Source of the DNA: Streptomyces sp. NBC_01754 | Lineage (GTDB): Bacteria; Actinomycetota; Actinomycetes; Streptomycetales; Streptomycetaceae | Direction: 5' to 3' | Assembly: GCF_035918015.1 (NCBI RefSeq) | Contig: NZ_CP109132.1 | Location: forward strand, 4,960,001 to 5,024,000 | Length of the DNA: 64,000 bases | Shown here: positions 1 through 64,000 of the stretch, piece after piece | Numbering within the stretch: position 1 is the first letter of the stretch | Layout of the letters: each line of letters begins with the position of its first letter | The notes under the pieces: generated by a model | The model's input: only the letters and a program-made list of their open reading frames with translations | Database searches by the model: none | Told to the model about the DNA's origin: nothing | Program-made: the position numbers and the translations under genes

Positions 1-177
1 CGGGACCGGCCCGAACGGCGGGCCGGATACGCGCGGGTGAGCGGCCGGATCCCGTCGGCTGAGGCGCCGGATCCGCCTGGGCGGACGGCGTGATCCCGCC
101 CGGGCGGCGGACCGGATCCCGGACGGTCATGGCCGGGGTACTGGTCGCGATCTATCGCGTCTGGGTAGGCTGGTGCG

Positions 178-867
178 GTGGACCTCGAAAAGCAGCCCCA
201 GCAGCCCGTCGCTCCGGCCGGTCCCGCGCCCGCCGGCCCCACCCCCGTGGGCATCCGCGCCTCCGACGCGGACCGCGACCGGATCGCCGACATCCTGCGG
301 GAGGCCATGGCCGAGGGCCGGCTGACCGCCGAGGAGCACGCCGAGCGGGTCGACCTGGTCTACCGGGCGAAGACCGTGGGTGAACTCGACCCGCTGGTGC
401 GGGACCTTCCCGCGAGCGGTGAAGCCGCGGCCCGGCCCGCCGCGTCGCCCTACAGCTACGGCCCCGAGGCCCCCGCCGGCCCCGCGGAGAACCTCGTCGC
501 CGTCTTCAGCAGCTCCACCCGCAAGGGCCGTTGGCGGGTGGGCGGCCGGACCAACGCCTTCGCCCTCTTCGGCAGTGTCGAGATCGATCTGACCGAGGCT
601 CTTTTCGGCCAGCGTCTGACCGTCATCAACGCGACGTCCGTCTTCGGCAACGTCGAGGTCAAGGTGCCGGAGAACATCTCGCTGCGCGGAAGCGGGACGG
701 GTATTTTCGGTAACTTCGAGGTCGACACACTGGAATCGACCGACCCGGAAGCCCCGGTGGTCGTGGTGAACGGCTATTCGGTATTCGGGAATGTCGAGGC
801 GAAGCCCAAGCGCGGCAAGCTGATCGCCAATCTCCACAAGCATGTGCGCAAGCACCTGGGCGGCTGA
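178..867 (+). CDS. DUF1707 / LiaF-like cell-envelope protein
   Basis: A 229-residue protein with two recognisable parts. Residues about 24-76 form a DUF1707 (SHOCT-like) domain, with the usual IRASDADRDR opening and the AEGRLTAEEHAERVD core. Residues about 105-229 form a beta-rich region with repeated FGSVEID / VFGNVEV strands, the pattern of the C-terminal domain of LiaF-type envelope-stress regulators. There is no transmembrane helix or signal peptide, so it is probably cytoplasmic or membrane-associated through a partner. The start is a GTG. It stands alone, followed by the WhiB gene about 160 bp downstream. Exact function is unknown; a role in sensing envelope state is inferred from the LiaF-like domain only. 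Confidence 0.85.
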   Translation: MDLEKQPQQPVAPAGPAPAGPTPVGIRASDADRDRIADILREAMAEGRLTAEEHAERVDLVYRAKTVGELDPLVRDLPASGEAAARPAASPYSYGPEAPAGPAENLVAVFSSSTRKGRWRVGGRTNAFALFGSVEIDLTEALFGQRLTVINATSVFGNVEVKVPENISLRGSGTGIFGNFEVDTLESTDPEAPVVVVNGYSVFGNVEAKPKRGKLIANLHKHVRKHLGG

Positions 868-1025
868 GCCCGGTTCGGCCGATTCCGCTCGCATTCCGGC
901 CAGAGACAATCCGAACACGGTACGGCGGCGGGGGAGTCGGGGCCACTCAGTGCATAGGCGCGCGCACAGCGGGTAGGGACTGCTGCATCGTCTCTCGCTC
1001 GCGAAGCCGTCGTCAGGAGTGGACC

Positions 1026-1397
1026 GTGCTGCAACCGCCGCATCAGCCCCTGCAGGTCGCCGCTGTGCCGTCCCAGCGCGTTGTCACGCGGGAGGACGGG
1101 GCGGGCCCCTGGCATGCGGAGGCGGTGTGCCGCCGGGACGAAGCCGGTCTGTTCTTCGCCCCGTCGAAGGAGCCGACCGCCGCCCGGCTGTCCCGTGAAG
1201 AAGCCGCCAAACAGGTCTGCGCGCGCTGCCCGGTGATGGCGCAGTGCCAGGAGCACGCACTCATGCAGCCCGAGCCGTACGGAGTCTGGGGCGGTCTCAC
1301 CGCGGCTGAACGCCGTGTCGTGCTCGCCCGCCGGCGCCGGCGGGACATCGAGCTCAACGCGGCGTCCCAGACGGAGCGCATCGCCGCAGCGGGCTGA
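1026..1397 (+). CDS. WhiB-family iron-sulfur transcription regulator
   Basis: A 123-residue WhiB-like protein. The four cluster-binding cysteines are present: Cys35, then the CARCPVMAQC block with Cys65, Cys68 and Cys74, giving the family spacing C...CxxCxxxxxC. The turn motif YGVWGGLT follows at 85-92, and a basic tail (RRRRRD) can contact DNA. Such proteins bind a [4Fe-4S] cluster that senses redox or NO and partner with the principal sigma factor. The place next to glpX matches the gene known as wblI in S. coelicolor as I recall it, but I give no symbol because paralogues are similar. The start is a GTG with weak Shine-Dalgarno sequence. Confidence 0.92.
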   Translation: MLQPPHQPLQVAAVPSQRVVTREDGAGPWHAEAVCRRDEAGLFFAPSKEPTAARLSREEAAKQVCARCPVMAQCQEHALMQPEPYGVWGGLTAAERRVVLARRRRRDIELNAASQTERIAAAG

Positions 1398-1583
1398 CGG
1401 GGCCTCAGGCCGCCGAGCGGTGTGGCCCGAGGGGTGGAGCCCGGCGACCGCCCGGGTCCGCCGCCCGCTCCGCACCGCGGCCGGCGGCCCCGCGAGAACG
1501 GGGTCCCGCCCCTGCGCGGCCCGATCGGCCCCGCGCGGCGCGGCCGGACCCCTGCCCGTTCCGCGAATCGTCCGGTGGAACCT

Positions 1584-2615
1584 CTACTTCGCCCGGTCGA
1601 AGTCGATCGCGCTGTACGCGCGGAGCTTCGACAGCCGGTGGGAGGAGTCGATCCTCCGGATCGTCCCCGACTTGGACCGCATCACCAGGGACTCCGTGGT
1701 CGCCGTCTCCGCGCGGTAGCGCACCCCGCGCAGCAGCTCGCCGTCGGTGATGCCGGTGGCCACGAAGAAGACGTTGTCGCCGCGGACGAGGTCGTCCGTG
1801 GAGAGCACCCGGTCCAGGTCGTGCCCGGCGTCCAGCGCCTTGCGGCGCTCGGCCTCGTCCTTCGGCCAGAGCTTGCCCTGGATGACGCCGCCGAGGCACT
1901 TTATGGCGCACGCCGAGATGATCCCCTCGGGTGTGCCGCCGATGCCCATGAGCAGGTCGACGCCGGTTCCTTCGCGGGCCGCCATGATCGAGCCGGCGAC
2001 ATCCCCGTCGGAGATGAACTGGATCCGGGCGCCCGTCTCCCGGATCTCCTTGACGATGCCGTCGTGCCGGGGCCGGTCGAGGACGACGACGGTGACGTCC
2101 TCGGGGGCCGAGTTCTTGGCCTTGGCCACCCGGCGGATGTTCACCGACACGGGAGCGTCGATGTCGACGAAGTCGGCGGCCTCGGGGCCGGTGACCAGCT
2201 TGTCCATGTAGAAGACGGCGGACGGGTCGAACATCGCACCGCGGTCGGCGGCGGCCAGGACGGCGATCGCGTTCGGCATGCCCTTGGCGTTGAGTGTCGT
2301 GCCGTCGATCGGGTCGACGGCGATGTCGACCTCGGCACCGGTCCCGTCACCGATCCGCTCACCGTTGAACAGCATGGGGGCTTCGTCCTTCTCGCCCTCA
2401 CCGATGACGACGACGCCGTTCATCGAGACGGTGGAGACGAGGGTCCGCATGGCCTTGACCGCGGCACCGTCGGCCCCGATCTTGTCGCCGCGGCCGACCC
2501 AGCGCCCGGCGGCCATGGCGGCGGCCTCGGTGACCCGGACCAGTTCGAGGGCCAGGTTGCGGTCCGGGGCTTCCGGGGAGACCTCGAGCTGGGACGGCAG
2601 ATGATGCTCGGACAT
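1584..2615 (-). CDS. glpX: Class II fructose-1,6-bisphosphatase
   Basis: A 343-residue GlpX enzyme that hydrolyses fructose 1,6-bisphosphate to fructose 6-phosphate in gluconeogenesis. Metal-binding motifs are intact: GEGEKDEAP at 72-80 and [11 protein letters not shown] at 97-107, together with the RWVGRGDK segment near 38-45. This is the usual actinobacterial FBPase, unrelated to the class I fold. Its length matches family members. The gene is transcribed divergently from the DUF4245 gene across about 90 bp. The ATG has an upstream AGAAAGGTGCG ribosome site (minus strand). Confidence 0.97.
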
Positions 2616-2705
2616 CGGAGCGCACCTTTCTGTACGACGACGACCGGAAATGAGGGTGCTGTGACTCTATCCGCAGACCGATAAAATGAGCAGACCGGGT
2701 CACGT

Positions 2706-3332
2706 ATGAGCGGACGCCCGCCCGTCAGGCGTACGAGGGCCCATGCCACCATTGACCCCGTGGCTAGCAAGCGAGGCAAGCAGACCGTCCGGGACATGTT
2801 CCTGTCGATGCTCGTGATCACCGCAGTGGCGGGCGTCGTCTACATCTTCATCCCGCACGACGACAAGGCCGCCCCGATCCAGGCGGTCGACTACCGGGTG
2901 GAACTCGCGACCGCGAGGCGTGCCGCCCCGTACCCGGTGGCCGCGCCGGCGGGGCTGCCCGAGGGCTGGAAGCCCACCTCCGTCTCGTACGCGGGGAACA
3001 AGGGCGCCGGCTGGCACCTCGGCTACCTCGACCCGGACGACCGTTACGTCGCGGTGGAGCAGTCGACGACCCCGGCGAAGAAGTACGTGCCCGCGGTCAG
3101 CCAGGACGCCAAGAACACCGGGCGCACGCGTGACGTCGCCGGACAGTCGTGGGAGATCTGGGAGGGCCCCAAGTACGACGCGCTCGTGCTGCACGCCGAA
3201 GGTGTCACGACGGTGGTCACCGGCTCGGCCCCGGCGGAGCGGCTGGTGGAGATGGCCCAGGCCCTGGAGACGGCCCCCGAGGCATCCCCCAGCACCTCCG
3301 CCGACCCCTCCGCGGCGCCCGCGGCCTCCTGA
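2706..3332 (+). CDS. DUF4245 membrane-anchored protein
   Basis: A 208-residue protein of the actinobacterial DUF4245 family. It has one N-terminal membrane segment (FLSMLVITAVAGVVYIFI, about 31-48), then an extracytoplasmic domain, ending in a Pro/Ser/Ala-rich tail. Function is unknown. It is routinely found next to glpX in Streptomyces, as here. The start is uncertain: the ATG given here adds a basic leader, while an in-frame GTG at 2760 (VASKRGKQTVRD) begins exactly where conserved family sequence seems to begin. The GTG lacks a good ribosome site, so leaderless translation is possible. Confidence 0.88.
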   Translation: MSGRPPVRRTRAHATIDPVASKRGKQTVRDMFLSMLVITAVAGVVYIFIPHDDKAAPIQAVDYRVELATARRAAPYPVAAPAGLPEGWKPTSVSYAGNKGAGWHLGYLDPDDRYVAVEQSTTPAKKYVPAVSQDAKNTGRTRDVAGQSWEIWEGPKYDALVLHAEGVTTVVTGSAPAERLVEMAQALETAPEASPSTSADPSAAPAAS

Positions 3333-3372
3333 GGGGCCCGGACGAGGGCCGTACCGCACGGCACCACCGGAA

Positions 3373-3422
3373 CGGCACAGCACGAAGGCCCCGACGAGCG
3401 TCGGGGCCTTCGTGCTGTGCCG
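3373..3422. terminator. Bidirectional intrinsic terminator
   Basis: A perfect inverted repeat with 23-bp arms (3373-3395 and 3400-3422) and a GAGC loop. It sits between the convergent DUF4245 gene (ends 3332) and the nitroreductase gene (ends 3438), and should stop both transcripts. There is no long T tract, as is common in Streptomyces. Confidence 0.9.
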
Positions 3423-3437
3423 TTCTTCCGTCCGGGA

Positions 3438-4028
3438 TCAGACGGTCGTGACGACCTCGTCGTAGGACAGGCGCGGCAGGCGCGGGAACCAGGCGTCCTC
3501 GCCGGGCTTACCGATGTTGACGGCCATGAGGAGCTTGTGGTCGCCGTCCAGGAACTCCTTCTCGATGCCCGCGGCGTCGAAACCGGTCATCGGGCCGGCG
3601 GCCAGGCCGGCGGCCCGGACGCCGATGATGAAGTAGGCGGCCTGGAGCGCGGCGTTCAGTGCGGCGGACTGCTCACGGGCCGGGCGCTCCGAGAAGAACG
3701 CGTCCTTGGCCTGCGGGAAGTGGGGCAGGAGCGCGGGGATCTCCTCGTGGAACTCGTTGTCCGCGACGAGCAGCGCGACCAGCGGGGCGGTGGAGGTCTT
3801 CGGCTGGTTGCCCTCCGCCATGTGCCGCACCAGGCGCTCGCGGCCCTCGGCCGAGCGGACCAGGATGATGCGCAGCGGCGACTGGTTGAAGGCGGTGGGG
3901 CCGTACTTGACCAGGTCGTAGATGGCCTGGATCTGCTCGTCGGTCACCGGCTCGTCCGTGAAGGTGTTGGCGGTCCGCGCCTCGCGGAAGAGGAGGTCCT
4001 GGGCGGTGGGGTCAAGTGCGAGGGACAT
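3438..4028 (-). CDS. Nitroreductase-family protein (malonic semialdehyde reductase type)
   Basis: A 196-residue FMN-dependent oxidoreductase of the nitroreductase superfamily. The AFNQSPLRIILVRS segment (about 46-59) and the GVRAAGLAAGPMTGFD segment (about 139-154) are typical of the RutE/HadB-like subgroup, annotated as malonic semialdehyde reductase. RutE reduces malonic semialdehyde to 3-hydroxypropionate in pyrimidine breakdown, but no rut genes lie nearby, so the substrate here is open. It is convergent with the DUF4245 gene and has its own transcript, starting downstream of an AT-rich stretch at 4070-4110. Confidence 0.9.
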   Translation of the reverse strand: MSLALDPTAQDLLFREARTANTFTDEPVTDEQIQAIYDLVKYGPTAFNQSPLRIILVRSAEGRERLVRHMAEGNQPKTSTAPLVALLVADNEFHEEIPALLPHFPQAKDAFFSERPAREQSAALNAALQAAYFIIGVRAAGLAAGPMTGFDAAGIEKEFLDGDHKLLMAVNIGKPGEDAWFPRLPRLSYDEVVTTV

Positions 4029-4364
4029 CTGTGGAACTACCTTCCGGATGAATACGGTCGAGCAACCGGATCACGGTAACCGAGAGGTAGATTAAAGTTC
4101 AACTAAATCGCCGGGGAGTGACTCACCGCACAAGCCCACCACACAAGCCCGGCACCGCGCCGTCCCGTCGCGCGATCCACCGCCGTGGAAGTCCCGCGCA
4201 CGCGCTCACCGTGCACCCGCCCGGCTGTCCACCGGCCGACCGGCCAGCGTTCCGGGCCCCCGGCGCGGGTACAGGGCGGCGCGAGCGGGCCGGTCCACGG
4301 GGCCCGCCCCCCAAAGGATGCGCCGCCTCGGCCCAGGAACTGCCCAGGCCCCCGAGGGGCTTGC
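4029..4364. other. Intergenic region with nitroreductase promoter
   Basis: No gene supported. The stretch around 4060-4110 (ggtaaccgagaggtagattaaagttcaactaaa) is unusually AT-rich for this genome and is the likely promoter area of the nitroreductase gene on the minus strand. TTGAACTTTAAT read on that strand looks like a hexamer region, but no start site can be fixed. The rest (4115-4364) is very GC-rich, with only noise open frames. Confidence 0.5.
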
Positions 4365-4646
4365 TCAGCCCGATCCGCCACCCGCTGCCCGGCCGCTCCC
4401 GCCGTCGTCCTCCGAGGACTCCTCACGAGGGCCGGCCAGCGCCGCGTCCAGCCGGGCACGGGCCCCCTCCAGCCAGTGCCGGCACACCTTCGCCAGCTCC
4501 TCGCCCCGCTCCCAGAGGGCCAGCGACTCCTCCAGCGTCGTGCCGCCCGCCTCCAGGCGGCGTACGACCTCGATGAGCTCGTCCCGTGCCTGCTCGTACC
4601 CGAGCGTGCCCGTCTCGGCCACAGCCGCCGTCCCGTCGTCCGTCAT
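4365..4646 (-). CDS. xseB: Exodeoxyribonuclease VII small subunit
   Basis: A 93-residue XseB. The family core [28 protein letters not shown] is followed by [27 protein letters not shown]. Together with XseA it degrades single-stranded DNA to oligonucleotides. The start at 4646 (MTDDGTAAV) is preferred because GGGTGGATCAC lies just upstream; an in-frame GTG at 4679 would add 11 residues without a ribosome site. The tail is acidic then glycine-rich. It follows xseA by about 50 bp in the same transcript. Confidence 0.93.
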
Positions 4647-4697
4647 GTGATCCACCCTAATTGTGAGGTCCGACAACACCGCGCGGTCTGAAGCCGC

Positions 4698-5909
4698 TCA
4701 CCCCTCCACCCGCACCGTGAACTCGCCCTCCGAGACCCGCGCCCGCAGCTCCTCGCCCGGCGCCCCGGCATCGGCGGGGGAGCGCACCACATGACCGTCC
4801 GGCCGCTGCAACACCGCGTAACCCCGCTCCAGGGTCGCGGCCGGCGACAGCGCCACCACCCGCGCCCGGGTGTGCGCGAGCTCCGAGTCGGCGCGGTCCA
4901 GCAGATGCCCCAGCACCCGACGGCTCCGGCCGACCAGCGCGTCGACCTCCGCCTCGCGTTCGTCCACCATCCGCCGGGGCCGCTCCATCGAGGGCCGGCC
5001 CAGCGCGTGCGCCAGCCCCCGCTCCTCCCGGTCGAGCAGCCCCCGCACGCTCCGCAGGGCACGGTCCCGGAGCTGCCGCACCCGGTCCAGCTCCTCGCCC
5101 ACGTCCGGCACGATCTTCTTCGCCGCGTCCGTCGGCGTCGACGCCCGCAGATCGGCCACCAGATCGAGCAGCGGGGAGTCGGGCTCGTGGCCGATCGCCG
5201 AGACCACCGGCGTACGGCACGCGGCTACCGCGCGGATCAGCTGCTCGTCGGAGAACGGCAGCAGGTCCTCCACGCTGCCGCCGCCCCGCGCGACCACGAT
5301 CACGTCGACCCCGGGCAGCCCGTCGAGCTCCCGCACCGCCTGGACCACCTGGTTCACGGCGTGCACGCCCTGTACGGCGGTGTTGCGCACCTCGAAACGC
5401 ACCGCCGGCCAGCGTCGCCGGGCGTTCTCCAGGACGTCGCGCTCAGCGGCCGAGGCCCGGCCGCAGACCAGGCCGATCAGCTGCGGCAGGAACGGCAGTG
5501 GCCGCTTGCGGTCCAGGGCGAACAGCCCCTCGGCGGCCAGCGACTTCTTCAGCTGCTCCAGCCGGACCAGCAGCTCGCCGATGCCCACCGGGCGTATCTC
5601 GGTGGCCCGCAGGGACAGCTGCCCCCGGGGCGCGTACCACTCGGGCTTGGCGAGGACGACGACCCGCGCGCCCTCGGTCACCACATCGGCGATCCGGTCG
5701 AACACCTGCCGGAAACAGGTCACGCTCACCGAGATGTCGTGCGACGGATCGCGCAGCGTCAGAAAGACGACCCCGGCGCCCGGCCGACGCGACAGCTGGG
5801 TGATCTGCCCCTCGACCCAGACCGCGCCGAGCCGGTCGATCCACCCGCCGATCAGCCGCGACACGTCGCCGACGGGTAGCGGGGCTTCCGGTGACGTAGT
5901 GAGAGCCAT
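4698..5909 (-). CDS. xseA: Exodeoxyribonuclease VII large subunit
   Basis: A 403-residue XseA, the catalytic subunit of exonuclease VII. The N-terminal OB-fold (about 12-105, [21 protein letters not shown]) binds single-stranded DNA. The central nuclease domain carries [27 protein letters not shown] and [27 protein letters not shown], both family signatures. The C-terminal coiled coil and RGYAVLQ segment bind XseB. The ATG at 5909 ([10 protein letters not shown]) matches family N-termini better than the ATG 14 codons upstream. First gene of the xseA-xseB operon. Confidence 0.96.
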
Positions 5910-6006
5910 ACGGGCGAGCGTAACGGCCGGTACCGACATCCAGGGCCCCACCCGCAGCCCGGACCCGCTAAGGAGACGTCCGGGCTTCGGGTGGCAGCCC
6001 CGGGGC

Positions 6007-7350
6007 TCAGGCCGCCCGCCGCCCCGACTGCAACGCCAACACCACCAGACCGACCCCCAGCCAGCACACCCCGACCACCTGGGCGCTCGGCGTCGCCTCC
6101 CAGATCACCGCGATCAGGACCCCCGCGCCCACCACCGGCACCAGCACATGCCGCCACCAGCTCGGCGGCCCCTCCATCCGGCGTACGGCGAACCAGCCCA
6201 CCACCGAGGCGTGCAGCAGCACGAACGCGGTCAGCGCCCCGATGTCCACCACCGACACCAGATGGTCCAGCCCGTCGGCGCTCCGGGCCGCCCACACCGC
6301 CGCCACCATCGTCACGACCGCCGCCCCCAGGATCGCCACGCGGGGCACCCCGGACTTCGGGTCGATCCGGGACAGCACCGAGGGAAGCCGCCGCTCCCGG
6401 GCCATCGCGAAGACCAGCCGCGCGGCCGCCGCCTGCCCGGCCAGCGCCGCGAAGGCCGCTCCGATCGCCTTGCTGACGGCCACCAGGTCGTGCAGCCAGG
6501 TCCCGACCGAGGCGTCCACCGTGTCGTAGAACGCCGACCCCTGCTTCGCCGGGTCCGCCGCCAGCTGAGCCGAGGACACCGGCTCCAGCAGCGCCGCCAG
6601 ATACGACTGGACCACGAACAGGGCCCCCGCCAGCACCAGGCAGAACAGCACCGCCCGGGCCACCTTCGCCGAGCCCCCCGTCACCTCCTCGGCGAACGAG
6701 GCGATCGCGTCGAAGCCCAGATACGACAGCACCGCGACCGACACGGCGCCCAGCACCGCGCCCATCGAGAACTCGGTGTCCCCGGTCAGTGGCGTCAGCC
6801 AGCCTCGCTGGGCCCCGTCCCTGACGAGCACGACCACCGCCGACACCACGAACACCACGAGCACCAGGATCTCCATGGCGAGCACCGCGAAGCCCACCCG
6901 GGCAGCCGTGCGCACCCCCCAAAGGTTGAGCGCCGTGGTCACGACCACCGCGATGGCCGTCCACACCCACTGGGACACCTCCGGGACCAGCGCGTTCATC
7001 GCGATCCCGGAGAACAGGTAGGCGACCGCGGGGATGAGCAGGTAGTCCAGCATCGCCATCCACCCCGCGATGAACCCGGGACCCTGCCCCAGCCCCTTCC
7101 GCGCGTAGGCGAACACCGACCCGGCCATCGGAGCGACCCGGACCATCTGCGCGTAGCTGAAGGCGGTGAAGGCCATCACGACGGTCGCCACGAGATAGAC
7201 GAGCGCCACCGCGCCGTCCGACTTCGCGTCCAGCGTGCCGAACACACCGACCGGGGCCATCGGGGCGATGAACAGCAGCCCGTAGACCACCAGGTCCCTG
7301 AAGCCGAGCGTCCTGTGCAGCCCTGCCTGCTCCGTACTGCTGCCGGCCAT
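6007..7350 (-). CDS. APC-family amino-acid/amine permease
   Basis: A 447-residue integral membrane transporter of the amino acid-polyamine-organocation superfamily with about 12 hydrophobic helices. The N-terminal [21 protein letters not shown] contains the discontinuous helix 1 of the family, and [12 protein letters not shown] marks helix 6. Substrate cannot be told from sequence; similar Streptomyces proteins are annotated as putrescine or amino-acid permeases. The start at 7350 has a clear GGAGGGTTC site. It is divergent from ispH with only about 97 bp between, so the promoters must overlap. Confidence 0.92.
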
Positions 7351-7447
7351 GAACCCTCCGTCGCTCGGTCGCGTCCGGACCAGTCTCCCGACCCCCGGCC
7401 GCCCCGTGCCTCTCCGACACGGCACGCACGGCCTTACGATGGGTCGC

Positions 7448-8428
7448 ATGACTGCCACTCCTGCTCGCCGTGTCCTGCTCGCCGCACCCCGTGGCTACTG
7501 CGCGGGCGTGGACCGAGCCGTGATCGCCGTGGAGAAGGCCCTGGAGCAGTACGGGGCCCCCGTCTACGTCCGCCACGAGATCGTGCACAACAAGTACGTC
7601 GTGCAGACGCTGGAGAAGAAGGGCGCGATCTTCGTCGAGCAGACGGCGGAGGTGCCCGAGGGCTCCATCGTGATGTTCTCCGCGCACGGCGTCGCGCCGA
7701 CCGTCCACGCGGAGGCCGCCGAGCGCAAGCTCGCCACGATCGACGCGACCTGCCCCCTGGTCACCAAGGTCCACAAGGAAGCCGTCCGCTACGCCAAGGA
7801 GGACTACGACATCCTCCTGATCGGCCACGAGGGCCACGAGGAGGTCATCGGCACCAGCGGCGAGGCGCCCGACCACATCACCCTCGTCGACGGCCCCGAG
7901 GACGTGGCGAACGTCAAGGTCCGCGACGAGTCGAAGGTCGTCTGGCTCTCCCAGACCACGCTCTCCGTCGACGAGACGATGGAGACGGTGGGCGCCCTCA
8001 AGCAGAAGTTCCCGAACCTCCTCTCCCCGCCCAGCGACGACATCTGCTACGCCACGCAGAACCGCCAGGTCGCGGTCAAGAAGCTCAGCGAGGACGCCGA
8101 GCTGGTCATCGTCGTCGGCTCCAAGAACTCCTCGAACTCGATCCGCATGGTCGAGGTCGCCCTCGACGCGGGAGCCCCCGCCGCGTACCTGGTGGACTTC
8201 GCCGCCGAGATCGACGAGGCCTGGCTGGAGGGCGTCACCACGGTCGGCCTCACCTCCGGCGCATCGGTCCCGGACGTCCTGGTGGACGGCGTGCTCGAGT
8301 GGCTCGCCGAGCGTGGGTACGCGGACGTGGAGACGGTCAAGACCGCCGACGAGTCGATCACCTTCTCACTGCCCAAGGAGCTCCGCCGCGACCTGCGTGC
8401 GGAGGCCGCCGAGCTCTCGGGGCGGTAA
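7448..8428 (+). CDS. ispH: 4-hydroxy-3-methylbut-2-enyl diphosphate reductase
   Basis: A 326-residue IspH (LytB), the last enzyme of the MEP pathway, which reduces HMBPP to IPP and DMAPP with a [4Fe-4S] cluster. The three cluster cysteines are visible: Cys18 in PRGYCAGV, Cys102 in ATCPLVTK and Cys200 in [11 protein letters not shown]. Conserved histidines lie in RHEIVHN and SAHGVAP, and KNSSNS is also present. Start chosen at the second of two close ATGs (7439 and 7448); neither has a strong ribosome site. Confidence 0.97.
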
Positions 8429-8490
8429 CACCCCGTTCGCTCACCGGGCTCTTGGGCACTGATCAGGGCCGCTGCCCGTACCGTGGATCC

Positions 8491-9228
8491 ATGGAGATCT
8501 TCGGTGTGGATATCGGCGGATCAGGGATCAAGGGCGCTCCCGTGGACCTGGAGCGCGGGGAACTGGTGCGGGAGCGCCACAAGGTACTGACGCCGCATCC
8601 GGCCACGCCCGACAGCGTGGCCGACGGTGTGGCCGAGGTCGTCGGCCACTTCGGCTGGAAGGGTCCGGTCGGCATCACCTTCCCCGGTGTGGTCACCGGC
8701 GGAATCACCCGCACCGCGGCCAACGTCGACAAGGCGTGGATCGACACGGACGCCCGTTCCCTGCTCAGCGACCGCATCGGACAGCCGGTCACGCTCCTCA
8801 ACGACGCCGACGCGGCCGGTGTCGCGGAGATGACCTTCGGGGCGGGACGCGGCCGCAAGGGCACGGTGCTCGTGCTGACCCTCGGTACGGGCATCGGCAG
8901 CGCGCTCTTCACGGACGGTCACCTCGTCCCCAACACCGAGCTCGGCCACCTGGAACTGCACGGGCACGACGCGGAGAAGCGGGCGTCCACCAAGGCCAAG
9001 GAGGACGAGGACCTCAGCTGGCAGCACTGGGCGCGCCGGGTGCAGAAGTACCTGGTCCACGTCGAGATGCTCTTCTCGCCCTCGCTGTTCGTCATCGGCG
9101 GGGGAGTCAGCCGCAAGGCGGAGAAGTTCCTGCCCCTCATCGAACACGTACGCGCCGAGATGGTCCCCGCGCAGCTTCAGAACAACGCGGGCATCGTCGG
9201 CGCGGCCATGGCGGCGGCCAGTACCTGA
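8491..9228 (+). CDS. ppgK: Polyphosphate glucokinase
   Basis: A 245-residue ROK-type kinase that phosphorylates glucose with polyphosphate (and usually ATP). [11 protein letters not shown] at 6-16 is the phosphate-binding motif, [11 protein letters not shown] (about 109-119) carries the catalytic Asp, and [12 protein letters not shown] is the second phosphate loop. The compact length and the GRKGTVLVL segment fit PpgK rather than longer ROK glucokinases. It follows ispH by 62 bp on the same strand. Confidence 0.95.
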
Positions 9229-9261
9229 CCCGCGACCGGCCGGGCGGTCCGGAAGCCGGCG

Positions 9262-9364
9262 CGGCCCGGCATCCGGTGTCTCGGACCGGGAGCCGACGGC
9301 CCGGCGTCCGGCGGCTCGGGCCGGGAGCCGACGGCCCGGCGTCCGGCGGCTCGGGCCGGGAGCT
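9262..9364. repeat. 35-bp tandem repeat, three copies
   Basis: Three head-to-tail copies of a 35-bp unit starting CGGCCCGGCGTCCGGCGG: 9262-9296 (a few mismatches), 9297-9331 and 9332-9364 (33 bp, otherwise identical to the second). They fill the gap between ppgK and the convergent membrane-protein gene, whose stop codon lies in the last copy. Each unit is GC-rich and partly self-complementary, so it may act as a transcription barrier. Confidence 0.9.
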
Positions 9365-9980
9365 ACGGGCGGGGGCGGCGCGCTCCCTGGCCGGCGGCCA
9401 CCCGGGTCTGGTGCCGCCGCCGCTCCCGCATCAGCCGGATCCGGCGCACGGTGGCGATGAGCCCGGCGACGAGCGTGCCGCCGTACAGCCAGCCGGCCTG
9501 GACGGCGAGCGCGGTGACGACCGCCATGGTCTGCCCGCCGAAGCCGCCCGTGCCCCCGGCGATCGGGATCACGCCGACGGCGAAGGCGATGGGCACGCTG
9601 ATCGGCGCGGTGACCAGGTCGGCGGGCCGCACCCAGAGTGCGGTCAACGCGCTCACGGGCAGGAACAGCAGCCCGTACGCGACCTCGGAACCGTCCAGCA
9701 GCAACCAGTCCAGGCAGGCCAGCAGGAACATCGCCGCGGCGGCGAACAACCCCGCTCCGATGCCCGTCAGCCGCGGGTTGGGGAATCTGCGCAGGGCCAG
9801 GACGAACGGCGCGACCGGCCCGGTCCGGGGCCGCGGCCGCGACACCACGGGGGCGACCGCCACCGCCACCGGATAGGCGGCCGCGCTCTCACCGAGGCCG
9901 CCCGCGGCCACGGCCGGGGCCTGCTCCGGCTGCGGCTGGGGCTGCCTGCGCTGCGGGGGACGTGTCCTGTGCTGCTCCAC
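9363..9980 (-). CDS. DUF6542-type integral membrane protein
   Basis: A 205-residue protein. A Pro/Gln-rich cytoplasmic N-terminus (PPQRRQPQPQPEQAP) precedes about four hydrophobic segments (GIGAGLFAAAAMFLLACLDWLL, YGLLFLPVSALTALWV, ISVPIAFAVGVIPIAGG, AVVTALAVQAGWLYGGTLVAGL) and a basic C-terminus. This is the layout of actinobacterial DUF6542 proteins, whose role is unknown. It is divergent from ychF across 266 bp and convergent with ppgK. Confidence 0.85.
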   Translation of the reverse strand: MEQHRTRPPQRRQPQPQPEQAPAVAAGGLGESAAAYPVAVAVAPVVSRPRPRTGPVAPFVLALRRFPNPRLTGIGAGLFAAAAMFLLACLDWLLLDGSEVAYGLLFLPVSALTALWVRPADLVTAPISVPIAFAVGVIPIAGGTGGFGGQTMAVVTALAVQAGWLYGGTLVAGLIATVRRIRLMRERRRHQTRVAAGQGARRPRP

Positions 9981-10246
9981 TGTGACAACCTAGGTCGACC
10001 GGTGGGCCCTTTCGGGTGCGGGACACGCGCTTTGGCCGACCTTGGCACTCCGTTCGATACCGCTCGGCCGAAACAGGGCCGTTCGGAACCCCCTGGGCCC
10101 GCCGTTCCGGGACCCGCCCGGCGCTGTGACGCTCCCCGTGCGGGACCCGTGACGGGCCGCCCCGGCCCGCCCGTAAACTGGAGAATCGGTCCGACTCCCG
10201 GCCCGTCCGCAGAGTCCCCTCCCCTCCACTCCAGGAAGTCGCCAAA

Positions 10247-11335
10247 GTGTCGCTCACGATCGGAATCGTCGGCCTGCCGAATGTCGGCAAGTCGACCCTT
10301 TTCAACGCCCTGACCAAGAACGACGTACTGGCGGCCAACTACCCGTTCGCCACGATCGAGCCGAACGTCGGCGTGGTCGGCGTCCCGGACCCGCGCTTGG
10401 ACAAGCTCGCCGGGATCTTCGGCTCGCAGCGGATCCTCCCGGCCACGGTCGACTTCGTCGACATCGCCGGCATCGTGCGCGGTGCGAGCGAGGGCGAGGG
10501 CCTGGGCAACAAGTTCCTGGCGAACATCCGCGAATCGGACGCGATCTGCCAGGTCATCCGCGCCTTCAAGGACGAGAACGTCGTCCACGTCGACGGCAAG
10601 GTCTCGCCCAAGGACGACATCGAGACCATCAACACCGAGCTGATCCTCGCCGACCTCCAGTCCGTCGAGAAGGCCGTCCCGCGCCTCACGAAGGAGGCCC
10701 GCCTCCAGAAGGACAAGGTGGCGGTGCTCGCCGCGGTCGAGGAGGCCCAGAAGATCCTCGAGGCGGGCGACACCCTGTTCTCCCGGGGCATCACCGCCGG
10801 CACGGAGACGGGCCGCCTCCTGCACGAGCTGCACCTGCTCACCACGAAGCCGTTCCTGTACGTGTTCAACGTCGACGAGGACGAACTGGTCGACGAGGAC
10901 TTCAAGAACGAGCAGCGCGCCCTGGTCGCCCCGGCCGAGGCCATCTTCCTCAACGCCAAGATCGAGTCCGAGCTGATCGAACTGGACGACGACGAGGCCC
11001 TCGAACTCCTCCAGTCCATGGGCCAGGAAGAGCCGGGCCTGGCCACCCTCGGCCGCGTCGGCTTCACCACCCTGGGCCTTCAGACCTACCTCACGGCAGG
11101 CCCGAAGGAGGCCCGCGCCTGGACGATCAAGAAGGGTGCCACGGCCCCGGAGGCGGCCGGTGTGATCCACACCGACTTCCAGAAGGGCTTCATCAAGGCG
11201 GAGGTCATCTCCTTCGAGGACCTGGTCGAGACGGGCTCGGTCGCCGAGGCCCGCGCCAAGGGCAAGGCCCGGATGGAGGGCAAGGACTACGTGATGCAGG
11301 ACGGGGACGTGGTGGAGTTCCGCTTCAACGTCTAA
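10247..11335 (+). CDS. ychF: Redox-regulated ATPase/GTPase YchF (Obg family)
   Basis: A 362-residue YchF/OLA1 protein. The P-loop GLPNVGKST lies at 9-17, followed by the switch region ANYPFATIEPNVG and DFVDIAGIVRGASEGEGLGNKFLANIRE. The G4 position reads NVDEDEL instead of NKxD, the known reason YchF prefers ATP. The C-terminal TGS domain ends in VVEFRFNV. The GTG start has an upstream AGGAAG. The last 15 bp of coding sequence are the left attachment site of the mobile element that follows; the final valine codon's third base and the stop (GTC TAA) come from the element, and the lost native end (GTG TAG) is at the right junction. Confidence 0.97.
   Translation: MSLTIGIVGLPNVGKSTLFNALTKNDVLAANYPFATIEPNVGVVGVPDPRLDKLAGIFGSQRILPATVDFVDIAGIVRGASEGEGLGNKFLANIRESDAICQVIRAFKDENVVHVDGKVSPKDDIETINTELILADLQSVEKAVPRLTKEARLQKDKVAVLAAVEEAQKILEAGDTLFSRGITAGTETGRLLHELHLLTTKPFLYVFNVDEDELVDEDFKNEQRALVAPAEAIFLNAKIESELIELDDDEALELLQSMGQEEPGLATLGRVGFTTLGLQTYLTAGPKEARAWTIKKGATAPEAAGVIHTDFQKGFIKAEVISFEDLVETGSVAEARAKGKARMEGKDYVMQDGDVVEFRFNV
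11317..11331 (+). other. attL core (15-bp direct repeat in ychF)
   Basis: gttccgcttcaacgt, identical to 25018-25032. It covers codons for FRFN and two bases of the last valine codon of ychF. The element adds C and TAA to finish the gene. Confidence 0.93.
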
Positions 11336-11355
11336 TACGTTCGGCGAAAGGCCGT

Positions 11356-11372
11356 CTGACCTGCGGCGGAGC
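11356..11372 (+). repeat. Left subterminal inverted repeat of the element
   Basis: ctgacctgcggcggagc is the exact reverse complement of 24986-25002. It lies 24 bp inside the left core. A matching pair at both ends is the pattern of arm-type binding sites for integrase or excisionase. An overlapping hairpin-like pair (aaaggccg at 11348 and cggccttt at 11381) may also terminate ychF. Confidence 0.8.
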
Positions 11373-11443
11373 GGGTTGGGCGGCCTTTGCGGTCCGCACG
11401 GAGTCCGCAGCGTGCTGGATGGGTCCGGCACGCGGGGGAGCGG

Positions 11444-12562
11444 CTACGCCGCTTCGTCGACCTGTGGCTGGGTCTCGGCGGACTGGTCCGCGTACGCCTT
11501 GTCGACGGCGGCCCGGGTCCGCTCTTCGGAGTCGGGCCAAAGGTGGGTGTAGATGTTCAGCGTCATGGCCGCGTTGGTGTGGCCGAGGCGCTCGGAGACC
11601 GTCTTCACGGACTCGCCGTGCTTGATCAGCAGGCTGGCGTAGTGGTGCCGGAGGGCGTGGGGTCCGGTGCCCTTCGGTATGCCGGCCTTCGCACAGGCGG
11701 GCCGCCAGGACCCGTCCATGAAGTGCGTGTAGACCACGGGCCCGCCTTGCGGTGCCGTGAAGATCCAGCTCTCGGGCCCATCGGCGGGGAAGTCCCGCAG
11801 GTGGGCCTTCATCGCATCCACCGCTATGCGGGGGAGCGGGACCGTGCGGTGCGAGCGAGCGGTCTTGGGCGGGCAGACGTACACGCCGTGCTTGGCGGTC
11901 TGCTGGATCTGCTGCTCGACCGAGACGGTGGCATGCAGCAGGTCCACGTGCCGAAGCTGGAGGCCGAAGAGCTCGCCAGGGCGGAGCCCCGTGCATGCGC
12001 CCAGCAGGGCCAGGCCCTTGTAGCGGCCGGGTATCTCCTCGGCCAGCGTCCGCACCTGCTCGACGGCCAGGGGTACGACCTTTTTCCTCGGGACTGAGGG
12101 CAGCTTCGCGTCGGTGCAGGGGTTGTGCGGAATCATGCGGTCGCGGACTGCTGCCCGGAAGACGGCGTTGACCGTGTTGAAGACGGTGCGGGAGGTGCTC
12201 GCGGCGAGCTTGTGGGTGGTCGTCAGGCTGGTGATCCAGCTCTGAACGTCACCGGGCTTGATCGCGCCGAGTGCCCGCTTCTCCCAGACGGGGTAGGCGT
12301 AGCAACGTAGGTGCTGGGCTACGGCCTTGGCCGTCGACGGCCGGTGCGGCTGGCTGGCCCGCCACTCCTCCGCGTACTCCTTGAAGGGCTTCTTCGCCGA
12401 GCGCGGGTCGACGTACTGCCCGGTGACCACACTGGTCGTGACCTCGTCGAGCCAGCGCTGGGCGTCGATCTTGCGGTCGAAGTGGCGGGCGTGTTCCTTG
12501 CCGTCGAGGTCGCGGTAGCGGGCACGCCATTTGCCGTTGGGTCGCTTCTGGATGTTCGCCAA
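11444..12562 (-). CDS. int: Tyrosine-type site-specific integrase
   Basis: A 372-residue phage-type integrase. The N-terminal AP2-like arm-binding domain (about 1-60, KRPNGKWRARYRDLDGKEH) is followed by a SAM-like core-binding domain (60-150) and the catalytic domain. Catalytic residues are in place: Arg194 (TGLRPGEL), His302/Arg305 (HALRHHYAS), His328 (RLGHTN) and the nucleophile Tyr338 (NIYTHLW). The start is TTG with GGAGAAGCCAC upstream, which would keep expression low. It lies 24 bp after the XRE gene in the same transcript and about 110 bp from the left core, the usual place for an integrase acting on its own site. Confidence 0.96.
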   Translation of the reverse strand: MANIQKRPNGKWRARYRDLDGKEHARHFDRKIDAQRWLDEVTTSVVTGQYVDPRSAKKPFKEYAEEWRASQPHRPSTAKAVAQHLRCYAYPVWEKRALGAIKPGDVQSWITSLTTTHKLAASTSRTVFNTVNAVFRAAVRDRMIPHNPCTDAKLPSVPRKKVVPLAVEQVRTLAEEIPGRYKGLALLGACTGLRPGELFGLQLRHVDLLHATVSVEQQIQQTAKHGVYVCPPKTARSHRTVPLPRIAVDAMKAHLRDFPADGPESWIFTAPQGGPVVYTHFMDGSWRPACAKAGIPKGTGPHALRHHYASLLIKHGESVKTVSERLGHTNAAMTLNIYTHLWPDSEERTRAAVDKAYADQSAETQPQVDEAA

Positions 12563-12586
12563 GTGGCTTCTCCTTCGTGCTGGTTG

Positions 12587-13087
12587 TCAGTAGTGGCCGC
12601 CGTCCTCGATATCGCTGGTGAGAGTGCGAGCGTCCCGCTCGTCGCCCATGAGGCGGAGGCACTGCTCGTTGATCGCGCGTGAGCTGTCGGGGTGTGCCTT
12701 GATGTGGTCGGCGACGGCGACCACGGCGCGGTGCAGGCGGTCGCGGGCGTCGCGAGTTTCGTAGAACGCTTCGACGGCTTCCTGGACGAGTCGTCGGCTG
12801 TCGATGTCGAGCCCTTCCAAGGGCGGTGACATGAGCTCTTCGAGGGGCAGTTCGAAGACGCGGGAGAAGGCGAGCACCTCATCGAGGTTGATCCGACGGC
12901 GGGGTGAGCCGTTCTCAATGCGCCACACGGCCGTCTGGTTCATCTTCACGCCCGCTCTGGTCACCCGTTCGGCCAGCTCGGTCGTGCTCCACCCTCTGAC
13001 CTCGCGCTCCAGGGCCACGCGGCCCGCCACGTTGCCTTCGCTGTAGAGCAGCGGCACCTCGCCACCCTCGGGCTTCTCGCTTGCCAT
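12587..13087 (-). CDS. XRE-family helix-turn-helix regulator of the element
   Basis: A 166-residue DNA-binding protein. The HTH lies about residues 20-75: GRVALEREVRGWSTTELAERV, then TRAGVKMNQTAVWRIENGSPRRRINLDEV. The rest is helical without a known domain. The ATG at 13087 is chosen because GATGGAGGTTCG precedes it; an in-frame start 10 codons upstream lacks this. It is divergent from the excisionase and cotranscribed with int, so it probably controls the choice between integration and excision. The intervening 120 bp hold an inverted repeat that may be its operator. Confidence 0.9.
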   Translation of the reverse strand: MASEKPEGGEVPLLYSEGNVAGRVALEREVRGWSTTELAERVTRAGVKMNQTAVWRIENGSPRRRINLDEVLAFSRVFELPLEELMSPPLEGLDIDSRRLVQEAVEAFYETRDARDRLHRAVVAVADHIKAHPDSSRAINEQCLRLMGDERDARTLTSDIEDGGHY

Positions 13088-13138
13088 CGAACCTCCATCG
13101 CGACCGTCGCTATCCAAATTGAAACATGAGCTTCCCGG

Positions 13139-13198
13139 TTTGGCTAACCGCCGATCATGAGGTACTGATTATGCAGATCGAATCACTACTTAGCCAAA
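13139..13198. promoter_or_regulatory. Inverted repeat between regulator and excisionase (operator candidate)
   Basis: TTTGGCTAA at 13139-13147 and its exact complement TTAGCCAAA at 13190-13198, 42 bp apart, in an AT-rich divergent promoter region. A related half site, ATCCAAAT, lies at 13112-13119. The spacing suits two dimers of the XRE regulator or looping. The rightmost half covers the area just upstream of the excisionase start. Confidence 0.6.
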
Positions 13199-13207
13199 TG
13201 GGAACGC

Positions 13208-13402
13208 ATGCGATACCTGACCACCGCCGAGGTAGCCGAGCGCTACCGCACCGCCGAGAGCACCGTCCGTTACTGGCGCCATCTGGAGAAGGGACCGCGC
13301 GGCATCAAGATCGGAAAGCGGGTGCTTTACCCCGAGGCCGAACTGCTGCGCTACGAGCGCGCGCTGATCGACGGCGGAGAGGGCTGGGGTCTGGCCTCAT
13401 GA
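13208..13402 (+). CDS. Excisionase / AlpA-MerR-like HTH protein
   Basis: A 64-residue winged-helix protein: YLTTAEVAERYRTAESTVRYWRHL (3-26) and GIKIGKRVLYPEAELLRYE (31-49) form the helix-turn-helix and wing of the helix_turn_helix_17 (excisionase) family. Such proteins bend the att DNA and direct the integrase towards excision, and may also act as transcription factors. It is divergent from the XRE-int pair and leads the rightward module. Confidence 0.92.
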   Translation: MRYLTTAEVAERYRTAESTVRYWRHLEKGPRGIKIGKRVLYPEAELLRYERALIDGGEGWGLAS

Positions 13403-13429
13403 GTCACCGGCAGGTCCAGACACAGCAAA

Positions 13430-13457
13430 GGCCCCCGGCGCGCCAACGCCGAGGGCC
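13430..13457 (+). terminator. Hairpin after excisionase
   Basis: ggcccccggcg and cgccgagggcc form an 11-bp stem with one mismatch around a 6-nt loop (cgccaa), 28 bp after the excisionase stop. Likely weak terminator. Confidence 0.6.
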
Positions 13458-13500
13458 GGAGATTCCCCTGCACGTCGCCCATCCCTGAACGAACGAATCC

Positions 13501-13535
13501 GTGGGGGGCGAGACCTTGCCCGTCTCGCCCCCCAC
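13501..13535 (+). terminator. Strong hairpin just before the DUF3631 gene
   Basis: Perfect 14-bp stem (gtggggggcgagac at 13501-13514, complement at 13522-13535) with a cttgccc loop. It ends 15 bp before the ATG of the next gene and leaves only GAGAGGAACGTCT as ribosome site. It may end the excisionase transcript or act as an attenuator of the transfer module. Confidence 0.7.
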
Positions 13536-13550
13536 CCGAGAGGAACGTCT

Positions 13551-15014
13551 ATGAAGGACCCTACGTCCCCCGCCACCTCGCACACATCCGGTGTCGTTTG
13601 GCCGCCCACTGCGGTTCCGGGCCAGGGCCTGCCTTGGGACCGGGAGGAGCGAACGGAACAGCAACGCAACACCGCAGGCGCCACCGCCGACGCCTCAACC
13701 GGCGTTCCGAATCGGAACGCGCTGGATACGCACTCTGCAGGGACCAGCACCCCGGCCACCGTGCTCGACAACACATACGATGCCGCTCCCGACGGACCAG
13801 AGGCCCAGGACGGTGGCGCGACGGCAGGTGCAGGTACCGCGCTTCTGGACGACCTCCGCACGGCAATCGGGCGGTACGTCGTTCTACCGAGCGACGAGGC
13901 CCTGACCGCCGTCACTCTCTGGGTCGCGGCCTCCCACATCCAGCCCGGCCTCCAGCACGCGCCACGGCTGGCGGTGGTCGGGCCGACCAAGGGGTGCGGC
14001 AAGTCCCGCCTCCTGGACGTTCTCTACGAGACCGTGCACCAGCCGATGATGACGGTGAACACCTCCCCCGCCGTCGTCTTCCGCGTCATCGGCAAGAACC
14101 CGCCGACGCTGCTGGTGGACGAGGCCGACACTATTTTCGGCCCCAAGGCGGGCGACAAGGAGGACCTGCGCGGCCTGCTGAACGCCGGGCACCAGCGCAA
14201 CCGGCCGGCTTGGCGGATCTCCGGGCCGGAGCACAAGCCGACCGCGTTCCCCACCTTCGCGATGGCCGCGTTGGCCGGTATCGGCGATCTGCCGGACACG
14301 ATCATGGACCGCGCGATCGTGATCCGCATGCAGAAGCGGAAGCCGGGCGAGCGGATCACCCCGTTCCGCTCGCGGTATTCAGTACCGGAACTGCACGCAC
14401 TGCGCGACCGGCTGGCCGACTGGCTGGTCCCCTTGCGCGGCACCGTCGCGGGCTCGGTGCCGAAAATGCCCGTCGAAGACCGCGCGGCTGACACGTGGGA
14501 GCCGCTGGTCATCGTCGCCGATCTCGCCGGTGGGCACTGGCCCGCGCGGGCACGTGTTGCCTGCCTGGCGATGACGCGCAGCGAGGTGGTCCAGGACGAG
14601 CAGACAACGCTGAAGACGCGACTGCTGCGTGACGTCCGCCGTGTCTTCGAGCAGGAGGGCGGCCGGGAGGCTCTGCGCAGCCAGGACCTGCTCGCCGTCC
14701 TCATCCAGGACGCCGAGGCTCCGTGGGCGGAGTACGGCACGAAGGGGCTCAACGCCTACCACCTGGCGAATCTGCTGCGCGACTTCGGCATTAGCCCGGC
14801 CAACTGCCGTTTCGAGAACGGCAGGCAGGCCAAGGCGTACGCCCGTAACCAGTTCGTGGATGCCTGGGCCCGCTACTGCCCTGACCCCGCCGCATCTGTA
14901 CGCACCGCCGGGGTCCCGGCACGTCCGACCCGGGGCAGGCCGCCCGCCCCTCCGTCCGGGACGCTGCCCACCGGCCCGCCGGGAGGGCCCGCAGGCCCCA
15001 GGCCCACTCGCTGA
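13551..15014 (+). CDS. DUF3631-domain P-loop ATPase (plasmid/ICE type)
   Basis: A 487-residue protein. Residues 1-95 are disordered. The ATPase core has a Walker A motif GPTKGCGKS (144-152) and a Walker B motif TLLVDEAD (186-193), then sensor-like MAALAGIGDLPDTIMDRAIVIRM. The C-terminal half (about 250-455) is the DUF3631 domain, ending in a Pro/Gly-rich tail. Such proteins are common on Streptomyces plasmids and integrative elements, where they resemble the helicase part of replication primases. A role in element replication or DNA processing is inferred; no primase motif is present. Confidence 0.88.
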   Translation: MKDPTSPATSHTSGVVWPPTAVPGQGLPWDREERTEQQRNTAGATADASTGVPNRNALDTHSAGTSTPATVLDNTYDAAPDGPEAQDGGATAGAGTALLDDLRTAIGRYVVLPSDEALTAVTLWVAASHIQPGLQHAPRLAVVGPTKGCGKSRLLDVLYETVHQPMMTVNTSPAVVFRVIGKNPPTLLVDEADTIFGPKAGDKEDLRGLLNAGHQRNRPAWRISGPEHKPTAFPTFAMAALAGIGDLPDTIMDRAIVIRMQKRKPGERITPFRSRYSVPELHALRDRLADWLVPLRGTVAGSVPKMPVEDRAADTWEPLVIVADLAGGHWPARARVACLAMTRSEVVQDEQTTLKTRLLRDVRRVFEQEGGREALRSQDLLAVLIQDAEAPWAEYGTKGLNAYHLANLLRDFGISPANCRFENGRQAKAYARNQFVDAWARYCPDPAASVRTAGVPARPTRGRPPAPPSGTLPTGPPGGPAGPRPTR

Positions 15015-15191
15015 CACCAGGCCGCATCAATCCGTCGCATCCGTCCCCGCGCAGGTCAGCGCGGGGACGGATCTCCTCGCCGTTACGGATCACTCCGTAC
15101 CTGCGGCCCTCTCCGTACCTGTGCTGACCAGCCATGCGACGGATGGGACGGACGCGACGCCCCCCACCCACACGACTGACGGAGCACCACA
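15015..15191 (+). other. Repeat-rich region, candidate oriT
   Basis: The 177 bp before mobC hold a perfect 14-bp hairpin (atccgtccccgcgc at 15039-15052, loop aggtca, complement at 15059-15072), an 11-bp inverted repeat atccgtcgcat (15030-15040, complement 15134-15144) and an 11-bp direct repeat ctccgtacctg (15093-15103 and 15111-15121). Such hairpins and iterons next to a mobC-relaxase pair are typical of a transfer origin. No nick site can be assigned. Confidence 0.6.
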
Positions 15192-15896
15192 GTGTCCGAA
15201 TCGAAGGACGACAACACCACCTCCTGCCGCCGCAGGAAGCTGTTCAGGCTCCCCCGACGAACAGCAGCAAGCTGGAGCGAACGAGCCTCTAACGAGGCTT
15301 CGTCCGCGCTTGCCCCCGCCCCAGGGGTGGCGGAGGACGAGGCCGAGCGCCAGGGGGCGCCCGAGCCGGAGCAGGGGGTGGCTGAGGACTCTGGCCAGCC
15401 TGCCGCCGCCTCCATCCCTCCCGGCACGCCGGCTACGGCAGCGTTGCCCGTCGAGCAGCCCTCCTGGCGAGATCTCGACGCCCCCGCCCTGCCCGCGCAG
15501 ATGAACCGCAAGCGCACCGTCGAGAGGCGCGACCAGGAGAAGACCATCCGCTTCACGCCCAGCGCGGTTGAGGAGATCAGCGTCGCCGCTCAGCAGTGTG
15601 GTCAGAGGTTCGCCGGATTCGTCGGGGACGCGGCCCTGGCCGTCGCACGGGGCACAGCAGGGATGCTCGGCAGCCCTGAGGACGATCCTCTGCGCCCGCT
15701 GATCGAGGCCGTCGAGGCGCACACGGTCGCGCTCAACCGCATCGGCAGCAACCTCAACCAGATCACCGCAGCCATCAACCGAGGGACCGTGCCCGAGCGA
15801 GCGGAAGCGGTCCTCGACCGCGTCGAGCAAGCGGCACACAACAGCTACCACCTCATCGACCAGCTGCTCGCGGAAGGCGTACCTCATGGTTCCTGA
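15192..15896 (+). CDS. mobC: MobC-like relaxosome accessory protein
   Basis: A 234-residue protein. The first 95 residues are low-complexity Ala/Pro/Glu. The conserved part has a basic stretch RKRTVERRDQEKTIRFTPSAVEEI (ribbon-helix-helix-like, about 106-129) and the MobC signature LNRIGSNLNQITAAINRG (about 181-198). MobC proteins help open DNA at oriT and load the relaxase. The GTG start has an upstream GGAG. The last 11 bp overlap the relaxase gene, which implies coupled translation. Confidence 0.9.
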   Translation: MSESKDDNTTSCRRRKLFRLPRRTAASWSERASNEASSALAPAPGVAEDEAERQGAPEPEQGVAEDSGQPAAASIPPGTPATAALPVEQPSWRDLDAPALPAQMNRKRTVERRDQEKTIRFTPSAVEEISVAAQQCGQRFAGFVGDAALAVARGTAGMLGSPEDDPLRPLIEAVEAHTVALNRIGSNLNQITAAINRGTVPERAEAVLDRVEQAAHNSYHLIDQLLAEGVPHGS

Positions 15897-17583
15897 CGTC
15901 TCCACCGGCTCCGACAGCCGCGGACTGATCGCCTACCTCTTCGGCCCCGGCCGCCGCGACGAGCACACCAACCCCCACATCGTCGCCGCCTGGGACATGG
16001 CCGGCGCTCCCGACCCCGGCCGCGACCCGGCAGCCACCTACACCCAGCTCGCCAAACGACTCGACCACCACGTCGACCTCCGCACCCGCGAGCTCGGCGG
16101 CAAGAAGCCACCGCAGCACGTCTGGCACTGCCCGGTCCGCACCGCCCCCGGCGACCGCTACCTCACCGACAACGAGTGGGCCGAGGTCGCCCGCCGCGTC
16201 GTGCACGCCACGGGCATCGCCCCCGAAGGCGACGAGAGGGCATGCCGATGGATCGCGGTCCGCCATGCTGACGACCACATCCACATCATGGCCACCACCG
16301 TCCGCGCCGACGGACGCCACCCCCGCACCCACCAGGACGGCCGACGCGCCCAGGCCGAGTGCCGTCGGATCGAGGCCGAGTTCGGCCTGCGCCGCCTGAA
16401 GTCCGGCGACCTCACCGCGCCTCGCACCCCCACCGGTGCCGAGCGCGCCAAGGCCGAGCGCCAGGGCCAGTCGGTGACGGCACGGCAGTGGTTGCGCGAG
16501 CGGGCGTACGCGGTCGCCGCCGCCGTGCACACCGAGGCTGACTACTTCACCGTGCTGCAGTCCCTCGGCATCAAGGTCAAAACGCGCCTCGGCCCCGAGA
16601 GCGGCGACGTGATCGGCTACAGCCTCGCCGCACCCGGCGACACCAACAGCGCCGGCGACCCCGTCTGGTACGGCGGCTCGAAACTCGCGCCCGACATCTC
16701 GATCAACCGCCTCCGCGAACGCCTCCCCGACCAGGAGATAGCTGACCGCCCCCGATTCCCGGCGGATCCCGCGGAGCCGTGGCAGCACACCATCGCCGCG
16801 ATACAGATGGCGCACACCGCCCTCGACTCCGACGACGATGCCGCCGCCCAAGGTCACCTCGCCGCCTTCGGTGACGCCCTCTACAACATCGCCAGCGCCA
16901 CACCCGGCCCCCACCGCGCAGAGCTCCGCGCAGCCGCCTCGGCCTACAACCGCGCCCGCCGATCCGCCACCCGCGCCGACCACCAAGCAGCCCACGCCCT
17001 ACGCCAAGCCGCCAAGGAACTCGCCTACGCCTCCAACGAACCCGGCGGACTCGCCATCGCCCTGCTCTTCGCCACCGTCCACCTGGCCCGCGCCGCCGCC
17101 AAGTGGCACGAACAGCGCGGCCACGAACAACAGGCCGCAGCAGCCGACGAAGCCCTCCGCCACCTCCAGGCCGGCTACCAGCAGGCCGCCACACCCGTCC
17201 TGGCCGACCTGACCCGCCGCGCCCCACGAGCCGAGACCGCCCGCCGCTTCGAACAGGACCTCCGCGCCGCCCTCCCCGACCACGCCGACCACATCATGGC
17301 CGACCCCTCCTGGGCTGCGCTGACCACGACCCTCGCCCGCGCCGAAACCAACGGCCACAACGCCCGCCGCCTCCTGGTCCAGGTGGGCACCGCGCGGGAA
17401 CTCGACAGTGCCGAGCGCCCTGCCGAGGTCCTGAACTGGCGCATCATCGCCCAGCCGAATCGACGGACGCAGGCGGCTCAGAGCCGAAGCACCTTCAGGC
17501 AGGCGTCACTGGTTCCTTCCGCGCAAGACACTTCGGCTGCCCCAGTAGCGAGGAGGGCTGAAGACCGCGGTCGGCGCCGCTGA
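15886..17583 (+). CDS. HUH relaxase / mobilization nuclease
   Basis: A 565-residue relaxase. The metal-binding histidine triad is seen in HADDHIHI (His127, His131, His133), inside RWIAVRHADDHIHIMATTVRADG. An upstream HVWHCPVRTAPGDRYLTDNEW segment (78-98) is also typical of this actinobacterial family. The nick-forming tyrosine is expected near the N-terminus (Tyr17 in GLIAYLFGPGR). The C-terminal half is a long Ala-rich helical region of unknown role. It nicks one strand at oriT and leads it into the recipient. With no TraB/FtsK or type IV coupling gene on the element, transfer must use a helper. Confidence 0.93.
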   Translation: MVPDVSTGSDSRGLIAYLFGPGRRDEHTNPHIVAAWDMAGAPDPGRDPAATYTQLAKRLDHHVDLRTRELGGKKPPQHVWHCPVRTAPGDRYLTDNEWAEVARRVVHATGIAPEGDERACRWIAVRHADDHIHIMATTVRADGRHPRTHQDGRRAQAECRRIEAEFGLRRLKSGDLTAPRTPTGAERAKAERQGQSVTARQWLRERAYAVAAAVHTEADYFTVLQSLGIKVKTRLGPESGDVIGYSLAAPGDTNSAGDPVWYGGSKLAPDISINRLRERLPDQEIADRPRFPADPAEPWQHTIAAIQMAHTALDSDDDAAAQGHLAAFGDALYNIASATPGPHRAELRAAASAYNRARRSATRADHQAAHALRQAAKELAYASNEPGGLAIALLFATVHLARAAAKWHEQRGHEQQAAAADEALRHLQAGYQQAATPVLADLTRRAPRAETARRFEQDLRAALPDHADHIMADPSWAALTTTLARAETNGHNARRLLVQVGTARELDSAERPAEVLNWRIIAQPNRRTQAAQSRSTFRQASLVPSAQDTSAAPVARRAEDRGRRR

Positions 17584-17634
17584 CGCCGACCCGATGTCCT
17601 TGCCGGCCATTGCGACGAGGGCATCGGTTCGGGT

Positions 17635-18168
17635 TCAACGGCAAAGCTTCTCGATGGTGTCATCGAAGTCAGAGAACTCGTGCGCAGCCTGGTCGATGAT
17701 CGCTGCGGCTGGCGCACGGTGGTTTGGAGCAAATCGCTCCGCAACAGCAGCCAGGTCACGATTGACCTGCGGAGCCCGATCGGGCTCGGGCTCATCCGAA
17801 GTAGCGGCCTCCCACGGACCGAAGCCGTCGGCCAGCAGCCACAGGAAGGCACCCATGTCGCGGGCGACGACTCCTGTCTCACCTTCTGAGCCCAGGAAAA
17901 CGACGGGCTGCTGCGCGAGCTCCCTACCCGGCCGAACCAGCCAGAACGCCGCGTAACCGCCGGTGCCGTCTTGGCCGAAGACACGGAACTCGTCCCCGTT
18001 CACCTCGGTGTTGCCCGTCCACGCGCGAAACCAGTCAGTGGTCTCATCGGCAGACAGGAAGCACTCATAGGGCTCGAAGTCGACGCCGTCCTCGCCGATG
18101 CACTCAATCCGAACTGCCATCGCAGCGGCAAGGGCGTCGGGAAACTGGCGATCTTCGTTTGCGGTCAC
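17635..18168 (-). CDS. Probable SUKH (SMI1/KNR4-like) family protein
   Basis: A 177-residue acidic protein. The layout fits the SUKH superfamily: a strand with VNGDEFRVFGQDGTGGYAAFWLV, then QPVVFLGSEGETGVVARDMGAFLWLLADGFGPWEA. SUKH proteins are often immunity proteins against polymorphic toxins, but many stand alone. No toxin gene is adjacent; the neighbour on one side is the relaxase, convergent with it. The assignment is by pattern only and moderately sure. It belongs to the cargo of the element. Confidence 0.72.
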   Translation of the reverse strand: MTANEDRQFPDALAAAMAVRIECIGEDGVDFEPYECFLSADETTDWFRAWTGNTEVNGDEFRVFGQDGTGGYAAFWLVRPGRELAQQPVVFLGSEGETGVVARDMGAFLWLLADGFGPWEAATSDEPEPDRAPQVNRDLAAVAERFAPNHRAPAAAIIDQAAHEFSDFDDTIEKLCR

Positions 18169-18250
18169 GCGAAGAGACTATCGATCGCCTCTTGATGGAC
18201 ACCGCCGCCTACCTCGCCTACACCGCAACCGAGACGAGGTGGACGGCAGG

Positions 18251-18916
18251 TCAGCCGTCGTCGTCCGCACCTCCTCGCAGGCCCCACTCGTCGAGGCCGG
18301 AGTAGATCACCGCAGTGCGGCCTCTGGGGAAGTTCAGCGCAGCGGCCTCACCGCTGTAGAGAGCGATCAACGCATCTTGCCCTCGCCACCAGGTGTCCGT
18401 CAGGCCCATCACCTCGCGTACTTGCACGTAACCCGTCAAGTCGATGCTGGCGACGTCCTCTCCGACGAGCTTGGTGACCTGTTTCGCCCACCCGGATGCA
18501 TGGTGGGCCAGGGCCACCGACTCCACCCACCCCTCGATGGTTGCGTGGAGAGGGGCCCACTCTTCTGCCTGCATGCCGAACTCACCGGACGGACTGATCA
18601 TGAACGAGTAGGGGACCGCGGTGCGCTGCATTCCGGCTTCGAACCACCATCCTGCGGAGTCCTCCTCCGGCGAGTCCGGATCGAGGTACTTGGGGCCTCC
18701 GTCGTACTGCGGTGCGGGTGGCAGGAGCAGACCGCCCCATCGGTCCTGGTAGGCCGCCATCCGATCAATCACCGCTGGTGGAACGTCTCGTTCGAGCCAC
18801 CACTCCCGGTGCCCCTCAACGGGGCGAACGTCTACTTTGACGCCGTGCGTGCCGACAAAGGTTCGCGCTCGTCGGGTCAGGCCGTCGGGCACATCGTTGA
18901 TGAGGTGAAGTTTCAT
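18251..18916 (-). CDS. Hypothetical protein, 221 aa
   Basis: I do not recognise this protein. It begins MKLHLINDVPDGLTRRARTF, is rich in Trp (REWWLER, DRWGGLL, GWWFEAG, DTWWRGQD) and acidic residues, and has no membrane segment or metal motif. The C-terminal half (YVQVREVMGLTDTWWRGQDALIALYSGEAAALNFPRGRTAVIYSGLDEWGL) has a strand-turn pattern that could be another SUKH-like or immunity fold, but this is a guess. It is on the same strand as the SUKH-like gene, about 80 bp upstream of it, so the two may be cotranscribed. Confidence 0.75.
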   Translation of the reverse strand: MKLHLINDVPDGLTRRARTFVGTHGVKVDVRPVEGHREWWLERDVPPAVIDRMAAYQDRWGGLLLPPAPQYDGGPKYLDPDSPEEDSAGWWFEAGMQRTAVPYSFMISPSGEFGMQAEEWAPLHATIEGWVESVALAHHASGWAKQVTKLVGEDVASIDLTGYVQVREVMGLTDTWWRGQDALIALYSGEAAALNFPRGRTAVIYSGLDEWGLRGGADDDG

Positions 18917-19029
18917 CCGAGGACGCTACCCGGCTGGTGCAGGCGGGGCCTTGACCGGCTTCCGGAGGCAGAGAGCCCCAACAACGAGACTCGCTCTCTC
19001 CCCGCCCGCGGCGGCGAGGGCATCGGTCG

Positions 19030-19575
19030 TCAGGCGGCGCGAGTTGTGGGTACCTGTGTGACCCACCTCGTGGCCTCGGTCAGGTGCTCGGGCTGTAGAC
19101 CGAGGTGCGGGTCGGGCTGAATGAGGAGAGTCGCCGCTCCCTTCGTAGTGCGCTCCATCGCCCAGTCATGGTCGAGGCCGGTGAAGTCGTCGTCGATCCA
19201 GACGGCGGGGGCGTCGGCCAGCCAGACGTCGATGTGGTCTCGTTTCCAGAGGTAGCCGTCGGGGTGGCTGGTGGTGATCTGAGGGCGAGGCAGGTCGATG
19301 TAAGGGAAGTCGGGCAGCCCCAGGAGAGGGCCGATGATCGTGGTGGCGTCCCTGCGCCAGCTCGTGCACCACACGGGAGTGACGAGCCCGCTGGTCAGGA
19401 GGTCGGCGAGGATGCGGCCCTGGCTCGGGTCGAGCCAGATGGGCACGGGGTCGTCGGGGTGTCGGCCGGTGGGCAGGACGGTGTGGCGGACGTGGGTGGG
19501 CGGGGTGCTCCCGTCGGCGGCCGGGAACGGGATGAGGACGCCGTCGATGTCGAGAAGCAGGTAGGGCAGGGGCAT
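19030..19575 (-). CDS. HAD-superfamily phosphatase (RNA-repair HAD type)
   Basis: A 181-residue HAD-fold protein. The catalytic DxD is LLLDIDGVL (Asp9, Asp11). CTSWRRDA (about 69-76) supplies the motif II Ser/Thr, and KRD near 111 and WIDDDF near 126-131 supply motifs III and IV. The DIDGVL-plus-WCTSW pattern is that of the HAD domain seen in 'Swiss army knife' RNA-repair proteins and in many stand-alone actinobacterial proteins. It follows the methyltransferase gene by 15 bp and is last in a four-gene minus-strand set. Substrate unknown. Confidence 0.85.
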   Translation of the reverse strand: MPLPYLLLDIDGVLIPFPAADGSTPPTHVRHTVLPTGRHPDDPVPIWLDPSQGRILADLLTSGLVTPVWCTSWRRDATTIIGPLLGLPDFPYIDLPRPQITTSHPDGYLWKRDHIDVWLADAPAVWIDDDFTGLDHDWAMERTTKGAATLLIQPDPHLGLQPEHLTEATRWVTQVPTTRAA

Positions 19576-19590
19576 CGGTGCCTCCGTCGG

Positions 19591-20283
19591 TCAGCGTTTG
19601 CGGGCGGTGATCAGGAGGGTGGTGGGCCACGGGTCAAGGCGCGGGTGCCGCAGCTCCACCGTCGAGGTGACGCCCAGGCCCGCCCGGGAGAGGTGGGCTC
19701 CCCAGCGGCGGGCGTCGAACTCCCATCGAGCGAGGGGCAGTCGGGTGCGGTTGGGCATGGTGACGTAGTCCTCGCGCGGACGGTCGTCCGTGGATGGATG
19801 TCTTCCGGCCCGTGCCGGGTGAGGGACGGAGAAGGCCAGGACACCGCCCGGTTTCAAGCGTCGGGAAATGGCGGCGAGGAGGAGCTCGGGGGCGACGAGG
19901 CCGACGGCGCCGAAGACGGAGTAGATCGCGTCGAAGGTCTGGCCGGTGGCCTGCAGGTGGTGCAGTGCGTGGCCGGCGGCGAAGGTGGCGCCGTCGATGT
20001 GGCCGTAGTGGGAGCGGGCCCGGCGTACCTGGAGGCCGATCAGGTCCACGCCGGTGACGCGGGCCTGGTGATGCTTCGCGAGGTGGGCCACGTTGTGGCC
20101 GGGGCCGCAGCCCAGCTCCAAGACGCGCTTGCCGCACAGGTCCCGTCCCAGGACCTCGGCGCCGGGACCGATGCCCGCGTGGGTGCTCCACTCCATCCGG
20201 GCAGGTGCGCTGAGAGCATGCGCGGGAGCAGTGGCTGTGCGCTGGGCTGCGTGGGCGTACCAGGGGGAGACCTGGGCGAGCAC
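19591..20283 (-). CDS. Class I SAM-dependent methyltransferase
   Basis: A 230-residue Rossmann-fold methyltransferase. Motif I VLELGCGPGHN lies at 54-64, the acidic loop VTGVDLIGLQV about 20 residues further, then a motif IV-like FDAIYSVFGAVGL and RRLKPGGVLAFSVPHP. It resembles small-molecule (UbiE/Tam-like) methyltransferases, but the acceptor is unknown. Its start codon lies directly against the stop of the upstream kinase gene (20284), so the two are translated together. Confidence 0.92.
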   Translation of the reverse strand: MLAQVSPWYAHAAQRTATAPAHALSAPARMEWSTHAGIGPGAEVLGRDLCGKRVLELGCGPGHNVAHLAKHHQARVTGVDLIGLQVRRARSHYGHIDGATFAAGHALHHLQATGQTFDAIYSVFGAVGLVAPELLLAAISRRLKPGGVLAFSVPHPARAGRHPSTDDRPREDYVTMPNRTRLPLARWEFDARRWGAHLSRAGLGVTSTVELRHPRLDPWPTTLLITARKR

Positions 20284-21195
20284 CTAGACCTCCAGGAGTT
20301 GGACCACGTCGTTCAGGTGGCGGCAGACGACGGGGATGTGCGCGGGGTCCTTGGCCGGGTCGTCGATCCAGCGGATGGCCTGTTCCATGAACCACTCCAC
20401 GGCCCACATGCGGTGCCAGCCCAGGGCCCATGCCTCGGCGGCGAGGCCGCCCCGGGCGGCGAGGGCATCTTCATGACCGCCTGCGGTGACGTACTGCTCC
20501 AGGAACACCCGCATGCGGAAGGGGCTCGGTACGTCGGTGGTGCCGTGGTAGGAGGCGAGGTCGATAAGGCCGGGTCCGGTGAAGGCGCGTGCGAAGTCGA
20601 GGAGGTGCCAGCCGTTCTCGCCGATGTGGACGCTCGTGGGGTGGAACTCGGAGTGGACCCAGCCGAACGGGTCGAGCGTCGCCCCCTGGACGCGGGTCTC
20701 GGCCGCGGCGGAGATCTTCCCCAGCGCGGTCTCGATGTCGTCGCAGTCCGTCCATCGGTCGGCTTTTCGCAGCCGCTGGAGGTGATCGAGGGCTCGGCCG
20801 GGCAGGGCTGCGAGGCCGGCACCGTCGAGGAGGGGCAGACCGCCCGCCGGGCGGGCGGCGTGGAGCATGACGGCGGCGGCGACGCCGTCGAGGTCGTCTG
20901 CGTCCCGTACGGGGGTGCCGAGGTCGTCCATGAGCATCCCGAGCCACTTGTCCTGCAGGGCGGTGGCGTGGAGCGCGGGGACCGGGAGCCGTCGCTGGTA
21001 GGCCAATCGCAGGGCCTGGGCCTCGCGGTCGAAGGGTTCCTTGGCGTATTTGAAGACGGCCGTGGTGCTGTCGGGGAAGGTGACGCGTTCGACGCCGGAC
21101 ATGCCCCAGACGCGAATCTCGGTACGTTCGGGGAGGGGCTTGCCGATGAGAGCGCACAGGTCGTTCAGCAGGGTGGCGGACAGGCTCTGGTCCAT
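20284..21195 (-). CDS. APH-like phosphotransferase with altered catalytic loop
   Basis: A 303-residue protein of the aminoglycoside phosphotransferase/choline-kinase fold. N-lobe: TTAVFKYAKEPFDREAQAL, with Lys49 as probable ATP lysine. The catalytic loop reads WVHSEFHPTSVHI at 179-191 where the family has HxDxxxxN: the catalytic Asp is Glu183 and the metal Asn is Ser188. The metal-binding Asp of the LLDFARA segment (Asp200) is kept. Without a clean Brenner motif it may be inactive or may use another chemistry; I would not call it antibiotic resistance. It abuts the methyltransferase gene. Confidence 0.85.
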   Translation of the reverse strand: MDQSLSATLLNDLCALIGKPLPERTEIRVWGMSGVERVTFPDSTTAVFKYAKEPFDREAQALRLAYQRRLPVPALHATALQDKWLGMLMDDLGTPVRDADDLDGVAAAVMLHAARPAGGLPLLDGAGLAALPGRALDHLQRLRKADRWTDCDDIETALGKISAAAETRVQGATLDPFGWVHSEFHPTSVHIGENGWHLLDFARAFTGPGLIDLASYHGTTDVPSPFRMRVFLEQYVTAGGHEDALAARGGLAAEAWALGWHRMWAVEWFMEQAIRWIDDPAKDPAHIPVVCRHLNDVVQLLEV

Positions 21196-21274
21196 GGGGG
21201 TCTCCAGGGGACTGGTGGGCTCCGGGGTGGGCGCGCGCGAGCTGGCCCGCCCCGGAGCGGTACTGGGGGTGGGG

Positions 21275-22060
21275 TTACTCGGCTGCGGTCACGCGGTGGG
21301 CGTAGACCTGCTCGATCCAGCCCGCCTTGAACTCGGCCAGGTCGTCACGGAAGTTGGCCATCGAGGCACCGTAGGGCGCGACGACGCCGCCGGACTGGTC
21401 CGGCACGGACTGGCAGCCGTGCACGAGCCGGCCGCCGAGCGCGGCGTGGGCCTTGATGGACTCGATCCGTCGATGCTCGTTGAACCAGCCGCCGTGGTAG
21501 ACCTCGTCGAGCATTCCGCCCGTCTCGTCGTCCAGGTCGAAGACGACGGAGGTGGCGGCGGGGAAGAACCAGCACGGGCCGACGTTGGAGATGTGCCCGT
21601 CCAGCTCGACCTTGTTGAGGGCCATCAGCGTCGCTGCCTCGCGCAGCATGCGCAGGTGGTCGGTGGTGATCTGCGGGAGGCCGAGGCCGGCCAGGTGTTC
21701 CTCGCGGAAGAGGTACGAGTACACCCCGTACGCCGTCGCCAGCACGCGGGCCGCGTCGGAGGTGGACTCGCCGTGGTTCTTGATGAAGTCGAGCGCGAGC
21801 TGCTCGACCGCGCTCTCGGTCGTCTCGTCCACGTCGAGGAGCTGGGCCTTCACCAAGTCCCAGTCGGCGACGAGCCAGGTGCTGGACTCGAAGCGGAAGA
21901 AGTACTCGGCCGGGTCGATGGTGATGCGCCGGCCGTCCACCTGGATGCCGGGCAGGCGGTTCCAGCGCGGGTCGAAGGCGTCGGGCAGCTCGACCGTGAT
22001 GGTCGCGGTGTCGATGGTGGTCACCGTGTCTCCGTCTCTGATCGTCCGGGCCCGGGGCAC
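21275..22060 (-). CDS. Hypothetical protein, 261 aa, first gene of the cargo set
   Basis: I do not recognise this family. The sequence is a soluble alpha/beta protein with few repeats. Notable segments are RRITIDPAEYFFRFESSTWLV, the helical stretch SAVEQLALDFIKNHGESTSDAARVLATAYGVYSYLF, SNVGPCWFFPAATSVVFDLDDETG and GGRLVHGCQSVPDQSGGVVAPYG. Two lone cysteines (in GPCWFF and HGCQS) could be functional. The start may be the GTG 12 codons in (VTTIDTATITVELP). It is 80 bp upstream of the kinase gene and divergent from the XRE-TPR regulator across about 165 bp. Confidence 0.8.
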   Translation of the reverse strand: MPRARTIRDGDTVTTIDTATITVELPDAFDPRWNRLPGIQVDGRRITIDPAEYFFRFESSTWLVADWDLVKAQLLDVDETTESAVEQLALDFIKNHGESTSDAARVLATAYGVYSYLFREEHLAGLGLPQITTDHLRMLREAATLMALNKVELDGHISNVGPCWFFPAATSVVFDLDDETGGMLDEVYHGGWFNEHRRIESIKAHAALGGRLVHGCQSVPDQSGGVVAPYGASMANFRDDLAEFKAGWIEQVYAHRVTAAE

Positions 22061-22226
22061 AGGAATGCCCGAGCCCGTTAGGGCGTACGGAACTTGGGGC
22101 CGCCCGGCCCGCGATGCCGTGAGTGGGGCGGCTGTCGATAAGTGAACCGTCCGCTACGCAGAGTGGGTACGGTGTGAGCGAGGCCAAGCGGTATACACGG
22201 TTTACGGATCCGGAGCGGAGGCGATC

Positions 22227-23582
22227 GTGCCGGCACCGACCAGCGCCAACTCCCGCCTGCGCGACACGATCAACGCGGCCGGGTGCACGTACGAGGCACT
22301 CGCCAAGGACGTACGCCGCATCGCCGCCGAGAACGGCGAACTGCTCCAGACCAACAAGTCGGCAATCTCCCACTGGGTGGTCGGTGCCCGCACGCCGTCC
22401 GGCCAGGCAGGCCAATACCTCGCCGAAGCCCTCTCCCGGCGGCTGGGCCGCGTCGTCACCCGAACCGAGCTCGGCCTCCACTCACCCGACACGGAGTCGC
22501 CGCCGGAAACCGACCCCGTCACCGCGGTCACCGACCTCGGCCGCGCGGACGTCGAGCGCCGCCGCTTCCTCGCCATCGCCGCCTTCACTACGGCCGGAGT
22601 GGCCATGCCGCTCCTGCACGACCACGAAGCCACTTCGCGAATGCTCCGTGCCCGCACCGCCCGCTCCCTCGTGGGCAGCGATGACATCGACGTCGTACGG
22701 CAGATCACGGCAGCCTTCAGCGCCGCCGACGAACGCCTCGGCGGCGGCCACGGCCTGACCACCGTCACCGCATACCTCGCCGACACGGCCGCCCCCATGC
22801 TGCGCGGCCGCTTCCCCACAGAAGCCTTACGCCATGCAGCCTTCGGCGCCGTCGCCGAACTCGCCTACCTCGCAGGATGGAAGCACCACGACCTCGGCCA
22901 CGAAGGCGCAGCCCAGCGCTACTACCAGGTCGGCTACCAACTCGCCTGCGAAGCCGACCCCCACGGCCACGCCGCCTGGATGATGCGCGCCCTCGCCCAC
23001 CAGTCCCTCAGCCTCAAGCAACCCCACCACTGCGTGGACCTCGTCAAAGGAGCCCTCACCCGCGGCCTCGGCCACGTGGACGGCCAGACCGAAGCGCTCC
23101 TCCACATCACGCACGCCCGCGCCTACGCAGCCGTAGGCGAGAACCCACTGGCCGCCCGAGCTCTCCTCGCCGCCGAAGACGCACTCCTGCGCGAGGACGG
23201 ACCCCAGCCCAGCTTCTCCCGCGTAAGCGGCCCCGCCGCCGGCACCGTGTCCAGCCACACCGCACGCACGCTGACCGATCTCGCCGACCACATCGGTACG
23301 GAACAGCAGCACCGCGACGCGCTAACCCGCTGGGACCCGGAGAAGTACAAGCGCGTCCACGCCCTCACTCACGCCGACCTCGGCGACAGCCTTGCCGCCC
23401 AGGCCCGAGCCGATGAAGCTGTCGCGGCCTGGACCCAGGCCCTGGTCCTCATGGAGGGCATGACCTCCGACCGCACCCGCAAGGCGATCACCTCGATCCG
23501 CTCCACGCTCGCGATCTACCAGCGCCGTCGCGTCCCCGGAGCCGCAGATCTCGCCCGCCGAGCCCGCGAGGCCCTCGCCTAA
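22227..23582 (+). CDS. XRE-family regulator with TPR-like C-terminal domain
   Basis: A 451-residue regulator. The N-terminus has an HTH (about 8-70: RLRDTINAAGCTYEALAKDV, then NKSAISHWVVGARTPSGQAGQYLAEALSRRLG). A linker with RRRFLAIAAFTTAGVAMPLL follows. Residues about 180-445 are helical repeats (AWMMRALAHQSLSLKQ, ALLHITHARAYAAVGENPLAARALL, RVHALTHADLGDSLAAQARADEAVAAWTQAL), a TPR array typical of Streptomyces regulators that bind a peptide or metabolite. The GTG start has GGAGCGGAGGCG upstream. It probably controls the divergent four-gene set and its own NUDIX partner. Confidence 0.92.
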   Translation: MPAPTSANSRLRDTINAAGCTYEALAKDVRRIAAENGELLQTNKSAISHWVVGARTPSGQAGQYLAEALSRRLGRVVTRTELGLHSPDTESPPETDPVTAVTDLGRADVERRRFLAIAAFTTAGVAMPLLHDHEATSRMLRARTARSLVGSDDIDVVRQITAAFSAADERLGGGHGLTTVTAYLADTAAPMLRGRFPTEALRHAAFGAVAELAYLAGWKHHDLGHEGAAQRYYQVGYQLACEADPHGHAAWMMRALAHQSLSLKQPHHCVDLVKGALTRGLGHVDGQTEALLHITHARAYAAVGENPLAARALLAAEDALLREDGPQPSFSRVSGPAAGTVSSHTARTLTDLADHIGTEQQHRDALTRWDPEKYKRVHALTHADLGDSLAAQARADEAVAAWTQALVLMEGMTSDRTRKAITSIRSTLAIYQRRRVPGAADLARRAREALA

Positions 23583-23583
23583 C

Positions 23584-24120
23584 ATGCCCAACAACCTGCC
23601 CGACGAAGGGAACCCCGTGGCTCAGCAGACCGACAACCGCCCCCCAGTTCTCAAGCCGGCGCTCGAATCGATGACCCTGCTCGTCGCGGCCGTCATCGTC
23701 CACGACAAGGCCACCAACCGCGTCGTACTCCTCCAGCGCAGCGAGAACGCCAAGTTCGCCCAGGGCATGTGGGACCTCCCCGTTGGCAAGAGCGAGCCCG
23801 GCGAGCCCATCACCGAGACCGCAGTCCGCGAGCTCTACGAGGAGACCGGCCTCACGGTGGCGCCCGAGTCCCTCAAAGTCGGCCACATCATCCACAGCGC
23901 ATGGGGCGTTGAGGCCCCCAATGGCTTCCTCACGGTTGTCTTCGCCACCCACGAATGGACGGGCGAACCCGAAAACCGTGAACCCCGCAAGCACTCCCAG
24001 GTCCGTTGGGTCGAGGCCAATGCCATCCCTGAAGCCTTCGTGGACACAACTGCCAGCGCTCTCCGTCTGTACTTGAATGGTGGTACCGAGGTCTCCCTGG
24101 CCGGCTGGTCAAAAGATTAA
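23584..24120 (+). CDS. NUDIX hydrolase
   Basis: A 178-residue NUDIX protein. The NUDIX box runs from Gly68 to Leu90 and matches Gx5Ex7REUxEExGU exactly, ending VRELYEETGL. Such enzymes cleave nucleoside diphosphates linked to another group; the substrate is unknown. The gene begins one base after the regulator's stop, so it is coupled to it. An in-frame GTG at 23617 (VAQQTDNRP), preceded by GAAGGGAACCCC, may be the real start, since the ATG at 23584 lacks its own ribosome site. Confidence 0.92.
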   Translation: MPNNLPDEGNPVAQQTDNRPPVLKPALESMTLLVAAVIVHDKATNRVVLLQRSENAKFAQGMWDLPVGKSEPGEPITETAVRELYEETGLTVAPESLKVGHIIHSAWGVEAPNGFLTVVFATHEWTGEPENREPRKHSQVRWVEANAIPEAFVDTTASALRLYLNGGTEVSLAGWSKD

Positions 24121-24447
24121 GCACGACAGGGCCAGTTCGATACGTCCCCTCGCCCGTACGACAGGCTCCAAGACCAGGACTGATTCGGTTGTCCGTCAAG
24201 CTCGACCTTGCACCCGCAGGATCGCCGATGCGCTCACCGGCGCCGTCGCGGCTGGCGAGCGACGGGCTGGAGGGAAGACGTACGCCCGGGTCGACAGTCG
24301 CCTGGTCGCTGAGGTGCTTGCTGGCAGGTTCCGGGAGGCGCGGGATGTTCAGCGCTGCACAGATGCGGCAAGGCGCCTCAATGTGCCATTCATCACTCTC
24401 GGTGCATTAATCGTCACATGCTGTTCCTGGCTCGCTACCCTCCACGT
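24121..24447. other. Stretch without a firm gene
   Basis: A plus-strand frame across 24210-24390 reads RIADALTGAVAAGERRAGGKTYARVDSRL and looks protein-like, but it has no good start and runs out at 24451 into the next gene's start region. It may be a gene scrap. Codon choice is less GC-biased than in neighbours, as elsewhere near the element's right end. Confidence 0.4.
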
Positions 24448-24735
24448 GTGAACAATGAGCGGGGGCAGAGCCCCAACGAAGTGATCATCTGGGGCTACAA
24501 GTACACATGCAACATGTGTGAGACGTACGTGGATGATGACGAGACTGCAGAAGCCGCAGAAGAACGTCGCGCCGAGCACCGCGAACGAGCACACAGCGGC
24601 ATGAAGCCCAAGGCGGGCGACCTGATCGAGAAGTTCGAACGCCGTCGGGAACCAGCACCCGAAGAGTCGTCGAGTGGGGGCGGGTGGATCATCCTCGTCA
24701 TCCTCGTGGTCGGCTTTCTGGCCGCCAAACGGTGA
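24448..24735 (+). CDS. Small zinc-finger-like, tail-anchored protein
   Basis: A 95-residue protein. Near the N-terminus CNMC and, about 25 residues later, EHRERAH form a C2H2-like metal site (YTCNMCETYVDDDET, then an Ala/Glu helix). The C-terminus is one hydrophobic segment, WIILVILVVGFLAAKR, that would anchor it in the membrane with the zinc finger inside the cell. Start chosen at GTG 24448 because the 10 codons upstream are not GC-biased; an ATG at 24418 is possible. Function unknown; C2H2 proteins of this type recur on actinobacterial mobile elements. Confidence 0.75.
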   Translation: MNNERGQSPNEVIIWGYKYTCNMCETYVDDDETAEAAEERRAEHRERAHSGMKPKAGDLIEKFERRREPAPEESSSGGGWIILVILVVGFLAAKR

Positions 24736-24870
24736 CCACGCCCCGGCGTAACTGAGGATTCCTCGGTGTGCGGGAGGTGCTGAGTAGCTGGTCAGAGTGA
24801 CCGCGGCCCTTCGGAGCCCCCATATCGAGGTGGCCGCGGCAGGCATCGACACCGTGGAGTAGAGGGAGGG

Positions 24871-24907
24871 CTGGCTGCGGACTGGCACGCTGTCAGTCCG
24901 CAGCCAG
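24871..24907. repeat. Perfect hairpin near the element's right end
   Basis: ctggctgcggactg (24871-24884) and its exact complement (24894-24907), 9-bp loop. It lies 110 bp inside the right core. It may be a recombination-protein site or a terminator for the preceding small gene. Confidence 0.7.
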
Positions 24908-24985
24908 TCCGCAGGACACCCGTAAGCGGCCGTCGGGAGCCAACGCATCCCAACGAGGAATTCCCAGGTCAGAGCCCTAGACGGG

Positions 24986-25002
24986 GCTCCGCCGCAGGTC
25001 AG
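24986..25002 (-). repeat. Right subterminal inverted repeat of the element
   Basis: gctccgccgcaggtcag, exact reverse complement of 11356-11372 at the left end; 15 bp inside the right core. Likely integrase or excisionase arm site. Confidence 0.8.
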
Positions 25003-25017
25003 GATCAGACCGCAGAC

Positions 25018-25032
25018 GTTCCGCTTCAACGT
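25018..25032 (+). other. attR core (15-bp direct repeat, displaced end of ychF)
   Basis: Identical to 11317-11331. Followed by g-tag, so the pre-insertion gene ended FRFNV then TAG. Sequence to the right is the original downstream flank of ychF. Confidence 0.93.
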
Positions 25033-25125
25033 GTAGCGGCCGATATATCATCACGTCACTGATCTGGCAAATATGCAGGTCAGAGAGGGTCCGACTCTTC
25101 GGGTTCGGGCCCTTAGTTTTTTCCC

Positions 25126-25225
25126 GTGCTGGGATGGTGCTGGGATAGCTGACCCTCGTCACCTGTCGTCACCTCTGGTCATCCGTACCGTGCTGGGATT
25201 GTGACGGGAGTGCCCGTGCTGGGAT
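25126..25225 (+). repeat. Four copies of the 10-mer GTGCTGGGAT
   Basis: Copies at 25126-25135, 25137-25146, 25190-25199 and 25216-25225, all in the same direction within 100 bp. They lie between attR and the toxin-antitoxin pair. Meaning unknown: iteron-like protein binding sites, or remains of another element's end. Confidence 0.8.
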
Positions 25226-25306
25226 TTGTGCGACCAGGGTGCCGGCTGAGCTGTGAAGATAGTGCGGACGTGGCACTTTTCCTACTCATTTGACACAATC
25301 GGGGGT

Positions 25307-25591
25307 ATGGCTGAGACGACGTACGGCATCGGGGAAGGCCCGGCGACGCGGGTGAGCCTGTCGCTGCCGGAGGGGACCGCGGAGGCGATCCGGGCGCGGG
25401 TGGGTAAGCGGGAGTTCTCCGCGTTCATCGCCGAGGCGGTCGAGCGTGAGCTGCGCGGGCAGGTCCTGGACGAGTACCTGGCGGACTACGAGAGCCGCAA
25501 GGGGCCGGTCGCCGAGCCGGTTCGTCAGCGGGCGCGGCAGGTCTTCGACGAGGTGTTCGCCGAGGAGGTCGAATGGCCCGCCGCAGGCTGA
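25307..25591 (+). CDS. Antitoxin of a PIN-toxin pair
   Basis: A 94-residue antitoxin-like protein. RVSLSLPEGTAEAIRARVGKREFSAFIAEAVERELR (about 14-49) is a ribbon-helix-helix DNA-binding domain. The C-terminal helical tail (LDEYLADYESRKGPVAEPVRQRARQVFDEVF) would wrap the toxin. The ATG at 25307 is preferred over one 18 codons upstream, since the conserved part begins MAETTYG and GGGGGT precedes it. It overlaps the toxin gene by 19 bp and should autoregulate the pair. Confidence 0.88.
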   Translation: MAETTYGIGEGPATRVSLSLPEGTAEAIRARVGKREFSAFIAEAVERELRGQVLDEYLADYESRKGPVAEPVRQRARQVFDEVFAEEVEWPAAG

Positions 25592-25986
25592 GTCACGAGG
25601 GGACGCTGGTCCTCGACAGCGAGGGACTCTCGAAGCTGCTCGCCGACGAAGAACAGGTGGTGGCTCTGATCGCTGAGGCGCGCTCGCGGGGCATGGAGGT
25701 CGTGATCAGTGCACTCACCATCATCGAAGCCGTCTACGCCCGTACGAACAAGTCCCGCCTGAACTGGGTGCTTTCCGGGCTGCGGGTCGTTCCCGTCGGC
25801 GACGAGGAGGCAAGGGCTGCCTCGAAGCTGCTGATGAATGCCGGGTTGCACGGGCACAAGTACGCGATCGATGCGGCCGTCGCCGAGGCCGCGCTGCGAC
25901 AGCACCGCCCCGTGGTCATGCTGACTTCCGATATTGGCGACATGGCCAAGATGTGCGGCGAGCGGGTCCGGCTCGTGGCGGTGTGA
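25573..25986 (+). CDS. PIN-domain toxin (VapC-like ribonuclease)
   Basis: A 137-residue PIN-domain protein. The acidic active-site set is present: Asp15 (LVLDSEGLSKLL), Glu52 (TIIEAVYAR), Asp100 (KYAIDAAVAEAAL) and Asp120 (MLTSDIGDM). PIN toxins cut RNA, often tRNA or rRNA, when the antitoxin is degraded. Overlap with the antitoxin gene implies translational coupling. It lies just beyond the right end of the mobile element. Confidence 0.92.
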   Translation: MARRRLSHEGTLVLDSEGLSKLLADEEQVVALIAEARSRGMEVVISALTIIEAVYARTNKSRLNWVLSGLRVVPVGDEEARAASKLLMNAGLHGHKYAIDAAVAEAALRQHRPVVMLTSDIGDMAKMCGERVRLVAV

Positions 25987-26002
25987 TTTCCCTTGGTCCG
26001 GC

Positions 26003-26248
26003 TCAGTAGGAGCGGGGCCCGTAGGGGCTCCAGTGACCGAGGAAGGGCTTGAGGTCGTCGCCGCTGGGTTTCGGCGGCGTGGGCAGTTTCGGCGCTGAAA
26101 CCGATTCGGTGAGGTTTTGGAGGTGCGCGTCCGCGAACGCGAGCCACGCCTCGAGCTCGGTCCGCTCCTGCCCGGGCGGAAGTGATGTGGCATGGACGCC
26201 TACTGCTGCGACGTATTCGGTCAGGCGGCTGGCCTGGTACCAGGTGTC
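26003..26248 (-). pseudogene. C-terminal fragment of an unidentified protein cut by the IS
   Basis: The minus strand encodes DTWYQASRLTEYVAAVGVH...RTELEAWLAFADAHLQNLTES...GDDLKPFLGHWSPYGPRSY and a TGA. Codon use is well GC-biased, so this was a real gene end. The upstream part is missing because the IS3-type element begins at 26249. I do not recognise the family. Confidence 0.75.
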
Positions 26249-27347
26249 TGAACCGCCCCGGGTTCGGTAGAGAGCTCAGTTGTTGGTTGTGACCTGGGGT
26301 TTCATGGTTGTCAGGTAGTAGTTGGTCTCGTATTCGACGGGTGGGACGTGGCCTATCTCACCGTGGAGTCGGCGGTGGCAGTACCAGTCGGCCCATTCGG
26401 CGGTGACCAGCTCGACCTGGGAGAGGGACTTCCAGGGCCGCTGCGGCTTGATCAGCTCGGTTTTGAACAGGCCGATCGTGCTCTCCATCAGGGCGTTGTC
26501 GTAGGCGTCGCCGACGGAGCCGATCGAGGCTGCGATGCCGGCCGCGTCCAGGTGCTCGGCCAGCTTGAAACTGGTGTATTGGCTGCTTGCATCGCTGTGA
26601 TGTGTCAACTCGCCGCGAACGTGTGGGCGTTGGTCGCGGTCGCGCTGCCACAGCGCCATCTCCAGAGCGTCCAGGACGAGCTGGGTCTCCTTCGACGTCG
26701 CGGCGGACCAGCCGACGATGCGGCGGGAGAAGGTGTCCACGACGAAGGCCACGTAGACCACCCCGGCCCAGGTCGTCACGTGCGTGAAATCCGCGACCCA
26801 GCAGCGGTTCGGTGCGGTGGCGACGAAGTCGCGGTCCACTCGGTCCGGTGCCCGCTCGGCCTGCTGGTCCGGGATCGTGGTGATGACCCTCTTGCCGCGG
26901 ACGGCGCCGGCGATGCCGAGCTCGCGCATCAGCCGCTCCACGGTGCAGCGGGCCACCGCGTGGCCCTGCCGGTTGAGCTCCCGCCAGATCTTCCGGGCCC
27001 CGTAGACACGGTAGTTGTCGGTGTGGACCTGGCGGATCAGCTCCTTGAGTTCCGTGTCCCGCACGGTACGGGCGGACGGAACGGCCAGTCGTTTCTTGTG
27101 GGCGTAGTAGGTGGAAGGGGCGATCTTGCAGTCGTGCTCGGTGAGTGTCCTGCAGATCGGCTCGACCCCGCCGAAGCGGTCCCGGTGCTCGTCGATGAAC
27201 GCCACGAGCGAAGATGTGGCCGGTCGAGCTCGGCCGCGAAGAAACTCGCCGCCGCCTTCAAGATGTCGTTCGCCCGCTTCAGCTCGGCGATCTCCTTCTT
27301 CATCGCCTTGAGCTGGGCCGATCTCGGCGGGGGCCATGTCGGCGAAC
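26249..27347 (-). mobile_element. IS3-family insertion sequence, truncated at one end
   Basis: The downstream end is marked by tgaaccgccccggg at 26249-26262, a terminal-repeat start common in IS3-family elements. The element then carries a full DDE transposase (OrfB) and the C-terminal part of OrfA. The other end is gone: at about 27347 the sequence passes straight into a UvrA-like reading frame, so no second terminal repeat or target duplication exists. Confidence 0.85.
26276..27337 (-). pseudogene. IS3-family transposase, OrfB intact, OrfA truncated
   Basis: The frame encodes a complete integrase core: WVADFTHV and HHSDASSQYTS hold the two catalytic Asp residues, and ALMESTIGLFKTELI the Glu (DDE), preceded by the HTH_21 segment YRVYGARKIWRELNRQGHAVARCTVERLM. 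The end of OrfA (MKKEIAELKRANDILKAAASFFAAELDRP, 27215-27303) is in another frame, as in IS3 elements that use programmed frameshifting. OrfA lacks its N-terminal HTH, so the element should be unable to move by itself. Confidence 0.88.
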
Positions 27348-27677
27348 TCCGCCCACCGGCTTCTGGTCCACGAAGATCGCCGGGGCCAGGTTCTCGATCA
27401 GGTCGAACTCGGGGCGCTCGTAACGGGGCAGCCGGTTGCGGATGAACGCGGGGAACACCTCGTTGAGCTGCTGCTGCGACTCCACCGCGACCGTGTCGAA
27501 GACGATGGACGACTTGCCGGAACCGGACACTCCGGTCACCACGGTCAGAAGGCCCAGGGCAATCCGAAGGTTCACTCCCTTCAGATTGTTGGCGCGGGCC
27601 CCCGTCACCACGATGTGCTGCCTCTCCTGACGCAGCGCGATCCCGTCTCCCTCACTCGCTGTTCTCGTGTCCGTCAA
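27348..27677 (-). pseudogene. N-terminal stub of a UvrA-like ABC ATPase
   Basis: About 110 residues remain: HIVVTGARANNLKGVNLRIALGLL, a Walker A motif GVSGSGKSS, then FDTVAVESQQQLNEVFPAFIRNRLPRYERPEFDLIENLAPAIFVDQKPVGG, where the UvrA homology ends abruptly at the IS junction. It resembles the shorter Streptomyces UvrA-like proteins of the drug-resistance/DNA-repair type (usually about 750 residues) and not the housekeeping UvrA. It cannot be functional. Confidence 0.88.
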
Positions 27678-28893
27678 CCGCTGACCACTGCGTCTGATTC
27701 ACTACTGTGTGTGTCCCACCCGCCCCGGCGGCGTCAGCGGCCACATCTCCCCTTGAGGGCCGGCCACTTCGGGTGACCAGGTCCACCAGGAACCCATTCC
27801 GAAAGTGCGCTGCGATTTGTTCGGTGAGCAGGCGGCATATCCATGCCTTTCGAGTCGCTCAGGTCGGGGCTGTCGGGTGAGGAGGGCGGCACGTACGGTC
27901 TTGTCGTCGGCCCTTGGGCGACCGCGGTGGCGCCGGTGAGGTGGCCGATCACGGGTCCGGCCGAATCCTCCGGTGCCACCGCTCGGGTCAGGAGTACGCG
28001 GGCGCTGCGCTTGCGGGATGTGGTCGTGCACGGCCACCCCGGAGCTGTCCGGGTGCGCGGTCAGGCCCAGGGTCCATGTGCCGCCGCCGAGACGCGTCGG
28101 CGACGGATGTCGGGGAACGGAGGGTCGCCACGCTGACGCTCATCGTGTCCACATGTGTCCACAGGTTCCCCTGGTCTGCGCTCCTCACCTCCGGACATCC
28201 AGAAATCTCTGTTCGCCAGAGTAGACATTGGGTCGTGGCGTGGTTAAGGTTTCTCTTGTAGTCGAGATCGAGCAGGGCCCGGCAGAGATGAACTGCCGGG
28301 CAGTGGTACCGCAGTTGCAGTACGCAGGACAGTGCGGGGGTGGAGTTCTGAAGCCAGGGTTGTTGCAGGAAGGCGACAGGGCTGACCACCGCACTGGGCG
28401 GCCCGCCGTGATCAGGGGCTGCCGTGGCCACCGCTGCGGCTCACGCGGCAGCAGGAAGTGCGGCTCGCGGTACCCAGCAGTGAAGTCAGTGAGCGGTACC
28501 TCGGTGAAGGCGTCGGGCTGCGGGCGCGCGCACCGGGAGTTTCGGCAGTGGGGCTCCAAGCCTGAGCAGACGAAGGACGGGCGACGGGGCCGGCTGCCGA
28601 AGAGTGGCGCTAGGGCAGGCCACGAAGCGGTATGCGTCACCAGCAGTACGCAGGAGAGCAATACCAGCAGTAGGTAAGTGATTGATCCCAGAGGGAAGAA
28701 ACGGAGGATCCGGACGCCATCAGGATCGCCCGGGCGAATGCCTTGAGTCCGGGTACCGCAGGACATCGATAGTGAGGTGGTCTCCGGTCAAGCAACCGCG
28801 ATCCCCGCAGGTCCCGAGAGTCTTTTAGCCGGGTCTGCGGAAACAGAAGGCCGGTGCCATGTCAGGGCCGGTGGATGGTGTAGCAGTTCCTTC
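27678..28893. other. 1.2 kb without a supported gene
   Basis: No open frame on either strand has convincing codon bias or a known motif. A minus-strand frame (28185-28766) contains a hydrophobic run, ITYLLLVLLSCVLLVTH near 28620-28680, but its codon use is not Streptomyces-like and the rest is random. GC is lower than in the flanks. This is probably decayed insertion DNA. Confidence 0.6.
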
Positions 28894-28925
28894 GGGGCCT
28901 TGGTGCCGTACGGCACCAAGGCCCC
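28894..28925. promoter_or_regulatory. 32-bp perfect palindrome upstream of the MerR gene
   Basis: ggggccttggtgccgt followed directly by its exact complement (16-bp arms, no spacer). It ends 26 bp before the MerR start codon. MerR-family proteins bind palindromes in promoter spacers, so this may be its operator; it could also be a terminator or attenuator in the leader. Confidence 0.7.
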
Positions 28926-28951
28926 TCCACGCGTTCCATGGAGAGGTGCAA

Positions 28952-29278
28952 ATGACAGCAGACGACTCGATCGGACGACTCGATGACGACGACTACCCCG
29001 CTTACACCATGGGCAGGGCGGCCGACATGCTGGGGACCACCCAGGGCTTTCTCCGTGCGATCGGGGAGGCCCGCCTGATCACCCCGCTGCGCTCCGAGGG
29101 CGGCCATCGCCGCTACTCCCGCTACCAACTGCGCATCGCCGCACGCGCCCGGGAACTTGTCGACCAGGGCACCCCCATCGAGGCCGCCTGCCGCATCATC
29201 ATCCTTGAAGACCAGCTCGAAGAAGCCCAGCGCATCAATGCCGAATACCGTCGTGCCGCGTCAGACCACCACCGGTGA
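28952..29278 (+). CDS. MerR-family regulator
   Basis: A 108-residue protein. AYTMGRAADMLGTTQGFLRAIGEARLITPLRSEGGHRRYSRYQLRIAARARELV (about 15-68) is a MerR helix-turn-helix and wing. The C-terminal helix ILEDQLEEAQRINAEYRRAA is short, with no effector domain or cysteine pair, so it is not a metal sensor. Short MerR-like proteins of this type are abundant in Streptomyces, often near cold-shock genes. GAGAGGTGCAA precedes the ATG. It stands alone among decayed sequences. Confidence 0.9.
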   Translation: MTADDSIGRLDDDDYPAYTMGRAADMLGTTQGFLRAIGEARLITPLRSEGGHRRYSRYQLRIAARARELVDQGTPIEAACRIIILEDQLEEAQRINAEYRRAASDHHR

Positions 29279-29719
29279 CTGACCGTAGTCCGCAGCAATA
29301 GGCCGCGTATCCACCGTTTCGCTGAATCCCCACACGGGCGCACGACAACTGAAGAGCTCGTCTGCCGGCGCGCGATCGGGAGCACCAGCGCGCCTCTCCG
29401 TCGCCCTTCGTGCGGGGTCTTTGAGAAATGACCTTGTGTGCGGGTTCGTCAGGTCGGTCCACGGGCGGCGGACACCGCGGCGGGCCCGTCGCCGACAGCT
29501 GGGATGGACCCGTCCGGAACCGTGTTTCTCGCAGACGGCACCTCTGCCTGTGCGTTCCGTTCCAGAGGGCGTTAAGTCCCTTCCCTAAAGGTTCGTGATC
29601 GCTTGTTCGTGGTACGGGCCGTCGCGTGGGCCCGCTGTCGAACATGTGCTTGCCGGGGATGCGGGCACGGAGCGAAGACCGTACCCGAGCGACTTGTCGG
29701 ACGCGCAGTCCCGAAGACC
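29279..29719. other. Non-coding stretch
   Basis: No gene is supported. It separates the MerR gene from a transposase scrap. No clear terminator or repeat was seen. Confidence 0.5.
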
Positions 29720-29830
29720 ATGACGGGACTGGATGCCAACAAGAAGGTGTCAGGGCGTAAGCGGAGACTGGCCATCGACGTCCTGGGACTGATCATCGGC
29801 GTCGTGGTGCTGGCCACCTCCGCCTCACGC
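29720..29830 (+). pseudogene. IS5/IS4-type transposase scrap
   Basis: GLDANKKVSGRKRRLAIDVLGLIIGVVVLATSAS matches the conserved central segment of IS5-family (IS112-like) transposases, around their first catalytic region. Sequence before and after is unrelated, so only about 37 codons remain. Confidence 0.75.
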
Positions 29831-29912
29831 GTCTACTGGGCCTCCGTCGCGAACATGGCCCGCCGTTTCACCGCACCGGCCGCACCTGGCGCGATGCTCT
29901 CGGGCTGGCCGC

Positions 29913-30284
29913 GTGAACGTCGTCGCACTCCTGGCGGACCTTCAGGCCCAGCACGACGAGAGCGTAGTCCGGGCCGACGAACTACGGGACCCGGATGCGC
30001 ACTTCACCGCCGCCCTGATTGAGACGGAAGTGCGGCTCGAGGACATGGCCACCACACGGAAGGTCATCATCGAACGCGTCCCACCCGGGACCGAGCCTGT
30101 GGCGAACACCGACTACCGGGCTAGCGTGAATGCCTTCGACCAGCACCCCGACCAGGTATTCAGGGCCCGTGAACTGCACGAACTCCTCGGCACGCCCGCC
30201 GGCGAGGCGACCGCAAACATCACGCGCAGCCGCCTCGGACTCCTCACCCGACCCGGACGAGGCCGCTACCAGAAGCCGTCTTGA
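29913..30284 (+). CDS. Hypothetical protein with winged-helix-like C-terminus, 123 aa
   Basis: The N-terminal half is a predicted coiled coil (VVALLADLQAQHDESVVRADELRD...LIETEVRLEDMATTRKVI). The C-terminal half, HPDQVFRARELHELLGTPAGEATANITRSRLGLLTRPGRGRYQKP, looks like a small winged helix of the kind that reads 'rises to the next gene' in Streptomyces. I recall close relatives as common, IS-associated Streptomyces hypotheticals, usually a few residues longer near the C-terminus. The GTG start has no clear ribosome site. The protein may bind DNA, but this is inference. Confidence 0.72.
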   Translation: MNVVALLADLQAQHDESVVRADELRDPDAHFTAALIETEVRLEDMATTRKVIIERVPPGTEPVANTDYRASVNAFDQHPDQVFRARELHELLGTPAGEATANITRSRLGLLTRPGRGRYQKPS

Positions 30285-30740
30285 CGTCCTCTGGGAGGCA
30301 CCGGGCCCTGGTCCTTGGGCCGTGGTCCGATGCTCGGGGCAGATGTATTCCACACGACTGGGGCGTGGCAATACCTTCGTCCTCGGCAGTCTCGAAGCGG
30401 ATCGTCACGGCCGTCGGAGCAGCCGCGACACTCGTCGCCGTTGTCGTAGTGCTGATCGGGCTGAGTCCATGGAGGACCGCACGACCTGGTCTCGAACGGG
30501 CCGGGCATGATCACCGTCCGTGCGTCGAGCGTCCTCCACCTCGCTCAACAGGACTCCGGCACGTGACCGCCAGCGTCCAGGATGCGGTTCCCTCCCCGTC
30601 CTGGCAGAGCCGGCCAGGCTCAGGCCACGGGCTCATCGGGCTTCACGAGCGGTTCGCGGCCCTGGGCGGCGCACTGCGCACTGGCCCCAGAGGCAGTGGA
30701 CCCGCTACGAATTGCGAGCCGTCTTCGGCAAGGTGAACGA
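30285..30740 (+). pseudogene. Decayed sensor histidine kinase
   Basis: Near 30605-30690 the plus strand encodes GSGHGLIGLHERFAALGGALRTGPRG, the G2-box end of a NarL-type sensor kinase ATPase domain. The upstream part (30285-30600) has only a stray hydrophobic segment (VTAVGAAATLVAVVVVLIGL) and broken frames, so kinase core and input domain are gone. It sits directly before a response-regulator remnant, as in an original kinase-regulator pair. Confidence 0.75.
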
Positions 30741-31366
30741 ATGACATTCGCCGACGAACCGACGGGGACCATCAGCGTGGACCTCGTCGACGAACACAAC
30801 CTGCTGCGCGAAGGCCTCGCGGCCGTGATCGACGCCGACAGCCGACTGCGCGTCGTCGCAGGCTTCCAGCGGAATGAAAGCGTTCGAGGTCATCAGCTCG
30901 ACCGTGCTCGACGTGGGCTGATGGACATGCCATGCCGCGCTCGGACGGCCTGGAGGCGACCAGACGCATCTGCCCGGACCCTGAACTGGAGCACGCCCGG
31001 GTCGTCGTGCTGAGCATGTTCGCGCTCGAGGAGTGCGTTCACGACGCAGAGTCCTTGTTCGCACCGAGCGTCCTCACCCGGCTCGTGGAGAGCGATCTCA
31101 ACGCTGCACCGGGACAGCAGGCCGGTCGGCAGCCCAGTGAGTACCGCCTCACGGGACGCGAGAGCGAAGTGCTCGTCCTCGTCGCGAAGGGCCTCTCCAA
31201 TGACGAGATCGCCGCGCGACTCCACCTTGCGGTGAGGACGGCCAAGCGCTGTGTCTCGCACCTGCTCGGCAAGGCCTCCGGCCGCGACCGTGCCCAACTG
31301 GCCGTCACTGCCTACGACGCCGGACTCGTGCAGCCCAGGACGGATCAGAAGGGCGGGCGTCGTTGA
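30741..31366 (+). pseudogene. Frameshifted NarL/LuxR-type response regulator
   Basis: The start (VDLVDEHNLLREGLAAVIDADSRLRVVAG) is a receiver-domain N-terminus. Around 30918 the frame breaks at LMDMP/MPRSDGLEATRRI, and the middle of the receiver is shortened: VVVLSMFALEECVHD runs almost directly into LFAPSVLTRLVES, losing the conserved Lys region. The LuxR HTH is still readable (YRLTGRESEVLVLVAKGLSNDEIAARLHLAVRTAKRCVSHLLGK). With a frameshift and an internal deletion it should be inactive. Confidence 0.82.
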
Positions 31367-31473
31367 AACAGTCCGATGCCGGGCAGGTGCCTCCGAGCGC
31401 CACCGAGAGGAGGCCGAGCAGCGTGCCGAGGCCGCCGACCGTCGCGGCAGCCGGCCGCCCGGCCACCGCCCGC

Positions 31474-32136
31474 TCAGGAGAAGACCGGCATCGACTCCTG
31501 GGTCGACCGCTTGCGGCTGCGGCGTTCAACGACACCCACCAGATGGGTCAGCGGCAAGGTCGTCACGACGTAGATCACGGCGAGAGCGATGACGACGGGG
31601 ATGACCTGATAGGTGCGGTCCATCTCCGCGCGGCCCGAGTGGAGCAGTTCGGGCAGTCCGACCGCCGCGGCGATGGCGGTGAGTTTCATCAGGGCGACGA
31701 ACATGTTCAACGCGGGCGCGAGCAGCGGCTGGACGATCTGCGGCAGCACCACATGGCGGTGGACCTGAAGGGCGGACAGCCCGAGCGACTGGCCCGCTTC
31801 GCGCTGGCGGAGCGGTACGAGATCGAGCGTGCCGCGTACCGCCTCGGACCAGAATCCGGCCTGGGTCAGACCGAGGGCCACGACCGTGGCGCTGAACGGG
31901 GAGAAGTCCATGCCGTAGTCGGTGAGGCCGAAGAACAGCAGGTAGATCGCCAGGACCTCGGGCATGCCGCGCAGCACCGTGCTCACGAAGAACTGGCCCT
32001 CACGTACGGCACGGTGTCGTGAGCCGCCGAGGAGGCCGAGGCCCAGACCGAGTGCGGCGGCCACCAGCCAGGCGCAGGCGCTCACCGACAGGGTGACCGG
32101 CAGTGCCTTCGAGATCAGGTCGAGGTAGATGTCCAT
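31474..32136 (-). CDS. ABC permease, polar amino-acid type (second permease)
   Basis: A 220-residue membrane protein with about five helices. The EAA loop is EAVRGTLDLVPLRQREAGQSLGLSALQVHRHVVLPQ (about 101-136), which contacts the ATPase. It belongs to the HisM/GlnP family, whose members import polar amino acids and related compounds as hetero- or homodimers. The start at 32136 has GGAGAAGGC upstream and overlaps the end of the first permease gene by 22 bp. Last gene of the long minus-strand operon. Its partner ATPase is at 41606. Confidence 0.93.
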   Translation of the reverse strand: MDIYLDLISKALPVTLSVSACAWLVAAALGLGLGLLGGSRHRAVREGQFFVSTVLRGMPEVLAIYLLFFGLTDYGMDFSPFSATVVALGLTQAGFWSEAVRGTLDLVPLRQREAGQSLGLSALQVHRHVVLPQIVQPLLAPALNMFVALMKLTAIAAAVGLPELLHSGRAEMDRTYQVIPVVIALAVIYVVTTLPLTHLVGVVERRSRKRSTQESMPVFS

Positions 32137-32855
32137 GCCTTCTCCGTGTGCTGCGGTGACGATCCTGCGCTGTCCCCGGGGGCGTCCCGGCGGGTGTGCG
32201 GCCCCCGCTTCGGGCGGACACGTCCCCGACGTCCGGTCATCGCACGGGTCACGTACGCCACCGGGACGGTGAGGAGCAGGTAGAACACTGCGATGAGCAG
32301 GTACACCTCCAGCGGTCGGAAGGTGTCGACGACCAGCCGGGTCCCGTACATGGTCAGTTCCGGCACGGTGATCAGGGAGGCCAGGGCGCTGCCCTTGACG
32401 AGGTAGATGATCCCGTTGGCCGTCTGGGGACCCGCGGCGGTCGTCACCTGCGGGATGAGCACGTGACGCAGGGTCTGCCACCGGGTGAGACCGAGGCTGG
32501 CCGCCGCGCGCCACTGGCCGATCCTGACCGATGAGATCAGGCCCCGGTAGACCTCGGCGAGGTAGGCGGTCTCGTTCAGGACGAGTCCGAGGACCGCGAG
32601 TCCGAAGGCGGTGACGCCGATGTTCTCGAACTGCGGCCCGAAGCCGAAGTACAGTCCGGCGAGGAGCACCGGCAGCGGGATGCTGCGGAACACCTCGACA
32701 TAGACCCTGGTCAGCAGCCGTACCGAGCGTCTGGTGCTGATCCGGCCCAGGGCGACGACCGCCGCGGCGACGACGGTGATCACCGAGCTGATGACCACGA
32801 GCATGACGGTCGTCTCGAACCCACGGATCAGGAAGCTGATCCAGCTTGTCTCCAC
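32115..32855 (-). CDS. ABC permease, polar amino-acid type (first permease)
   Basis: A 246-residue HisQ/GlnP-like permease with about five membrane segments beginning SFLIRGFETTVMLVVISSVITVV. The EAA loop reads EVYRGLISSVRIGQWRAAASLGLTRWQTLRHVLIPQ. It would pair with the second permease as a heterodimer. The C-terminal 35 residues (RPKRGPHTRRDAPGDSAGSSP) are a disordered extension beyond the usual end. It lies 48 bp after the binding-protein gene. Confidence 0.94.
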   Translation of the reverse strand: METSWISFLIRGFETTVMLVVISSVITVVAAAVVALGRISTRRSVRLLTRVYVEVFRSIPLPVLLAGLYFGFGPQFENIGVTAFGLAVLGLVLNETAYLAEVYRGLISSVRIGQWRAAASLGLTRWQTLRHVLIPQVTTAAGPQTANGIIYLVKGSALASLITVPELTMYGTRLVVDTFRPLEVYLLIAVFYLLLTVPVAYVTRAMTGRRGRVRPKRGPHTRRDAPGDSAGSSPQHTEKAWTSTST

Positions 32856-32903
32856 TGCCGCCTCCTTTCCCTCATGTCCCGGTGCGGGAACCGGCGCCGA
32901 TGG

Positions 32904-33800
32904 TCATGCGCACAGCTGGTCGGGACGGTTCCTGGACGGCAGGTACTCCTCGTCGCCGACACCCCAGGAGTCGAGCTGCTTCTGCCACTCACCCGACTCG
33001 ATCAGCTCGTCCAGGACCTCGTCGACGGCGTCCGCCAGCTCCGGGTTGTCGCAGCGGACGTAGTCGTAGGTGGGCGAGACGAGGATGTTCGGCGGCAGGT
33101 CCAGATCACCGTCGGCGAGAGCGTGCAGGGTGAGCTGGGGGTTCTCCTTGATGATGCCGGGGGCTGTTCCGGTGGAGCCCATGAAGGCGCTCACCTGCTT
33201 GTTCAGCGTGGCCTTGGCGGCTTCGGCGTAGGAGGGGAACAGCTTCACATTCGATTCTCCGTAGGCCTTGATGAGGTAGTCGTTGTACGAGTAACCCGTC
33301 ACCGAGGCGATCGGCTTCCCCTTCAGGGAGTCCACGCCCGACCACGAAGCGTTCTTCAGCATCATCGCGCCCAGCCGGTCATTGACGTTGGGCCGGCTGT
33401 AGAAGACCTGCTCGGCCCGTTTGTCCGTGTAGTAGGTCCCGGTGCCGACATCAGCCTTCCCTTGAGACACGAAAAGAACCTGGGAGGCGAACTCGGTCGG
33501 CTTCAGCTTCAGCTTCAGACCGTACTTCTCGGCGACCTTGGTCAGCAGGAATCCCTCGTACCCTATGAGTTCCCCTTCCTCTCCCGTGGCGATCTTCGGA
33601 AGGTAGCTCTCGGAATAGGTGACGGTCAGGTGCCCTTTCTCCGCAGTCTTGAAGGGAGCGCCGTCGCTCTCGTGTCCGCCGGTGTTCGAACCGCCGCAGG
33701 CCGTGGCCGTCGCGGTGAGGATGACTAGGGCCGCGACGGCGGAGCCGATCATCCGCGGGTTACGTGGGAAGAGGCGTTTCGCCGATGCTCTCAGGTTCAT
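32904..33800 (-). CDS. Substrate-binding lipoprotein of the ABC transporter
   Basis: A 298-residue family-3 solute-binding protein. A basic N-terminus and hydrophobic stretch end in a lipobox TATACGG (Cys35), so it is anchored outside the membrane. Typical family segments follow: LTVTYSESYLPKIATGEEGELIGYEGFLLTKVAEKYGLKLKL and ADVGTGTYYTDKRAEQVFYS, with YDYVRCDNPELADAVDEVLDELIESGEW near the end. The family binds polar amino acids and relatives; the ligand is not deducible. The ATG has GGAGACGG upstream. The 255-bp gap in front may hold an extra promoter. Confidence 0.94.
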   Translation of the reverse strand: MNLRASAKRLFPRNPRMIGSAVAALVILTATATACGGSNTGGHESDGAPFKTAEKGHLTVTYSESYLPKIATGEEGELIGYEGFLLTKVAEKYGLKLKLKPTEFASQVLFVSQGKADVGTGTYYTDKRAEQVFYSRPNVNDRLGAMMLKNASWSGVDSLKGKPIASVTGYSYNDYLIKAYGESNVKLFPSYAEAAKATLNKQVSAFMGSTGTAPGIIKENPQLTLHALADGDLDLPPNILVSPTYDYVRCDNPELADAVDEVLDELIESGEWQKQLDSWGVGDEEYLPSRNRPDQLCA

Positions 33801-34055
33801 TTTCCGTCTCCTATGCCGAGGGATGAGGTTTTGGGGGTTGGCACACTGTAAGTCGAGTGGGACCGGGACGGCCCTCGTCGTTTCAGCGGAAGTTCCCGGC
33901 CTGGATTCGCATGAAGGACAGGAACGGACGGTTTTTCGTTTCCGCTCCTCGCGCCGTCTCTCCACGTCTTCCTTTCCGATACGGCGATCACGCGGCCGGG
34001 ACGTGGCCCTGGCCGGGGCGGCCGCGAACCTGCCGAAGATCCCGGAATGATCAGC

Positions 34056-34382
34056 TCATGGCCGGGTACCGAGGAATTCGGCGGGCGTCCAGGTGGTCGA
34101 GGTGATGTCCGGGCGCAATCCGGAGTATCGGGGTGTCTCCCGTGCCCGCTCCCAGGCCGGGTCCTCCCTGAAGCGCCGCCATCCGTCGGCCATGGCCTCC
34201 TCGTCGCTCCAGCCGACCGCGTACAGCAGCTCGTGCGCCGGGCCCGGTCCGGTGGGCGTCCACGCGCCTTCGACCCGGAACCCGTGCGCGGTGAACAGCG
34301 GGGTCACGACGTGCGCGAAGCGGTGCGTGAGATCGGGGAGATCGCCTGCCGTGACCCGGTAGCGGCGGAACTCGGTGATCAT
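34056..34382 (-). CDS. NIPSNAP-family protein
   Basis: A 108-residue protein with a dimeric alpha/beta barrel (NIPSNAP) pattern: MITEFRRYRVTAGDLPDLTHRFAHVVTPLFTAHGF, then HELLYAVGWSDEEAMADGWRRFREDPAWERARE. NIPSNAP proteins often appear in catabolic operons, but their role is unclear; some act as isomerase-like or accessory proteins. Its ATG overlaps the stop of the amidohydrolase gene (ATGA). Confidence 0.9.
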   Translation of the reverse strand: MITEFRRYRVTAGDLPDLTHRFAHVVTPLFTAHGFRVEGAWTPTGPGPAHELLYAVGWSDEEAMADGWRRFREDPAWERARETPRYSGLRPDITSTTWTPAEFLGTRP

Positions 34383-36028
34383 GGCCGGTCCGTCCCGAGG
34401 TCCGCGGGCACGCCGGCGAACAGCACCTGTTCCGGCAGGAGGTCCGCCAGGCCGGCGACACCGGCGGTGGTGGGGTCCTGGGGCAGGACGACGAGGTCGG
34501 CGCGCTTGCCGGGCTCCAGGGAGCCGCGGCTGTCCGCCACATCGAGGGCCTCGGCCGCGGAGATCGTGTGCATCGCCAGCGCCTCGGTCACGGTGACGCC
34601 TTCGGACGGGGCCACCACCTCACCCGTGCAGGAGACCCGGCCGACCGCGCACTGGACCCCGAACATGGGGTTGAACTGGAGCAGTTCCGAGCCCGCGCCG
34701 TCCGAGCTGGACGCGACCGTCACTCCCTGGTCGAGCAGGGAGCGGAACGGGAAGCGGGCGTCGGCCGCGTAGTCGCCCAGGTAGTCGGTGAGGAAGCTGC
34801 CCATCGTCCAGATGAATCCTGCCTGCGGCACGATGACCGCCTCCGCCTCGGCCCACCGGTCCACGGTCGAGGGGTCGGTGAGGACGTTGCCGGCGTGTTC
34901 GAGCCGGATACGGGGAGACGTACGGGCGCGGCCGGAGCGGGCCGCGACGGCGGCCGCGCACAGCTCGGCCTGGGCGCGTTCACCGTTGACGTGCGCGGCG
35001 ACCTGGAGGCCGGCCTCGTCCGTCCGGCGTACGAGGTCGGTGAGCGCCGCGCGGTCGTACGCCATCCTGCCCCGTGACCCCGGGTCGGAGCGGTACGGCC
35101 GCAGGACGGCGGCCCCTGCGGCGGAGAACCCCCCGTCGACGAAGATCTTGACCCCGGCGACGTCGAACGCCCCGGTGCGGGGCAGCAGTCCCGCTCCCGC
35201 GCGTGCGCAGACCGTGTCGAGGTCCATCGTGCCGGGTGACCAGACGAAGGCCCGCACCTGCTGGGGCACCCGTGTGCCCGCTGCCTCGGCGAGCAGCTCG
35301 ATGCCCTCCGGGGTGTTCGTGATCTCGCCGATCGTCGTGACCCCGTAGCGGGTGAGATAGCGCCGCGCCGTGGCCTCCACCGCCGACCGCAGGTCGTCCC
35401 GGGTCATCACGGGTATGGGCAGCGCGTAGTACAGCTCGTGCAGGATGCCGGTCCAGCGCCCGGTGCCGTCGGTGCCGATGTGCGCGTCCCCGGTCTCCGG
35501 CAGGCCCGATTTACGCGCGATGTCCAGGGCTGACGAGTTGAGCACGGTGACATGTGCGCCGAAGCGGATGGCGATCGGGAACTCGGTGGAGACCTTGTCC
35601 AGATCGTCCCGGGTGGGCAGGCGACCGTCCGCGAACCGCCGGTCGGCGAAGAGGCCGCCCTGGCCGATCAGCCATCCCCCTCGCTGTTCCCGCAGGTCGC
35701 GGTGGGCATGGAGCTGGCCGAGAAGATCGTCGATGGAGGAGCACGGAGGGGTGTGGCAGTCGACCGTGCCCCACAGGGCGGCGGCACTCATTTCCAGATG
35801 GACGTGCGGGTCCACGAAGCCGGGCAGCAGCGGCCGGTCGCCGTGGTCGGTCAGGGGGACGTGCGCGGGCCCCTGCCAGGGGCCTTCGGTGACGGCGACG
35901 ATCCGGCCGTCGCGGATGTGCACATGACCATCCACGATCCGGCGGCCGGCGTCCATCGTGAAGATCCGGGACGACCGGAGGACGGACTCGTCGGCCGGGC
36001 GGCTGGTGGCGGTGATACCTGGTGTCAT
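34379..36028 (-). CDS. Amidohydrolase, YtcJ-like (amidohydrolase family 3)
   Basis: A 549-residue metal-dependent hydrolase. The HxH motif lies in GFVDPHVHLEM (His75, His77). Later metal and catalytic positions are suggested by GVKIFVDGGFS, QVAAHVNGERA and IRLEHAGNV, with SSDGAGSE near residue 450. The family cleaves C-N bonds in amides, often formamides or cyclic amides. In this operon it would act after ring or chain oxidation. Starts with an ATGA overlap on the aldehyde dehydrogenase gene and ends with one on the NIPSNAP gene. Confidence 0.92.
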   Translation of the reverse strand: MTPGITATSRPADESVLRSSRIFTMDAGRRIVDGHVHIRDGRIVAVTEGPWQGPAHVPLTDHGDRPLLPGFVDPHVHLEMSAAALWGTVDCHTPPCSSIDDLLGQLHAHRDLREQRGGWLIGQGGLFADRRFADGRLPTRDDLDKVSTEFPIAIRFGAHVTVLNSSALDIARKSGLPETGDAHIGTDGTGRWTGILHELYYALPIPVMTRDDLRSAVEATARRYLTRYGVTTIGEITNTPEGIELLAEAAGTRVPQQVRAFVWSPGTMDLDTVCARAGAGLLPRTGAFDVAGVKIFVDGGFSAAGAAVLRPYRSDPGSRGRMAYDRAALTDLVRRTDEAGLQVAAHVNGERAQAELCAAAVAARSGRARTSPRIRLEHAGNVLTDPSTVDRWAEAEAVIVPQAGFIWTMGSFLTDYLGDYAADARFPFRSLLDQGVTVASSSDGAGSELLQFNPMFGVQCAVGRVSCTGEVVAPSEGVTVTEALAMHTISAAEALDVADSRGSLEPGKRADLVVLPQDPTTAGVAGLADLLPEQVLFAGVPADLGTDRP

Positions 36029-37518
36029 TCGAGATTCCCGATGGTGCTGGTGGCGGACATGTACTCGGACAGCCCCTCCGCCGCGTTCTCCCGGCCGTAG
36101 CCGGAGTGCTTGACCCCGCCGAAGGGGGCGGCGGGGTGGGACACGGAGGGGTGGTTGACCGCGACGAGGCCGGTGTCGAGACCGTCCGCGACGCGGGCCA
36201 CCTCGGCGGGCGCGGTGCCGTAGACGTAGGCGGCGAGTCCGTACTCGGTGCCGTCGGCGATCCGTACGGCCTCGTCCAGGTCCCGGTAGGTGAGCACCGG
36301 CAGGACGGGCCCGAAGACCTCCTGCCTGGCGATGGGCCAGTGCGGCTCCACGCCGAGGACGAGCGCCGGGCGTACGTAATGGCCGTACTCCGGAGGTTCG
36401 GCGCGGGCCCTGACCACCTGGGCCCCCCGGGCGAGGGCGTCGGAGACCAGGGCCTCGACCCGTTCGGCGGCCTCCGCGCTGATGACGGGTCCGACCGGGG
36501 ACGCCTCCGGGTCGAGGCTCCAGCCGATGGGCAGTTCCTCGAACCGCTCGGCCAGCAGCGTCCGCACCCGGCGGGCATCCTCGGGGACGATCAGACGGTT
36601 GGCCGCGGTGCAGGCCTGGCCGTTGTTCGCCAGCTTGGCGGCGAGCGCACCGGACGCGGCCTTTTCGGCGTCGTGCTCGGGGCAGACGACGAACGGGGCG
36701 TTGCCGCCGAGTTCGAGCGAGACCCGCTGGATGTTCCGGGCGGTCGAGCGCAGGACCGCCCGGCCGACCTCCGTCGAGCCGGTGAACGAGACCTTTCGCA
36801 GCCGCGGGTCATCGGTCAGCGCGCCGGTCAGGTCGGCCGACCGGGTGGTCGGCAGCACCGACACGGATCCTTCGGGCGCACCCCCGGCGACGAGGTCACG
36901 CCCCATCAGCAGCGCGGAGGCGGGGGTGCGCTCGGACGGCTTGAGGATCACCGGACAGCCCGTGAGCAGTGCGGACGCCGTCTTGCGCGCGGCCAGCGAC
37001 AGCGGGAAGTTCCACGGGGTGATCGCGAGGACCGGGCCCAGGGGGCGCTGCCGCACCGTGACCATCCGGTCCCGGCGTGTCCCCGGGCCGGCTCCGGTGA
37101 GCACGTCCTCCGCCGTATCGGCCAGGGCCTTCAGTGTGGCGACCGTGAACAGCGTCTCGCGCCGGGCCTCGGGCAGGGATTTCCCCGCCTCGACGGCGAT
37201 CACGGTCGCGTACCGGTCCGTGTCGTCCTCGATCCGGGCGGCCCAGCGCCGGACGAGCGCCGCCCGTTCGGAGACGGGCGTCGCCGCCCAGCCGGGGTAG
37301 CGGCTCCAGGCCGCGTCCAGCGCGCGGTCCGCGTCACCGGGCCCGGTGTCCGCGCAGGACCAGGTCAGCGTGGGCATCCCCGGGGCGCTCACGGTGAACG
37401 ACTCCTCGGGGCGGACCGAACGGCCCGCGACGACGAGTTCGGCGCAGAGGTCCGCGAGCCGGGCGCGGACGTCCTGGACGGCCTGGACCTCCTGGGTGGT
37501 GGCGAGTGGTCCGTTCAC
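36025..37518 (-). CDS. NAD(P)-dependent aldehyde dehydrogenase (semialdehyde type)
   Basis: A 497-residue aldehyde dehydrogenase. Catalytic residues: Asn170 (TPWNFPL), Lys193 (ILKPSE), Glu269 (LELGGNAPF) and nucleophile Cys303 (NNGQACTAANR). The sequence resembles succinate-semialdehyde dehydrogenases. The GTG at 37518 is preferred because it overlaps the upstream stop (GTGA) and excludes a basic leader that is not family-like. In the operon it would oxidise an aldehyde made by the monooxygenase. Confidence 0.95.
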   Translation of the reverse strand: MNGPLATTQEVQAVQDVRARLADLCAELVVAGRSVRPEESFTVSAPGMPTLTWSCADTGPGDADRALDAAWSRYPGWAATPVSERAALVRRWAARIEDDTDRYATVIAVEAGKSLPEARRETLFTVATLKALADTAEDVLTGAGPGTRRDRMVTVRQRPLGPVLAITPWNFPLSLAARKTASALLTGCPVILKPSERTPASALLMGRDLVAGGAPEGSVSVLPTTRSADLTGALTDDPRLRKVSFTGSTEVGRAVLRSTARNIQRVSLELGGNAPFVVCPEHDAEKAASGALAAKLANNGQACTAANRLIVPEDARRVRTLLAERFEELPIGWSLDPEASPVGPVISAEAAERVEALVSDALARGAQVVRARAEPPEYGHYVRPALVLGVEPHWPIARQEVFGPVLPVLTYRDLDEAVRIADGTEYGLAAYVYGTAPAEVARVADGLDTGLVAVNHPSVSHPAAPFGGVKHSGYGRENAAEGLSEYMSATSTIGNLE

Positions 37519-37913
37519 CGGTCCGCCTCGCTTCCCGCCACGACGGAGCGCAGCCAGCCGATCCCGCGCCCTCCGGTGGCCCATCCCGCGTAGACGGCGG
37601 TGTGTGCGACGAGTTCGTAGAAGTCGTCCGCGTCGATGCCCTCGTCCAGGCCCGCCCGGAGGTGGAACCGGGCGGCCGGCTCTTCGCCGGAGGCCGCCAG
37701 CAGGGCGACCGTGACCAGTCGGCGCTCCCGTGTGGTCAGCCCTGGGCGGGACCAGATCCGGTCGAACACGATGTCGCGGGTGAGGGCGCTCCAGTCGGCG
37801 CTCCAGTCGCTGCCCCGGTCGCTCCGGTCCGTGCCGGCGGCGGGCCCCGCGTGATCACCGGGGCCGGCACGGTCCGGGGCGGAGCCGGGGTCGGTGGTGG
37901 GATGAGTGTTCAT
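37515..37913 (-). CDS. Carboxymuconolactone decarboxylase-family protein
   Basis: A 132-residue protein. An unstructured 40-residue N-terminus is followed by the CMD domain (LTTRERRLVTVALLAASGEEPAARFHLRAGLDEGIDADDFYELVAHTAVYAGWATG). The ExxxHxxxYxG pattern (ELVAHTAVYAG) is that of the PcaC-like decarboxylases and not the CxxC peroxidase type. True substrate unknown; in PcaC it is 4-carboxymuconolactone. ATGA overlap with the flavin reductase gene. Confidence 0.9.
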   Translation of the reverse strand: MNTHPTTDPGSAPDRAGPGDHAGPAAGTDRSDRGSDWSADWSALTRDIVFDRIWSRPGLTTRERRLVTVALLAASGEEPAARFHLRAGLDEGIDADDFYELVAHTAVYAGWATGGRGIGWLRSVVAGSEADR

Positions 37914-38437
37914 GACAGGAACCGTGATCTCCAGTAGGCCAGAGGGACACCGTCGTCGGCGGAGGTCCAGACCGGGGTGCCCAGAACGATCGTGTGGTCG
38001 CCACCGTCGTGCAGTGCCTGGACGGTCAGTTCGGCCTGCGCCACCGCGAGAGGGCTGAGCGCGAGGCCGGCGGGGCTGCGCTCCAGAGTGACCTGGTCGA
38101 ACGCGTCACGCCCCGGCCGGGCGAAGGCCAGCGCGGTCCGAGTCGCCTGCTCCCCCTGGGCGAGCAGGCTCACCGCGAACCGCCCCGTCCGCTCGATCAC
38201 CCGGAGTGTCTGCGACATCCGGTGCAGGCACACCAGCATCAGGGACGGGTCCAGGCTGACGCTGGACAGGGAACTGACGGTGCATCCGTGATCACCGTCC
38301 AGGTCCCGCGCGGTGACGACGGCCACCCCGGTGAGGAACGATCCGGCGAACTGCTTGTACTCGGGCACCGGTACGGCCTTGTCGGCGATCTCCACGGCGC
38401 AGCTCCCGGGCTCAGCGGGCATGGACGGGCTCACCAT
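37910..38437 (-). CDS. Flavin reductase (partner of the LLM monooxygenase)
   Basis: A 175-residue flavin reductase-like protein: FAGSFLTGVAVVTARDLDGDHGCTVSSLSSVSLDPSLMLVCL (about 30-71) is the flavin-binding part of this family. It should use NAD(P)H to supply reduced flavin to the monooxygenase encoded just before. The ATG at 38437 has GGAGGAGGGCGGCC upstream; longer in-frame starts lie inside the monooxygenase gene. It overlaps that gene by 26 bp. Confidence 0.93.
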   Translation of the reverse strand: MVSPSMPAEPGSCAVEIADKAVPVPEYKQFAGSFLTGVAVVTARDLDGDHGCTVSSLSSVSLDPSLMLVCLHRMSQTLRVIERTGRFAVSLLAQGEQATRTALAFARPGRDAFDQVTLERSPAGLALSPLAVAQAELTVQALHDGGDHTIVLGTPVWTSADDGVPLAYWRSRFLS

Positions 38438-39500
38438 GGCCGCCCTCCTCCGGTGTCGAGGATCCGGCTGACGCCCCGGACTCGGCGTCGACCTCGGCGA
38501 GCAGCTCGCCGAACCGGCCGATGGTCTCCAGCGTCTCGTCACGGGGAGCGCCGCCCACGAGGTTGAGGTTGATCATGTCCACCCCCGCGTCGCGGTACCG
38601 GCGGAGCTTCTCCTTGATCTCGTCGCCGGTGCCGATGAGCAAGCGGTCGCGCAGGTCGTCGACGGTCGGTTCGTTCTCCTGCGGGGCCGGGCGCACCCGG
38701 CCGAGCGGGTCGGCGTTCTGGGTGAAGTCATGGAGCTGGGCGTGGATGCGCCAGCCCTCCAGGACCTCCTCGATGCGCTGCTCGGTCTCCTTGTCGTCAC
38801 GGGTGACGAACGCGTAGCGGGTGACTCCGAGCCGGGCGTCGTCGCGGGAGGACTGCGCCTTTCCCCGGTGGAATGCCTCGGCGACCGTACGCATGTGGTC
38901 GTCGTCCCAGAAGAACAGGGAATTGAGTACGTCGTATCCGCGCCGGGCGGCGTCCTCGACACCCGGCGGACTCTGCACCCCCATCCACACAGGAGGAATC
39001 GGACGCTGCACCGGTCGGGGCCACACATAGGCGTCCTCGAAGGAGGAGAACCGCCCGGTGAAGCTGACCGGGGCGTCCTCGCCGCGGAGCAGCGTCTCGA
39101 CCGCGGTCAGGTTCTCGATGAAATGGTCCCGGCTCTCGGCGAACGGCAGACCGAATTTCTCGAACTCGTAGCGGTACGCGCCCCTGGCCACGCCGAGGTC
39201 GAGCCTTCCTCCGAGGGAGTTGTCGGCCGCCGCGATCTCCCCGGCGAGCTGGAGGGGCTGGTGGAACGGGAGGACCACCACCCCCGTGCCCACCCGGCAC
39301 TTCACGTGCTGTCCTATGTGGACCGCGGTGATCAGCGCCGAGGGTGAGGGCAGAAACTGCACGAGGTGGTGTTCCGGGGTCCAGACCCGGGTGAAGCCAC
39401 TCTCGTCGGCCCGGACCGCGTATTCCACCATGCGGTCGTAAAGGCCGTCCATCTGTGCGTCACTGTTGACCTGATAGGCGAGGAAAAGCCCGAGTTCCAT
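38412..39500 (-). CDS. LLM-class flavin-dependent monooxygenase
   Basis: A 362-residue luciferase-like TIM-barrel oxidoreductase. Recognisable parts are MELGLFLAYQVNSDAQMDGLYDRMVEYAVRADESGFTRVWTPEHHLV and GTGVVVLPFHQPLQLAGEIAAADNSLGGRLDLGVARGAYRYEFEKFG, which bind reduced flavin. With its reductase it forms a two-component monooxygenase. Similar enzymes oxidise or open heterocycles, alkanes or terpenoids. Start chosen at MELGLF with an upstream GGAC; 41 codons upstream are not conserved. Confidence 0.94.
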   Translation of the reverse strand: MELGLFLAYQVNSDAQMDGLYDRMVEYAVRADESGFTRVWTPEHHLVQFLPSPSALITAVHIGQHVKCRVGTGVVVLPFHQPLQLAGEIAAADNSLGGRLDLGVARGAYRYEFEKFGLPFAESRDHFIENLTAVETLLRGEDAPVSFTGRFSSFEDAYVWPRPVQRPIPPVWMGVQSPPGVEDAARRGYDVLNSLFFWDDDHMRTVAEAFHRGKAQSSRDDARLGVTRYAFVTRDDKETEQRIEEVLEGWRIHAQLHDFTQNADPLGRVRPAPQENEPTVDDLRDRLLIGTGDEIKEKLRRYRDAGVDMINLNLVGGAPRDETLETIGRFGELLAEVDAESGASAGSSTPEEGGHGEPVHAR

Positions 39501-39570
39501 GTTGCGTCCAATGAATTCGAATCGGTATCCGCGCCATTCGTTCCGCGGATTTGCTTCGACACCTTGAACG

Positions 39571-41604
39571 CTACAGACCCGGCTCTTGTGTTCCTTCCTT
39601 CGGTTCCGACGAACTTTTTCCACTGCCTGCTGCCTTTGCTACAGGTCCGCCATTTTCGGCCGATCCGGCAGCGGCGTCGACCATATGCATCAGCCGGCAG
39701 GCGAGGGCCAGGGCGAATCGCTCCTCGGAACCCTTCAGATCCGTTCCGAGGATTTCGGTGATCCGGTCGAGCCGGTACCGCAGTGTGGACACGTGTATGC
39801 ACAGGAGCCGCGCCGTCTCCTGGAGCCGCGCCGATGTCTGGAGGAACACCTCCAGGGTTTCGACGAGCGAGCCGGAGTGGTCGTCGTCGTAGCGGCGGAG
39901 CGGGCCGATCTGGGACTCGACGAATCTGACGGCCGCGCCGTCGTGGCAGGCGGTCAGCAGGAACGCGAGCGCACCGAACCGGTCGTAGGCCACGATGTCC
40001 CCGGCCGCGCCCGACGCCCCCACCAGGGTGAGCGTCTCGCACTCGGCCCACATGCGGGGGCCGTCGGCGGGAACCGGTCCGGGACTGCTCACCACGGCGG
40101 TGAGCGTGGTTCCGATCCCGCCGACGCCTCTCAGCATCCCCCGGATCTGCGTCAACGCCTCGTGGTGGTCGTCGGCGGCAGGCAGCACCAGCACGACGCT
40201 GCTGTCCACCCAGCCCACGGCGACTCCGCTGACCCGCCGGGCGCGGAGCACACTGTGCACGTCGCTCAGTACCCGGCGCAGATCGGTGTCCACCGGGGAG
40301 CGGGCGGAGATCCGGACGATGCGGCAGCGCATCGGCGGTGGAAGACCCAGCGCCGCCAGGCGTATGCGCAGCGCCAGGGGGTCGATGGGAGTACGGCGGA
40401 CCAGTTCGGTCAGGGCCGTGTCGGTCTCCCGGTCCTGTTCGGCGGAAGCCAGCAGCGACCGGGACACCACGATGCCGACCGCGACGTTCACGAGTGAGTC
40501 GAGAGCCGTTTCGACCCGGCTCGCCGGTCCACGGCGCAGGACGCAGGCCAGTAGGGGACGCTCCGACTCGGGAAGCAGCTCAGTGATCTTGACCCGGACC
40601 CCGGACGGTTCCCGCAGCCCGGACAGACCCTGTGCTGTGAAGGCGTCCCTCTCCGTCCCGGCTCCCTCGGCGGCGGAACCACCGGAAGCACCGGGAGTCG
40701 TCCCGGGCACGCCGGTCACCGGCTTCCCGGAGGCACCGGGCCCGGACGGGGTGCCGCGGTTCCTGGGCCGGTCCTGTTCCCTCTCCCGGCCGGTCCGCGG
40801 GGCTTCACCGTTCCTGCGACGGGCCGCGTTCTGCGCGAGGGACACGTAGTCGGTGGCGCCCTCCCCCGGGGGCGACCAGTTCCGGCCGACCACCGTGACC
40901 ATGGGGGTGAGCTGGTGGTCCACCACGACGATCGCGATGTCCAGTGCGTCGGCGACCGCCGTGAGAATCTGCTCCCCGTCCTGCCCCGCCAGGGTCTCCG
41001 CCAGTCCGGTGCGCAGGACGGCCGCGGCCCGGACCAGCTCCGCGATGTCGCGCTGCTCCTGTGCGACCTTGCCCGCGTTGACGAGGGCGACGGACGAGAG
41101 GTCGGCGACGGCTTCGAGGAACGCGAGCGCCGCTCCGTCCACCTGCCCGGCCTGCGGGCGCTGGACCGCGAGGACCAGGGAACGCCCCTCGAGGTCGGGC
41201 TCGCGAAGCGGCAGAAGGACACCGCAGCGATATCCGCGCCGGCGAGCGTCGTCCGCGTAGAACCGGTACGGCGACTCGTGGGCGTCGTGGATGACGATCG
41301 GCTCCGTGCCTCCCACGACGTCCCTCGCGGGGATCTCGTCGATGGGCCAGAACCGCTGACTGCTGTTGCCCGAGTACGTGAGCCGGTCCTCGCGCGCTAT
41401 GACCTCGGCGACCCCGGCCGGAACGTCCAGGGCGATGACCCAGCACAGCTTCCACTCGGTGAACGCGGACACCGCCGACACGATCGCGTCGAGGACGGTG
41501 CCCAGCTCCAGATTGGAGTTGACCGTCGCGGCGATACGGCGCAGCGCTTCGACCTCGTCACTGCCCGGCCGGGCGGAATCCGGCGTATCGGGCGTCGTCG
41601 TCAC
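39571..41604 (-). CDS. PucR/CdaR-type transcription regulator with GAF domain
   Basis: A 677-residue regulator. Residues about 20-180 are a GAF sensor (LRRIAATVNSNLELGTVLDAIV...FLEAVADLSSVALVNA). A Gly/Pro-rich linker (about 265-320) separates a second region, RTPIDPLALRIRLAALGLPPPMRCRIVRIS...GVAVGWVDSSVVLVLP (GGDEF-like CdaR domain). The C-terminal PucR HTH is LVETLEVFLQTSARLQETARLLCIHVSTLRYRLDRITEILG. It is encoded one base after the ATPase gene and probably senses a substrate or intermediate to control this operon. Confidence 0.92.
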   Translation of the reverse strand: MTTTPDTPDSARPGSDEVEALRRIAATVNSNLELGTVLDAIVSAVSAFTEWKLCWVIALDVPAGVAEVIAREDRLTYSGNSSQRFWPIDEIPARDVVGGTEPIVIHDAHESPYRFYADDARRRGYRCGVLLPLREPDLEGRSLVLAVQRPQAGQVDGAALAFLEAVADLSSVALVNAGKVAQEQRDIAELVRAAAVLRTGLAETLAGQDGEQILTAVADALDIAIVVVDHQLTPMVTVVGRNWSPPGEGATDYVSLAQNAARRRNGEAPRTGREREQDRPRNRGTPSGPGASGKPVTGVPGTTPGASGGSAAEGAGTERDAFTAQGLSGLREPSGVRVKITELLPESERPLLACVLRRGPASRVETALDSLVNVAVGIVVSRSLLASAEQDRETDTALTELVRRTPIDPLALRIRLAALGLPPPMRCRIVRISARSPVDTDLRRVLSDVHSVLRARRVSGVAVGWVDSSVVLVLPAADDHHEALTQIRGMLRGVGGIGTTLTAVVSSPGPVPADGPRMWAECETLTLVGASGAAGDIVAYDRFGALAFLLTACHDGAAVRFVESQIGPLRRYDDDHSGSLVETLEVFLQTSARLQETARLLCIHVSTLRYRLDRITEILGTDLKGSEERFALALACRLMHMVDAAAGSAENGGPVAKAAGSGKSSSEPKEGTQEPGL

Positions 41605-41605
41605 G

Positions 41606-42379
41606 TCAGGCTGCCTGGCTGGACCGGGCGAGGGCCTGGAGGAAGCGCTTCGTCCGGGGATGGCTCGGTGCGTCGAACACCTGATCCGGTGTACCGGCCT
41701 CCAGGATCTTCCCGGCGTCCATCACCACGACGCGGCTGGCCGCGTCGCGGGCGAACTGCATCTCATGGGTCACCAGGATCATCGTCGCCCCCGTGGTCGC
41801 CAGCTCACGGATGATCTCCAGCACCTCGCCGACCATTTCCGGGTCCAGCGCCGAGGTGGGCTCGTCGAACAGCAGCACCTCGGGCTCCATGGCCATGGCA
41901 CGGGCGATGGACACCCGCTGCTGCTGCCCGCCCGACAGCGTCGAGGGGCGGGCCTCGGTGAAGTCACGCAGTCCGACCCTCTCCAGCAGGCTCCGTGCCC
42001 TCTCCAGCGCCTCTTCCTTGGGCGCGTTGCGCACCCTGATGGGCGCGAGCGCGACGTTCTCCACGGCGGTCAGGTGCGGGAACAGTTCGAAGCTCTGGAA
42101 CACCATGGCCGAGCGGCTGCGCAGCTCCCGCAGAGCGGCGGCGCGACCTCGGCCCGCGGGCATCGGGTGGTAGCGGGTGCCCCCGACACGCATCTCACCA
42201 CTGTCGGGGATCTCCAGAAGGTTGCAGCACCTCAGCAGCGTCGACTTTCCCGAGCCGCTGGGCCCGATGACGCACACCGTCTCCCCAGCTGTCACATCCA
42301 GGCTCACCTCGTCGAGAACGGTGAATGTCCCGAATCTCTTGCCCACGTCACGCAGGCTGACCACGACCCCGCTGTCCAT
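41606..42379 (-). CDS. ABC transporter ATPase, polar amino-acid type
   Basis: A 257-residue ATPase. Walker A GPSGSGKST at 39-47, Q-loop VFQSFELFPHLTAVEN (93-108), signature LSGGQQQR (148-155), Walker B LLFDEPTSALD (169-179) and switch His in LVTHEM. This is a GlnQ/HisP-type importer ATPase. It is first in the operon, although its permeases and binding protein are the last genes, about 8 kb downstream. Coexpression would still make all parts together. Confidence 0.96.
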   Translation of the reverse strand: MDSGVVVSLRDVGKRFGTFTVLDEVSLDVTAGETVCVIGPSGSGKSTLLRCCNLLEIPDSGEMRVGGTRYHPMPAGRGRAAALRELRSRSAMVFQSFELFPHLTAVENVALAPIRVRNAPKEEALERARSLLERVGLRDFTEARPSTLSGGQQQRVSIARAMAMEPEVLLFDEPTSALDPEMVGEVLEIIRELATTGATMILVTHEMQFARDAASRVVVMDAGKILEAGTPDQVFDAPSHPRTKRFLQALARSSQAA

Positions 42380-43094
42380 CTGATTGGCGCCTTTCCGTCG
42401 GCCGATACCACCGGCCCGGCTGACGGCCGTCGCAGGGGACGTCCGTCGGCGGCGGCTGCCGACCGGGCGGTGCCGTTCCGGTCACTGTAGGCACTGGCCG
42501 CTCCCAGGTCCCCGGCCGATTCGTAGTACAGCGCCGCGGTGGAGTCCTACTGTTCGTAGGACGGTCTTGTCCACACGGTCCCGCGGAGTGACGCACGCGG
42601 TCATCGTCCTCGACCAGGTCCCCGATCCTGTCGCCGAGTTCCCGCGCCTCATGGGCGACCGTCTGTACGGGGTCGACGGCGAAGGGGGCCTTGACACCGA
42701 GCCCTGGCCGTCTCGTGGACGATGGGACGGCGGTGTCCGAGGCCGGAAGCGTCGGCGTCGGGTGCCACCCTCCACGACCACGCCCTGGCCGCCTGATCCA
42801 CAACGCCACAGAACCTGGCTCCGCCTCCCGGCCCACAGACTTCTGCTGACGCTTCGAGCTCGACGTACAACCTCGAAGGGCCGACCGACCCGCTGATCTG
42901 TGGTTCTTCCCGGGACAGCGGAGGCGGCCGTTTGCACGGGAGGCGGTGTGGTGCGCGGACGGGCCGGTGAAGACCCTGGCCGAGCTGTCGCCGGCGGCCG
43001 AGCGCCGGTGTGGGCATGGCGTGCTGTAGGGCGGGCCGGGGCCGGAAGGTTTCGGTAAGGTCATCCGCTCCCGGACAGACGAGAGGAATGTCAC
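42380..43094. other. Intergenic region, operon promoter area
   Basis: No gene is supported; frames on both strands are GC noise. A small hairpin, tcctac-tgttc-gtagga, lies at 42545-42561. cactgta at 42483-42489 (TACAGTG on the minus strand) is also found at 33844-33850 before the binding-protein gene and could be part of a -10 or a regulator site. The operon to the left must start here. Confidence 0.45.
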
Positions 43095-43904
43095 ATGTTG
43101 ACGGTCCGTATGCTCAAAGTGGCGGAAGACGAGGCCGAGCGTGCCGCGGAGCCCTCGGTGGCCCCGGCAGCGTTCGTGCGGGCGCAGGACCCGCCGGATC
43201 TTCGGGCGCACACGGTATGGACCGGCTCGGCCGAGGCGCTGCGGGCCCTGGGTCTGCGGCGGGGAGACGAGGCGAGGACCGGAGGCCTGAGCGCGGCGAT
43301 AGCGGGGCGGCACGCGGAGAGCGGGGCGCGGGTCCGTGTGGCAGGTGAGGCCTACGACCTGACCTTCCTGGCCCCTGCCTCGCTGTCCTGGGTGTGGTCG
43401 CAGGGGGACTCCGCGCTGCGCGTCGACCTGGAGCGTGCGGTCCTGGACGCCGCCCACCGGTGTGTCGACCACCTCGTACGGACCAGGCCGCTGGCCGACG
43501 GCGTCGAGCCCGGCCGGGGGCACGCCGCCGCGCTGGCACTCCACGTGGTCGGCACGCCACGGCCCTGGACGCAGCCCCCGCCGCCCCTGCTGCACGTGCA
43601 CACCTATCTCGTCGGCGTGCTCGACGGCTGCGGGGCACTGCGCGGCCCGCATCAGGGGGAGTTGGACGAGGAGTCCCTGACGCGCGAGGGCGGTGCCGTG
43701 GGCCGGGCGGCGCTCGCCGACGACCTGCGCGCTCTCGGGTTCACCATCAGGCCCGGCACCGGCACCGGCCACGGCGCTCGCGGTTTCGAGGTCATGGGCG
43801 TGCCGGAGAGACTGCTGCGGGCGGGACAGCCGGCCGACCAGGGCTGCGCCGGCCTGGGCGAGGAGACCGACCGCGATCCGTGGGGCGACGGCTTCCGGCG
43901 GTGA
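43095..43904 (+). CDS. Orphan TrwC/TraI-relaxase-like domain protein
   Basis: A 269-residue protein resembling the N-terminal relaxase domain of MobF proteins: GEAYDLTFLAPASLSWVWSQGDSALRVDLERAVLDAA, then a metal-site-like LLHVHTYLVGVLDGCGALRG where TrwC has LHTHVVV. The usual N-terminal tyrosines are missing, the HxH site is shorter than the canonical three-His motif, and no helicase domain follows. I think it is a domesticated or degraded relaxase domain. Such stand-alone proteins recur in Streptomyces cores. The ATG follows GAGAGGAATGTCAC. Confidence 0.8.
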   Translation: MLTVRMLKVAEDEAERAAEPSVAPAAFVRAQDPPDLRAHTVWTGSAEALRALGLRRGDEARTGGLSAAIAGRHAESGARVRVAGEAYDLTFLAPASLSWVWSQGDSALRVDLERAVLDAAHRCVDHLVRTRPLADGVEPGRGHAAALALHVVGTPRPWTQPPPPLLHVHTYLVGVLDGCGALRGPHQGELDEESLTREGGAVGRAALADDLRALGFTIRPGTGTGHGARGFEVMGVPERLLRAGQPADQGCAGLGEETDRDPWGDGFRR

Positions 43905-44334
43905 GCTTCCGGCGGTGCACCGGGGCGGAAGCGGACAGCGCCGGGCCCCCGGAGGAACCGCCGGGTCATCGAGCGGGCCTGGAGCTTCGCCGGCCTTGCG
44001 TTTCGCACCGCTCACCGATCAGGTCGAACGCCCTCCGGGCCTGGATGCCGGGCATGAAGGACGTGCCGTCGTCACCGGCGGCCGGGGGCTCGGCGGCGCG
44101 CCGAGTCCGACGCAACTGAGGACCACTGCCCACTCGTCGCGTGGCCGAGATCACCGTGCGTACACCGGCGGTGGTGGTCGTGTGGTGGTCACGTGGTGGA
44201 CACACCGCCGGAGTCCCGCCCCCCAGGCGGCCCGGCCGGCGAGTGCGGGGACGACAGCGAGTGCGGAACGCGGCGCCCGCCTCCTCTCCCGGGGGTGGAA
44301 GGATTGCGGGACGTACGAGAGGGGCCGGTGGGCG
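43905..44334. other. Intergenic stretch
   Basis: No gene supported. tggtggtcgtgtggtggtcacgtggtgga around 44170-44200 has short tggtgg repeats. The Snf2 gene's ribosome site lies at the end (GAGAGGGGCCGGTGGGCG). Confidence 0.5.
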
Positions 44335-46530
44335 ATGGGGCGCGGTGAGCGGGAGGAGGTCGCCCGGGGCAGGCGGCTGCTCGGGACGGCGCAGGCACTG
44401 GTCGCCGACCACGCGCGTGCCGTCGAGGCGGTGCGTGCGGCCCTGCGGCCGATTCACGACGGCCTGGTCGGAGACGAGCTGGACGCCATCCCGGTGGCCC
44501 GGCTGAAGGACGTCACCGAGGGCAGGCTGAGGATCGGGGAGGTCGAGAAGGGCGGTTTCCGGACCGTACGGCAGGTGCTCGACGCCGGGCCGTACCGGCT
44601 GCGGCAGATCCCCGGGGTCGGACAGCAGACCGCGGACCAGACCGTCGCTGCCGCCCGCCGGATAGCCGAGGCCGTACGGGAGACGGTCGCCGTACGCATC
44701 GACGCAGACCGGACCGATCCGCAGACCTCCGCGCTCGTGGCCGCCCTGTACCTGCTGGTGGAGGCCGGCCCCGAGGCACGCCGCGCGGTGGACGCCGCCC
44801 AGGTGCTGTCGGACCGGCTCGGTCCGCTGGTCGCGGACGCCAGGCCCGCGTCCGGGCGGCTGCGTCTGCTCGTCGCGGGGAAGCAGAAGCGCGAGCGGGC
44901 GCGGCACGCCGTCGCCGAGATCCGCGAACTGACCGAGCGGGCCGGCCGGGACGGTGTACCGGAACTGCTCTCCCAGGCGTCGGTGGATCTGCTGCGAGGC
45001 CCTGCGGACGAGGTCGCGGCCCTGGTCGACTTCGAGCTGCGGTCCGCCGAGTACTACAGCCTGCTCGCCGAGGTGTCCGGTCGGCGGCCCGACACGGCCG
45101 CGTCCGAGGGCTTCCTGCCGGACGAGGTGGCCGAGCGGGTCAGGGACCAGACGCTCGACGACACGTACCGCAGGGTCTCGCTCCGCGGCTACCAGGCGTT
45201 CGGCGCCCGGTTCGTGCTCGCGCAGCGGCGGGTGATCCTCGGCGACGAGATGGGGCTCGGCAAGACCATCCAGGCCATCGCCGTCCTCGCGCACCTCGCG
45301 GCCGAGGGGCGGACCCGGTTCCTCGTCGTCTGCCCGGCCGGTGTGCTGATCAACTGGACGCGCGAGATCGCCGGCCGGAGCAAGCTCCGGGTCACCCCGC
45401 TGCACGGGGCGGACCGGCGGGACGCGTTCGCCGACTGGAGGGAGGGCGGCGGAGTCGGCGTCACCACCTTCGACGCCCTGCGGGGGTTTCCCGTGCCCGA
45501 AGCCGGTGAACTGGGCCTGCTCGTCGTGGACGAGGCCCACTACGTGAAGAATCCGGCGGCCCGCCGCTCCATGGCGGTGGCTCGGTGGGCCGAGCGCTGT
45601 GAACGGGTCGTCTTCCTCACCGGTACCCCGATGGAGAACCGGGTCTCGGAGTTCCGCAGCCTGGTGGCCGTCCTCCAGCCCGGCCTCGCGGAGGCCGTCG
45701 GCGACCACGACTCGGTGGCCGGATCGGTCGCCTTCCGGAAGGCCGTCGCCCCGGTCTACCTGCGCCGCAACCAGAAGGACGTGCTGACCGAGCTGCCGGC
45801 CCTCCAGCGGACGGACGACTGGGACGAGCTGAGCGCGTCGGACGAGGAGGCCTACCGCGAGGCCGTGCTGGCCGGAAACTTCATGGCGATGCGCCGGGCC
45901 GCGTACGCCCGGCCGGAGCGGTCGGCCAAGCTCGGCCGGCTGCGGGAGATCGTCGCCGACGCCGCGGCCAACGGGCTGAAGGTGGTGGTGTTCTCCGCGT
46001 TCCGGGATGTCCTGTCGGTGGTCCGGGACGCCGTCGCGGACACCCCGGGGCAGGTGCTCGGCCCGATTACGGGGAGCGTGCCGCCCACACGCCGGCAGCA
46101 GCTCGTCGACGACTTCACCACCGTGTCCGGGCACGCGGTGCTGCTGGCGCAGATCGAGGCGGGCGGCGTGGGCCTCAACATGCAGGCCGCCTCCGTCGTG
46201 ATCATCTGCGAGCCCCAGATCAAGCCGACCGTCGAGCAGCAGGCGGTGGCCCGCGCGCACCGCATGGGCCAGGTCCGCTCGGTCCAGGTGCACCGGCTGC
46301 TCGCGACGGGCGGGGTGGACGAGCGGATGGTGGCGATGCTGGAGAACAAGTCCCGCCTGTTCGACGCGTACGCCCGCCGCAGCGCGGTCGCCGAGTCGAC
46401 GCCGGACGCCGTCGACATCTCGGACGTCGCGCTCGCCCACCGCATCGTCGAGGAGGAACAGGCGCGGCTGGGCGCGCCTCCGGAGTCCGCACCCGCGCCG
46501 TCCGTCGCGGAGCTCGCCCCGGAGGCGTGA
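44335..46530 (+). CDS. Snf2-family DNA helicase with HhH domain
   Basis: A 731-residue superfamily 2 ATPase. A helix-hairpin-helix unit (LRQIPGVGQQTADQTVAAARRIAEA, about 86-110) precedes the helicase core. Motif I GDEMGLGKT lies near 303-311, motif II VVDEAH near 397-402, motif III LTGTPMENR, and motifs V and VI AGGVGLNMQAA and QAVARAHRMGQ. It is a dsDNA translocase that remodels protein-DNA complexes; no methyltransferase or nuclease neighbour suggests a defence locus. It is convergent with the GH65 gene. Confidence 0.94.
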   Translation: MGRGEREEVARGRRLLGTAQALVADHARAVEAVRAALRPIHDGLVGDELDAIPVARLKDVTEGRLRIGEVEKGGFRTVRQVLDAGPYRLRQIPGVGQQTADQTVAAARRIAEAVRETVAVRIDADRTDPQTSALVAALYLLVEAGPEARRAVDAAQVLSDRLGPLVADARPASGRLRLLVAGKQKRERARHAVAEIRELTERAGRDGVPELLSQASVDLLRGPADEVAALVDFELRSAEYYSLLAEVSGRRPDTAASEGFLPDEVAERVRDQTLDDTYRRVSLRGYQAFGARFVLAQRRVILGDEMGLGKTIQAIAVLAHLAAEGRTRFLVVCPAGVLINWTREIAGRSKLRVTPLHGADRRDAFADWREGGGVGVTTFDALRGFPVPEAGELGLLVVDEAHYVKNPAARRSMAVARWAERCERVVFLTGTPMENRVSEFRSLVAVLQPGLAEAVGDHDSVAGSVAFRKAVAPVYLRRNQKDVLTELPALQRTDDWDELSASDEEAYREAVLAGNFMAMRRAAYARPERSAKLGRLREIVADAAANGLKVVVFSAFRDVLSVVRDAVADTPGQVLGPITGSVPPTRRQQLVDDFTTVSGHAVLLAQIEAGGVGLNMQAASVVIICEPQIKPTVEQQAVARAHRMGQVRSVQVHRLLATGGVDERMVAMLENKSRLFDAYARRSAVAESTPDAVDISDVALAHRIVEEEQARLGAPPESAPAPSVAELAPEA

Positions 46531-46559
46531 CGGACCTCGGACCCAGGCCCCGTGCCTGG

Positions 46560-49148
46560 TCAGTCCGCCGCGCCGACGACCAGTTCGCTCACCCCCGCCG
46601 GTTTCCCCGGATCCTGTGAGGTGACCGTCAGCCGTACCTTCCGGGCCACGTCCCCGGTCCGGAAGGCCCGCCAGGTACGGCCGTCCGGCGAGGTCTCGAC
46701 GGTGTGCGTGGCCGGTGCGGTGTCCGACCACGTGGGGGTGACCGAGGTGACCCGCACCGCCCGGCCCAGGTCCACCGTCAGTGTGCCCGCCGTGCCCTGG
46801 GGCGACCAGGCCGTGGCCGGGCTGCCGTCCACGGCGGCGGCCGCGTAGAGCCCCGGAGTCTCGGAGGTGGCCGTCGCCGGGCGACAACGCGCCGCGTTCG
46901 GTGTCGGGGTGAGGTCGGGGCGCCGGGTGGGGAGCGTGAGGGTGCCGGTCAGGAGGCGCGGCCCGGCCGGGGTGTGGACCGTGAACGGGGCGCCGTCCGT
47001 CAGCCGGACCGTGGTCGTCCGGGCGCCGATGGACACGTCGTACGTCCGCCCCCGGTAGCGCAGGCCCGTCAGTTCCACGCCCTCCCGTAGCTGCGGGGGC
47101 AGCGACGGGTCGAGCCGTACCCCGTCCTCACGCAGCCGCAGCCCGGTCAGGCCGTGCGTGAAGACCTGGAGGAAACCGCCCTTGCCGGTCAGGAAGTCCT
47201 CGGCGGGGAAGCCGGAGAGCGGGTCCTGGGCGCCGGACTTCTCCCCGCGCGCCTCGGAGAAGAGGTGGTACGGGCCGCGCGTGAACGGCCGTACGGAGCG
47301 CTGGAGATACGTGTACGTCGAGCAGCCCGGCTCCCCGATGGCCGCCGCGTCGATTGCGTGCACCGAGTCCGTCATCGCGGGGCCGTCCGGATCGGTGCGG
47401 GCGGCGTAGAAGTCCAGGGTCGCGGCGGCGGCGCCGTCCTCCATCGGCCATTCCAGCGGGTACACGAGCAGCACGGTGTCGGCCTGCTTGATGGTCGAGC
47501 CGTCGTACCCGGCGTACTGGAGGTACAGCTTGCGCTCCGCGTCGTACGGGATGCGCAGCCCGTCCGCGACCCGTGTCCAACCGGTGGGGGCGCTCTCGCC
47601 GAGGAGCCGGGCGGCGCGGGTGGCGTTGCGCAGGGCGAGGGCGGCGACCGCGTTGGTGTACACCCCGTCGTCGACACCGTTGCTGTACTCGTCGGGGCCC
47701 GCGACGTCCTTCACCGAGTAGCCGCCCTCCGGGTCGGCGGTGGCCCGCGACTCCCAGAAGTCGGCGATGCCCTTCAGCAGCGGCCATCCGTGGCCCGCCA
47801 GCCAGTCCCGGTCGCCGGTGGCCAGGTAATACTGCCAGACGGCCAGCGACACATCGCCCTGGAGGTGGTTCTGGGTCAGGCAGTGCGGCGGGTCCCAGCT
47901 CTGGCACTCGGTGTCGAGGCGGCCCCGGCTCGCGCTCGTCCAGGAGTAGAACAGGCCCTTGTGGCCGAGCTGTTCGGCGTTGGCGCGGGCCGCGTGCCGG
48001 GTGCGGTAGCGGTACTCGACCACCGGGCGGGCGAGCTCCGGGCGTGTGGCGAGCAACCCCGGATACATCCAGGTCTCCGCATCCCAGAACACCATGCCCG
48101 CGTAGTTGTCGCTGGTGAGACCGGCCGGGGCGAGGCTGTCGGAGGAACCGGTACGGGTGTTGGCGAGCAGGCCGTACTGTGCCGCGCGCAGCCAGGCCGT
48201 GAGGTCCGCGCTGCCCGGTACGGCGATGTCGGAGGACCAGGCCGTCCGCCAGGCCGCCGCGTTGTCCGCCAGGACACCGGACCAGCCGCGCAGTTCCGCC
48301 CGCCGGGCGGCGGCCCGGGCGGATGTGAGCGGGTCGTGGGAGGTGAGGGAGGTGTCGACGCCGACGTACTTCTCGAAGGTGTACGAGCGGCCGGCGGCGA
48401 CCCGGACGGTGTGGGTCCCCTTGCCGCTGCCCGCTTGGACGATCGCCCCTTCCGTGCCCGTACCGAGGGTGCGGAACGTGCCGTCGTCCGCGATCGTGAG
48501 CCGGCGCGCGCCCCGTTCGTCCAGCCGGCCCGTGACCGTGGCCGTACCGCTCCAGTGCGGTGTCATCCGCAGGCGTACCGCACCGGTGTGTACATCGGAG
48601 CGGTCGGTGAGGACCTCGTAGGTCAGGTCGGTGGAGCGGCCGTCCGCGGTGGTCCAGCGCAGGGAGGTGACCACGACGCCGCAGCGCAGGTGCACGGTCT
48701 GGCGGTAGTGCGAGACGCGGCCGGCCGGTGTTGCCGAGCCGTACGTCTCCGAGCCGACGCGGACGTCCAGGGTGGTCCAGCTCGGCAGGGCGGCGATCAC
48801 CTCACGGCCCCCGGCGAGGTCCTGCTCGCGGCCGAAGAGGCCGGCGACGAAGGCGCCGTCGTAGCGTGGCGTGTAGAGGGGCCAGCCCGTCTTCTGGCCG
48901 GTCGTCGCGTAGCCGGCTCCGGTGGCGGGCACGCGGTGGCCGAGGTAGCCGTTGCCGACGTAGGGGTCGTAGCCCCCGGCCTCCCCGAAGGTGGTGGAGG
49001 CCGGTGTCCAGGACGGATCGGGACCCTCGGACCGGCCGCACACGGGCGTCGGCGGGGCGTCGGGGGAGGCGTGGGAGACCGGGGGTGGGGGCGCGACCAG
49101 CGCGGCCGCGACCAGGGACGTGAGAAGACAGATGCGCGTGAGGCTCAC
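46560..49148 (-). CDS. Secreted GH65 glycoside hydrolase, acid trehalase type
   Basis: An 862-residue exported enzyme. A signal peptide (LTRICLLTSLVAAALVAPPPPVSHA, cut near 28) is followed by the GH65 beta-sandwich and the (alpha/alpha)6 barrel. FWDAETWMYPGLLATRPE (near 350) and the general acid in GPDEYSNGVDDGVYTNA (Glu near 485) are family signatures. The barrel ends near 640, then a linker strand domain, and residues about 730-860 form an F5/8 type C (discoidin) carbohydrate-binding domain. Exported GH65 enzymes of this kind are alpha,alpha-trehalases or act on related glucosides. No transporter or kinase is adjacent. Confidence 0.92.
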   Translation of the reverse strand: MSLTRICLLTSLVAAALVAPPPPVSHASPDAPPTPVCGRSEGPDPSWTPASTTFGEAGGYDPYVGNGYLGHRVPATGAGYATTGQKTGWPLYTPRYDGAFVAGLFGREQDLAGGREVIAALPSWTTLDVRVGSETYGSATPAGRVSHYRQTVHLRCGVVVTSLRWTTADGRSTDLTYEVLTDRSDVHTGAVRLRMTPHWSGTATVTGRLDERGARRLTIADDGTFRTLGTGTEGAIVQAGSGKGTHTVRVAAGRSYTFEKYVGVDTSLTSHDPLTSARAAARRAELRGWSGVLADNAAAWRTAWSSDIAVPGSADLTAWLRAAQYGLLANTRTGSSDSLAPAGLTSDNYAGMVFWDAETWMYPGLLATRPELARPVVEYRYRTRHAARANAEQLGHKGLFYSWTSASRGRLDTECQSWDPPHCLTQNHLQGDVSLAVWQYYLATGDRDWLAGHGWPLLKGIADFWESRATADPEGGYSVKDVAGPDEYSNGVDDGVYTNAVAALALRNATRAARLLGESAPTGWTRVADGLRIPYDAERKLYLQYAGYDGSTIKQADTVLLVYPLEWPMEDGAAAATLDFYAARTDPDGPAMTDSVHAIDAAAIGEPGCSTYTYLQRSVRPFTRGPYHLFSEARGEKSGAQDPLSGFPAEDFLTGKGGFLQVFTHGLTGLRLREDGVRLDPSLPPQLREGVELTGLRYRGRTYDVSIGARTTTVRLTDGAPFTVHTPAGPRLLTGTLTLPTRRPDLTPTPNAARCRPATATSETPGLYAAAAVDGSPATAWSPQGTAGTLTVDLGRAVRVTSVTPTWSDTAPATHTVETSPDGRTWRAFRTGDVARKVRLTVTSQDPGKPAGVSELVVGAAD

Positions 49149-49438
49149 CGTACGAAGGTAGGGACGCCGGCGGCGCGGTCGCGGTTACGGCGCGCGGGCA
49201 GGGGTACGACCGGGTCGACCGGCGGGTGACACCTCCCCGTTCCGGCGAGTGCCGCGCTGTCGCGCGAGGGAAGCCACCGCTCCGGAACAGAAACGGCCGC
49301 TGCCGCAGGCGCTGTCAGGTGAGATATGCGCTGGTCCACGGGAAATCATCACTTCGAGTGAAACTCTGGCCCGTGCTTGCGGGAGCCAACCGAGGGTTGT
49401 CACGCTGTTGCTGTCTGTCAACCTGTTGGGAGTGGCCT

Positions 49439-50191
49439 GTGCCTTTCGGTGAGCAGCCCGCCTATCTGCGCGTGGCGAGCGATCTCAGGGAGAAGATCGT
49501 CAACGGCGCGCTGCCCCCTCGTACACGTCTGCCCTCACAGGCGCGCATCCGGCAGGAGTACGGGGTCTCGGACACCGTCGCGCTGGAGGCGCGAAAAGTG
49601 CTGATGGCCGAGGGGCTGGTCGAGGGGAGGTCGGGTTCGGGCACCTATGTGCGCGAGCGTCCCGTCCCCCGGCCGATCGCCCGGTCCGGTTATCGCCCGG
49701 GCTCCGGAGCCAGCCCGTTCCGCCAGGAGCAGGCGGCGGAAGGCGCCCGTGGGACCTGGGAGTCGCGCAGTGAGCAGCAGGAGGCGAGCGCCGAGATCGC
49801 CGAGCGCCTCGGTATCGAGGCCGGTGACCGCGTGATGTGCACGCGCTACGTCTTCCGTGACGCCGGGGAGCCGATGATGCTCTCCACGTCCTGGGAGCCC
49901 CTCGCCGTCACGGGGCGGACGCCGGTGATGCTTCCGGAGGAGGGGCCGGTGGGCGGTTGCGGGGTGGTCGAGCGGATGGCGGCCATCGGCGTCGTCGTGG
50001 ACAACGTGGCCGAGGAGGTCGGCGCGCGCCCGGGGCTGGCGGAGGAGCTCCTGGCGCTCGGCGGCGTTCCCGGGCACGTGGTGCTGGTCATCGGGCGTAC
50101 GTACTACGCCTCGGGGCGGGCCGTGGAGACCGCCGAGGTGGTCGTGCCCGCCGACCGGTACCGGGTCGCCTACCACCTGCCGGTCAGATGA
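49439..50191 (+). CDS. GntR-family regulator with UTRA domain
   Basis: A 250-residue regulator. The N-terminal winged helix (AYLRVASDLREKIVNGALPPRTRLPSQARIRQEYGVSDTVALEARKVLMAEGLVEGRSGSGTYV, about 7-71) is GntR. The C-terminal UTRA/HutC-like domain binds a small effector (SAEIAERLGIEAGDRVMCTRYVFRDAGEPMMLSTSW). The GTG start is supported by GTTGGGAGTGG. It is divergent from the GH65 gene with about 290 bp between, so it may control it, but HutC-type regulators often act elsewhere. Confidence 0.92.
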   Translation: MPFGEQPAYLRVASDLREKIVNGALPPRTRLPSQARIRQEYGVSDTVALEARKVLMAEGLVEGRSGSGTYVRERPVPRPIARSGYRPGSGASPFRQEQAAEGARGTWESRSEQQEASAEIAERLGIEAGDRVMCTRYVFRDAGEPMMLSTSWEPLAVTGRTPVMLPEEGPVGGCGVVERMAAIGVVVDNVAEEVGARPGLAEELLALGGVPGHVVLVIGRTYYASGRAVETAEVVVPADRYRVAYHLPVR

Positions 50192-50551
50192 CCGGCGGTC
50201 CGTAGGGCCGGGAAGGCCGGAGAGTACGGAGGGCCAGCGCGCGGAGGGCCGGAGTACGGAGAGGCGGAGAGTGCGGACGTCGGCGGCGAGGGGGCGTACG
50301 CCGGTCGCGTGCGGGCGCCTCTGCCCACGGTGCGGTGGGCCGCCCTGCAAGGGCCGGAGCAGGGGAGCGGGGGCGCATTCAAGCGAATGCGCCCCTTCTT
50401 GATGGCCGGATGCGTACCTCTTTGTGTAAACCCGCATCCTCTGCGTGAAGGTCAGGCGTACGCTCGGGCATATGCGTACTGCGGTTTCCTGGGGATCCTT
50501 GAAGACGTGCATGCCATTAGGAAGAAGGGCGACATGCTGGGGAGGGGCGCG
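50192..50551. other. Gene-free stretch between the GntR and SPOR genes
   Basis: No gene seen. The first part repeats short purine-rich motifs (cggag, gcggagagg). 50400-50470 is less GC-rich (ttgtgtaaacccgcatcctctgcgtgaagg) and is the likely promoter region of the SPOR gene. Confidence 0.5.
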
Positions 50552-50734
50552 ATGACCGACAGTGGCGCGGTGCTCCCCTGGCTGGTGATCAGGCAGGACG
50601 ACAACGGTAACCGGTATCGCGTGGGCCGCTACGCGACGCGGGACGAGGCCCAGAAGATCGCCGACGGCCTGGACCGCCACGGCCGCGAACAGCTCTACTG
50701 GGTGGAACGCGTGGGCCAGAGCACACGCCCCTGA
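50552..50734 (+). CDS. Small SPOR-like domain protein
   Basis: A 60-residue protein: GAVLPWLVIRQDDNGNRYRVGRYATRDEAQKIADGLDRHGREQLYWVERVG. This is the compact SPOR-related protein found throughout Streptomyces. The SPOR fold binds denuded glycan strands of peptidoglycan, though these small cytoplasmic forms have no signal and no proven role. The ATG at 50552 has GGGGAGGGGCGCG upstream; longer in-frame starts are not supported. Confidence 0.88.
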   Translation: MTDSGAVLPWLVIRQDDNGNRYRVGRYATRDEAQKIADGLDRHGREQLYWVERVGQSTRP

Positions 50735-51061
50735 CATCCGGGGTGTCCAGGGGTGTATCGACCGGCGTCGAACAGTGTCGAGCACCGGCGCACACCCCGC
50801 GCGCGCTCGCCCCGTTCTCCCCGTTCTCCCGGCGCGGTGGCCGGGGCCGTCCCGTATGACGGAGGCCCTGGCCACCGCTTTTCTGTGCGCCGGGTGGCGT
50901 CGATGGCACCGGGAGGCACGGACGTCCTCCCGGTTCACGGCCGCCCCGGCCACCCGTACGCCCTCACCCTCCGCCTCACGCGATACGGTGCCCCAATTAC
51001 CGGGTATGGGCTGATCAGCTCCGCTCGCAGGAGCTGAGCCCCCGCTGCCGGCCCCTGGGAA
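50735..51061. other. Non-coding stretch
   Basis: No gene supported. Apart from GC-rich low-complexity sequence there is no repeat or terminator I would claim. Confidence 0.5.
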
Positions 51062-51499
51062 GTGATCGGCGTGACCGAGACCGAAGGCGACTGTGCCGAA
51101 TGGACCTTTCCGGCCCGGCCGGGGTCCGTGCGCGGCGCCAGGCACGCGGTCCGTGACGCACTGCACGGCTGGGGCCTGGACGCGATGGTGGGGGATCTCG
51201 TCGTCCTGCTCGTCAGTGAGTTGGTGACCAATTCTCTGCGGTACACATCCGGCCCGATCGGTGTCCGGGTGGTCCGGCCGTGTCCGGACGGTGACGGCCC
51301 GGGCGCGGCCGCCGTCGGAGAGGGGCTGCTGGTGGAAGTCTCCGATCCGCTTCCGGATCCACCCACCGCACGCACGGCCGGACCTGACGACGAAGGCGGC
51401 CGCGGACTCCAGTTGGTGGCCTGTTCCGCACGTCGCTGGGGGACCCGCCGCGGAAAAAGCGGCAAGACCGTGTGGTTCGAGCTCGCTCTGTCTGGTTAG
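51062..51499 (+). CDS. Anti-sigma-factor-type ATP-binding protein (HATPase_c_2)
   Basis: A 145-residue serine-kinase-like protein. The N box VVLLVSELVTNSLRYTSGPI (about 47-66) and G-box EGGRGLQLVACSARRWGTRRGKSGKTVWFELAL (112-143) define the RsbW/SpoIIAB-like GHKL fold. Streptomyces has many such proteins, which inhibit sigma factors or phosphorylate anti-sigma antagonists. The last 30 residues closely resemble the C-terminus of the SpoIIE-type protein encoded next (51657-54251), so the two are probably paralogous or interacting. The GTG may start at 51062 or 51071. Confidence 0.9.
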   Translation: MIGVTETEGDCAEWTFPARPGSVRGARHAVRDALHGWGLDAMVGDLVVLLVSELVTNSLRYTSGPIGVRVVRPCPDGDGPGAAAVGEGLLVEVSDPLPDPPTARTAGPDDEGGRGLQLVACSARRWGTRRGKSGKTVWFELALSG

Positions 51500-51656
51500 G
51501 AGTGGGAGGGGATGTATCAGCGATCATCGAGCCGGTAGGTCTGGCCGAAAAGGACTGAGACCGTGCTGTGATCGTGAACGCCGTGCCGCTCGGGGCCGTA
51601 GTGCTGAATACTGCGGGCAGGACCGGTCCGGTGTGTGAGCTGGAGGGGACGGTCGC

Positions 51657-54251
51657 GTGAGCGAGATACGTGGGACAGCGGGCGACGTCATATGGCAGAG
51701 CAGCCCGCCTGGCTCGATGTACGACTACATCAGGGTCGCCTCCTTCTCGATCGGGGCCGACGGGCTGATCGAGCAGTGGAGCCGACGGGCCGCCGGCCTG
51801 TTCGGCATGGAACCCGGCGAGGTGCTGGGCAGAGACCCGGTCGAGGCGTTCATGCCCGCCGAAGTGCGTTCCGACGCCCGCCGGAGGGTCCGCGAGATCC
51901 TCGACGGCAAGGAGTGGACGGGCCTCGTCCCGTTCCGGATGCCCGGCGAGAACGGCGTCCGTGGCCTCGCGGAGATCTATGTCATGCCGAGCGAGACGAG
52001 CGCCGGCGAACGCGCGGCACTCTGCATCGTCGTGGATGTCCGGGCTTTGCGGCGGATCGAGACCGATCTGGCGGCATCACAAGCGATATTCGGACAATCT
52101 CCGTTCGCGTTCGTGCTCTTCGGCACGGACTTCACCGTCGTACGCGCCAACCAACGCTTCGCCACCGTCTTCGGCGGCGAGGCCGACGACCACCGGGGCC
52201 GCACGGTCGACGACTACCTGACCCGCTCCGAGGCCGACCGGCTGTCGACCACCCTCAGGCGTGTCCTGGACACGGGCGACGCCGTCACCGACCTCCAACT
52301 CACGGGCACCACACCCGGCTCCGCCGGCCGGCGCCACTGGTCCATGAACCTCTACCGGGTACACAGCGGTTCCGGCCGCCCCGTGGGCATCGCCGGACTC
52401 GCCACCGACGTCACCCAACGGCATGTCGCCGCCCGCGAGGCGGCCAGTGCCCGGCGCAACCTCGCCCTGCTCAACGAGGCCAGCGCCCGCATCGGCAACT
52501 CCCTCGACCTGGAGACCACCGCACGCGAACTGCTCGACGTCGCCGTGCCCGGCTTCTGCGACCTGGCCTCCGTCGACCTGTACGAGGGGCTGCTCACCGG
52601 TGACGAGGCCTCGCCCGGCAGCTGGGGCCGGCGCCACCAGGAGTCCGGCAGCGGATCGGCGGAGCTGCGCCGCGTGGCCCACGCCAGTGCCGTCTCCGAC
52701 GTCCTGCCCGGCACCGAGCCGGGGGACGGGGCCCCGGGCGGGGACACCGGGCCCCCCGCCCTCGGGGCGGTCCACCGCTACCCCTTCCACTCGCCCTGCG
52801 CCGTGGCCCTGCGCACCGGCCGGGTCGCGGACGTGCCGGGCGACGAACGGGGCTTCGTCCACTCCACCCTCGCCGTGCCGATGGTCGCCCACGACATAGT
52901 CGTCGGCCTCGTCCAGTTCTCCCGTACCAAGGGCAGCGAACCCTTCGGTGAACGGGACCGCGCCCTGGCCACCGAGCTCGCGGCGCGCGCCGCCGTCTGT
53001 ATCGACAACGCCCGCCTCTACCGCCGTGAGCACGAACGGGCGTTGATCCTCCAGCGCAGCCTCCTGCCGCCGGGCGACCCCGAGGCCGCGGGTCTCGACA
53101 TCGCCTGCCGCTACCTCCCCGGCAACACCGCCACCGAGGTCGGGGGTGACTGGTTCGACGTGATCGAACTCCCGGGCCACCGCACGGCGCTGGTCGTCGG
53201 CGACGTGATGGGCCGCGGACTGCGGGCGGCCGTCGCCATGGGCGAACTCCGCACCGCCGTACGCACGCTGGCGCTGCTCGACCTGGAACCCGCCGAGGTG
53301 CTCGCCGCCCTCGACGAGGTCGCCCGGGGCCTCGGCACCCCCGGCGGTGGCGACCGCGCCGACGGCTTCGGCGGCGGTGTCCAGTGGGCGGCCCGGGCCG
53401 CCCGCACGTCACGCGAGGCGGACCTCTCCGAGGTGTATCTGGCGACCTGCGTCTACGCCGTGTACGACCCCGTCACCCGGCGCTGCACCTTCGCCAACGC
53501 CGGGCACCTGCCGCCCGCCGTGGTCGAGCCGGGCGAAGCGGCCCTGCTGCTCGACGTACCCCCGGGCATGCCGCTCGGTGTCGGCGGCGAGCCCTTCGAA
53601 GAGGTCGAGGTGGAGCTCAAGGAGGGCGCCCTGCTCGCCCTGTACACCGACGGCCTCGTCGAGTCCCGGGACCAACCGCTCGACGAGGGCCTGCAATCCC
53701 TGCGCCGCGCCCTCGCCACAGCGTCCCAGCCGCTCGAGGACGTCTGCGACCACGTACTGAGCACGCTCGACACCCGGCACGGCGAGGACGACATCGCGTT
53801 GCTGATGGCCCGGATCCAGGGGCTGCCGGCGGAGTCGGTGGGGGACTGGCGGCTGCCCCGGGAACCCCGGTCCGTCGGCCGCGCCCGTGAGCTGGCCCGC
53901 GGCCAGCTCATGGCCTGGGACCTCGACGACCTGGTGGACACCACGGAACTGCTCGTCAGCGAACTCGTCACCAACGCCCTGCGCTACGGCGAGGGCGAGG
54001 TCCGGCTCAGACTGCTGCGCGACCGGACCCTCGTCTGCGAGGTCTGGGACGCGGGTCTGGTCCAGCCCCGGCGGCGGCGGGCCCGGGACACCGACGAGGG
54101 CGGGCGCGGACTGCAACTCGTCGGGCTGCTCAGCGCGGCGTGGGGGTCGCGTCGTACCCCCCGAGGCAAGACGGTGTGGTTCGAGCTCGCTCTGCCCGAC
54201 GGCGTGCCGAGTCCCGAACTCTCCGTCGAGCAACTGCTCAGCATGTACTGA
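51657..54251 (+). CDS. Multidomain PAS-GAF-SpoIIE phosphatase with C-terminal HATPase
   Basis: An 864-residue signalling protein. Order: PAS (about 22-130; VASFSIGADGLIEQWSRRAAGLFGMEPGEVLG), second PAS (about 143-262), GAF (about 275-455), SpoIIE/PP2C phosphatase (about 485-720; GNTATEVGGDWFDVIELPGHRTALVVGDVMGRGLRAAVAMGELR and FANAGHLPPAVVEPG, LALYTDGLVESR, GEDDIALLMAR), and an anti-sigma-like HATPase (about 735-850; ELLVSELVTNALRYGEGEVRLR, GRGLQLVGLL). The phosphatase metal Asp residues (GGDWFD, GDVMGRG, YTDGLVE, DDIALL) are intact. Kinase and phosphatase in one chain suggest a self-contained partner switch. GTG start with GGAGGGGACGGTCGC upstream. Confidence 0.94.
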   Translation: MSEIRGTAGDVIWQSSPPGSMYDYIRVASFSIGADGLIEQWSRRAAGLFGMEPGEVLGRDPVEAFMPAEVRSDARRRVREILDGKEWTGLVPFRMPGENGVRGLAEIYVMPSETSAGERAALCIVVDVRALRRIETDLAASQAIFGQSPFAFVLFGTDFTVVRANQRFATVFGGEADDHRGRTVDDYLTRSEADRLSTTLRRVLDTGDAVTDLQLTGTTPGSAGRRHWSMNLYRVHSGSGRPVGIAGLATDVTQRHVAAREAASARRNLALLNEASARIGNSLDLETTARELLDVAVPGFCDLASVDLYEGLLTGDEASPGSWGRRHQESGSGSAELRRVAHASAVSDVLPGTEPGDGAPGGDTGPPALGAVHRYPFHSPCAVALRTGRVADVPGDERGFVHSTLAVPMVAHDIVVGLVQFSRTKGSEPFGERDRALATELAARAAVCIDNARLYRREHERALILQRSLLPPGDPEAAGLDIACRYLPGNTATEVGGDWFDVIELPGHRTALVVGDVMGRGLRAAVAMGELRTAVRTLALLDLEPAEVLAALDEVARGLGTPGGGDRADGFGGGVQWAARAARTSREADLSEVYLATCVYAVYDPVTRRCTFANAGHLPPAVVEPGEAALLLDVPPGMPLGVGGEPFEEVEVELKEGALLALYTDGLVESRDQPLDEGLQSLRRALATASQPLEDVCDHVLSTLDTRHGEDDIALLMARIQGLPAESVGDWRLPREPRSVGRARELARGQLMAWDLDDLVDTTELLVSELVTNALRYGEGEVRLRLLRDRTLVCEVWDAGLVQPRRRRARDTDEGGRGLQLVGLLSAAWGSRRTPRGKTVWFELALPDGVPSPELSVEQLLSMY

Positions 54252-54502
54252 CGAACGGACGCGGAGCCTCGCCGGACAGGAGCAGGGCCGCGTGTCGGGT
54301 GCCGGAGGGGCCGACTGTGGCCGGCGGGCGGTGTCACACGGGGAGGCCATGTCCGGCCCGCGCGACCCGCGACCGGGCCCCGTGCCGTGCTCGGAACCCG
54401 CCTGTCCCACTCGACCGGGTGCCCCCGGAGGCCGGGCCCGTCCGGCCCGGAACCGGCCTCACCCGGTCCGCCTTCCCGCTGGCCCAGGCCGGGCAGCCTT
54501 GC

Positions 54503-54521
54503 AAGATGCACTATGCATCTT
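54503..54521. promoter_or_regulatory. Palindrome upstream of the MFS operon (operator candidate)
   Basis: aagatgca-cta-tgcatctt: perfect 8-bp arms around 3 bp, 13 bp before the ATG of the small gene (54535). It is AT-rich in a GC-rich context, as expected for a repressor site. No repressor gene is adjacent. Confidence 0.7.
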
Positions 54522-54534
54522 TAGCGTGGAGCGT

Positions 54535-54714
54535 ATGAGCGGCCCAGGCCAGGAACCCCCGGACCCGGAGAAGTCGCGGGAGCAGGGGAAGCCGCAGGAG
54601 CCCGTGCCGGAAGATCCGGTGGCCGCGGACGTGATCACCGGGGAACCGGACGGTGAGGAACGCCGTACGGTCGCCGAAGCGGTGGTGTCGATCCGCCGCC
54701 TGGCCGACACGTGA
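54535..54714 (+). CDS. Small acidic protein preceding the MFS exporter
   Basis: A 59-residue, Pro/Glu-rich protein (QEPPDPEKSREQGKPQEPVPEDPVAADVITGEPDGEERRTVAEAVVSIRRLADT). I do not recognise it. The GTGA overlap with the MFS gene and the palindrome just upstream suggest it is translated and cotranscribed with the exporter. GTGGAGCGT precedes the ATG. It may only serve to couple translation. Confidence 0.6.
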   Translation: MSGPGQEPPDPEKSREQGKPQEPVPEDPVAADVITGEPDGEERRTVAEAVVSIRRLADT

Positions 54715-56168
54715 CCCGGGATCCCGAAGAGGACCCGGAGGAGGAACCGGGACCGGCATCCGCGCCGCGACCACGACCGGGGCCGGGGTCGGCCTCAGTG
54801 GCACGACCACGACCGGGTGGCGCCCGAGGGTTCAGCGTCCGCCTCACCGCGCCGCTGCTGATGGGTTCCCTGCTCAACCCGCTGAACACCACCATGATCT
54901 CCACCGCCCTGGTGTCCATCGGCCGCGCCTTCGGCGTCGGAGCCGCCGACACCGCCTGGCTGATCTCCGTCCTCTACCTCGCCAGCGCCGTCGGCCAGCC
55001 CGTCCTCGGCAAGCTGGCCGATGTGCTCGGCCCCCGCCGGGTCTTCCTGGCCGGCCTCGTCGTCGTGATGGTGTCCGGCGTGGTCGGCGTCCTCGCGAGC
55101 GGCTTCGGCATGCTGATCGTCTCCCGGCTGCTGCTCGGCGTCGGCACCTCCGCCGCCTATCCGGCGGCCATGGCGGTCCTGCGCGACGAGTCGCGGCGCG
55201 TCGGCCGCGCCACCCCGCGCCCGGTCCTGGCCCGGCTCTCCTTCGCCGCGCTCGGCAGCGCCGCCGTGGGGCCCGCCCTCGGAGGGCTGCTCGTCACGTT
55301 CGTCGGCTGGCGGGGCATCTTCGCCGTCAACGTCCCCGTCGCGCTGCTCGCCTTCGGCGCCGCGCTGCTCTGGGTACCGGCCGACCCGCCACGCGGGCGG
55401 GAGGTCACTCCCGGGCCCGCCCTCGACCCGCTCGGCATCGTCCTGTTCTCCGCCACCCTGACCGTGCTGGTCTTCTTCCTGCTCCGCCTCCTCCACCCCC
55501 TGTGGTGGCTGGCCGCGCCCTTCGCCGTACTGACCGCCGTGCTGACGTGGTGGGAGCTGCGTGCCCCCCGGCCCTTCATCGACCTCCGGATGCTCGCGCG
55601 CAACGGGGCGCTCCTGCGCACCTACGCCCGCCAGGGCCTGAGCTACCTGGTCATCTACTGCGTCCTGTACGGCTTCACGCAGTGGCTGGAGGAGGTGCGC
55701 GGCTACTCGTCCGGTCACACCGGGCTGCTCATGCTGCCGATGTCCCTCACCGCGCTGGCCTGCTCGCTCCTCGGCGCCCGTACGAAGTCCCTGCGGGCCC
55801 CGCTGACCCTGGCGTGCTTCCTGCTCCTGACGGGAGCCGGCATCCTGCTGGCCCTCTCCGGCTCCACCCCGCTCGTCGTCCTGCTGCTCGCCGGCGCCTG
55901 CTTCGGCGCGCCCCAGGGCCTCATCGGTACGAGCAACCAGGCCGCCGTCCAGGTCCACGCCCCGCCCGAGGCCATCGGCTCCGCCGCCGGTTTCCAGCGC
56001 ACCGCCCAGTACCTCGGCGCGATCACCGCCTCCGGCCTGATCGCCCTCGCCTACGCGAACGCCGCGAGCGACTCCGGACTGCATCTCATGGCCGCGGTCT
56101 CCCTCGTCCTCGGTGTCCTGCTGACCGTCCTGACCGTCACCGACCGCGCCCTGCGCGCCCGCACCTGA
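54711..56168 (+). CDS. MFS drug-type exporter (DHA family)
   Basis: A 485-residue transporter. A disordered Pro/Glu/Arg N-terminus of about 40 residues is followed by 12 to 14 membrane segments. Motif A-like GKLADVLGPRRVFL (about 98-111) and motif C-like SAAVGPALGGLLVTFVGWRGIF (about 183-204) point to drug/H+ antiport families. STALVSIGRAF after helix 1 fits DHA2-type exporters. Likely exports a small hydrophobic compound. GTG start overlaps the small upstream gene. Confidence 0.93.
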   Translation: MTRDPEEDPEEEPGPASAPRPRPGPGSASVARPRPGGARGFSVRLTAPLLMGSLLNPLNTTMISTALVSIGRAFGVGAADTAWLISVLYLASAVGQPVLGKLADVLGPRRVFLAGLVVVMVSGVVGVLASGFGMLIVSRLLLGVGTSAAYPAAMAVLRDESRRVGRATPRPVLARLSFAALGSAAVGPALGGLLVTFVGWRGIFAVNVPVALLAFGAALLWVPADPPRGREVTPGPALDPLGIVLFSATLTVLVFFLLRLLHPLWWLAAPFAVLTAVLTWWELRAPRPFIDLRMLARNGALLRTYARQGLSYLVIYCVLYGFTQWLEEVRGYSSGHTGLLMLPMSLTALACSLLGARTKSLRAPLTLACFLLLTGAGILLALSGSTPLVVLLLAGACFGAPQGLIGTSNQAAVQVHAPPEAIGSAAGFQRTAQYLGAITASGLIALAYANAASDSGLHLMAAVSLVLGVLLTVLTVTDRALRART

Positions 56169-56196
56169 ACAGACCCACCCGACGAGGAGTACGCGT

Positions 56197-56751
56197 ATGA
56201 CCGCCACCACCCTGGACCCGAAGTCCGTCCTGATCGTCGTCGACCCGCAGAAGGCCGTCGTCGGCGGGCCCACCGTCCACCCCGCCGCCGACGTCGTCGC
56301 CGACGCCGCGGTCCTCGCCGACGCCTTCCGCGCCAAGGGACTTCCGGTCGTGCTCGTCCGGGTCACCGGCGGCGCCCCCGGCCGTACCGAGGGCGACGCG
56401 GCCCGGTCCGGCCGGCAGCCCCCCGACCGGGCCGAGATCGTGCCCGAGCTCGGCCCGCGCGAGGGCGACATCGCCGTCACCAAGCAGCGGTGGGGCGCCT
56501 TCCACGGCACGGACCCCGACCGGGAACTGCGCGGCCGGAGCGTCAGCCAGGTCGTCCTGACCGGCATCGCCACCGTCATCGGCGTCGAGTCCACCGCCCG
56601 CGCCGCCCACGAACACGGCTACCACGTCACCGCCGCCACGGACGCGGTCACCGACATGGACCCCGACACCCACCGCGTCAGCGTCGAGAAGATCTTCCCG
56701 AGACTCGGCGAGACCGACACCACTGCGGCGATCGTCGAACTCCTCGGCTGA
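56197..56751 (+). CDS. Isochorismatase-fold hydrolase lacking the catalytic cysteine
   Basis: A 184-residue protein of the isochorismatase-like superfamily. Asp16 (IVVDPQKA) and Lys96 (AVTKQRWGAFHGT) are in place. The third position, where cysteine hydrolases have Cys, is Gly129 (TGIATVIGVESTARAA). True isochorismatases (EntB, PhzD) also have Gly here, so this may be an ether hydrolase and not a nicotinamidase-type amidase. It follows the MFS gene by 28 bp with an ACGAGGAGTACGCGT site, and is probably cotranscribed. Confidence 0.93.
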   Translation: MTATTLDPKSVLIVVDPQKAVVGGPTVHPAADVVADAAVLADAFRAKGLPVVLVRVTGGAPGRTEGDAARSGRQPPDRAEIVPELGPREGDIAVTKQRWGAFHGTDPDRELRGRSVSQVVLTGIATVIGVESTARAAHEHGYHVTAATDAVTDMDPDTHRVSVEKIFPRLGETDTTAAIVELLG

Positions 56752-56967
56752 GTACCCGGGCGGACACGGCCGAGCAGGCCCCCCGGGGCCGCACGGGTGA
56801 CATCGGCGGCCGTACCGGCCACGCCTGCGGGCCCTCGCGCGTGGAGGTGCGTTCAGTGGATCAACACATCAGTGTGATCACCTGTAAATGCCACCAAACG
56901 TTTGTCATCCGGTCTATTCCGGACCTTTCCGGTACGGGTGGGCCGGCCGGCCCCGGAGGTATCAGCC

Positions 56968-59304
56968 ATGGCCCACCTCGGCGTCCCGCGCGGGACGGCC
57001 CGAACGCGCCGCGCGGTCGCACTCCTGGCGACGGGGGTGCTCGCCGTCCCCGCGCTGGCGGGCTGCACCTCCGACGACGACCCCCGCGTACCGGTGACCA
57101 TGGGGCAGGACATCGCCCCCGCCGCCCGGGGCCGGATCGCCGACGGCTCCACGCTCACCTGGGCGATCGACGCGGTGCCGGCCACCCTCAACGCCTTCCA
57201 GGCCGACGCCGACGGTGCGACCACCCGGATCACCGGCGCCGTCCTGCCCACCCTCTTCCCGATGGACGCCCGCGGGGAGCCCCGGCTGAACCCCGACTTC
57301 CTGGAGTCCGCGAAGGTCATCGAGCAGGAGCCGAAGCAGGTCGTGCTCTACAAGCTCAACCAACGGGCCGTGTGGAGCGACGGCCGGGAGATCGGGGCCC
57401 CCGACTTCGTCGCCCAGTGGCGGGCGCTCAGCGGCAAGGACTCCGGTTTCTGGACGGCGCGCAACGCGGGATACGACCGGATCGAGAAGATCGAGCGCGG
57501 CAAGGACGACCTCCAGGTCAGAGTCACCTTCTCCAAGCCGTACGCGGACTGGCGCGGTCTCTTCTCACCGCTGTACCCGAAGGAGGTGACCGGGACCCCC
57601 GGAACCTTCAACGACGGTGCGCGCAGCACGCTGAAGAACACCGCGGGGCCGTTCCTGCTGCGGGGTGTGGACAAGGCGAAGGGGACGGTCACGCTCGACC
57701 GGAACCCGCGCTGGTGGGGTGACAAGGCCAAGCTCCGGTCGCTGGTCTTCCGCGCCGTGAAGCCCGAGGACCGCGCCGAGGCGCTCACCGCCGGCACGGT
57801 GGACGTCGCCGACGTGGACCCGGCGGCTGCGAACAGCATCATCCAGGCCGCCCGCTACCGCACCGGCGAGGGCGGGGCCCCCGCCCACGGCCCCGGGGCG
57901 GACACCACACCGGCCTCCGCGCTGCGCTCCTGGGCGCTGGCCCACGGCTCGGACGAGGAGGCGGCCGAGGCCGCCCAGAAGGCCCGGGCGAAGACCAGGG
58001 AGGCCGTCGCGGCGTACGCGGCCGACCAGAAGGCGCTGAACGGTTTCGCCGTACGCAAGTCACTGGAGCCCGCCTACACGCAGTTGGCGCTGAACGGCGA
58101 GTCCGGGCCCCTCTCCGACGACCGGGTGCGCCGCGCGGTGGCCCGTGCCCTGGACCGGCAGGAGCTCGCCGACGCCGTACTCGAACCGCTGGGCCTGCCC
58201 GCGAAGCCGCCCGGCAGCCATCTCGCCCTGGCCGGGCAGCCCGCGTACAAGGACTCCAGCGGGGCGCTGGGCGACCAGGACACCAAGGAGGCCCAGGCGC
58301 TCCTGGCGGACGCGGGCTGGAAGCGGGGCGGAGCCGTCGAGAAGCCCAAGGACACCGAGGCCGGCAGCGAGGCGGACGCGAAGACGGACAAGGACGCCGG
58401 GACGAAGGCCACGGACAAGGCCGCCGCCGCGCAGGACAAGAAGGACGACAAGGGGGAGGAGGACGAGAAGGACGACAAGGCGTCACGTGACGAGGGGATG
58501 TACATCGTCGGCGACGACAAACCGGGGGACCGGCCCGCCCGCACCGCCGTGCCGCAGGTCCTCGCCACCGCACCTGTCGCCGCCGCCCAGAGCGCGGCTC
58601 TGCTGCGGCAGGCCGCGGCGGTCACCGGCGAGGACACCGCCAGGGTCAGTGCCCAGGACAGACAGCCCGGGGGAGCGCCAGGGGCCTACGCCCCCAAGGG
58701 CACGCCGGCCCCCGCCCCCGCCTCGGTCAGCAACCGCCTGGGCAAGGACGGCAAGCCGCTGACCCTGCGCTTCGTCCTGCCGTCCGGTCCGGGCTCGCGG
58801 TCGCTGCGCGGTGTCGGTGAGAAGATCGTGGAGATGCTGGACGCCGTGGGCATCGGGGCCCAGGTCACCAAGGTCGCCGACAAGGACTACTTCAAGGACC
58901 ACATCGCCTCGGGCGACTACGACATGGCGCTGTACTCGTGGCCCGCCACCGCCTACCCCGCGACCGACGGGCGGCCCATCTTCGCCAAGCCGGAACCCGC
59001 CACCGACGGCTCGCTGCTCGTCGAGCAGAACTACACCCGGGTCGGCTCCGACCACATCGACCAGCTCTTCGACCGGGCGGTCTCCGAGCTCGACGCCAAG
59101 GTCTCAGGGGATCTGCTGAAGCAGGCGGACGCACGGATCTGGGCGGCCGCGGGATCGATTCCGCTGTACCAGCGGCCGCAGCTGGTCGCGGTCGACAAGA
59201 AGCTCAGGAACGTCGGCGCCTTCGGCTTCGCCGCACCCCGGTACCAGGACATCGGCTTCGTCGGGGGCCAGGCGGCAGGTCCGCCGGCGAATCGTACGAA
59301 GTAG
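56968..59304 (+). CDS. Family-5 oligopeptide-binding lipoprotein with large acidic insert
   Basis: A 778-residue ABC solute-binding protein. The signal peptide ends in a lipobox ALAGCTS (Cys33). The family-5 body has GRIADGSTLTWAIDAVPATLNAFQADADGATTRI, WSDGREIGAPDFVAQW and RRAVARALDRQELADAVLEPLGLPAKPPGSHL. A low-complexity Lys/Asp/Glu block (about 455-512, DKTDK-, EEDEKDDK-like) and a following Ala/Pro linker split the second lobe, making the protein about 200 residues longer than DppA/OppA. The ATG has GGAGGTATCAGCC upstream. No permease gene is adjacent, so it may serve another transporter or be monocistronic. Confidence 0.9.
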   Translation: MAHLGVPRGTARTRRAVALLATGVLAVPALAGCTSDDDPRVPVTMGQDIAPAARGRIADGSTLTWAIDAVPATLNAFQADADGATTRITGAVLPTLFPMDARGEPRLNPDFLESAKVIEQEPKQVVLYKLNQRAVWSDGREIGAPDFVAQWRALSGKDSGFWTARNAGYDRIEKIERGKDDLQVRVTFSKPYADWRGLFSPLYPKEVTGTPGTFNDGARSTLKNTAGPFLLRGVDKAKGTVTLDRNPRWWGDKAKLRSLVFRAVKPEDRAEALTAGTVDVADVDPAAANSIIQAARYRTGEGGAPAHGPGADTTPASALRSWALAHGSDEEAAEAAQKARAKTREAVAAYAADQKALNGFAVRKSLEPAYTQLALNGESGPLSDDRVRRAVARALDRQELADAVLEPLGLPAKPPGSHLALAGQPAYKDSSGALGDQDTKEAQALLADAGWKRGGAVEKPKDTEAGSEADAKTDKDAGTKATDKAAAAQDKKDDKGEEDEKDDKASRDEGMYIVGDDKPGDRPARTAVPQVLATAPVAAAQSAALLRQAAAVTGEDTARVSAQDRQPGGAPGAYAPKGTPAPAPASVSNRLGKDGKPLTLRFVLPSGPGSRSLRGVGEKIVEMLDAVGIGAQVTKVADKDYFKDHIASGDYDMALYSWPATAYPATDGRPIFAKPEPATDGSLLVEQNYTRVGSDHIDQLFDRAVSELDAKVSGDLLKQADARIWAAAGSIPLYQRPQLVAVDKKLRNVGAFGFAAPRYQDIGFVGGQAAGPPANRTK

Positions 59305-59641
59305 CAGGTCGCAGCAGAGACATGGGCTCGGGAGCAGCTCGGTCACCGTGCCCGCCGGCACCGCCGTCGGGCACGGTGGCGTCTGCCGGGCGCCGAGCTC
59401 TTTGCGTTCTCTGCCCACCCCTCGCGGGCCGGTCCCGGGCCCGCCTGACCAGGCGGTGAAGACGGCTGGACACGGGCTGCCCGCCGCCCGGCGAGGGGCC
59501 TCGCGGGCCGGGCCGGGAAGTCCCGGACCCGTCGTGCCCGTACCATTGGACCAGCCGTGGCGTGTCCGCCCGGCGGGCGTATGAGGACTCGAGACCGACT
59601 AAGACGCCTGATCCAACGATCGAGAGAAGCGCAAGCCACCC
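59305..59641. other. Intergenic, promoter region of typA
   Basis: No gene seen. cgtgcccgtaccattggaccagccg at 59535-59560 and tcgagaccgactaagacgcc at 59588-59608 are the likely leader. The ribosome site is GAGAGAAGCG at 59620. Confidence 0.5.
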
Positions 59642-61516
<1,875 letters not shown>

Positions 61517-61549
61517 GCCTGATCCGGAGCGCCGCCAGGCGCTCGACCG

Positions 61550-61586
61550 GGCCCGGCGCCCCGCGGACACCGCGGGGCGCCGGGCC
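61550..61586 (+). terminator. Intrinsic terminator of typA
   Basis: Perfect 17-bp stem (61550-61566 and 61570-61586) with an aca loop, 33 bp after the typA stop. Strong GC stem without a T tract. Confidence 0.88.
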
Positions 61587-62627
61587 TCCGGCGTTCCCGG
61601 GGACGCCCCGCCGGAGTGCGGCAATCGCACACCGAATCATTTTCTTGGGGTAAAGCTCCATATCGCTCTCCGTGTCCGATCCGTCGCGGAAACCTCAATT
61701 CTTGCTCATTTCGCTGGTCTTGCGGCCTGCCGGAGCGGCAGAATTGCTGATGTCGCACCAGGGTGTGCGCTTCGATTGCCGTGCGGATCGCGGTGATTCG
61801 CATGAGCGAAGGGGGAGTGATGCGGAGATTCATGGCGGTGGCGGACGAGCAGGACCTGGATCGTCACCCACCGCGAGGTGCTGGAGAACCGCACCGGTGG
61901 CACCGCCACCAAGACCTACGGCGCGGAGAGGGCGGTCGAGGTCGGGGCGTCGGTGACGGCGACAGCCGGCGGTAGGATCAGCGGCTCGGTCGCCATCGGC
62001 GGTCTTGACGGTTCCGTGGGTCCGGAGCTCAGGGCGAGGGCGAGAACGGCACCTGCGTCTTCTGCGCCGGCACGAAGAGGGCGAAGGGCTGGCTGCTGCG
62101 CGCAGTACCGCTGCGGTCTCCGCTGCTCCACCATGCCGCCTCAAGACCTCACCGGCGGCGGTCGTGAAGAAGGAGTGGCGCCGACCGGACGGTCCGCGGT
62201 ACCGGGCGCTCCGGCGTTCCGTGCCCGGCCGGGCCGGTGCGGCGCTTTCGCGCCATCCGCCCGCAGGGTGGAGTACGCCCACCCGGCCCGCCCTCGCGCA
62301 ACCCGTTTTTCCGCACCGGACGTCCGGATAGCGTGCATCGTTCACCGGAGCATGTGTGAACGGTCCGTTTCGGGTGTGTCTGTCTAGGATCCCTTTGTCC
62401 GAATTTTGACCATCCAAGGTCTGCTGATGTTGTCAAACCGAGACCCTTTAAGTGTGGTTTACGGCCCGGTTGTGCTCAATAGTTGGCTCAGTTGAGCTCG
62501 GGTCAACGGGTCATTCACTGCGAAGGTGTCGGCTCGCGAGCACACGGTTGTCGCTCTTTCCGCCGTCAGGGGTGTCGGCGGACAGCAGGCGCCGCAACTG
62601 TCTACGTGGACTCACGAGGAGGAACCC
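61587..62627. other. Long region with a probable decayed gene and no firm CDS
   Basis: Around 61860-62050 the plus strand reads VTHREVLENRTGGTATKTYGAERAVEVGASVTATAGGRISGSVAIGGLDGSVGPELR, which resembles Streptomyces secreted/structural beta-repeat proteins but has no good start and becomes noise after 62060. It may be a broken gene. 62360-62520 is less GC-rich, with repeated gtcaa elements, and is the likely promoter zone for the permease gene or the small frame that follow. A TAGGAT at 62385 could be a -10 box. Confidence 0.45.
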
Positions 62628-62732
62628 ATGTGCGCCGCCCTGGGTATTGATGCGGTCACTCCGTCCGGTACGGCGTGCCGGCACGGTTTCGTACATATCG
62701 ACTCACCCGGTCCCTCTGTCGGCGACGTCTGA
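62628..62732 (+). CDS. Possible small leader peptide, 34 aa
   Basis: ATG preceded by the excellent ribosome site GAGGAGGAACCC. Product MCAALGIDAVTPSGTACRHG, then FVHIDSPGPSVGDV. It has two cysteines and no known motif. It ends about 250 bp before the permease gene. Whether it is translated as a regulatory leader or is a short orphan cannot be told from sequence. Confidence 0.4.
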   Translation: MCAALGIDAVTPSGTACRHGFVHIDSPGPSVGDV

Positions 62733-62983
62733 CGGCGTTCCGGCCCGTTCCACCGCTCAACGCGCGTTCCCGGGAGTGAAACCCGCTCCTGTTGGCGCTC
62801 CTTCGGCTGCTGGGTCCTGAGGTCATCTCCATCAGGCCGGCAGTTGTGCCGCCGCACCCGGCCACAGGTCGCGGTCGGCATCGAGGGGCCGCCACACAGC
62901 AGGCATGACGCAGTGAGTGCTACCGAACTCAACCGCGCGGCCTGACCGGGCGCCGGTACCCGACATTTGTGAATGGACGCATC

Positions 62984-64000
62984 ATGATCAGTCCAATCGA
63001 GGCCGAGGACGCCACGGCCTCTGTCGCCTTGGACGATGAGACCTCGGCGAACAGCAAGGGCACGGAGACCGGGACCGCCGTCGGCCGCTCCCCGGGCCAG
63101 CTGATGTGGATCCGCTTCAAGCGCGACCGCACGGGCGTGATCTCCGCGGTCGTCGTGATCCTGTACTTCCTCATCGCGCTGCTCGCCCCGGTGATCTCCC
63201 GCCTGTACGGCAAGGACCCGTACACGCTCTACGCCCAGGAACCGGACTACCCGTTCCTGCTCGACGACTTCGCCATGCCGACGGGAGCCTTCGGCGGCAT
63301 CTCCGGGGACTTCTGGTTCGGGGTCGAGCCCAGCCTGGGCCGGGACGTCTTCACCATGCTGCTGTACGGCATGCGCACCTCGCTGTACATGGCGGTCGCG
63401 CTGACCGTGCTCAGCGTGGCGACGGGTGTCGTCTTCGGCATGGTGAGCGGCTACTTCGGCGGCAAGGTCGACTACTGGCTGGGCCGGACCACGGACTTCT
63501 TCCTCGGTTTCCCCAGCCAGCTGTTCTTCATCGCCTTCATGCCGGTCGTGACCGCGATCTTCGTCTCCCCGACGGACGAGACGCCCACGTACATGCGTGC
63601 CGTCGTGATCATCCTGGTGATGTGGTTCCTGGGGTGGATGGGCATGGCCCGCCTGGTGCGCAGCTCCGTCCTGACCCTGCGCGAGCGTGAGTTCGTGGAG
63701 GCCGCCAAGGTGTCCGGCGCCTCGCGCTGGCGGATCGTCCGCAAGGAGATCCTGCCCAACATCGTGACGCCCATCCTGGTCCAGGGCACCTACATGCTGC
63801 CCAGCGCCATTCTGTCCGTCGCGTTCCTCTCGTACATCGGCGTCGGCTTCGTCGAGCCGACGCCGGACTGGGGCCGTATGTTCGCCATCGGCGCCAAGAT
63901 CTATGAGCAGGACCCGTCGTTCATGCTCTTCCCGGGTCTCGCTCTGGTGATCTTCGTCCTGGCCTTCAACCTTCTCGGCGACTCCGTCCGCGACGCGTTC
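62984..64000 (+). CDS. Oligopeptide ABC transporter permease (DppC/OppC), cut by window end
   Basis: The first 339 codons of a family permease. A 48-residue cytoplasmic N-terminus, then a helix (VISAVVVILYFLIALLAPVIS), a long external loop (GKDPYTLYAQEPDYPFLLDDFAMPTGAFGG...GRDVFTMLLYG), and at least five more helices. The EAA loop is EFVEAAKVSGASRWRIVRKEILPN. DppC-type proteins pair with a DppB permease and OppD/F ATPases to import peptides. The 3' end and the rest of the operon lie beyond the window. Confidence 0.93.
   Translation, partial: MISPIEAEDATASVALDDETSANSKGTETGTAVGRSPGQLMWIRFKRDRTGVISAVVVILYFLIALLAPVISRLYGKDPYTLYAQEPDYPFLLDDFAMPTGAFGGISGDFWFGVEPSLGRDVFTMLLYGMRTSLYMAVALTVLSVATGVVFGMVSGYFGGKVDYWLGRTTDFFLGFPSQLFFIAFMPVVTAIFVSPTDETPTYMRAVVIILVMWFLGWMGMARLVRSSVLTLREREFVEAAKVSGASRWRIVRKEILPNIVTPILVQGTYMLPSAILSVAFLSYIGVGFVEPTPDWGRMFAIGAKIYEQDPSFMLFPGLALVIFVLAFNLLGDSVRDAF

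Follow-up and report, generated by a model that had tools for sequence, protein, structure and literature searches.

An element of 13.7 kb, extending from position 11317 to 25032 of the window (the whole 64,000-nt stretch of a Streptomyces chromosome analysed), is very probably an IME (integrative and mobilizable element) located at the 3' end of ychF that carries a modular integrase and whose backbone appears to have moved between ychF and sodN by cassette exchange. A site-specific element can acquire a new target only if its integrase and attP change together, which makes it an open question how this comes about. In the family described here one backbone occupies two sites, the arm sites are kept, and a sharp joint in int falls at the predicted boundary between the arm- and core-binding domains. 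Given this joint and the kept arm sites, a change of target can be put to a direct test by exchanging domains, and a rule for designing retargeted tyrosine integrases in actinomycetes suggests itself. Judging from sequence comparison, exchange of an integrase specificity cassette is the most likely mechanism of retargeting between protein genes. The borders, empty sites, gene content, breakpoint, kept arm sites and intermixed relaxase phylogeny can be read from the sequences, while activity, mobilization, the roles of terminator and oriT, binding to the arm sites and the route of the swap are inferred.

Borders of the element and repair of ychF

10247-11335, plus strand: ychF, the target gene, with last codons from the element (Pfam YchF-GTPase_C and MMR_HSR1; sequence)
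11317-11331, plus strand: attL copy of the 15-bp core (exact repeat match)
11347-11388, plus strand: 18-pair hairpin just past the restored stop, between the convergent ychF and int (fold)
25018-25032, plus strand: attR copy of the 15-bp core, then displaced host GTAG (exact repeat match)
25033-25986, plus strand: pre-insertion ychF neighbour flank, with a terminator-like hairpin, a small ORF (25253-25591) and a PIN-domain gene (25573-25986), joined to ychF in L196, L208 and L226

The core repeat GTTCCGCTTCAACGT is present in exact copies at 11317-11331 and 25018-25032 and has no other exact copy in the window, in agreement with the sequence-only reading, which had placed a 15-bp direct repeat at both ends of the element. 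When up to three mismatches are allowed, four matches are found versus 1.19 expected (the two additional ones, at 17627 and 44951, with three mismatches each), and since 4 of 100 shuffles reach that count the weight rests on the exact pair and not on the loose matches. The 18-base border published for aviX1 islands, searched with up to two mismatches, falls on the same two places only (0 and 1 mismatch), and shuffles gave none. As had been claimed, the left copy forms the end of ychF (...GAG TTC CGC TTC AAC GTC TAA), and the right copy encodes FRFNV followed by TAG (TTC CGC TTC AAC GTG TAG); since C and TAA from the element replace G and TAG of the displaced host end, the YchF protein is unchanged. 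The arrangement expected of an empty site was recovered in three element-free relatives, where ychF, ending in FRFNV and a stop, runs directly into homologues of the sequence from 25033 onward, next two genes included. The match spans 1,025 bp at 92.5% in L208, 202 bp at 91.6% plus 739 bp at 92.4% in L196, and 203 bp at 89.7% plus 732 bp at 90.7% in L226. Genes seen near ychF in several other strains reappear only near 43.7 kb of the window, so that the right flank is not plain conserved chromosome and 25.0-43.7 kb seems to be variable as well; the part at 25.25-26.3 kb is common to only 3 of 80 loci, the PIN gene to up to 5, and 28.8-29.3 kb to 1. A tRNA as target is ruled out at the window, where ARAGORN detected no tRNA gene.

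By replacing the gene end, the element brings the last Val codon, a stop and a strong hairpin as a possible terminator, and ychF thereby stays intact. The fold of 11332-11400 reaches -40.5 kcal/mol (z -4.67; 0 of 200 shuffles as low), and across 25 left ends 97.1% of 449 cells are paired. Two pairs are altered on both sides in these 25 ends, a number reached by 30 of 500 shuffles; the conserved part of the hairpin overlaps an arm site, and double-sided changes are rare. The hairpin is a candidate replacement terminator for ychF.

Gene content and class of the element

11444-12562, minus strand: tyrosine integrase, 372 aa, TTG start (PF00589, PF22022)
12587-13117, minus strand: HTH protein adjoining int (weak HTH_31 match, 21.5 bits, below the cut-off of 27; kept in relatives)
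13126-13488, plus strand: conserved ORF without family, kept in relatives
13551-15014, plus strand: DUF3631 protein (PF12307, 240.5 bits)
15039-15072, no strand: candidate oriT, a 14-bp perfect inverted repeat with a 6-nt loop, upstream of mobC (sequence)
15192-15896, plus strand: MobC-like relaxosome protein (sub-cut-off profile matches), overlapping the relaxase start
15886-17583, plus strand: relaxase (PF03432 above cut-off, 36.9 versus 24.6 bits)
17594-22145, no strand: variable cargo region from the relaxase to the NsdA-like regulator; spacing varies among relatives
19030-19575, minus strand: cargo, HAD_SAK_2 protein (profile match; codon composition)
19591-20283, minus strand: cargo, methyltransferase (profile match; codon composition)
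20284-21195, minus strand: cargo, no family (codon composition)
21275-22060, minus strand: cargo, no family (codon composition)
22227-23582, plus strand: NsdA-family TPR regulator (NF053720, 351.6 bits versus 75)
23584-24120, plus strand: NUDIX protein (PF00293)

The integrase domain match is solid (78.2 bits versus a cut-off of 27.1), with PF22022 at residues 60-152 and PF00589 at 168-341. Residues R194, H302, R305, H328 and Y338 are invariant in the 14 rows of an alignment of 14 relatives, and we take them to be the catalytic ones (R...H-x-x-R...H...Y pattern). The element had been classified from its integrase, relaxase and MobC; the first two calls are solid, whereas the MobC label is weak, its profile match staying below cut-off (20.4 bits versus 23.2; NikA-like 20.2 versus 27). 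The HTH protein is possibly a regulator or an excision factor. The stretch around the candidate oriT matches, whole or in part, at 81-94% in all 22 relatives chosen, and transfer would start at this oriT, by the relaxase, via the conjugation machinery of a helper. In the cargo region, long plus-strand ORFs at 18098-21330 belong to no family and fall outside the codon-composition filter, and the minus-strand genes were preferred.

The element combines a site-specific integrase and flanking att repeats with its own relaxase, which is kept in relatives, and no mating-pore or coupling-protein domain was detected among the window ORFs scanned. The same constitution, an own relaxase with coupling-protein and mating-pore genes not found, characterizes IMEs in the accessible text of PMC5704250 and PMC9513070. 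The former, a 2017 review, counted one canonical IME in Actinobacteria, and in the latter 8 of 11 Streptomyces strains are described as carrying IMEs; in contrast to the IMEs described there, one family is found here at two protein-gene sites. With AICEs (pSAM2-like) the element shares the tyrosine integrase, DUF3631, a NUDIX gene and accretion at one site, as far as the available portions of PMC3218068 and PMC9513070 describe them. DUF3631 is the domain named RepAM, a replication function and marker of AICEs, and the NUDIX gene may be comparable to Pif, the NUDIX immunity protein of pSAM2 (both in the accessible part of PMC3218068). These common traits would fit a TraB-type actinomycete ICE (AICE) in place of a relaxase-type IME, a reading to which we assign only the slightest probability because the TraB/FtsK-type double-strand DNA translocase is missing: in none of 8 genomes was an FtsK/TraB (FtsK_SpoIIIE) or VirB4 domain (PF01580, PF12846) detected inside the element, whereas the relaxase and the MobC-like gene, not shared with AICEs as described, are conserved.

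Recurrence at the ychF end and the att core

The 3' end of ychF is a published Streptomyces attachment site, named aviX1 in reports on islands of plant-pathogenic Streptomyces (PMC10711302, PMC8369830; accessible text of both). The attachment site itself is not new, since the 18-bp border lying here at the aviX1/ychF 3' end is exactly that of the aviX1 islands: the border TAGACGTTGAAGCGGAAC given for TR1.A/TR2 in the available part of PMC10711302 corresponds without mismatch to the reverse complement of window 11317-11334. Tandem arrays and integrase-less modules occur in those islands, according to the accessible text of the two reports, and likewise here in other strains. Unlike the islands as described there, with which it was compared by attachment site, the present 13.7-kb element has a MobC/relaxase backbone, and the available portions of PMC10711302 and PMC8369830 contain no description of this IME.

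Integrases with 90% identity or more across 340 residues or more are found in 11 of 295 congeners (own genome counted), with fragments in 4 more, and the expectation that the same integrase would lie beside ychF elsewhere was borne out, as it recurs directly behind ychF in other strains. Of 36 named loci, 27 have the left end directly 3' of ychF. A third base followed by a stop opens each of the 50 distinct left ends among the matches listed, the search pattern having required no stop and a few of the ends belonging to other element types. A ychF end was found in 137 of 150 genomes, and 80 of these ends, picked by assembly contiguity, were analysed together with as much as 12 kb of downstream DNA (shorter in L244, L250 and L255), omitting genomes with a previously fetched ychF locus, among them several with an occupied site (G000, G012, G024, G032, G054, G065, G072, G088, G120, G122, G137 and G143). 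A second core copy is present by the looser pattern in 16 of the 80 forward and 2 in reverse, and by the stricter one in 16 (one mismatch) or 9 (exact) forward and 0 in reverse, shares that are not an occupancy rate because already-fetched, partly occupied loci were omitted; 200 shuffled cores gave, by the stricter pattern, a mean of 0.045 loci and a maximum of 2. The findings as a whole show the ychF/aviX1 end, known from scab-causing strains, to be an accretion site in other Streptomyces as well. In other ychF elements the right end carries a second integrase type (about 30% identity; L167, L258), which in L167 lacks the shared N-terminus.

Among 13 elements compared, the attP form has AGAC(G/A)TT as its left arm in 10 and AACGTCT as its right arm in all 13. 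In the element of the window, the attP core reads AGACGTT-CCGCTTC-AACGTCT, with a 7-bp spacer between two 7-bp arms that form a perfect inverted repeat. At core position 12, a variant is found in the attR of 4 of the 13 elements and in the attL of none, which places the exchange point to the left of position 12; mapping of the overlap via core position 6 was uninformative, as G072 carries G at both ends. It is proposed that the tyrosine integrase would recombine the attP core with the ychF 3' end, the predicted attP at the circle junction being ...CGCAGACGTTCCGCTTCAACGTCTAATACG.... Decayed copies at ychF do exist, with a TGA within int in G180 and integrase fragments in L162, L174 and L175, as would be expected of a dead island between 15-bp repeats whose integrase and relaxase are relics. 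For the element of the window this is highly improbable, since its int, DUF3631 and relaxase frames are open, its att sites are intact, and the family is patchy and present in many strains of the genus.

The sodN elements and the joint in the integrase

The apparently new part of the finding is that the same IME backbone lies at the 3' end of sodN. The target gene in L099 is Sod_Ni (nickel superoxide dismutase, sodN), with its 3' end occupied; the sodN end is present in 42 of 42 loci tested and right beside the integrase in 39, the exceptions being L095, L116 and L119. Both 15-bp copies were found in 13 of 16 fetched sodN loci (the pair was not seen in L268, L272 and L276). The backbone is represented by an HTH homologue in 42 of 43 loci and a relaxase homologue in 37 of 43. 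In 18 loci of the sodN-type integrase the only tRNA gene detected is a tRNA-Val (L096:3439-3512), which is not next to the integrase; the remaining 17 loci have no tRNA gene. Among the matches listed in the open-licence literature no title or abstract on point was found for sodN islands or for a natural arm-domain swap, and the accessible part of PMC12884075 contains no ychF, sodN or domain-swap term.

Between the two site types, DNA identity of int is 0.95 over nt 1-60, 0.91 over 61-120 and 0.84 over 121-165, and past nt 165 it is 0.47, 0.39, 0.52, 0.49, 0.59, 0.51 and 0.64 in successive segments, as against 0.84-0.97 throughout within a site (60 random pairs per class). The comparison required NIQKRPNG, and the loci were partly recruited by the N-terminal peptide QKRPNGKW (best 80 of 112 kept), so that the N-terminal match in that set is ascertained. 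The pattern was repeated on loci from a whole-genome search, of which 22 of 25 (L012-L021, L026-L040) were parsed by an open frame with HxLRH and RPNG; L012, L019 and L038 were not taken up. The breakpoint falls in the linker past the predicted arm-binding domain, at about codon 55. A structural model of the integrase, of low overall confidence (mean pLDDT 65, pTM 0.38; block means 83-87 for residues 1-40), has strands at 2-6, 12-17 and 23-28, a helix at 31-47 and the next helix at 60. With the profile matches at 60-152 and 168-341 this gives a predicted N-terminal arm domain, a core-binding domain and a catalytic part. Three strands and a helix in residues 2-47 are presumably the shape of an arm-binding domain.

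11356-11372, plus strand: left arm-type site CTGACCTGCGGCGGAGC, perfectly matching the right end in inverted orientation over 17 bp
24986-25002, minus strand: right arm-type site, GCTCCGCCGCAGGTCAG on the plus strand, reverse complement of the left one (sequence)

The arm-type sites keep their sequence and largely their spacing at ychF and sodN, whereas the cores differ. The distance from the core to the first arm site is 25 nt in all 12 ychF right ends used (L173 omitted from 13) and 27 nt in all 12 sodN ones (L271, where other DNA precedes the second copy, omitted from 13), and the cross-site identity of this arm site is 0.99 between stretches of 0.36 and 0.48. The second is found at 54-55 nt in 8 of 12 ychF and at 57 nt in 12 of 12 sodN ends, and the third at 106-108 nt in 9 of 12 and at 110 nt in 6 of 12, respectively, these two sites not being recognisable in every element. 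Such conservation could constrain the arm-binding domain, and the ychF and sodN integrases might then be ordinary divergent homologues, never swapped, with an N-terminal domain under far stronger purifying selection. This is very unlikely, since identity falls from 0.84-0.95 to 0.47, silent positions included, at one segment boundary, each site type keeps its own catalytic part well conserved, and about 600 nt upstream match together with the int start at 82-94% in 42 of 43 sodN-type loci. The relaxase tree also argues against it, as both site types are intermixed there: the nearest relaxase to that of the window belongs to a sodN element (89%), and 13 site-label changes are needed versus 14.4 under shuffled labels, at least 4 of them forced by supported branches, in a quick tree with 25 of 50 inner branches below 80% support and some labels taken from the integrase type, the att site being outside the fetched stretch. 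For the HTH tree a bare count gives 7 changes of site.

In the cassette exchange preferred here, the N-terminal ~55 residues of the integrase would recognise arm sites (GCAGGTCA / TGACCTGC) common to the wider IME family, and the core-binding and catalytic part would set the target, members carrying a ychF-type or a sodN-type one. Exchange of specificity cassettes between elements, probably by homologous recombination, would shift the backbone between the two protein-gene sites. It is reasonably probable that the exchangeable cassette consists of int codons ~56 to the end plus the attP core, and that its swapping between co-resident elements retargets the IME and leaves arm sites and backbone unchanged; conserved DNA would flank it, with the int N-terminus and the HTH gene on one side and the right-end arm array on the other. 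The sequences show two targets, ychF and sodN. Further ones are suggested by relatives next to parE-like, iron-repressor and aldehyde-dehydrogenase genes (L069, L066 and L022; integrases of 78, 68 and 62%), and these stay leads only, as no convincing far repeat was found in the fetched stretches.

An AICE family at two sites (tRNA-Val and rlmN) is described in the available part of PMC9513070, the second with a divergent integrase and excisionase; unlike there, the divergence of the integrase here is confined to the part past codon ~55, and the adjoining HTH gene is common to both site types. Pneumococcal prophages by ychF lie upstream of the gene and not at its 3' end, according to the accessible text of PMC8637289 and PMC10383233. 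PAISt of S. turgidiscabies differs in its site TTCATGAA and in being a large ICE; like the present element it targets a protein-coding gene at its 3' end, in this case bacA, with modular excision and a tyrosine recombinase (accessible part of PMC4057263).

Insertion of the element at the 3' end of ychF

The sequence-only reading, which placed a mobile element at the 3' end of ychF with restoration of its last codon and stop, has been borne out by comparison with other Streptomyces. Exact copies of the 15-bp direct repeat occur in the window only at the two ends of the element, ychF ends in the left copy, and the element side reads GTC TAA in place of the displaced host GTG TAG. An 18-base form of the repeat gave zero chance matches in shuffles. 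As had been foreseen, uninterrupted relatives align, with the element absent, to a joined flank made of the ychF end plus the window from 25018 onward: locus L208 at 92.5% over 1,025 bp, and L196 and L226 in two pieces (~200 and ~730 bp, 90-92%). Both the PIN gene (25573) and the ORF at 25253 fall within the aligned flank. Together with the exact repeats, these alignments show that the insertion is real and precise.

Features of the element and its right flank:
11317-11331, left core copy (attL), end of ychF
11444-12562, minus strand, int, tyrosine integrase (Phage_int_M, residues 60-152; Phage_integrase, residues 168-341)
15039-15072, 14-bp inverted repeat between DUF3631 and mobC, candidate oriT
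19030-20283, minus strand, cargo pair: HAD_SAK_2 domain (named after RNA-repair proteins) and methyltransferase
25018-25032, right core copy (attR)
25033-43700, variable DNA
26276-27337, rve/HTH_21 transposase

After int, the element carries genes for an HTH protein, DUF3631, a MobC-like protein, a relaxase, cargo, an NsdA-family regulator and a NUDIX protein, the MobC-like gene overlapping that of the relaxase. This order is repeated in seven genomes (G163, G137, G032, G072, G287, G277 and G093, the last running out within the NsdA-like gene), with a variable distance from relaxase to NsdA-like gene. Remnants aside, elements with both ends seen range in size from ~8.4 kb (G180, degraded) up to ~22 kb (G137, G072) and 24 kb (G277, where additional DNA adjoins the left end). 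FtsK_SpoIIIE and VirB4-type domains were not found inside the element in the eight genomes tested, where all of them lie elsewhere. The stretch around the candidate oriT has 81-94% matches, some partial, in 22/22 chosen relatives of both site types.

To the right of attR, a PIN pair and the transposase are followed by transporter, amidohydrolase, aldehyde dehydrogenase, luciferase-like and PucR-type regulator genes, and genes known from the ychF neighbourhood of several other strains reappear at ~43.7 kb.

The ychF end as a site of repeated insertion

Of 295 congeners, own genome counted, 11 have an integrase at least 90% identical over at least 340 residues, and 4 more have fragments. Among 36 named loci grouped with this integrase, the left end immediately follows ychF in 27; the core lies behind something else in 3 and is absent from the fetched stretch in 6. 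A further core copy (up to one mismatch, up to 12 kb past the ychF end) was found on the same strand in 16 of 80 ychF ends, which is not an occupancy rate since genomes already fetched for their elements were excluded, and on the opposite strand in 0/80; a looser pattern gave two reverse copies. Multi-core arrays are seen in L173, L174, L167/L161 and L165/L155, and other ychF elements carry at their far (right) end a second, ~30% identical tyrosine integrase (L167:11947-13125; near-copy in L258). Recurrent elements, repeated cores, arrays and the second integrase make the 3' end of ychF an accretion hotspot.

The general kind of element is already known, as is its site, from the aviX1 islands. 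The border given for aviX1 islands in PMC10711302, TAGACGTTGAAGCGGAAC, exactly matches attL, and because of this identity aviX1 would correspond to ychF; transfer and integration at aviX1 are reported in PMC8369830.

Some loci hold mini-cassettes, in which a PIN-domain toxin-antitoxin-like pair lies between two ychF cores ~0.8-1.4 kb apart (L176:1274-2371; L174 1555-2947, minus; and L201, L202 and L239, oriented from ychF). They are possibly cis-mobilizable mini-elements. L164, L056, L070 and L157 carry an additional ~4.7-7.5 kb, placed either between left end and integrase or inside the integrase gene at its 3' end. Moreover, GCAGGTCAG (up to one mismatch), an inversely oriented form of the arm motif, occurs within the first 120 nt past the core in 42/80 ychF ends (L182-L261), mostly at position 43-44, against a chance expectation of 0.038 per 120 nt. 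It may be that 'empty' sites are former ends of elements; alternatively, the motif may have its own role.

Core and element ends

Read from attR and attL, the attP core comprises a left AGAC(G/A)TT in 10/13 elements, a middle CCGCTTC in 12/13 and a right AACGTCT in 13/13, the layout expected for a tyrosine-recombinase core. A variant at position 12 is confined to attR (4/13), which places the exchange point to its left. CTGACCTGCGGCGGAGC is a perfect 17-bp inverted match with one copy near each end. Past the restored ychF stop lies a hairpin of 18 pairs (-40.5 kcal/mol, z -4.67); across 25 left ends 97.1% of cells pair, against 33-57% when slid, and only two pairs vary on both sides, equalled in 30/500 shuffles. 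Since the hairpin overlaps an arm site, its reading as a replacement terminator is a cautious one.

Relatives at sodN and a proposed exchange of the integrase catalytic part

The next-closest integrases (46-48% identity in a whole-genome search of congeners, 40-45% in a second search) sit at the 3' end of sodN, present in 42/42 loci tested and immediately adjoined in 39 (exceptions L095, L116 and L119); a domain scan of L099 identified its target as Sod_Ni. A 15-bp repeat, GGAGACCAAGAAGGC, with one change in some cases, was found as a pair in 13/16 fetched sodN loci; the pair was not found in L268, L272 and L276. Inland genes are those of the ychF element, with an HTH homologue in 42/43 loci and a relaxase homologue in 37/43, some others being interrupted by contig ends.

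Comparison of int DNA between site types (60 random pairs for each class, from 19 ychF and 37 sodN genes) gives identities of 0.95 for nt 1-60, 0.91 for nt 61-120 and 0.84 for nt 121-165, followed by a drop to 0.47 and values that remain at 0.39-0.64; within one type the identity is 0.84-0.97 throughout. In agreement with this, 14 sodN-type genes from the whole-genome search, recruited without peptide patterns, match the window's int at 0.90-0.97, 0.88-0.97 and 0.78-0.91 in the first three segments, dropping after that to 0.57-0.67 or lower. Lying near codon 55, the joint falls in the linker between helices 31-47 and 60-70 of a predicted model (overall pLDDT only 65). In that model three strands and a helix make up residues 2-47, as is characteristic of arm-binding domains, and this stretch is predicted to be such a domain.

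The DNA that this domain is predicted to bind is common to both types. Measured from the core, GCAGGTCA starts at 25, 55 and 108 nt in right ends at ychF and at 27, 57 and 110 nt in those at sodN, the first copy alone being seen in all; that core-nearest copy is 0.99 identical across sites, against 0.36 and 0.48 for adjacent stretches. At left ends the arm motif lies 21 nt from the core in the sodN type (14/14 listed) and ~24-25 nt in the ychF type. It is concluded that the integrase catalytic part and the core most likely travel together as one cassette between IMEs of a single family, probably by homologous recombination across the int N-terminus and the right-end arms; past 58 nt, cross-site right-end identity is only 0.59-0.68, which leaves no sharp joint at that end.

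The relaxase nearest to the window's, 89% identical, belongs to a sodN element. A relaxase tree (53 rows: 17 ychF, 34 sodN, 2 other) requires 13 changes of site label, no fewer than by chance, with a shuffled mean of 14.4 and 130/500 shuffles as low; at least four changes are forced by supported branches of this quick tree, in which support is below 80% on 25/50 inner branches. The HTH tree takes 7 changes, a count without shuffle comparison. Both types co-occur in single strains, among them S. dysideae RV15, ISL-12 and S. galbus, so exchange partners do meet.

The literature searched yielded no IME family that occupies two protein genes and shows a switch at the level of integrase domains. 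The nearest precedent found, in PMC9513070, is one AICE family at two sites, with divergent integrase and excisionase.

Integrases 78, 68 and 62% identical to the window's (L069, L066 and L022) adjoin the 3' ends of parE-like, iron-repressor and aldehyde-dehydrogenase genes, which are possible further targets.
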